From positions 1 to 25,248 of the IMG/VR virus record IMGVR_UViG_3300010883_000416: a DNA stretch of 25,248 nt; one strand, given 5' to 3'. How positions within the stretch are numbered: the stretch's first letter is position 1; each line of letters begins with the position of its first letter. The translations under genes were made by a program, and so were the position numbers. The notes beneath the pieces were generated by a model that was not told the DNA's origin, searched no databases, and saw only the letters and a list, made by a program, of their open reading frames with translations. This document shows, in pieces, positions 1-25,248 of this stretch. This DNA is from a virus.

Positions 1-3000
1 ATCCCCATTTATATCTATCCCTTTACCTGGTATTGAATATACGGCATTATTCGCGGCATCGGCGACGGCCATATGACCCATGGAAGTTATTGTACCATTA
101 TTGAATAGTTTCATGCAGGTTTTGTCCCGGGTGGCCGGGGAGCTGATACTCGTTGATTTTCCAGCGGTATGTCCACTAGCTACAAACTCCAATCGACCAG
201 CTGAACCGGGTTGAGTGGTAGTATTGGTACTAGTTCCGGACCAGAACATCCAGTGATCTACATTTGTTGGCATGCCACCCATGCCGAAATTGTTATTAGC
301 GGAATATATATTGACTCCACCCTCACCACCAATATGTACTACCTCATTCGTTAAGCCCCCGGTGTTAGCAGGTTTTGGCCAATAAAAAGTTCCGTCTGGA
401 TGTCCGGAGTGAGTGTAAGTGTCGTCGTTGCCTATCCATGTCTCTAAAGTTGATCGCATTTCACCGGCTCCTAATATCAAGCCATCATCACATCCTAATG
501 ATATCCCACCGTCACCACATGTTCGCCTCATAGACGCTCTTAAGGAGCCTCCGGAGCTGGAATCATATACCCGTATAAGATCTGTGGCACCTTCACCGCC
601 CGCTTGTCCGCGGTCTTGGTAGCCTGCGGTAGACGATGTATTATTAAAAATTAGCATGCCGTTGTTTTGTGTGGCTGAAGTTAATTGTATGTTACCGGAG
701 GTGATTTCTAATTTTTCGGTTGCACCAGCATCACCGTACATGTCATCACCAATGCCGACATTTCCATCCTCGGTAATCACCAGCTTCGATACTCCGGAGA
801 TGCCATTGTTAGTATGAAATACTCGAAAATCAGTACTAGACGAAGCGCCGACTTCTTGAAAATTATCTAAATGCCACCACCGGCTGGGTTCATCATACGA
901 CCCTCTTAATTGAAGCTCTCCTCCCTCACCCGGTGCGCTGCCACTTAACGCGACATACGACGTCGAGAATATGGCTCCTTGATCTCCTCCGACTCGGAGA
1001 AGGAGGGGGACTTTGAACTTACTATCATTACCTATAGTTACAAACGCAAATCCACTATCCGGAGGGGAACTACCCCCGTCCGTTTTTTCAAATATCATAC
1101 AATCATTACCTATTCCAAGTGTAGAGTCTGTATTCTTTATATACATTCTACATATACTATCCGCTAGTGGGATCGAGGTATCAGTCAGGTAATCATCATG
1201 GCCAACCTGGATGGCACCTTCTACATCTAGTAAAGATTGCGGGGTTGCTGTACCTATACCCACACGAGGACCATTAGTTGTGTCATTGGATACTATAAAT
1301 GCAGTACCGTTAGTCGTATTTTGACATAAAATATAATCATGGTCGGTAGAAGTACTAGTATCAATCAACAGCCTATTACCATAATCACCTGTTCCGATTG
1401 CCGACCCTCCAGTTATGGCAATACCGCCATTATTTAAATGTAGTCTATTTAGAGGGGCTTCCTCACCAATACCAACATTACCTGTGCCGAGAATCCTCAT
1501 TCTCTCGGTACCATCAGTACTGAATCTTATAGGTAAATCATCTTCTTGAGCAAGTATTGTTCCGGAGGAGGGACCGCCATGGTGCTGTATTCTAAAGGAC
1601 TCACCAGTAACGACAGGATAAGCTCCGGTTGCCGCAAGCTCGTCACCCGTATATGATACTAACTCTATAGCACCCCAGCCTGTTGTACTTTCCGCGACAC
1701 CGTTTCCGGCGGAGTGAGTAACAGTAAGGGTAGTACCATAATCTGATATGTCACCATCGGAAGCACCGGTTCCATATCCTGGGCCGATGACTAATCGTGG
1801 ACCGATGCCCTTGTCCCATGTACTGGAACCGTCGCTGGCACCTATCCTTGGTGAATGTAGTGACATGAGATTTTCTCCAGTAGTATCGTCATTACCGATA
1901 CCGATGGCTTCAAAAATCAAGCCGTAATCATCTACACTACTTTGATTAGGGCGCACTCTATATCCCCATGTATGTATGGAATTCGGCATATATATACCAT
2001 CTCCGTAAAAATTACCGGATGCGCTTACATGTCCAACGACTGTTAATGCCTCATTAGGGTCAGATGTACCTATTCCAACCTTACCACCCTGCTCAACACA
2101 AAATATTTCAACACCAATGCCATCAATTGTTACTCTTGGTACACCGTCAGCATTTGATTTGATTCTATGTTGCATACCATAAGTGCCCCAAGTTCCATCG
2201 GTCCCATCATAACTGTCAGTACCGGCGATTAAATAAACAGCATCCTGATCGGACGCATACGTGATATTTCTAACAAGAATCGGTCCATCATTAACATCAA
2301 GTTTTGTTTTAGGATCATTAGTATCTATTCCAACATTACCACCATCTTCAATATAAAACACCGATACACCATCATCCTGAACATCTATAATTGGCTCCGA
2401 TCCTGTTTGATTAACTATTAATGCTGGACCTGTACCGGCATTAGTAATATCCATTGCACTCGTAACAGTTACTAGTGTATCTACATATGTAAAGTCTCCA
2501 TGGACACTTAATGATCCCATTACTGTTAAGTCTTCTGTAAACTTACCGGAACCGGCGACATGTAGCTTCTCGGCCGGGGCTGTGGTTCCTATTCCAACAT
2601 TACCGGACTCATCCCTAATAGTCATGGAGATTTGGTTGTTTGCAAACGCATTCAGGCGGAACTCCAAGTCACCGGTGGCGTTCGTCCATAAGCAGTTAGC
2701 CTCGTCTCCATTTCTCAACTGTAATACTTCATCAATGCGAACATCCCCGGCGACATGTAGCTCTTCAGTTGGGATGTCTATACCTATTCCAACATGCCCG
2801 CAATTGTCAATTACTACTTGCTCACCCGCGGTGGTTCCGGACTGTCTAGAGACAATATGCAAACAATCATTATCTGTATTAGTACCATATACAATATAGC
2901 CTTTTTGTTTCTCAAATTTAAGGGCGACTGAATTACCGGCGGTACTAGTTAGCTTTAAAGTGGCTTGTGGGTTTGTGTACCAATCAGTGTCGCTGTCTAT

Positions 3001-3132
3001 AGTAGATTTAATTTCTACTAAAGAGTCCGGGTCCGGTTCACCTATTCCAACACTTCCCCCAGATATAAATACTGTATCTGTTAAATTTTGCGTCCTATTG
3101 GAAACTTCTTCGTAATCGTAATTTTGAGCCAT
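1..3132 (-). CDS. Tail-fibre-like repeat protein, C-terminus beyond the left edge
   Basis: The frame starting at ATG 3132 (MAQNYDYEEVSN) has no stop through position 1, giving at least 1044 residues. It would be missed by any caller that requires a stop inside the window. The protein carries about eight units of the form (N/S/H/K/R)VGIG(T/E)-x-x-P-x-x-x-L-(H/D/T)V, near residues 29, 113, 178, 266, 351, 552, 624 and 792. They are separated by Gly/Asn/Ser/Thr-rich beta-type sequence. Such VGIGT...LHVNG repeats are common in phage fibres, often ending in an intramolecular chaperone (peptidase S74) domain; that end would lie outside the window. Likely role: trimeric host-binding fibre. An ATAAATA motif sits 10 bases before the start. 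The gene looks richer in G+C than its neighbours, which may point to exchange between phages. The exact receptor cannot be inferred. Confidence 0.85.
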   Translation of the reverse strand, partial: MAQNYDYEEVSNRTQNLTDTVFISGGSVGIGEPDPDSLVEIKSTIDSDTDWYTNPQATLKLTSTAGNSVALKFEKQKGYIVYGTNTDNDCLHIVSRQSGTTAGEQVVIDNCGHVGIGIDIPTEELHVAGDVRIDEVLQLRNGDEANCLWTNATGDLEFRLNAFANNQISMTIRDESGNVGIGTTAPAEKLHVAGSGKFTEDLTVMGSLSVHGDFTYVDTLVTVTSAMDITNAGTGPALIVNQTGSEPIIDVQDDGVSVFYIEDGGNVGIDTNDPKTKLDVNDGPILVRNITYASDQDAVYLIAGTDSYDGTDGTWGTYGMQHRIKSNADGVPRVTIDGIGVEIFCVEQGGKVGIGTSDPNEALTVVGHVSASGNFYGDGIYMPNSIHTWGYRVRPNQSSVDDYGLIFEAIGIGNDDTTGENLMSLHSPRIGASDGSSTWDKGIGPRLVIGPGYGTGASDGDISDYGTTLTVTHSAGNGVAESTTGWGAIELVSYTGDELAATGAYPVVTGESFRIQHHGGPSSGTILAQEDDLPIRFSTDGTERMRILGTGNVGIGEEAPLNRLHLNNGGIAITGGSAIGTGDYGNRLLIDTSTSTDHDYILCQNTTNGTAFIVSNDTTNGPRVGIGTATPQSLLDVEGAIQVGHDDYLTDTSIPLADSICRMYIKNTDSTLGIGNDCMIFEKTDGGSSPPDSGFAFVTIGNDSKFKVPLLLRVGGDQGAIFSTSYVALSGSAPGEGGELQLRGSYDEPSRWWHLDNFQEVGASSSTDFRVFHTNNGISGVSKLVITEDGNVGIGDDMYGDAGATEKLEITSGNIQLTSATQNNGMLIFNNTSSTAGYQDRGQAGGEGATDLIRVYDSSSGGSLRASMRRTCGDGGISLGCDDGLILGAGEMRSTLETWIGNDDTYTHSGHPDGTFYWPKPANTGGLTNEVVHIGGEGGVNIYSANNNFGMGGMPTNVDHWMFWSGTSTNTTTQPGSAGRLEFVASGHTAGKSTSISSPATRDKTCMKLFNNGTITSMGHMAVADAANNAVYSIPGKGIDINGD
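745..3060 (-). repeat. Dispersed VGIG-type repeats inside the fibre gene
   Basis: On the plus strand the units appear as degenerate copies of CCTATTCCAACATTACC, the complement of codons for GNVGIG. Copies lie near 3048, 2796, 2601, 2337, 2082, 1479, 1263 and 759. Five of them are spaced roughly 65 to 90 codons apart, with a wider gap between residues 351 and 552. Further weaker copies (IGND) occur near 1905, 1115 and 1030. The DNA similarity is strong enough to allow recombination between units, which could change fibre length. Confidence 0.7.
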
Positions 3133-3142
3133 AACTTTTAAT

Positions 3143-3150
3143 TATTTATG
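3143..3150 (-). promoter_or_regulatory. Late-promoter-like octamer CATAAATA
   Basis: The motif matches the ATAAATA core of T4-type late promoters (consensus TATAAATA). It lies in the 33-base gap between portal and fibre genes, 10 bases before the fibre ATG. No Shine-Dalgarno sequence is seen between motif and start. Inferred from the motif and its position only. Confidence 0.5.
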
Positions 3151-3165
3151 GCTCCTGAAGTTAAA

Positions 3166-4950
3166 CTACGCTGGTGGCAGGGCACTATCTCCGCCCATAT
3201 CTGCCGGGATGGGTTCTAGTGGCGGTGCTTCACCTGGAGGAGCCTCTACTGGTCCACCGAAATCTGGGGGAGCTCCACCTGGAGGTGGTAGTGCGGAACC
3301 ACCACCGAGATCTCCACCCATCGGTGCAGCACCCGCTTCAGCTCCTGCCTCCATGCCCTCTCTCCAATTGGGACCACCGGTTTCGATCTGTGCTAGTTCG
3401 AATGACATTGATTTATCCTTCTTAAGCCATGCTCTATTTTCAAGAATATCAGAATCGCTCCATCCCAAATACTTCTTTTGACAGTATGTACTAGAAACCA
3501 TTTCATTTTGTGCCATATTACTATAATTAGTGGCTTTAACATCAAATATTTGCTGTTCTCTAAGAGTGTGAAACGATCCTGGTGGGACAAACTTAACATC
3601 AAAATCCTTTTCCTTAAGATTGTAATGTTTCCACAACTTTTTAAGTTTTAAGTGTGTAACAAATGTATTTTTAAGACCTTCAGCGAATTTCTGTTGTAAT
3701 CGCATGATAAACTTAGCAAATTTAAGTTCTTCCCGTAAAACACTAGTATCCGATGTAAAAGTTGATTCAGGGTCAAGTCTTCCGGTGGGAACTTTAAGAG
3801 ACTTGTATAATTTCTTAACAAAATACAATAAATCGTCTAGGTCGGTCATGCTTGGACCATGCTGTAGACCGTCAACGGTAGTTCCATCGCTTCCTTGCCT
3901 TTTTGCGAACCAAAAACTATCTAACATAGACTGAGGATTAAATGCATTAACATTACCACCTTGAGCCGCATCATATGTTTTACGATTAAAGTAATTATGC
4001 ATTAATTTACGTAAATACGCTTCTGCCTTCGGAGGAGCCATATTACCGACATCAACATTAAATACTAACCGTTCCGGAGATCTTACAAGTCTATGAATAA
4101 CAACAGCATCCTCCATCATTGTCAATTGCCGGTAGGATCTCCTAGCATTTTCAATAAATGGTAATCTCATTGTCTTATCTTCATTCCATACACCACTATG
4201 AGTGTATGTTATCTGATTCTTATCAAAAGGTATATATTCAAACTTTTCAATTTGATTAGTCTTAGGGTCCATTATAGGGCGTCTCAGTAGATACCCTTTA
4301 ATCATTAAATTTTGAACATTATCATATATAGGATCTATAAGCTCCCCCGGAACCTCTAATATACCTAAAATACCGGCATCGGAATGTTCTTTATGTATAA
4401 TGTGTTCCCAATAGACCTCCCCTTCGATAAGTAACTGTCTAAAATAAGACCACCCTTTATTAGGTAAGTCAAAGTGGGTTACAATTTTTTGGAATTCTTT
4501 TTGAACTTCTTCTTGAGCTGTATTACTTAATCCGGTTTGTGACTTAAACTTAACACCCGCTACAATATCATTCTCATCGGTATTAATCATATCATCACAG
4601 ATTTCATCTAGTGCATCCGCAACTTCGGCATAAGCCGCCATTATTCTATAATCCGTAAGGCGTTTATACTTATCAGGATCTACATGGGCATATAAGTAAT
4701 GACTATAATTACTATCAGCTCCTATAGCGCCAATCTCATCAATCGACATGTTGGTCTGAGATACACTATGCTGTGCAAGTGCCTCGTCACGCTTGGTTCC
4801 AGTTTTATAAAATAGCTTATACTTTGGATTAAGGTCCTCTATATTATCTAATATGTCTGGGACAGAATTATAAGGTAGCTTTGAGGCTACATATTTCATT
4901 AAACTCCGGCCAAATGTTGAGTTTTTTCCTTTATTTGGTTGATGATCCAT
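3166..4950 (-). CDS. gp20: Portal vertex protein, gp20 family
   Basis: This is the dodecameric portal through which DNA enters the head and to which the tail attaches. The 594-residue protein is a little longer than T4 gp20 (about 520). The most diagnostic segment is residues 273-320: YRQLTMMEDAVVIHRLVRSP followed by ERLVFNVDVGNM and a KAEAYLRKLM helix. This matches the T4 pattern of an ML-EDALVIYR helix and a VFYVD-GNMP turn. Residues 344-420 continue the family pattern (DSFWFAKR, VDGLQ, SLKVPTGRL, SVLREELKFAKFI). Residues 525-594 form an unusual Gly/Pro/Ala-rich tail. It starts at ATG 4950 and ends with TAG. An ATAAATA motif ends 6 bases before the start. In T4 the prohead protease and capsid genes follow gp20; here the next gene is a fibre. 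Confidence 0.95.
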   Translation of the reverse strand: MDHQPNKGKNSTFGRSLMKYVASKLPYNSVPDILDNIEDLNPKYKLFYKTGTKRDEALAQHSVSQTNMSIDEIGAIGADSNYSHYLYAHVDPDKYKRLTDYRIMAAYAEVADALDEICDDMINTDENDIVAGVKFKSQTGLSNTAQEEVQKEFQKIVTHFDLPNKGWSYFRQLLIEGEVYWEHIIHKEHSDAGILGILEVPGELIDPIYDNVQNLMIKGYLLRRPIMDPKTNQIEKFEYIPFDKNQITYTHSGVWNEDKTMRLPFIENARRSYRQLTMMEDAVVIHRLVRSPERLVFNVDVGNMAPPKAEAYLRKLMHNYFNRKTYDAAQGGNVNAFNPQSMLDSFWFAKRQGSDGTTVDGLQHGPSMTDLDDLLYFVKKLYKSLKVPTGRLDPESTFTSDTSVLREELKFAKFIMRLQQKFAEGLKNTFVTHLKLKKLWKHYNLKEKDFDVKFVPPGSFHTLREQQIFDVKATNYSNMAQNEMVSSTYCQKKYLGWSDSDILENRAWLKKDKSMSFELAQIETGGPNWREGMEAGAEAGAAPMGGDLGGGSALPPPGGAPPDFGGPVEAPPGEAPPLEPIPADMGGDSALPPA

Positions 4951-4956
4951 TAAAAA

Positions 4957-4964
4957 TATTTATT
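4957..4964 (-). promoter_or_regulatory. Late-promoter-like octamer AATAAATA
   Basis: The octamer lies in the 42-base AT-rich gap upstream of the portal gene and ends 6 bases before its ATG. With T4-like spacing (start site about 5 to 7 bases after the motif), transcription would begin at or next to the start codon. No Shine-Dalgarno sequence is present. Confidence 0.55.
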
Positions 4965-4992
4965 ATGTATTATAATATTTAGTATTGCAAAT

Positions 4993-6666
4993 TCAACTTA
5001 CAATGTTTATATTCATTAAATCCATTGATGTGATTCTATAAAAATGAGATGAGTAAAACTCTGATATCTTTTCATCTAATACTTCTTTAGATATTTCTTG
5101 ATTTTCTATCTGTATTAATTCCCGGATCATACACTCAGCAATATGAAGCGCCATACACAGTGTATTGTTATTTTGATCGAATGAAATGAACTTCGGATTC
5201 CCAGAATTAATACATACACATAACTGACCATTAGCTTCTATTATCCGAGAAGCTAGATTTTCCTTTCCGGAGCCAAATGGCTCAATTGAGTGCCATAAAT
5301 ATTCGGTATTTGAATCATTGATTAATTTTGCAATATTAGAGGCTATAATATTATTATCTTCTCTCATATTTCCGGATTGCTTCCTCCGTAAATACATATC
5401 GGTCATGATAATAATGAGTTCCCGATATACAGTTAATTTAAATGGAGATACTATTGGATGATCATCTCTTAAAGAGTAATGTAATGTGTTTTTCCCGGGG
5501 AATCCTTTAGAGTCTAGTACCGTGCTAAGATCATTACAAGTAATAGTACCTACCATATTATAAAATGGTGATAATACTCCACTACTACGACAGATTTTAT
5601 AGCCTCTTTCTTTTGAAATTGAATCGAGTATTGTATTAACCATATGATCGTCATCTAATCGAAATTTACACACATGACCCTGTGATACTATATCAATACC
5701 ACGAGTTAACGATACCTCCGGTATGGTTTTCTTATGAATAATTGATAACCTAATATCAATTTCAGCTGTTTTAGACTTTCCGTTAATTGTATAGTTAAAC
5801 TTCTTTGTTATATCACCTAATGGCTTACCGACTAGGGGATGCTGAAGAATAACTAATTGGTCGTTGATAGTGATACTAAGTGATTTACCTTTACTAGTAT
5901 AAGATGTAACTAAGTGACTAAAAAATGAACTTAAAGTGGTATGTAGCTTTTCGATCCACTCACTATCCATCGCAGCTTTGAGTTGATCATCGACATTAAG
6001 TATAGTAATAACGGTACCAGTATCACCTTTAACTTGCGTTTGAGATGATTCCTTTATTATGGGTGTAAATCCTGTTAGATACGCTGTTTGATTCCACTTA
6101 CAGTATATATCATTAACTTGTTCAAACCCCTCGATACATCTAAGATCTATTATATCATCAGATGTAAGTATTAGTTCAGATTCGGTATAGCAACAATCAC
6201 TACTCATATAAGGGGTACCATCTTCTTCAAATACATGCCATTCACCCGCGGCATTTTTATGAGCTTCTACCTTACGAGGCTTATAATCAACTATAAAACT
6301 CTTACCGGAACGGTTTTTAGTGTCAATCCGCCAATATACATCATTACTATGAGAAAGCTTATCATTACTAATTTTACCACCTATACCCATATAATTTAAT
6401 TGAGGTGATCCGGTTTTAGAATTGTAAGAGTTACCATATGTAAAGTATTTTTCAAATCCTGTTAACTCTTCATCATCAACGTTATGATTAAATCCAATAC
6501 CATCATCACTAATAATAATATTGTCTTCGGAAACCACAATATCAATGCTAGATGCACCGCTTTGAACAGCATTCTTAACTAGCTCTGTAAGCGCTTGATG
6601 ATAAGTAAGCGTCGATTGTAATGAATTACTAATATTTGCAGCTGCTTTAATTCGTATTAGTTTCAT
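4993..6666 (-). CDS. GHKL-type ATPase (Hsp90/MutL/MORC-like), function unknown
   Basis: The N-terminus carries the Bergerat ATP-binding fold. The N-box is ALTELVKNAV with Glu28 and Asn32; the G1 box is DDGIGF at residues 54-59; the G2 box is GIGGK at residues 94-98 after a YFTYGNSYNSKTG linker. A GTVITI strand near residue 218 resembles the last strand of this fold. The pattern best fits the Hsp90-like HATPase_c_3 group that includes MORC-type ATPases. No TOPRIM domain, histidine-kinase phosphoacceptor or MutL nuclease motif is seen. The C-terminal 180 residues are mostly helical and unassigned. Length is 557 residues, ATG start, TGA stop. It follows the glycosyltransferase after 8 bases and precedes the portal, so it is probably co-transcribed with virion genes. 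Candidate roles are a chaperone for virion proteins or a counter-defence factor; neither is shown by the sequence. Confidence 0.7.
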   Translation of the reverse strand: MKLIRIKAAANISNSLQSTLTYHQALTELVKNAVQSGASSIDIVVSEDNIIISDDGIGFNHNVDDEELTGFEKYFTYGNSYNSKTGSPQLNYMGIGGKISNDKLSHSNDVYWRIDTKNRSGKSFIVDYKPRKVEAHKNAAGEWHVFEEDGTPYMSSDCCYTESELILTSDDIIDLRCIEGFEQVNDIYCKWNQTAYLTGFTPIIKESSQTQVKGDTGTVITILNVDDQLKAAMDSEWIEKLHTTLSSFFSHLVTSYTSKGKSLSITINDQLVILQHPLVGKPLGDITKKFNYTINGKSKTAEIDIRLSIIHKKTIPEVSLTRGIDIVSQGHVCKFRLDDDHMVNTILDSISKERGYKICRSSGVLSPFYNMVGTITCNDLSTVLDSKGFPGKNTLHYSLRDDHPIVSPFKLTVYRELIIIMTDMYLRRKQSGNMREDNNIIASNIAKLINDSNTEYLWHSIEPFGSGKENLASRIIEANGQLCVCINSGNPKFISFDQNNNTLCMALHIAECMIRELIQIENQEISKEVLDEKISEFYSSHFYRITSMDLMNINIVS

Positions 6667-6674
6667 TGTAAGAG

Positions 6675-7499
6675 TTAACTTAGTTCCCGGGTACCACGTT
6701 CAAAAAGTCGCCGTATTATATCAGGATTACGCTTATTCGCAGAAGAGAGGTGAGTATATTTGACAATATCCGCTCTTCGAGGTGGATTCTTAACTTGTAA
6801 CGTCACCGGTGAAATACCATCATGTACCATCTTAATTGAACTGTACCATTGCTCAAAAACCGGGTTGAATTCTTGATCTAAAAAATTATACCTTAATAAA
6901 CTCATATTTTTAGGTGTTTTAATCAATTGAATTATATCTTGTGAATATCTTTTTATCCACTCAACGTCTACACCACCAAATACACCATGGTTATATGTAT
7001 TTCCAGAGAAACCTCTATACTTGTACATGAAATCCGCAATATCACCGGTAAGGGTACGACCATACATTACATTACTGAATATTTTCTTGAGCTGACCTCT
7101 ATAGAACTCAGGAGTATCTTCAATACATTCGACAGCAACTGGAGCGGTTAAGAACTCATCGGTAGGCTTGTCCCACAAGTAGATATCGTTATCTAAATGT
7201 AAGAACGGGGCATTTTGCATAGAATATGTTAATATTTTACTATATGACCCTAGGTAGGTAGGTGTCCCCTGTGAGTTTAACCGCTCCAGTGTGTCGAAAG
7301 TCTTATCAAATTGTATATGATCACATACCTGGCTTATAGCCTCATGATCACCATAAAAAAATACCTCTTTAAAGTGCTTTTTTGCATATTTAACCGCAAT
7401 ACTTAACGATAGAAGTAGCGTCTCTTGATTACTAAACCCAGAGTATCTGTGGTTAATATTGGACTTCGCCCAATAACTAAATATCACGCGTTCAATCAC
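6675..7499 (-). CDS. GT-A-fold glycosyltransferase-like protein (resembles DUF6734)
   Basis: The 274-residue protein opens with a beta-strand, MIERVIFSYW. It contains a DXD-type metal/nucleotide-sugar motif, FLHLDNDIYLW (Asp103-Asn-Asp105), preceded by the KILTYSMQ helix typical of this group. Further family-like features are YNHGVFGG at 169-176, DQEFNPVFEQW near 208-218, and a late YTHLSSANKR (His250) that could supply the last metal ligand. No signal peptide or membrane segment is seen, so it should act in the cytoplasm of the infected cell. The start is GTG at 7499; an AGGTAG sequence abuts it. It lies between adhesin-like virion genes and the GHKL ATPase, so it may glycosylate a virion protein or a host surface precursor. 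The sugar and acceptor are unknown. Confidence 0.65.
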   Translation of the reverse strand: MIERVIFSYWAKSNINHRYSGFSNQETLLLSLSIAVKYAKKHFKEVFFYGDHEAISQVCDHIQFDKTFDTLERLNSQGTPTYLGSYSKILTYSMQNAPFLHLDNDIYLWDKPTDEFLTAPVAVECIEDTPEFYRGQLKKIFSNVMYGRTLTGDIADFMYKYRGFSGNTYNHGVFGGVDVEWIKRYSQDIIQLIKTPKNMSLLRYNFLDQEFNPVFEQWYSSIKMVHDGISPVTLQVKNPPRRADIVKYTHLSSANKRNPDIIRRLFERGTRELS

Positions 7500-7514
7500 C
7501 TACCTAAAAGCCTA

Positions 7515-7530
7515 CCTATAAATAAATAGG
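7515..7530. repeat. Short inverted repeat before the glycosyltransferase
   Basis: CCTAT and ATAGG arms (5 base pairs) flank a 6-base AT loop in the 32-base gap between the small cadherin-like gene and the glycosyltransferase. On the plus strand it contains TATAAATA, facing away from any plus-strand gene. It could be a weak RNA hairpin separating virion genes from accessory genes. No T-run follows. Confidence 0.3.
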
Positions 7531-7531
7531 G

Positions 7532-8131
7532 CTAAAGATATGTTAATCCAGCGCCAACCTCGTGATCAGATGGTATGGCACAATCATCTCTAAACGTAGT
7601 AACATAACTAACTGTAGTGTCTACCTCCGCGCATAGAGATTTCGCTGGGGAGGTTGTATCATCCTCTTCTCCGTATAATATAGTATCAACTCTTAACGAT
7701 CTATTAATAACATCAACCGTAAATACATTTTCAAGCCAGTCGTCATCATCACTAATATTTGTTGATCGGATACGGACATACCGGGAGGGCTTTATTAAGA
7801 AGTTAAATCCGTTATACGCAACTAACTTATCACCATCACCATCATTACTAATTTTAAAATGGTCATTATCCCAGTCACCAAAACCGCTAACTAATGAATA
7901 CCTATAGGCTCCGGTGGTTGCCGCTTCTTCTTCATCTAATACTGTTAAATATCCCGGGTTGATATTTTGATATTCTCTATCATCATTATTCCAGTTAAAG
8001 GTAATGGTATTCCATATATATTGTAATATAGCGGTCGGGTTCACATATGTAATAAACTGACCTATATCTGATAGCACTGGGGACCTTTCCGGGATCTCTC
8101 GTGGATTAAGAGTAATTCTTGATATAGGCAT
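7532..8131 (-). CDS. Small cadherin-like virion protein
   Basis: The 199-residue protein has one recognisable cadherin-like repeat at about residues 16-142. An ISRITLNPREIPERSP opening is followed by YRYSLVSGFGDWDNDHFKI, then a YVRIRSTNI turn and an ENVFTVDVIN closing strand. These match the order of strands in bacterial and phage cadherin-like repeats, which mediate calcium-dependent adhesion or act as spacers. The acidic loop (ISDDDDW) could bind calcium. Its ATG lies in the same frame as the upstream 1230-residue gene, separated only by that gene's TAG and one codon. The upstream protein also ends in a cadherin-like repeat, so this may be its broken-off or readthrough C-terminus rather than an independent protein. 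No good ribosome-binding site precedes the ATG. Confidence 0.6.
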   Translation of the reverse strand: MPISRITLNPREIPERSPVLSDIGQFITYVNPTAILQYIWNTITFNWNNDDREYQNINPGYLTVLDEEEAATTGAYRYSLVSGFGDWDNDHFKISNDGDGDKLVAYNGFNFLIKPSRYVRIRSTNISDDDDWLENVFTVDVINRSLRVDTILYGEEDDTTSPAKSLCAEVDTTVSYVTTFRDDCAIPSDHEVGAGLTYL

Positions 8132-8134
8132 TGG

Positions 8135-11100
8135 CTAACATTGATCATTCTCTATTATAACTATAAACACCTTTTCTGTATAGGCATCCAGTTCGTCAGT
8201 TGACCGGAGCCGGACGCTATATTGACCGGCACTCAGCGAATAAGATGCTTTAAGTTCTTGTGCTCCGGAACCTCCTGTGTATATATAGAATAGGTTATTA
8301 TTATCGTCTCCGATTCCTTGTACAAGGGTGTACGTATATGTTAAATCTGATAAATCAGGCAATGTGTTGACCTCATTTAAGTTTTTCTGTAGAACAACAT
8401 TACTTATAAGTTTTGGATTTTGTGTTTCTAGTGTTAATAATACCTTTTCGGTGTTATTAATATCAGTATAATATACAGTATCGATTAATTTCAAATCACC
8501 AACGCTCGACTTAATTGAGTATGGTGATGATTCAAATACAATGTTATATATATCAATATCAAAATTACTATGAACCGCTGATACAGACGCTGTAAATGTG
8601 GCTGCTTGAGTATCAAAAGTATACGTATGAGCTGGTTGATGCATTTTAGGGTCACCCCAATCCGGACCGAGAGTCTCTAATAATGCATCTAAATCTGTAG
8701 TACCGAGAGCACTAGGATCATCCCATATAATTTCCCTTTCATTTGTAACAATATCACTCTCATCTCCAAAGTCATATATAAATTTTGTAAAGCTATATTG
8801 TCCAGCACTCAATCCTAACGAATTTATTGTCAGTGTGAATTCAAACGCTGATAAGGCACCTCCTAGTGTAGATGATAAGTCTATATCAGTTACACCATTT
8901 GATAACGAAACAGTATACGAGTCGGTTCCCTTAGTAGTCGATTGAGGTATTGCCTCAATCATCTCAGAGTGAAATACAGACGCATCCGTTAACTCTAACC
9001 TGTCAATAGTATACTTAAAGTCATGACTAAAAACCGCATAGATTCCTGATACGTTTGGAACTCCGGTTTCTGCACCTGATAACTTACCTATATATGTTAA
9101 ATTAAATTTATCTAGGGTGTCATTATATGATAGTAATGGTGTATCTATATCCATTATACTATATTGGTATAGATTAGTAGGTAGCGAAAACTGAAGTGAC
9201 TCAGAAGATGTAGTTGGAAATTCTGTTGTTAGTGCTAATGTTTCAATATCAAGTTTAATAAGCTGAGGATATGCAATATTACTTCCGGACAATTCCCTCA
9301 TCCTTCCGCACATTATATATTTACCTTTTTCATTATAAAACAGCGGGATGATCTTTTCTAGATTCCCTCCGGAAGTTTTAACAATTACGTTATTTAAAGT
9401 ACTAGGTAAAATCTTACCAGTATCATAATCAAAATTTATCTTTTCGAATAAGATATAATCAGTACCATATAATACAAGTATATCATATATCACATCAATG
9501 TCTTGTATATTATTATCTTTAACATCATAATATATACCGGATAATTCAGTATGAGCACTATATCTGTCAAACACTTCGCTAAATGCATCTGATAGAGGTG
9601 AACCTAATCCTATACCATACTTGTTTCGGACTTCAACCAAGCCGAATACCGCGGATTGATCTGATAAGGTCGATATCGCCTCAAAGGTGTCTACTGTATC
9701 ATCTAATTGTGTATTTGTGGCTGACGTATTAGGTGTATATAGTGTACTTGACTCTACTGCATGTTCATAAAGCGCACCGAGATTATCATCACAATACGTC
9801 GAACTGAAATAATATGTATCAGGAAACGTAGTATCTGCAAAATCTGTAAACACGTCACTAAAATTGATACCGGAAGACGTGACAATATATGAATCAGGAG
9901 AATAGTTATAAAGACCACCATCAAATCTATCACAATAAAACACCTCCGGTTCGATAGGACATAAATCTGGCAAAAAATTACCACCGTATGATATTTTGTC
10001 AAATGTTGGATCGATGAGTCCGAACCCAGAAAGACCATTTGTGTATAATTGTGGTGGAGCTAAGCTTTCTGGGTTGGGATCCAATCCCGGGACGCGACCA
10101 CCGTCGTAGTAATTATACTCTGAAAATTCATCACCGGGTTTATCAAACGTTTCAGCATCTATAGATGCACATACTATGCTAGACGGATCAATCACACTAG
10201 ACGCGATCGTTGGTTCGATCTTTTTATATAATCCATACTCGTTGCCATATATATCAGTCTTCCAATTATATAACACCTTATCAGTAACCATTAAATCTGA
10301 TTGGCGTTCGGTTACATTAAATAGATTTCGAACTAATGGAGTATATACATCTTCATTAGCCCAAACGTCCCTTTCATCACCGGACCAGAAGTCCATCGAG
10401 TCAGTGGATCTTGAGATCCCTACCTGTGGTTCTAGACTCTCCTCTTCTTTTGAAGAGTAGGGATAAAACTTTTGTAGTGATACTTGATTTATAATATCAC
10501 CATGCAATCTATCATTTGATTTATTTGCACTTACCCATGATATATCCTCAACATGGTCAATAGGTGCTGGGTTTGCACTTTTGGATGCCCCAATCCCTGA
10601 GCCGTATATGTCTGGATCCGGATATGTATATATTGTACCGGGGACTATCTTATCTGTTAGTATCTTTGGTTTCGGTTTTAAGCTAAAATAGTTAAGGGTA
10701 CCTATATTATCAGGGAGAAAAAACCTTCCAAGTTGTTTAGCACTATATACAGAAGATACATCTGGGAAAAAATTAATAGAAGCGTTATATCTATTATGTA
10801 AATTTCTGTAAGGTTTATCTGGAGCGTATAATTGACCACTAACAAATTGCGAGCTCGTACTACCAGCAGATAAATAATATGTATCGACACCGGTGTGTGC
10901 TTTTGTTAGTTCAGCTTTCTTTAAGATATTAAGATTGACCTTATCCTTAATATAATTAACAAATTCTAAATCCGGTAACTCCTGTACATCGTCCTCTGTA
11001 AAAGATACACTGGCGACAAGTTGCTGTAAATCGCTAGTTAAAATGCCGGATGCACTCAAATCCTGAAGAGACGTCTCGTAGCTCTCAATTAATGAAACAA

Positions 11101-11827
11101 TAGCTTTTGATTCATCTATAAAAACGACCGGGTCATATTGAAACTGCTGAAATGCATAGTAAGTTCCGCGGTCGTTAGTTAATGTAGTAGTATCACTAGT
11201 ACTAACATCGAAGTAGTCTTGACTTAAATCATATAGCTCCTCAATATTAACTGAAAAATCTAATAAGAAGTCTGAAAGTGGTGGTTTTGCGGACTTGTAC
11301 TGTAATATATACTCATCACGATCAATTAGACTAATAACTTGATTATATACAAGCTTCTCAACACCCTTCATAGAGCCTATTAGATCGTATTTTACCTTCT
11401 GATGTTTAATAAGATCACGTTCCTTACTAAAATATAGTACTATTTCTTTCAATCTAGCAGAGAAAAACGGTAACGCGACATCTAGATCCGCCGGGTCATT
11501 TAAATCAATATTTCTTAACCATCGGCGCTCTTCATCTGTTGAATAATTAATAGCCGTATTCTTAAGAAGTGTTTTATATAGTGATCTAATCCCTTCTTCA
11601 GCTGTAGTACTACTAATACCCTTAACAGCATACCAAGCATGTAGATATGTATTATATATAGATAGGGAATCCCCAGGGCTACCTCCTTGAAGTTGAGATT
11701 TACTAATCCAATCAACCAGGTTAAACGGCTTAAGCTTATCTTCTTTAGTTTCAGCCGTTAAAGAAATAGAGTTTGTTATACTGTTTAGTGTAACTACGTT
11801 TTTAAGTCTATTAAGTGAGATTTCCAT
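8135..11827 (-). CDS. Large multidomain virion protein with PKD-like and cadherin-like C-terminus
   Basis: The 1230-residue protein begins with a helical domain at about residues 40-180. It has YNTYLHAWYAVKG, then YSTDEERRWLRNIDLNDPAD and a helix ending SKERDLIKHQK; this resembles the N-terminal attachment domain of long structural proteins in marine T4-like phages. The middle is beta-rich and unassigned. At roughly residues 1000-1110 there is a PKD-like Ig fold (FIYDFGDES, later HTYTF and a TASVSAVHS strand). The last 70 residues are a cadherin-like repeat (YTLVQGIGDDNNNLFYIY, then QYSVRLRSTDELDAYTEKVF). It overlaps the upstream beta-propeller gene by one base (TAATG). It ends with TAG, in frame with the next gene. 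Likely role: elongated adhesin or decoration on the tail or baseplate. Confidence 0.6.
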   Translation of the reverse strand: MEISLNRLKNVVTLNSITNSISLTAETKEDKLKPFNLVDWISKSQLQGGSPGDSLSIYNTYLHAWYAVKGISSTTAEEGIRSLYKTLLKNTAINYSTDEERRWLRNIDLNDPADLDVALPFFSARLKEIVLYFSKERDLIKHQKVKYDLIGSMKGVEKLVYNQVISLIDRDEYILQYKSAKPPLSDFLLDFSVNIEELYDLSQDYFDVSTSDTTTLTNDRGTYYAFQQFQYDPVVFIDESKAIVSLIESYETSLQDLSASGILTSDLQQLVASVSFTEDDVQELPDLEFVNYIKDKVNLNILKKAELTKAHTGVDTYYLSAGSTSSQFVSGQLYAPDKPYRNLHNRYNASINFFPDVSSVYSAKQLGRFFLPDNIGTLNYFSLKPKPKILTDKIVPGTIYTYPDPDIYGSGIGASKSANPAPIDHVEDISWVSANKSNDRLHGDIINQVSLQKFYPYSSKEEESLEPQVGISRSTDSMDFWSGDERDVWANEDVYTPLVRNLFNVTERQSDLMVTDKVLYNWKTDIYGNEYGLYKKIEPTIASSVIDPSSIVCASIDAETFDKPGDEFSEYNYYDGGRVPGLDPNPESLAPPQLYTNGLSGFGLIDPTFDKISYGGNFLPDLCPIEPEVFYCDRFDGGLYNYSPDSYIVTSSGINFSDVFTDFADTTFPDTYYFSSTYCDDNLGALYEHAVESSTLYTPNTSATNTQLDDTVDTFEAISTLSDQSAVFGLVEVRNKYGIGLGSPLSDAFSEVFDRYSAHTELSGIYYDVKDNNIQDIDVIYDILVLYGTDYILFEKINFDYDTGKILPSTLNNVIVKTSGGNLEKIIPLFYNEKGKYIMCGRMRELSGSNIAYPQLIKLDIETLALTTEFPTTSSESLQFSLPTNLYQYSIMDIDTPLLSYNDTLDKFNLTYIGKLSGAETGVPNVSGIYAVFSHDFKYTIDRLELTDASVFHSEMIEAIPQSTTKGTDSYTVSLSNGVTDIDLSSTLGGALSAFEFTLTINSLGLSAGQYSFTKFIYDFGDESDIVTNEREIIWDDPSALGTTDLDALLETLGPDWGDPKMHQPAHTYTFDTQAATFTASVSAVHSNFDIDIYNIVFESSPYSIKSSVGDLKLIDTVYYTDINNTEKVLLTLETQNPKLISNVVLQKNLNEVNTLPDLSDLTYTYTLVQGIGDDNNNLFYIYTGGSGAQELKASYSLSAGQYSVRLRSTDELDAYTEKVFIVIIENDQC

Positions 11828-14496
11828 TATATATTCTTTATATCGATGATTCTGTCTTCTTCTCCAGTATAGGTGGGATCGGTAGTATCAAATAGTCCCA
11901 ACCCTTCACGTAGTTTATAATCAAACATCAAGTCTATGGTGCCATTTTTTGTAATCCAATCAGCATTGGCACTAGCTGTTTCTTTTATTGTTGTCATTTT
12001 ATTACTCCAATCAATAACACCATGTACTTGCTCCTGTGTAGTTGTTGTGATATAACTATAAAACTCATAATACTTATTGACGGTATCCCAATCGTCTCCG
12101 TATAATCCCCAGCCCCATGATTGCTCATATGCACTTAATGGGTATGATGAAAGCCCACTGTAAGTTGTATTATAATGAGTATTAAATGGATGTGCGCTTA
12201 AAGCGTTTCCAATACTAAAGTTACCAACCACTACACTATCAATATTCGCGATACCTGGAACTACCTTCGAATAATTACTATTAAATAGCTCTCTTATTAC
12301 TACAGGTTCACCGGCTGTTAGTAAGTATGTCTCGGTATCTATCGCCGATCCTAGATTTTGACCGTATTTTGGATTACATTCATATCCCATTGAGTCAAAA
12401 CTATCATCAATATTATCACGACCACCAAATAACCTAGACTGCTTTATTGATAACAAGTCAATTAATCTCTTAATATTTGGAGGATATGGTAATCTATGAT
12501 TATCTAAGGTGTATCCTATCATATCAGCAAAACTGTATAAACTGTCAATTGTACCTGTGTCTATATCTGCATGATTAGGTGAAAAGTTTGCTATTTTTTC
12601 ATATATTTTACGTCCAAATATTTCCGGTTCTGACGTATTGTCACCTAAACTCGGAAGAAGCCAATCAGTAAAGTTTTTATTATTATCTAATACATCCTGG
12701 AAGATATAAGACCTTAAAGTTTCCGAAAAATTATGATCTTCATTGTATTTCATGATCCGATTGAAATCCGTAATAGATATAACCTCGAAAATATTTGATA
12801 CTCCGGATAGCGGAGGATAGTGAAACTCCCCATACTCTTCAGTACCATAAGTCCCATGATAGTCGTAGTTAACTATCCTTCTCCACCCGGTCCAGTCTCC
12901 AGATGCTCTGATATCTGTTGGCATATGATCCGGATCAGTCTGATGTAGCTCCCATTGAGGGGGTATCTGATCAGCTGTTTTATTGACATCACTAATACTA
13001 GAATATGATGATAAAGCACCAATCTGAGAGGAGAGTACTTCGCCAGTATTTAAAGCTGTTGTCGATGCGTTAAATATGTATAATCTAGCATCAGCATTAT
13101 TAATAACTAATATATTATTAGCGGTATCTGTACTTATACCTTCTAAAGCTTGACGAGCTCGAGAATAGTACCAACTAATTGGAGGATTTGTATTATAAAG
13201 AGGATCTGCGAAGGGCTGACCAACAAAGAATGTATCTGTAACAGATGGATTTACGCTAGAAGGTGCATCAAAATCACCCTTATGTATTCTAGACACTAAA
13301 TGTCGACCGTGAGTGAACCAAGCATGATTTTCAAAATCTGTAGTAATTGATCCTGGTAAATATATCTCATCGTATGTGCTATTTAGCCGGTTATTAGCAG
13401 ACGAAGTAATATAGATAGTCCCTCTAATACTACTATCGGTAGAATCTTTATAATATAAACTAGTTGGAGCATCGTAAGGTACAGTAAATGTAATATTACC
13501 ATCCCCGAGATCTGATACTCCGTCTGTATATGCATTTTCAACATCCGAAGTTAATGCAAATTGAAATGTATGTGTATCATAAAATGTATTAGCAAAGCTA
13601 TATTCATGACCTCTAATAAGGTTAAGTTCTGGATTTGGTCTTCCACCTGTTAAGTTTAAAATATTTGTTAAGTCGTCTTTAACTGCGACCCATGCACTCA
13701 AGGGTGGTGATATACCGAAGTTAAACGACTCTATCTCCGGTTCGGTGTCGAAATCTAGTGTGTGGAAGTTTGAACCGGCAATTGATGTAACCTCGTACAT
13801 TAGTGTACAGTTTTCTCTTAACCTAGCTATTTTACCACATCGCGCTCTCGTATCATTAGGGTTATTTATACATACAACCCATGCATGTTCGAATCTATCT
13901 ATGGTAATATCAGATGGCATGGTGCCATTATCAAACTCATGTCTACCTATCTCTGTACCAGTCGAATTATACTTTACAACCATGCTACATAACGGATTAG
14001 AATACGTCACCCATACATTGTCTTTACTGTCAGTCGCGACTTGGGTTGGATTAAGCAGAAGTTCATATTTAACATGTGGCCATACATAAGGGTTATCATC
14101 ATCATCCACATCTTCATGAAACCTATCATCATTATGAGCATGTTCATTGTAATAATATGTTGTTATATAATTATCCTGCGACAGCATTGTACCTCCACCA
14201 TAAACACTCGCCTGACCGGCACCGGATACCCACGGCATATACACCGGGGTCTGTACCGGTACTGCGGAGGATATAATCGAATGAGGTGGATCCTTAGAGA
14301 GCTTTAATGTCGATACGGCATCAAATAGTGTAACCCATATATTATCCTCACTATCAACCGCTATAGATGACGGTGTTATACTATCTAAGTAGTCTAACGG
14401 GTAATTATCAGTAACATAATACCGTAAGTCTAGTGCTGTTAAAGGTGCTCTATTTAGGTCGTATTGTAAGAGTTGATCATTGTCACCATCCGCCAT
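11827..14496 (-). CDS. NHL-type beta-propeller virion protein with inserted cupredoxin-like domain
   Basis: Repeated blades share the pattern P-x-x-(I/V)-x-x-D-x-x-(D/E)-(N/H)-x-W-V. They lie at residues 42-66 (PSSIAVDSEDNIWVT), 150-180, 193-226, 380-406 and 451-478. This is the NHL/streptogramin-lyase-like propeller, here probably a binding scaffold. Residues 286-365 form an inserted cupredoxin-like beta-domain (LNLIRGHEYSF, HTFQFAL, ITFTVPYDAPTSLYY). The usual Cys/His ligands after the LYY strand are absent, so copper binding is unlikely. The C-terminal 400 residues are unassigned. The first ATG (14496) falls inside another blade whose first half is encoded upstream (see 14497-14697), so this start is probably not the true beginning. 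AAGGA lies 9 bases before the ATG and could permit internal initiation. Confidence 0.6.
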   Translation of the reverse strand: MADGDNDQLLQYDLNRAPLTALDLRYYVTDNYPLDYLDSITPSSIAVDSEDNIWVTLFDAVSTLKLSKDPPHSIISSAVPVQTPVYMPWVSGAGQASVYGGGTMLSQDNYITTYYYNEHAHNDDRFHEDVDDDDNPYVWPHVKYELLLNPTQVATDSKDNVWVTYSNPLCSMVVKYNSTGTEIGRHEFDNGTMPSDITIDRFEHAWVVCINNPNDTRARCGKIARLRENCTLMYEVTSIAGSNFHTLDFDTEPEIESFNFGISPPLSAWVAVKDDLTNILNLTGGRPNPELNLIRGHEYSFANTFYDTHTFQFALTSDVENAYTDGVSDLGDGNITFTVPYDAPTSLYYKDSTDSSIRGTIYITSSANNRLNSTYDEIYLPGSITTDFENHAWFTHGRHLVSRIHKGDFDAPSSVNPSVTDTFFVGQPFADPLYNTNPPISWYYSRARQALEGISTDTANNILVINNADARLYIFNASTTALNTGEVLSSQIGALSSYSSISDVNKTADQIPPQWELHQTDPDHMPTDIRASGDWTGWRRIVNYDYHGTYGTEEYGEFHYPPLSGVSNIFEVISITDFNRIMKYNEDHNFSETLRSYIFQDVLDNNKNFTDWLLPSLGDNTSEPEIFGRKIYEKIANFSPNHADIDTGTIDSLYSFADMIGYTLDNHRLPYPPNIKRLIDLLSIKQSRLFGGRDNIDDSFDSMGYECNPKYGQNLGSAIDTETYLLTAGEPVVIRELFNSNYSKVVPGIANIDSVVVGNFSIGNALSAHPFNTHYNTTYSGLSSYPLSAYEQSWGWGLYGDDWDTVNKYYEFYSYITTTTQEQVHGVIDWSNKMTTIKETASANADWITKNGTIDLMFDYKLREGLGLFDTTDPTYTGEEDRIIDIKNI

Positions 14497-14697
14497 CCAA
14501 ACAGATCCTTCACTGTCAACTGCAAAACCTAACAGTCCGCTAGAAGTCGGAGTAACAGTCGAAATGGGATCAACCGTTGTTAGTGAGTTATCATCAGGAT
14601 CTTGATAAGCATCATATGCGAGATTGTTATAATACGCAGGCTTAAGTTGCCAAAACGTTGTCGTTGGTGAAGTCGCAATATAATAATTCAGTACATC
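14497..14697 (-). other. In-frame coding extension of the propeller gene without a usual start codon
   Basis: The 67 codons between the TAA of the PKD gene and ATG 14496 are open in the propeller frame. They read as protein: YYIATSPTTTFWQLKPAYYN near the start and GFAVDSEGSVWMADGDN across the ATG. The latter is a normal NHL blade cut by the annotated start. No ATG, GTG or TTG occurs in frame here. An ATG at 14696-14694, just after TAAG, is out of frame and reaches TGA after one more codon. Adding one base there would give a reading frame that starts MYLNYYIA. The choices are a non-standard start (CTG at 14691), readthrough of the TAA, a real frameshift, or a one-base sequence error. Confidence 0.6.
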
Positions 14698-16008
14698 TTA
14701 ATCAAAGAATGCCGGAGGTTCCATGCTGGCAGTACCTTGTATAACTACCTCTTTACTGGACCCATCAACCCGTAAAAATCCATTATAAGAGCCAAGAGTT
14801 GAAAACTTAAACGTGTCATTTAATGTTATATTAGAACTAGTAAGTACTTCAGATGATGATACAGTTAAATTTACAGTATAGGCATCATTTTGATTGACCA
14901 CCGGTACATCATGAACCGCTGACATAGTTGGAAAATCGTTTTTAATATAATTTCCATCATCATCTGCTAGTGTAGCGGAAAAGGTAATATAGTTATGTTC
15001 AAACTTTTTACTGTTAATATTAAACCCCTTGATACCATTCGCGGTAAAGGTTATTTTTGTTGGGGCATTAAACTTTACTTGTAGAGGTAAAACTGCTTTC
15101 TTTGTTTCAAAGAAGTTTAAATATATCTTTTTATAGTCATCAATATTATCATCACCTAACTGCACTACAAACCTGCTATTCTCAAACCCGGCGAATAAAA
15201 GCACCGGTGTTGGGTCTTGACTTGAGTATGAATTTGGTAAGTCATCAACATAATAGAAGTCACCTATACCGGATGTTCCCGCTAAGGTGGAATTTGAGTC
15301 ACCTTTGCATGCATGGACTAATTCATCACCTACATACTTAACATATATCTCTTTGTTTGTCGTAAGTACTTTTGTCACCGGGGTCTTTGATGTACTAGTT
15401 TGAACTATTCGCCACGTAGGTGTAAAATGTATATCTCTATCCGTCGCGTAGTCCTTTTCTGTTACTGCCCTCGATGCACTACCTTTACTGTATAAATTAA
15501 TATAATATCCTCGAGCTGATAATGTTTCATATGTTTGCCAGCTATTAAGTCTAGTGAGCTCTAGGCGGTTACTGGTACTACTAGCAGTAACATATTCCGG
15601 TTGCTTTGCGTCTGCGCGTTTTGAGCTCCATATAATCTCATCCGGGAGGTAATTATAAACTATAACTTTCTGGCCAAATGTTGATGTATGTGGAATCCCT
15701 CGACTGTCAATAAATGTGCAATTGATTTCATACTCACCCGGATACTTATACCACTTGCTAACTTCTAAGCCTTCGTCAGTTGTACCGTCACCAAAGTCCC
15801 ATATTATTTTGTTATTACTAAGTTTTATCTCATCCGGTAGAGTGCTAAGTATAGGGGTAATCGTATAACCACCAATTGGTAGGGTGTAGCTAGGAATTGA
15901 TGATCCATAATTTATATATACCGCTCCAGTAGGAGCCGTAACTTTAAATTGAACCAGTACGTCTTTAATACTTTCCGAAAATACAGTAGAGATGTCAGTA
16001 TTAGCCAT
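14698..16008 (-). CDS. PKD-domain virion protein
   Basis: The 436-residue protein has a clear PKD (polycystic-kidney-disease-like Ig) domain around residues 25-120. It contains the signature WDFGDGT at 70-76, followed by KYPGEYEINCTFIDSRG and a closing KVIVYNY strand. Downstream regions are beta-rich (KIYLNFFETKK, KITFTANGIKGFNIN) and end in VVIQGTASMEPPAFFD. PKD domains in phage structural proteins usually provide carbohydrate or protein binding on the virion surface. It starts MANTDIS, resembling the start of gp6C (MANTSES), 13 bases after that gene. An AAAGAA run precedes the ATG. Its TAA is in frame with the propeller gene, so the two may descend from, or still form, one long polypeptide. 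Confidence 0.65.
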   Translation of the reverse strand: MANTDISTVFSESIKDVLVQFKVTAPTGAVYINYGSSIPSYTLPIGGYTITPILSTLPDEIKLSNNKIIWDFGDGTTDEGLEVSKWYKYPGEYEINCTFIDSRGIPHTSTFGQKVIVYNYLPDEIIWSSKRADAKQPEYVTASSTSNRLELTRLNSWQTYETLSARGYYINLYSKGSASRAVTEKDYATDRDIHFTPTWRIVQTSTSKTPVTKVLTTNKEIYVKYVGDELVHACKGDSNSTLAGTSGIGDFYYVDDLPNSYSSQDPTPVLLFAGFENSRFVVQLGDDNIDDYKKIYLNFFETKKAVLPLQVKFNAPTKITFTANGIKGFNINSKKFEHNYITFSATLADDDGNYIKNDFPTMSAVHDVPVVNQNDAYTVNLTVSSSEVLTSSNITLNDTFKFSTLGSYNGFLRVDGSSKEVVIQGTASMEPPAFFD

Positions 16009-16021
16009 TTTTCTTTTTTAG

Positions 16022-16900
16022 TTATGAGAGTACAACTTCAATTTTCGATAATATATCTGTCTCACTAAAAAAGTATGGATACTTAAAGTATGGAAGCTGT
16101 AGATTTTGACTGGTTACTATAATATCCTTTTCCGGATAGACCGGATTCCAAACCAAAAAGCTCAGACCGTCTACCTTTATGGTCGTATCATCTGTACGAC
16201 GAGTATATACACTATCTACACCCTCAATTGATAGTATTTCTGTCGTAATACTTGTCATATCTATCACTTGACCTAGCGAGTTATTGATGACATTAAAGTA
16301 TTTCTTAATAATAGCAGCTGTTTGCTCTTTAATCGCGTCATTGTTGGTTGTAGTATTAGCAGACTGTACAACATATAACTTTGTACTGTCTGTAACATCA
16401 GTTGTAATTGTTTCGGTAGTGTTAGTTACACCTATATCGACAGCTACATAGACCGGATCGACAATTACCGGGTCTAATGATAGCATTTTTGTTAATTCTA
16501 AGTCGGTAGCAATAATATTTTTTTGTGCTGTTGTTAAAAAGTTAACTGCAACATTAGTAGAAGACCGTAAGTTAATCTTCGGTACCGCATATATGTATAC
16601 ATTGTTAAAGTTTGTTGTGGTTGCGAACGTTATTTGATTATACAATACACGCGATTCTAGATTAGGGGCTGTTAGTTTAAGATCATCATGAAGATACTTT
16701 AAATGTCCATCAAGATAGTCATTATTATTAACTACCTTAACACTACTTATGATATTACTAAAGTGCCGTTCAACAAACACCTCAAAGTCATTAGACGTTA
16801 CTAACTTATTTTGGCTAGCAAAATATATTGGTGCTTTCTTCTTAATCTCAGCAACAGACTCCTTAGTGTTAGGAAATGTTGATTCGGATGTATTTGCCAT
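16022..16900 (-). CDS. gp6: Baseplate wedge protein gp6, C-terminal half
   Basis: The 292-residue protein matches the C-terminal part of T4 gp6, the gpJ-like wedge subunit that forms the inner ring of the baseplate. The key block is KKKAPIYFASQNKLVTSNDFEVFVERHF at residues 24-51. It corresponds to the widespread (N/K)AP-x-(F/Y)(F/Y)-x-SQNRAVT-x-x-DYE motif. Later segments (PVYVAVDIGV; QTAAIIKKYFNVINNSLGQ; ITTEILSIEGVDSVYTRR) follow the usual order of this family. Its ATG (16900) directly abuts the TGA of the N-terminal half in the same frame (TGAATG). AAGAAG lies a few bases upstream, which could support termination-reinitiation. Confidence 0.85.
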   Translation of the reverse strand: MANTSESTFPNTKESVAEIKKKAPIYFASQNKLVTSNDFEVFVERHFSNIISSVKVVNNNDYLDGHLKYLHDDLKLTAPNLESRVLYNQITFATTTNFNNVYIYAVPKINLRSSTNVAVNFLTTAQKNIIATDLELTKMLSLDPVIVDPVYVAVDIGVTNTTETITTDVTDSTKLYVVQSANTTTNNDAIKEQTAAIIKKYFNVINNSLGQVIDMTSITTEILSIEGVDSVYTRRTDDTTIKVDGLSFLVWNPVYPEKDIIVTSQNLQLPYFKYPYFFSETDILSKIEVVLS

Positions 16901-17830
16901 TCATACTTCTTTTAAGTCCGTAAACGATATATATGTTAAGTTAGCAGGTCGGATACTTTCCCGAATATCTAAGAACTGAGTAGATGTATATAGTGTTAAT
17001 GGAAACTCATCGATAGTGTTAGCTCCTAGTACTCCGGATTCACCGTCACTTACTGTATAATATATAGCTACTGTATCTCCCTCTTTTAATTGCTGACCTG
17101 TTATATTATTACCAAACTTTATTTCTATGCGCTCATTTTCATTAAATCTCTTTTCAAAAACCTTATCATTTGAAGTGTATAAAAATAGCGATGTAACTTC
17201 CTTAAACTGTGACCACTTATCAGTAACTGAATCTTTAATATATACATCAATATTAAAGTAATCGATATTTTTATCACCCACAGTCAATATAACTTCTTCA
17301 AACGGCTCACCATTAGATGTATATAAGGGATACTCTTCATACTTTCCTTGATATAATAAATTCTCATTACCTATAGACGCGATTGATTCTTCAGGTGTAG
17401 TGTTTTTACTAAACGATATGTCTTTATTAACCGAATATGTTATACCACCTGCATTAATAAATGTATATCTAGGTATTGTATATGTACCGACACTTAAATT
17501 ACTGCTTCCTTTAGCTGTTATGTTTAAATTAGATGTCTGATACCCTATAGGCTTGTAGTTCAGTAACTTAACTATACGATTAATATTTTCATATATCTCA
17601 GATTCTGAAAATAAGCTTTCAGATGACGTCCTATTTAAGTAAAATAGTAAAACATGATAGCTATATGCTATAATATCGATTATTGACGATAGGTTACTGC
17701 CTTCAAATATTTTATCTGTAAATATGTTCTGGTCTGTAAGTCGCTTTACAATAAGATCTTTTAGGCTTACAGCATCAAAAGCCGCATATGCATCAGTAGG
17801 TAGTGTAAAATCTGTTAATTCGTTGCTCAT
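16901..17830 (-). CDS. gp6: Baseplate wedge protein gp6, N-terminal half
   Basis: The 309-residue protein matches the N-terminal part of T4 gp6. It has LKDLIVKRLTDQNIFTDKIF, then EGSNLSSIIDIIAYSYHVLLFYLNRTSSE (residues 44-72), YENINRIVKLLNYKPIGYQTS and a later IEIKFGNNITGQQLKEGD. The EGSNLS-IIDIIAYS-H-L-FYLN string is highly characteristic. The two halves sum to 601 residues, close to the single T4 gp6 of 660. Its start overlaps the stop of gp25 by four bases (ATGA), as expected for translational coupling. The TGA at 16903-16901 separates it from the second half. Either gp6 is made of two chains in this phage or the stop is bypassed. Confidence 0.88.
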   Translation of the reverse strand: MSNELTDFTLPTDAYAAFDAVSLKDLIVKRLTDQNIFTDKIFEGSNLSSIIDIIAYSYHVLLFYLNRTSSESLFSESEIYENINRIVKLLNYKPIGYQTSNLNITAKGSSNLSVGTYTIPRYTFINAGGITYSVNKDISFSKNTTPEESIASIGNENLLYQGKYEEYPLYTSNGEPFEEVILTVGDKNIDYFNIDVYIKDSVTDKWSQFKEVTSLFLYTSNDKVFEKRFNENERIEIKFGNNITGQQLKEGDTVAIYYTVSDGESGVLGANTIDEFPLTLYTSTQFLDIRESIRPANLTYISFTDLKEV

Positions 17831-18300
17831 TTAAATATAAATCCTTTTGATTCTAGTGTTCCGCTTAGTGTTAAGTTTTGTTTTAACGATGGACATCGAA
17901 CTACCATCTCTATAGTGTACTGACCAGCATCTTCATCTGTATTAATGTTAATACTTATTATACTCACCCTAGGCTCAAACTGTTCTACCCCTTTAGCCAC
18001 TGATTGACCGATATCTCGGGCGGTTTCGTCGGATACAGCTTTAAATAAATAATGCTGTAAACCTAATCCATATATTGGGTTTAATATCTTCTCTCCAGGC
18101 ATCGTATTAAATAAGTTTGTTAATGAATTTTTAATACACCCCTCGTCAATACTTGCTTGTATATCAGACCCTTGAGGTCGTTGGAATAAATTCTTGGATC
18201 CTGTCTTACGAATCTCTTCAAAGTCTAGTTTACAATCCTTAAATGTATACGCCCTTGTTGTATCTGATGATGTTTCTAAATCTTTAAGTTTAATAGCCAC
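17827..18300 (-). CDS. gp25: Baseplate wedge protein gp25
   Basis: The 157-residue protein belongs to the GPW/gp25 family, which joins the wedge and contacts the first sheath ring. The family core is at residues 50-95: SIDEGCIKNSLTNLFNTMPG, then EKILNPIYGLGLQHYLF. The first 45 residues include a LDFEE segment typical of marine gp25 proteins. The start is GTG at 18300 (reading MAIKLKDLE); there is no strong Shine-Dalgarno. It is the first minus-strand gene left of the divergent region 18301-18372 and heads the gp25-gp6N-gp6C set. Confidence 0.9.
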   Translation of the reverse strand: MAIKLKDLETSSDTTRAYTFKDCKLDFEEIRKTGSKNLFQRPQGSDIQASIDEGCIKNSLTNLFNTMPGEKILNPIYGLGLQHYLFKAVSDETARDIGQSVAKGVEQFEPRVSIISININTDEDAGQYTIEMVVRCPSLKQNLTLSGTLESKGFIFK

Positions 18301-18358
18301 TTTTAAATACTTTTTACTAAGGTTTTGTTTTAATATCTAGATTATTGGCATTTAAACA

Positions 18359-18366
18359 AATAAATA
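18359..18366 (+). promoter_or_regulatory. Late-promoter-like octamer AATAAATA
   Basis: It is in the 72-base divergent gap between gp25 and the plus-strand gene and ends 6 bases before that gene's ATG (CTTACA-ATG). The spacing equals that seen before the portal. No Shine-Dalgarno is present, and no matching motif was seen for gp25 on the other strand. Confidence 0.55.
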
Positions 18367-18372
18367 CTTACA

Positions 18373-18933
18373 ATGGATAAGAAGTTTGATAAAATTTACG
18401 AAGGCATGGTAACGAGATTCCAGGGTGGAGGTGTTCTTCCAGGTGATGTTGTTAAGTTTATAGATGATGCCACAAGCAACGAATGGCTCAAGTCGCAAAA
18501 CGAAACAATGGGTGCAAAGATTGCGGAATTAATGCAATCGGACAATATTTTACGGGTAGGAGCAGTGAAAACAGTAAGACCTACCGTTGCTGGGACGAAT
18601 ACCTCTCATGCAGCAGATGAGTTTTATGCTGATGTGGTTAAGGAGATTTCCCCGGGATTATTTACAGATGTTATTACTGTACCTGTTAGTATTATAATTG
18701 TTCAAGGTACAGACCTAGGAGACCAGCAACATCCGGATAGTTCATATATGGATGATCCTACTGAAATTAAGCCCAAGATTCCAGAAGTTAAGGCTGATGA
18801 TGATATGCTACATCCAGTGTATCAGACAAAAACTAATGACGATAACCGAAAATTAGGTAATAAGAATGTACCAGGCCGGAATGGAGCCGTGGATAACATG
18901 ACGACTTCGGTATATCTAGGTGGGTTTAAGTAA
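18373..18933 (+). CDS. Unrecognised protein, possibly virion-associated
   Basis: The 186-residue acidic protein opens MDKKFDKIYEGMVTRF and then reads GGGVLPGDVVKFIDDATSNEW at 18-38. The middle (RVGAVKTVRPTV; ADEFYADVVKEISPGLFTDVITVPVSIIIV) looks like a compact alpha/beta domain. The last 60 residues are polar and probably disordered, ending VDNMTTSVYLGGFK. No signal peptide or membrane segment is seen. It is one of only two plus-strand genes and has its own late-type motif, which suggests late expression and a virion or assembly role. It converges on the clamp-loader gene with 5 bases between stops. I do not assign a function. Confidence 0.7.
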   Translation: MDKKFDKIYEGMVTRFQGGGVLPGDVVKFIDDATSNEWLKSQNETMGAKIAELMQSDNILRVGAVKTVRPTVAGTNTSHAADEFYADVVKEISPGLFTDVITVPVSIIIVQGTDLGDQQHPDSSYMDDPTEIKPKIPEVKADDDMLHPVYQTKTNDDNRKLGNKNVPGRNGAVDNMTTSVYLGGFK

Positions 18934-18944
18934 TTTAATTACTT
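18928..18944. terminator. AT-rich hairpin between convergent genes
   Basis: AAGTAAT and ATTACTT form a perfect 7-base-pair inverted repeat with a TTA loop, centred between the two stop codons. Both genes end AAG TAA, so each arm contains one stop. It could act in both directions as a weak terminator or 3' end stabiliser, but the stem has only two G-C pairs and no clear T-run follows. Confidence 0.35.
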
Positions 18945-19862
18945 CGCTAGCGCAACTAAGCAGCTATAAAAATTAATCTCCGGATCCATCACAAAGGACA
19001 TCCGGTATATATGCTCTGATATAATTAAGAGGTGTTCCCTCTTAATATCATCCTTAATCTTGGCGTCACACACTAAATTAAACATGTCTCTTAGTAATTC
19101 CCCATAATCACCGTTAAATACCTGCTCATTTTCAATTACTCTCTTGCGAAGCTTTAGAACTAGACCGTCATTTACTAATTTATATAGATTTTCGGCAAAT
19201 TTTAGTGAATTATCACGAGAATGAACTCTAAACTCACCATTCGTACATGATTTTTGTAGCTCGTTAATAACTTTACGGAGATCTGGATAGTAGCTCTTAA
19301 CAAATACCTTTAATCTATCAAAATCTTCAGCTTCTATACTAATACCCTCAAGATCTAAAATAGTACTCACTCGATCTACACACATCTCAAGAGGTGGAGT
19401 TAAGTCAAATGACTGACACCTACTCTGTAAAGCCGGAATCACACGATGATTGTAGTTAGCTGTCAATATAAACCTAGTATATTCACAATACTCTTCCATT
19501 GTATTACGAAGAGCACGTTGCGCATCGCCAGATAACCCATCACATTCGTCTAAAATGATAACTTTTACATTACCATCTAGACTTTTTACCTTACTAAACC
19601 CGGTTACCTTAGTCCGGATTGTATCAATACCGTTTTCATCACTAGCATTAATATAAAGATACTGACATTCCAGTACGTTATTAACTAATATTTTTGCTAA
19701 TGATGTTTTTCCAATCCCGGCATTGCCTATAAACAATAGATTTGGTATTTCGTTTCCTTTTGATATAGATTCTAAAATAGATCTATTATTAGCAGATAGA
19801 ACTATATCCTTTAATTCTGTTGGTCGGTATTTTTCAACCCAAATACTATCAAATCGTGGCAT
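18939..19862 (-). CDS. gp44: Sliding-clamp loader ATPase, gp44/RFC small-subunit type
   Basis: The 307-residue AAA+ protein opens the sliding clamp and loads it at primer ends for the replicative polymerase. Visible motifs in order: WVEKYRP at 8-14; Walker A GNAGIGKTS at 46-54; Walker B VIILDECD at 101-108; sensor 1 FILTANY at 131-137; and the Ser-Arg-Cys box LQSRCQSF at 145-152 that supplies the arginine finger. Cys replaces the usual Ala or Phe in the DEXD box. The C-terminal collar domain fills the rest. Length is close to T4 gp44 (319). It lies 3 bases after the phosphatase gene. The companion gp62 subunit and clamp gp45 are not in the window. Confidence 0.93.
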   Translation of the reverse strand: MPRFDSIWVEKYRPTELKDIVLSANNRSILESISKGNEIPNLLFIGNAGIGKTSLAKILVNNVLECQYLYINASDENGIDTIRTKVTGFSKVKSLDGNVKVIILDECDGLSGDAQRALRNTMEEYCEYTRFILTANYNHRVIPALQSRCQSFDLTPPLEMCVDRVSTILDLEGISIEAEDFDRLKVFVKSYYPDLRKVINELQKSCTNGEFRVHSRDNSLKFAENLYKLVNDGLVLKLRKRVIENEQVFNGDYGELLRDMFNLVCDAKIKDDIKREHLLIISEHIYRMSFVMDPEINFYSCLVALAK

Positions 19863-19865
19863 ATA

Positions 19866-20360
19866 TTATATAATACAGTCGCTAGAGCGAAAAGCAATAT
19901 TTTTAAATAGATTTTCGACCTGATTTTCAATAAGTTTAAATCCTTCTTTGCGAGGTAGCTTTTCAAATTCAGGACAATCACGTCTAGCATAAAATTCATC
20001 TGGGATATTCCAGTATATTGATGATGCTTCGGGCCACGACTTGTCCATATATGGCTTGTGCTCAACCTTATACATACAAATAACAGTCTCAGCTATCTTA
20101 AAGTCTCTATCAGTAACTGGAACAGGTCTAGCACCGGTGCACATCATTGGTATTTTCTTACTCTGGATTCGCTCTAGGGTTTCTGGATAATGACCACCCG
20201 GGCACGCTTGAATAGTACCGGGAGTTACATTAAGACCTCTAGAAAACGCACGTAAATTCTGAACATCGCGTTGCAAACACAAGTAATTAAACCACGCTTC
20301 GGCATATCTGCTACGATAAGCGTTTCCTGTACATAAAAATAATATAGATCTAGTTGTCAT
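19866..20360 (-). CDS. Low-molecular-weight phosphatase family protein
   Basis: The N-terminus carries the LMW protein-tyrosine-phosphatase P-loop C-x5-R-S: ILFLCTGNAYRSRYAEAWF, with nucleophile Cys10 and Arg16-Ser17. Tyr15 replaces the second Cys of classical enzymes. SRGL at 40-43 and ARPVPVTDRDFKIAETVICM at 77-96 follow the family order. YWNIPD ending at Asp121 sits where the general-acid Asp is expected. The pattern is closest to the CTGN-YYRSRFAE subgroup rather than arsenate reductases. Length is 164 residues, ATG start. It lies between dUTPase (25 bases) and clamp loader (3 bases), so it is probably expressed with replication genes. It could dephosphorylate host phosphotyrosine proteins or a small substrate; the target is unknown. 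Confidence 0.8.
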   Translation of the reverse strand: MTTRSILFLCTGNAYRSRYAEAWFNYLCLQRDVQNLRAFSRGLNVTPGTIQACPGGHYPETLERIQSKKIPMMCTGARPVPVTDRDFKIAETVICMYKVEHKPYMDKSWPEASSIYWNIPDEFYARRDCPEFEKLPRKEGFKLIENQVENLFKNIAFRSSDCII

Positions 20361-20385
20361 ATCTAGGTATAGGGGTATATCTTAA

Positions 20386-20829
20386 CTACCCGGATGAACC
20401 GAACCCCTTTTCTCCACGAGAAGTTTCTGTAACTTCGTCACAAAACTCAAAACTCGGTTGAATTAGCTGATATATAACTAATTGCGCGATCTTATCACCC
20501 TTCTTGACGTGATAATCGTCATGGTTACTAAAATTATACAGTTTTACTGCAAGATCACCCCGATAACCGTTATCAATCACACCTAGATGTGGCTGAATAC
20601 AGTGCTTAAATCCTAATCCACTTCTAGGTTCAATGCGAAGCCAATAACCAGGGGTTATATCCGCTAAAGTTAACCCAACCGGGACTACTTGTGTAGAATT
20701 AGCCTCTATATAAGCTGATTCAACCGCTACCAAATCAAACCCTGTGTCTCCGGTGCCTACTTCTTTATTATTTGCAGTTGGAAGCACTGCATCTGGGTGA
20801 GTTTTATTAAACTTAATTGAAACACTCAT
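20386..20829 (-). CDS. dut: dUTPase (trimeric dUTP pyrophosphatase)
   Basis: It hydrolyses dUTP to dUMP and pyrophosphate, keeping uracil out of phage DNA and feeding dTMP synthesis. All five family motifs are visible: motif 1 DTGFDL at 28-33; motif 2 PRSGLG at 68-73; motif 3 GVIDNGYRGD at 83-92; motif 4 KGDKIAQLVI at 110-119; and motif 5 RGEKGFGSSG at 138-147. Catalytic Asp86 and Tyr89 of motif 3 and the motif 5 Phe are present. The 147-residue length is normal for a homotrimeric enzyme. It starts 2 bases after the stop of the small upstream gene, which implies coupled expression. Confidence 0.96.
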   Translation of the reverse strand: MSVSIKFNKTHPDAVLPTANNKEVGTGDTGFDLVAVESAYIEANSTQVVPVGLTLADITPGYWLRIEPRSGLGFKHCIQPHLGVIDNGYRGDLAVKLYNFSNHDDYHVKKGDKIAQLVIYQLIQPSFEFCDEVTETSRGEKGFGSSG

Positions 20830-20831
20830 CT

Positions 20832-20978
20832 TTACCCATTTAAGAGTATGTCATTCTTACCCTTAGACGGTGCCGACTCGACTGATACTGAGTTATTCCT
20901 TAACCATGTTAATAGCTCGTTTAGCTTTTCTGGTTGAATCGCGAAAGACCCGTGTCCTAATACTTGTACTGTTACCAT
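20832..20978 (-). CDS. Small 48-residue protein upstream of dUTPase
   Basis: ATG 20978 opens a 48-codon frame, MVTVQVLGHGSFAIQPEKLN onwards, with a predicted amphipathic helix (EKLNELLTWLRNN) and the end KNDILLNG, stopping at TAA. It is supported by tight packing (2 bases before dUTPase), by filling an otherwise empty gap, and by a protein-like composition. The N-terminal half reads as two short beta-strands and a helix. No family is assigned. The sequence upstream is AT-rich (TATTATAATATAAAT) with a perfect TATAAATA overlapping the ATG, so an earlier transcript start is needed for expression. Confidence 0.65.
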   Translation of the reverse strand: MVTVQVLGHGSFAIQPEKLNELLTWLRNNSVSVESAPSKGKNDILLNG

Positions 20979-20985
20979 ATTTATA
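20978..20985 (-). promoter_or_regulatory. TATAAATA overlapping the small gene's ATG
   Basis: This is an exact T4 late-promoter octamer, but its last base is the A of the ATG. A transcript from it would start inside the small gene and could carry only dUTPase and later genes. A TATAAT hexamer lies just upstream (about 20985-20992) and might serve as a host-type -10 box. Promoter function is uncertain. Confidence 0.3.
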
Positions 20986-21020
20986 TTATAATAGTTAGGT
21001 ATTTAATAATCAACTAATTA

Positions 21021-21028
21021 GATAAATA
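21021..21028 (+). promoter_or_regulatory. Late-promoter-like octamer GATAAATA
   Basis: It lies in the 55-base divergent gap (20979-21033) and ends 5 bases before the ATG of the small-terminase-like gene (TTAAT-ATG). No Shine-Dalgarno is present. T4-like spacing would put the transcript start at the A of the ATG. Confidence 0.5.
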
Positions 21029-21033
21029 TTAAT

Positions 21034-21510
21034 ATGACCGAAGAAAATATAGACTTTGACGATTTAGATGCCGATAGTTTAATATCACAACTCCGTGAAA
21101 ATACCAATATAGCTAAGAACAGTAAAGAGATATGCGAGGAGTTTGAACTATCAAAGGAGGATCTTGAAACGTTTATTTTAAACTCCACCGGTAAACTTAT
21201 TAAAGATAGCCTCGAGACAATTGATACAATAAAGCAATATGTACTATCCGCTCCAAATCCAGAAGAGGTGCATTCATTAGCAGAGTTATATAAGGCTAGT
21301 ACGAGTGCCCTAGATACCTTAAATAAGGTACTGTTACAGAATAAGAAAAGTGCTACACAGGTAGGTATTAAGCAAATGGAGATTGAATCAAAGAGTCAAT
21401 TAGCTGATAAAAAAGAAAATAAACGGATGCTAACTAGAGATGATATTATAAAAAAATTAATTAACGATGCGAAGGTAATTGAAGTTGAGGAGACAACATC
21501 ATTAACCTAG
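21034..21510 (+). CDS. gp16: Probable small terminase subunit, gp16-like
   Basis: The 158-residue, mainly helical, highly charged protein has the profile of T4-type small terminases: an acidic N-terminus, a central helical pair, then a basic/polar C-terminus. The most telling part is residues 56-120: KDSLETIDTIKQYVLSAPNP, then EEVHSLAELYKASTSALDTL and NKVLLQNKKSATQVGIKQME. This resembles the central oligomerisation helices of gp16 proteins. Small terminases form rings that regulate DNA packaging by the large terminase motor (gp17). The large subunit is not in the window, which weakens the call. Transcribed opposite to its neighbours from its own late-type motif. Its 3' end overlaps the convergent gene by 9 bases. 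The alternative is a helical scaffold or assembly protein. Confidence 0.55.
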   Translation: MTEENIDFDDLDADSLISQLRENTNIAKNSKEICEEFELSKEDLETFILNSTGKLIKDSLETIDTIKQYVLSAPNPEEVHSLAELYKASTSALDTLNKVLLQNKKSATQVGIKQMEIESKSQLADKKENKRMLTRDDIIKKLINDAKVIEVEETTSLT

Positions 21511-22665
21511 TGATCGGCTATTTGTAGCAGTCGACTCAAGTTTCGGGATTTTATTCTTTAATATATCGACATCTACTCTCTTTTTCTCAATCTTCATATT
21601 AATACGAATTTTACCCGCTACTTGATTGTTCTTATGATCTTTAATATGTCTAAGGACTCTATCAAGACTTTCACTTCCACCTAAATAATCTTTGATAATC
21701 GAGTTTATATCACTCTTGACTACAGACATTCTAGCATAATGCTCAGTATCTACTATTAAATTTGTACCATGTGATGTAGTTGGTTTAGTTATAATTAACG
21801 TTTTAACTTCATCAGTAGAAGCATCATCTATTAAACTTATCATATTTCTTCTATATACATTGTTAAGCTTTTGGGACATTTCTAATTCTAAATCTCTGGT
21901 CTCGTCTGTAACAATGTAATCAACTACACTATTATGAGATACCGGGACATCTAATAGTGCTGATTTGATATCCCATTGCCATATAGTACTTGTATCTTTT
22001 ATACCTTCGACATTTTCTAACTGACCTATACTCTCACTAAAATCCGCGAAATAATGCTTATCAACTTCAGATAACTCACTTTTAACGTTCTCCTGTATCT
22101 TTGGATGTGACGATCTAAACTTATCTAACCAAAATATTACAAATTCTGTCTCTAAATCGTCAAACCCAATAGCATCTTGTAGGTCTAACGTAAGGTCTTT
22201 ATCAGGGGATTCAACTATATCGGCATATACTTCCTTTGTTTCTACTGTAGAGTCAGTTCCGGTGCTATTAGGCGTAGTAATACGTACTTGAACAGCTACT
22301 TGATCACCGGATTTTTTAGGATTTCCGGATTCATCTATTATTAGCTTTTGAGTATCAATAATCTGATCTTTAATATTCTTATTATCTAGCTTTTTCTCTG
22401 TAGTTATACTTTCTAACTTTACTCCGCCCTTATTATTATCTGCAACCTTAAACGTTCCGCTATTAAGTTCCGTAAAGAAAGCTACGTCACTTGTTATAGG
22501 ATCTGGCGTACACTCATTATACCACTTAGAATTGCATATAACAATCTCATCATCATACTCTCGAACAACAGATAAATAATCTGTCGACTTCTTATGTAAA
22601 TCAATAGTACTTGTTAAATTTAGGTCAACAAGAAATGGGTCAAATGTTTTTCCTTCTTCAGCCAT
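21502..22665 (-). CDS. Unrecognised protein in the baseplate block
   Basis: The 387-residue acidic protein begins MAEEGKTFDPFLVDLNLTST. Its first 160 residues are mixed beta and polar and include AVQVRITTPNSTG. Residues 165-230 are charged and helical (DLETEFVIFWLDKFRSSHPK; EVDKHYFADFSES). The last 120 residues include ELEMSQKLNNVYRRNMISLI and a beta segment VAGKIRINMKIEKKRVDVDI. No signal, membrane span or catalytic motif is visible. It starts 2 bases after the hub-like gene and probably shares its transcript, so a baseplate or tail-assembly role is the reasonable inference. No family is claimed. Confidence 0.65.
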   Translation of the reverse strand: MAEEGKTFDPFLVDLNLTSTIDLHKKSTDYLSVVREYDDEIVICNSKWYNECTPDPITSDVAFFTELNSGTFKVADNNKGGVKLESITTEKKLDNKNIKDQIIDTQKLIIDESGNPKKSGDQVAVQVRITTPNSTGTDSTVETKEVYADIVESPDKDLTLDLQDAIGFDDLETEFVIFWLDKFRSSHPKIQENVKSELSEVDKHYFADFSESIGQLENVEGIKDTSTIWQWDIKSALLDVPVSHNSVVDYIVTDETRDLELEMSQKLNNVYRRNMISLIDDASTDEVKTLIITKPTTSHGTNLIVDTEHYARMSVVKSDINSIIKDYLGGSESLDRVLRHIKDHKNNQVAGKIRINMKIEKKRVDVDILKNKIPKLESTATNSRSLG

Positions 22666-22667
22666 TG

Positions 22668-24257
22668 TTATCGGATTGCTTCATTAAATTCAAGGTTTCT
22701 ATATGAGTATGGTTTAATACCAGTAACTTCATTTGTATACCCGGATGGTGTTAATTTATGTACAACATTTGTTATTAGATATATACCTAATATCTTATCA
22801 TCATAATCACTTTCAAAGTATGGACCTTCGCGACTTAGACTAAAAAATCTCCCGGCTTTTCTTGTAGTGTCACCTTTCACTATAAACGACATTGCATTAC
22901 CTTTAAGGAGACCTTGCATAAGAGTAAACGACTTTCCAGCTCGGACAGTATTTTCTAACTTTGATGTACTAGAGTAAGATACATTAATGTTTTTGTTTTC
23001 ACGTCTCGAATCGTCAATTAATATATTATTGCGTGCGCCACCTTTTGCAGATCCCGGAAGGTTGTCAACATAAAGGCGCTGAAATTCGTCTCTTACACTT
23101 TCTATTTCGTTTTGTGCTTGAGATACTCTAAACCTACCACGCTTATGATCACTGAAGTGTACTGGTCGGGTTGTCAATAGACCTTGGGTATCTAATCCGT
23201 TGCTGTCATAAAATAAGTACTGACTAACAACCGAAATATCCGGAAAATGTAAATTTGATATAATTGACACACCTTTATGAGGTACTCTAGACTCACCCGG
23301 GATGGTCTCCTTAGGTAAGGTGGACTGCATATCTAAAACTAACCGCTCCCGGAGCCATGGACCGGCGGTATCTTTATCTGTCATAGCTAGATCAAAATAC
23401 GTCGACATAGGTAATAGTGACCACTCTTCACTCGTACGCTCTAACCTCAAAATACACTTTTCACCCGTAGTCGATAAATGTGACTGTAACATATATTCTA
23501 TGTCATTTACCGCTTTACCTTGAGCAGAGGCAGTATAAAACGATTTTGTCATTCCTTTATCCCAAGTTGTAGAAAATTTATTATTCATTTCCGGGCATGT
23601 ACTGGTTATAATATCCTTTATAATGTCACCGGTGTGGCGCTCGCGTTGAGTATCAGACATTTGAGCTAGTGGGGTCGTTATCTGGGTATCATTATTTTTC
23701 TTATTAAATTGACCTGTACTGTAGTATGAATTCCTTTCCAGTAAGAGCTGGTACTTATAATCATGAAATGACAACTTCTTAATCTTCTCAGCCGGTTGGT
23801 CTTTGTCCGATCCAGGTATACCGGGGCGGAGATCTTCTACATCATAAATAGCAAATAGATGTTGAACAGAATATACGTCACCTGTCATTGGTTTAGACTC
23901 TTCAATCACATCACCTTCAAGAGGTGATATTTCAATGTATAGAAAGTCTCTACCGTCCCCCCGGAATCTATACGCGGACATGTCCTGTAAACTACCGTTA
24001 ACCACTTGCTGAGATGTTCGCTCTAATACATCATCTGGATTTTTGATGACCATGGTTCCTCTGTGGTGAAACTCTAAAAACGAATCAACGAGAGTTAAAT
24101 CAAGTATTGAGCCGCGGCGTATCCTGACAAACCTACCATCATCGTTAAATAAGAACACTTTAAACGCAAAATATCTATCATCAATTCGCTCTGCGTCAAA
24201 TTCTGAACCATGAGCTTTTAGTATGTCACTAATAGCATCTGCAATCTTCGAGTCCAT
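22668..24257 (-). CDS. Putative baseplate hub protein, gp27-like
   Basis: The 529-residue protein has the layout of phage tail-hub proteins. An N-terminal barrel contains IRRGSILDLTLVDSFLEFHH and GTMVIKNPDD (residues 43-75), matching the usual strand plus (G)-x-(L/I)-x-I-x-(D/N) turn of hub domains. A DIEYMLQSHLS segment near 253 fits the hub helical linker. The end has GIYLITNVVHKLTPSGYTNEVTGIKPY, like the final hub strand pair. T4 gp27 is shorter (391). The position between gp53 and the tail-cap gene on one side and other tail genes on the other supports a hub role: the central threefold part that carries the spike. The spike itself (gp5) is not evident. An ATAAATA motif lies 15 bases upstream. 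Confidence 0.5.
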   Translation of the reverse strand: MDSKIADAISDILKAHGSEFDAERIDDRYFAFKVFLFNDDGRFVRIRRGSILDLTLVDSFLEFHHRGTMVIKNPDDVLERTSQQVVNGSLQDMSAYRFRGDGRDFLYIEISPLEGDVIEESKPMTGDVYSVQHLFAIYDVEDLRPGIPGSDKDQPAEKIKKLSFHDYKYQLLLERNSYYSTGQFNKKNNDTQITTPLAQMSDTQRERHTGDIIKDIITSTCPEMNNKFSTTWDKGMTKSFYTASAQGKAVNDIEYMLQSHLSTTGEKCILRLERTSEEWSLLPMSTYFDLAMTDKDTAGPWLRERLVLDMQSTLPKETIPGESRVPHKGVSIISNLHFPDISVVSQYLFYDSNGLDTQGLLTTRPVHFSDHKRGRFRVSQAQNEIESVRDEFQRLYVDNLPGSAKGGARNNILIDDSRRENKNINVSYSSTSKLENTVRAGKSFTLMQGLLKGNAMSFIVKGDTTRKAGRFFSLSREGPYFESDYDDKILGIYLITNVVHKLTPSGYTNEVTGIKPYSYRNLEFNEAIR

Positions 24258-24261
24258 TACG

Positions 24262-24615
24262 TTACAGCTGGCTATTTATTAGACTTAATACCTCATTAAT
24301 ACGACCCTGCTGGATCACTTTAAGTATATCACCACCTTGAGGTAATATAACCGGATTTTTAATGTCATTTATAACAGCTATTAACCACCATAAATCAGTT
24401 GACCGGTATAATTTATAACTTAGTATATGCCATGCCATTGTATTGGGTACTTCGAAATTAAAAAATAAACTTTCGTCTAATTCTTCTGGTATATTTAACG
24501 TTTTTAAAATATTATAGAAATAATATTTATTTTCCGTATACATCTTAAAAATATTCTCAAACCGATCGGTAGGTATAGAGTCTAATTTAGGTAGTTCTGA
24601 TCGATATTTTGCCAT
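24262..24615 (-). CDS. gp53: Baseplate wedge protein gp53
   Basis: The 117-residue protein matches the gp53 wedge family, which helps join wedges around the hub. The core is at residues 57-98: PNTMAWHILSYKLYRSTDLW, then WLIAVINDIKNPVILPQGGD. The pattern D/N-T-x-(A/W)-x-x-(I/V)-x-x-x-x-Y-x-x-x-x-L-W-W-(L/I)-I-x-x-x-N-x-I-x-(N/D)-P is diagnostic. It ends with an ILKVIQQGRINEVL helix. T4 gp53 is longer (196). It lies 4 bases before the hub gene and 9 bases after the tube-cap gene. Confidence 0.88.
   Translation of the reverse strand: MAKYRSELPKLDSIPTDRFENIFKMYTENKYYFYNILKTLNIPEELDESLFFNFEVPNTMAWHILSYKLYRSTDLWWLIAVINDIKNPVILPQGGDILKVIQQGRINEVLSLINSQL
24273..24280 (-). promoter_or_regulatory. Late-promoter-like octamer AATAAATA before the hub gene
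   Basis: It lies inside the last codons of the gp53 gene and ends 15 bases before the hub ATG, so a T4-type start site would leave a leader of about 8 to 10 bases. Being inside a coding region, it may be chance. Confidence 0.35.
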
Positions 24616-24624
24616 TATATGTCC

Positions 24625-25248
24625 TTATTCGGCTGGGCCTTTGAATACTTTGTTAACTGTTATGTCGAAATCATCTTGTAACACTTGATATGCCATATTT
24701 TTCGTTTCTCCAAACAATTCCGTCACTGTTATAGATACGTTATATGCGTCTGGTATAATTGTCTTAAATTTCTTGTCTTCTGAATATACAGATGCTTTCT
24801 GAGCTCCACCAGGGGCAGGTTCTGTCGAAGGTTTAACTATCGGTATTTCTAGCTCCATCATTCTTCTAGCACCTTGAAATTCAACCTGAAGATTAGTAAT
24901 TGCAGCATATCTTGCGAACCACATACCTGGGATTCTTGCGGTATATATAACAGGTGGTTCGATAATATCTCTAGAGACCCTATTTGGCATATTTTGATAT
25001 GTTAATAAGTATAGAAATTGCCAATTGCGAAGGACATCATCAAACGTACCGGTATTAAGTAACGGAAAGGTCACCGTGTAAGAGCTTTCACGTCCAGAAA
25101 AGCTATAAAATTTTGGCTGCTCAATATAAACACCCGGTGCGGATACATTCATGCTTTTAGTGATATCAGCCATACCTTGGGCGATTCCACCGGCGCCGAT
25201 CATATCAAAAACACTAGTCATACCTCCTTCACCTCCTCCGGTTCCAAA
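24625..25248 (-). CDS. Baseplate/tail-tube junction protein (gp48/gp54-like), N-terminus beyond the right edge
   Basis: An ATG lies at 25221, but the same frame stays open to the window edge and encodes FGTGGGEGG just before it. The true start is therefore probably outside, and the AAGGAGGT abutting that ATG is coding for Gly rather than a ribosome-binding site. The visible 207 residues include VYIEQPKFYSFSGRESSYTV, then LRNWQFLYLLTYQNMPNRVS, PPVIYTARIPGMWFARYAAI and IPDAYNVSITVTELFGETKN. These fit the conserved C-terminal domain of T4-type tube-cap proteins, which cap the baseplate and start tail-tube polymerisation. Gene gp53 follows after 9 bases, as in a baseplate operon. Which of gp48 or gp54 it represents is not settled. 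Confidence 0.6.
   Translation of the reverse strand, partial: FGTGGGEGGMTSVFDMIGAGGIAQGMADITKSMNVSAPGVYIEQPKFYSFSGRESSYTVTFPLLNTGTFDDVLRNWQFLYLLTYQNMPNRVSRDIIEPPVIYTARIPGMWFARYAAITNLQVEFQGARRMMELEIPIVKPSTEPAPGGAQKASVYSEDKKFKTIIPDAYNVSITVTELFGETKNMAYQVLQDDFDITVNKVFKGPAE

Follow-up and report, generated by a model that had tools for sequence, protein, structure and literature searches.

T4-type late promoter motifs placed against start codons in an uncultured clade of T4-like phages: probable leaderless late messages

The window and its motif sites

The window, the whole 25,248-base virus fragment that was analysed, carries a T4-type portal gene and clamp-loader genes. An initial sequence-only reading of this fragment placed an octamer, NATAAATA, at gaps of 10, 6, 6, 5 and 15 before the ATGs of the fibre, portal, 18373, 21034 and hub genes, where gap denotes the number of nucleotides between the motif and the start codon. 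All five positions were confirmed, each on the coding strand, and the first four sites do lie in intergenic DNA. At these sites NATAAATA conforms to the T4-type late promoter consensus (TATAAATA, with a variable first base); none of the five is TATAAATA itself, and the window's four exact copies of TATAAATA lie away from gene starts. The sites and their genes are as follows, with predicted +1 positions placed by T4 geometry.

1..3132, minus strand: fibre-like gene, running off the window; fibre is the label of the sequence-only reading
3143..3150, minus strand: CATAAATA, late-promoter motif of the fibre gene; gap 10, predicted +1 at about 3137, predicted leader of about 5 nt
3166..4950, minus strand: portal gene, T4 gp20-like (phrog_213, E 2.6e-99)
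4957..4964, minus strand: AATAAATA, late-promoter motif of the portal gene; gap 6, predicted +1 at 4951, predicted leader of 1 nt
18359..18366, plus strand: AATAAATA, late-promoter motif of the 18373 gene; gap 6, predicted +1 at 18372, predicted leader of 1 nt
18373..18933, plus strand: 18373 gene, 186 aa, without functional assignment
21021..21028, plus strand: GATAAATA, late-promoter motif of the 21034 gene; gap 5, predicted +1 at 21034, the A of the ATG
21034..21510, plus strand: 21034 gene, 158 aa; gp16-like is the label of the sequence-only reading
24273..24280, minus strand: AATAAATA before the hub gene; gap 15, within the final part of the preceding gp53-like gene

Searches of Pfam with the fibre-like protein, and of both PHROGs and Pfam with the 18373 and 21034 proteins, returned no match, which leaves the gp16-like label of the latter without confirmation. 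Under T4 geometry, the portal, 18373 and 21034 messages would begin at or beside the AUG, as had been proposed, with predicted leaders of 1, 1 and 0 nt. The 21034 message alone would be strictly leaderless; the portal and 18373 messages would retain a single nucleotide and the fibre message about 5 nt.

Homologues of these genes share the arrangement to differing degrees. The motif precedes all four 18373 homologues, at gaps of 6, 5, 6 and 11, and in the gap-11 homologue a GTG start lies 5 nt after the motif. In three of the four 21034 homologues the motif, or a version of it that differs in one base, stands at gap 5–7, counting a GTG start in one of them; the start called for the fourth is doubtful. 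Among the clade portal genes (best 80 of 560 relatives), the exact motif lies at gap 4–12 in 47 of 81, and a motif close to the ATG was seen in two of six fibre homologues (gaps 6 and 8). For the hub gene the outcome was mixed: the motif is indeed present at gap 15, but a promoter role was not sustained. As none of four hub homologues has a motif near its ATG and the window's own copy lies inside coding sequence, this site was treated as a chance occurrence, which it probably is. A search of viral contigs with the hub-gene protein found no relatives.

Within the window, ATAAATA is not enriched (16 copies against 19.1 expected), and yet 4 of the 16 copies fall 5–10 nt before a called start, where uniform placement predicts 0.03. 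The corresponding probability against A/T-only 7-mers, P = 1.8e-5, is optimistic because the 5–10 range was chosen with the gaps already in view, and weight was therefore given to a test on relatives. ATAAATA reads the same backwards, and the reversed pattern was useless as a control.

Two other genes of the window appear as two frames each. At 16022–17830 (minus strand), a gp6-like baseplate gene is present as two frames, an in-frame TGA being followed directly by ATG; the gene is a single open frame in relatives G009, G013, G019 and G025, and the split may represent fission, recoding or a sequence error. At 11827–16008 (minus strand), a large structural gene likewise appears as two frames, with an in-frame TAA beyond which the frame stays open; it is one frame in G009. 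Beside the portal, at 4993–7499, lie genes for an HATPase-domain protein and a DUF6734 protein, for which the clade set holds no homologues.

Motif-to-start distances in the clade

Relatives were chosen through portal similarity, the motif playing no part in the selection. A first portal scan gave six loci and a portal alignment the best 80 of 560 relatives, three of which were already among the first loci. The pooled set (the window, G001, G003, G004, G005 and L074 to L150) amounts to 1.11 Mb and 1115 genes, whose starts were taken as the first ATG of the longest open frame by a purpose-written ORF script, without curated annotation. T4, Syn9, part of KVP40, HTVC008M, BUCT-ZZ01 and part of phiW-14 were used for comparison.

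Across these 1115 genes, drawn from the best 80 of 560 relatives, ATAAATA precedes the ATG at gaps of 0 to 4 in 2, 2, 1, 2 and 7 cases and at gaps of 5 to 10 in 108, 41, 28, 19, 18 and 14, with few beyond. The sequence-only reading had suggested looking for a distance peak at 5–6 bases; such a peak is present in the relatives, and it stands exactly at 5. The abrupt left edge and the spike at gap 5 are found in none of T4, KVP40, Syn9 and BUCT-ZZ01, and the gaps themselves lie elsewhere: mostly 17–29 in T4, 20–28 in Syn9 with some further out, and 29–39 in KVP40. Over gaps of 3–12 the pooled count for ATAAATA is 244, compared with a mean of 43.6 for words of the same composition, the top-scoring of which are shifted copies that overlap ATAAATA. 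Antisense copies show no peak at gap 5. When one random gene was kept per protein family, 55 genes remained at gap 5, a count that removes the kinship among these related loci only in part. The gap-5 class is also well represented within single records (10 genes in G025, 10 in G013, 11 in G021, 13 in G019 and 7 in G003), and gap 5 is the top bin in all eight profiled clade records of at least 42 kb, tied with gap 7 in G010. Because the T4 late-promoter motif occupies positions –13 to –6 (PMC1524935), a gap of 5 would place +1 on the A of the AUG. In the clade's gap-5 class, A is the most frequent base at –13.

Start codon usage follows the same register. Open frames of at least 100 codons that begin at gap 5 start with ATG in 138 cases, GTG in 49, TTG in 2 and CTG in 1, whereas GTG accounts for only 7 starts at gaps of 7–12, against 124 for ATG (GTG rarer than at gap 5, Fisher 5e-7, with orthologues non-independent). 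GTG starts cluster at gaps of 5–6, and although many of the gap-5 cases are one orthologous gene, others are distinct. These counts bear on an alternative in which the motifs are real promoters whose messages carry leaders of 1–10 nt as a rule, strictly leaderless starts forming a minority. The pooled set offers it something, as gaps of 6–11 account for 123 genes and gap 5 for 108 (best 80 of 560 relatives) and portal gaps are mostly 5–11; however, both the primacy of gap 5 in the eight longer records and the concentration of GTG starts at gaps of 5–6 argue against it, and we consider it distinctly improbable.

Signals in the same register and the Shine–Dalgarno question

In 48 clade genes TATAAT, the –10 box of sigma70-type promoters, stands at gap 6, where its distances peak. 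In 66 distinct TATAAT upstream regions from clade loci and larger contigs, TTGA is prominent at –34 to –31, and this –35 element had played no part in choosing the regions. The peak at gap 6, together with TTGA at –35 spacing, points to promoters of a second kind that, independently, would set +1 on the start codon. In both motif classes, T occupies position –1 before 73–81% of start codons. ATAAATA is intergenic in 50% of its occurrences, as opposed to 11–14% for three control words, and 5% of motif-near genes overlap or abut the upstream gene, compared with 45% of other genes.

The sequence-only reading took the missing Shine–Dalgarno (SD) sequences as agreeing with leaderless translation. 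Near-motif clade genes do lack them, as leaderless mRNAs would, with SD 4-mers in 8 of 236, and possible downstream starts of near-motif genes, inspected for SD only, have them in 3 of 311. Within the clade this argument proved weak: 11% of all clade genes have an SD 4-mer between –20 and –4, a share not above that at other offsets, and motif-less genes are no different, so that the window's missing SD is a clade trait and alone no proof of leaderless messages. It was rejected as a stand-alone argument. The share elsewhere is 63% in T4, 64% in KVP40, 63% in BUCT-ZZ01, 53% in HTVC008M and 32% in Syn9. The argument does hold in cultured pelagi- and methylophages. In HTVC008M, Mosig and Melnitz, SD accompanies 2 of 22 motifs at gaps of 4–10 and 37 of 40 at gaps of 13–45 (Fisher 3.9e-11), and this near/far contrast is an internal control, as SD is used elsewhere in the same genomes. 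In T4, 20 of the 22 genes with a late motif 17–29 nt from the ATG have an SD.

The major capsid gene of the clade is an exception, with a conserved leader, no near motif and, by hand count, an SD 4-mer in 24 of 33 orthologues. The leader (e.g. L103:15127–15206, L089:15850–15929) contains a short GAGG..CCT stem and an GGTCGACA that is invariant in 11 aligned loci; only four pairs are predicted for the stem, one of them with a compensatory change, and the loci scanned gave no Rfam match.

Proximity to starts in genomes without SD, with the motif at most 12 nt away, would also be expected if ATAAATA were an A/U-rich translation signal beside the start codon and not a promoter. The motif nevertheless equals the T4 late consensus, lies mostly 17–39 nt from starts in T4 relatives, and goes with SD when it lies far from starts in the pelagi- and methylophages. 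A promoter-independent translation motif was rejected on the one-sided edge at gap 5 and on the –35 element that accompanies TATAAT in the same register, and we regard it as very unlikely. Chance, by which an A/T-rich motif simply recurs in A/T-rich intergenic DNA, is compatible with the unraised motif count of the window and with the hub site but is contradicted by the window placement test, by the pooled histogram with its spike over control words and by conservation of the motif in 18373, 21034 and portal homologues, and deserves next to no credence.

Machinery and phylogeny

Both a gp55-like sigma factor and the co-activator gp33 had been put forward as things to search for. The first was found: gp55 (phrog_234) is encoded in 14 of 24 clade records, relatives of the window included, the window fragment itself being without it. 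For gp33 (phrog_254) there was no match at E 0.1 in 15 clade records, among which a small diverged copy could escape; HTVC008M and Syn9 did match. The T4-type C-terminal motif of gp55 was not recognisable in seven clade gp55 sequences. With gp33 undetected and this motif not recognised, clamp activation stays putative in the clade.

Ribosomal protein S21 is encoded in 7 of 17 clade records (G013, G015, G019, G020, G022, G024 and G025) and in HTVC008M, Mosig and Melnitz, and not in T4 or Syn9; any role in leaderless translation is speculation. No IF3 was found in 14 phage records. In a separate observation, 25 of 34 orthologues in a clade protein family of no assigned function, recognised by MIVDDIKTYDG (e.g. 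L011:3700–4287), have TATAAT 5–8 nt upstream of the ATG.

In a single maximum-likelihood tree of 47 portal rows, its clade rows being the G records, the window and 24 further members taken at random, the clade portals form a group (99/95) apart from those of T4, KVP40, cyanophages and pelagiphages, with a program warning of long branches. Neither the portal alignment nor a single phage tRNA segment matched any of the genome contigs searched, which gave no pointer to a host. An alternative genetic code, considered for loci with few called genes, was rejected, as coding density under the standard code is high and very long genes occur there.

Comparison with known systems

Late messages of T4 have a leader that includes a ribosome-binding site. 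The clade shares with the T4 late promoters, which work through gp55, gp33 and gp45, the same motif save for its free first base, and it encodes a gp55 homologue; it differs in that T4 late motifs are mostly 17–29 nt from the ATG, nearly all of the genes concerned having an SD, and in that gp33 was not detected. Phage mRNAs without a leader are known from the Thermus phage phiYS40, for which leaderless middle and late messages are described (PMC3594737); in contrast, the messages considered here are deduced from promoter position, belong to uncultured T4-like phages and would arise from T4-type late promoters. In mycobacteria a 5′-terminal ATG or GTG suffices for translation and TTG or CTG does not (PMC4633059), and the clade's gap-5 genes show the same ATG/GTG pattern. 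The likeness is one of codon pattern, and nothing marks the clade's host as an actinobacterium. The Pelagibacter phages HTVC008M and Mosig and the Methylophilales phage Melnitz resemble the clade in that some of their late motifs stand at gap 5 with no SD, but they have others at gaps of at least 13 with SD, and their portals group with those of cyanophages, apart from the window clade. Leaderless phage mRNAs are thus known already, whereas a limited search of open-licence PubMed Central papers found no report of their production from T4-type late promoters.

Interpretation and significance

Taken together, the gap-5 peak and the presence of gp55 in relatives support the overall proposal of the sequence-only reading, and we judge it highly likely that the clade's motifs are T4-type late promoters set against start codons, which would give leaderless or nearly leaderless late mRNAs. 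A gp55-type sigma factor would read these motifs; at gap 5 transcription would begin with the first base of the start codon, and at gaps of 6–10 a few bases ahead of it. The resulting leaderless messages would be translated through recognition of their 5′-terminal start codon; operon-internal genes, many of which overlap or abut the preceding gene, are probably translated by coupling. The components of this account that can be read from the sequences themselves are the position peak, its register, the sigma70-type companions, start codons that begin with a purine, and a gp55 encoded by the clade. Counting against it are the common gaps of 6–12, which would leave short leaders, the retained leader of the major capsid gene, the mechanical calling of gene starts, the failure to detect gp33 or to recognise the T4-type gp55 C-terminal motif in the clade, and the lack of gp55 in the window fragment. 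A broader proposal, that the clade has largely abandoned leadered initiation for operon-leading genes, with sigma70- and gp55-type promoters fused to the start codon and phage S21 helping the host ribosome, is rather doubtful.

If the preferred reading of late promoters against start codons is correct, an uncultured clade has rearranged the T4 late-promoter system to yield mRNAs that start at the start codon, and the same rearrangement would be found in part in cultured SAR11 and OM43 phages. The cyanophage method failed to predict late promoters in pelagimyophages (PMC7029224), which near-start promoters may help to explain. Such an arrangement would also allow better calling of start codons in these genomes, and HTVC008M, Mosig and Melnitz make the idea of leaderless late mRNAs testable in culture.
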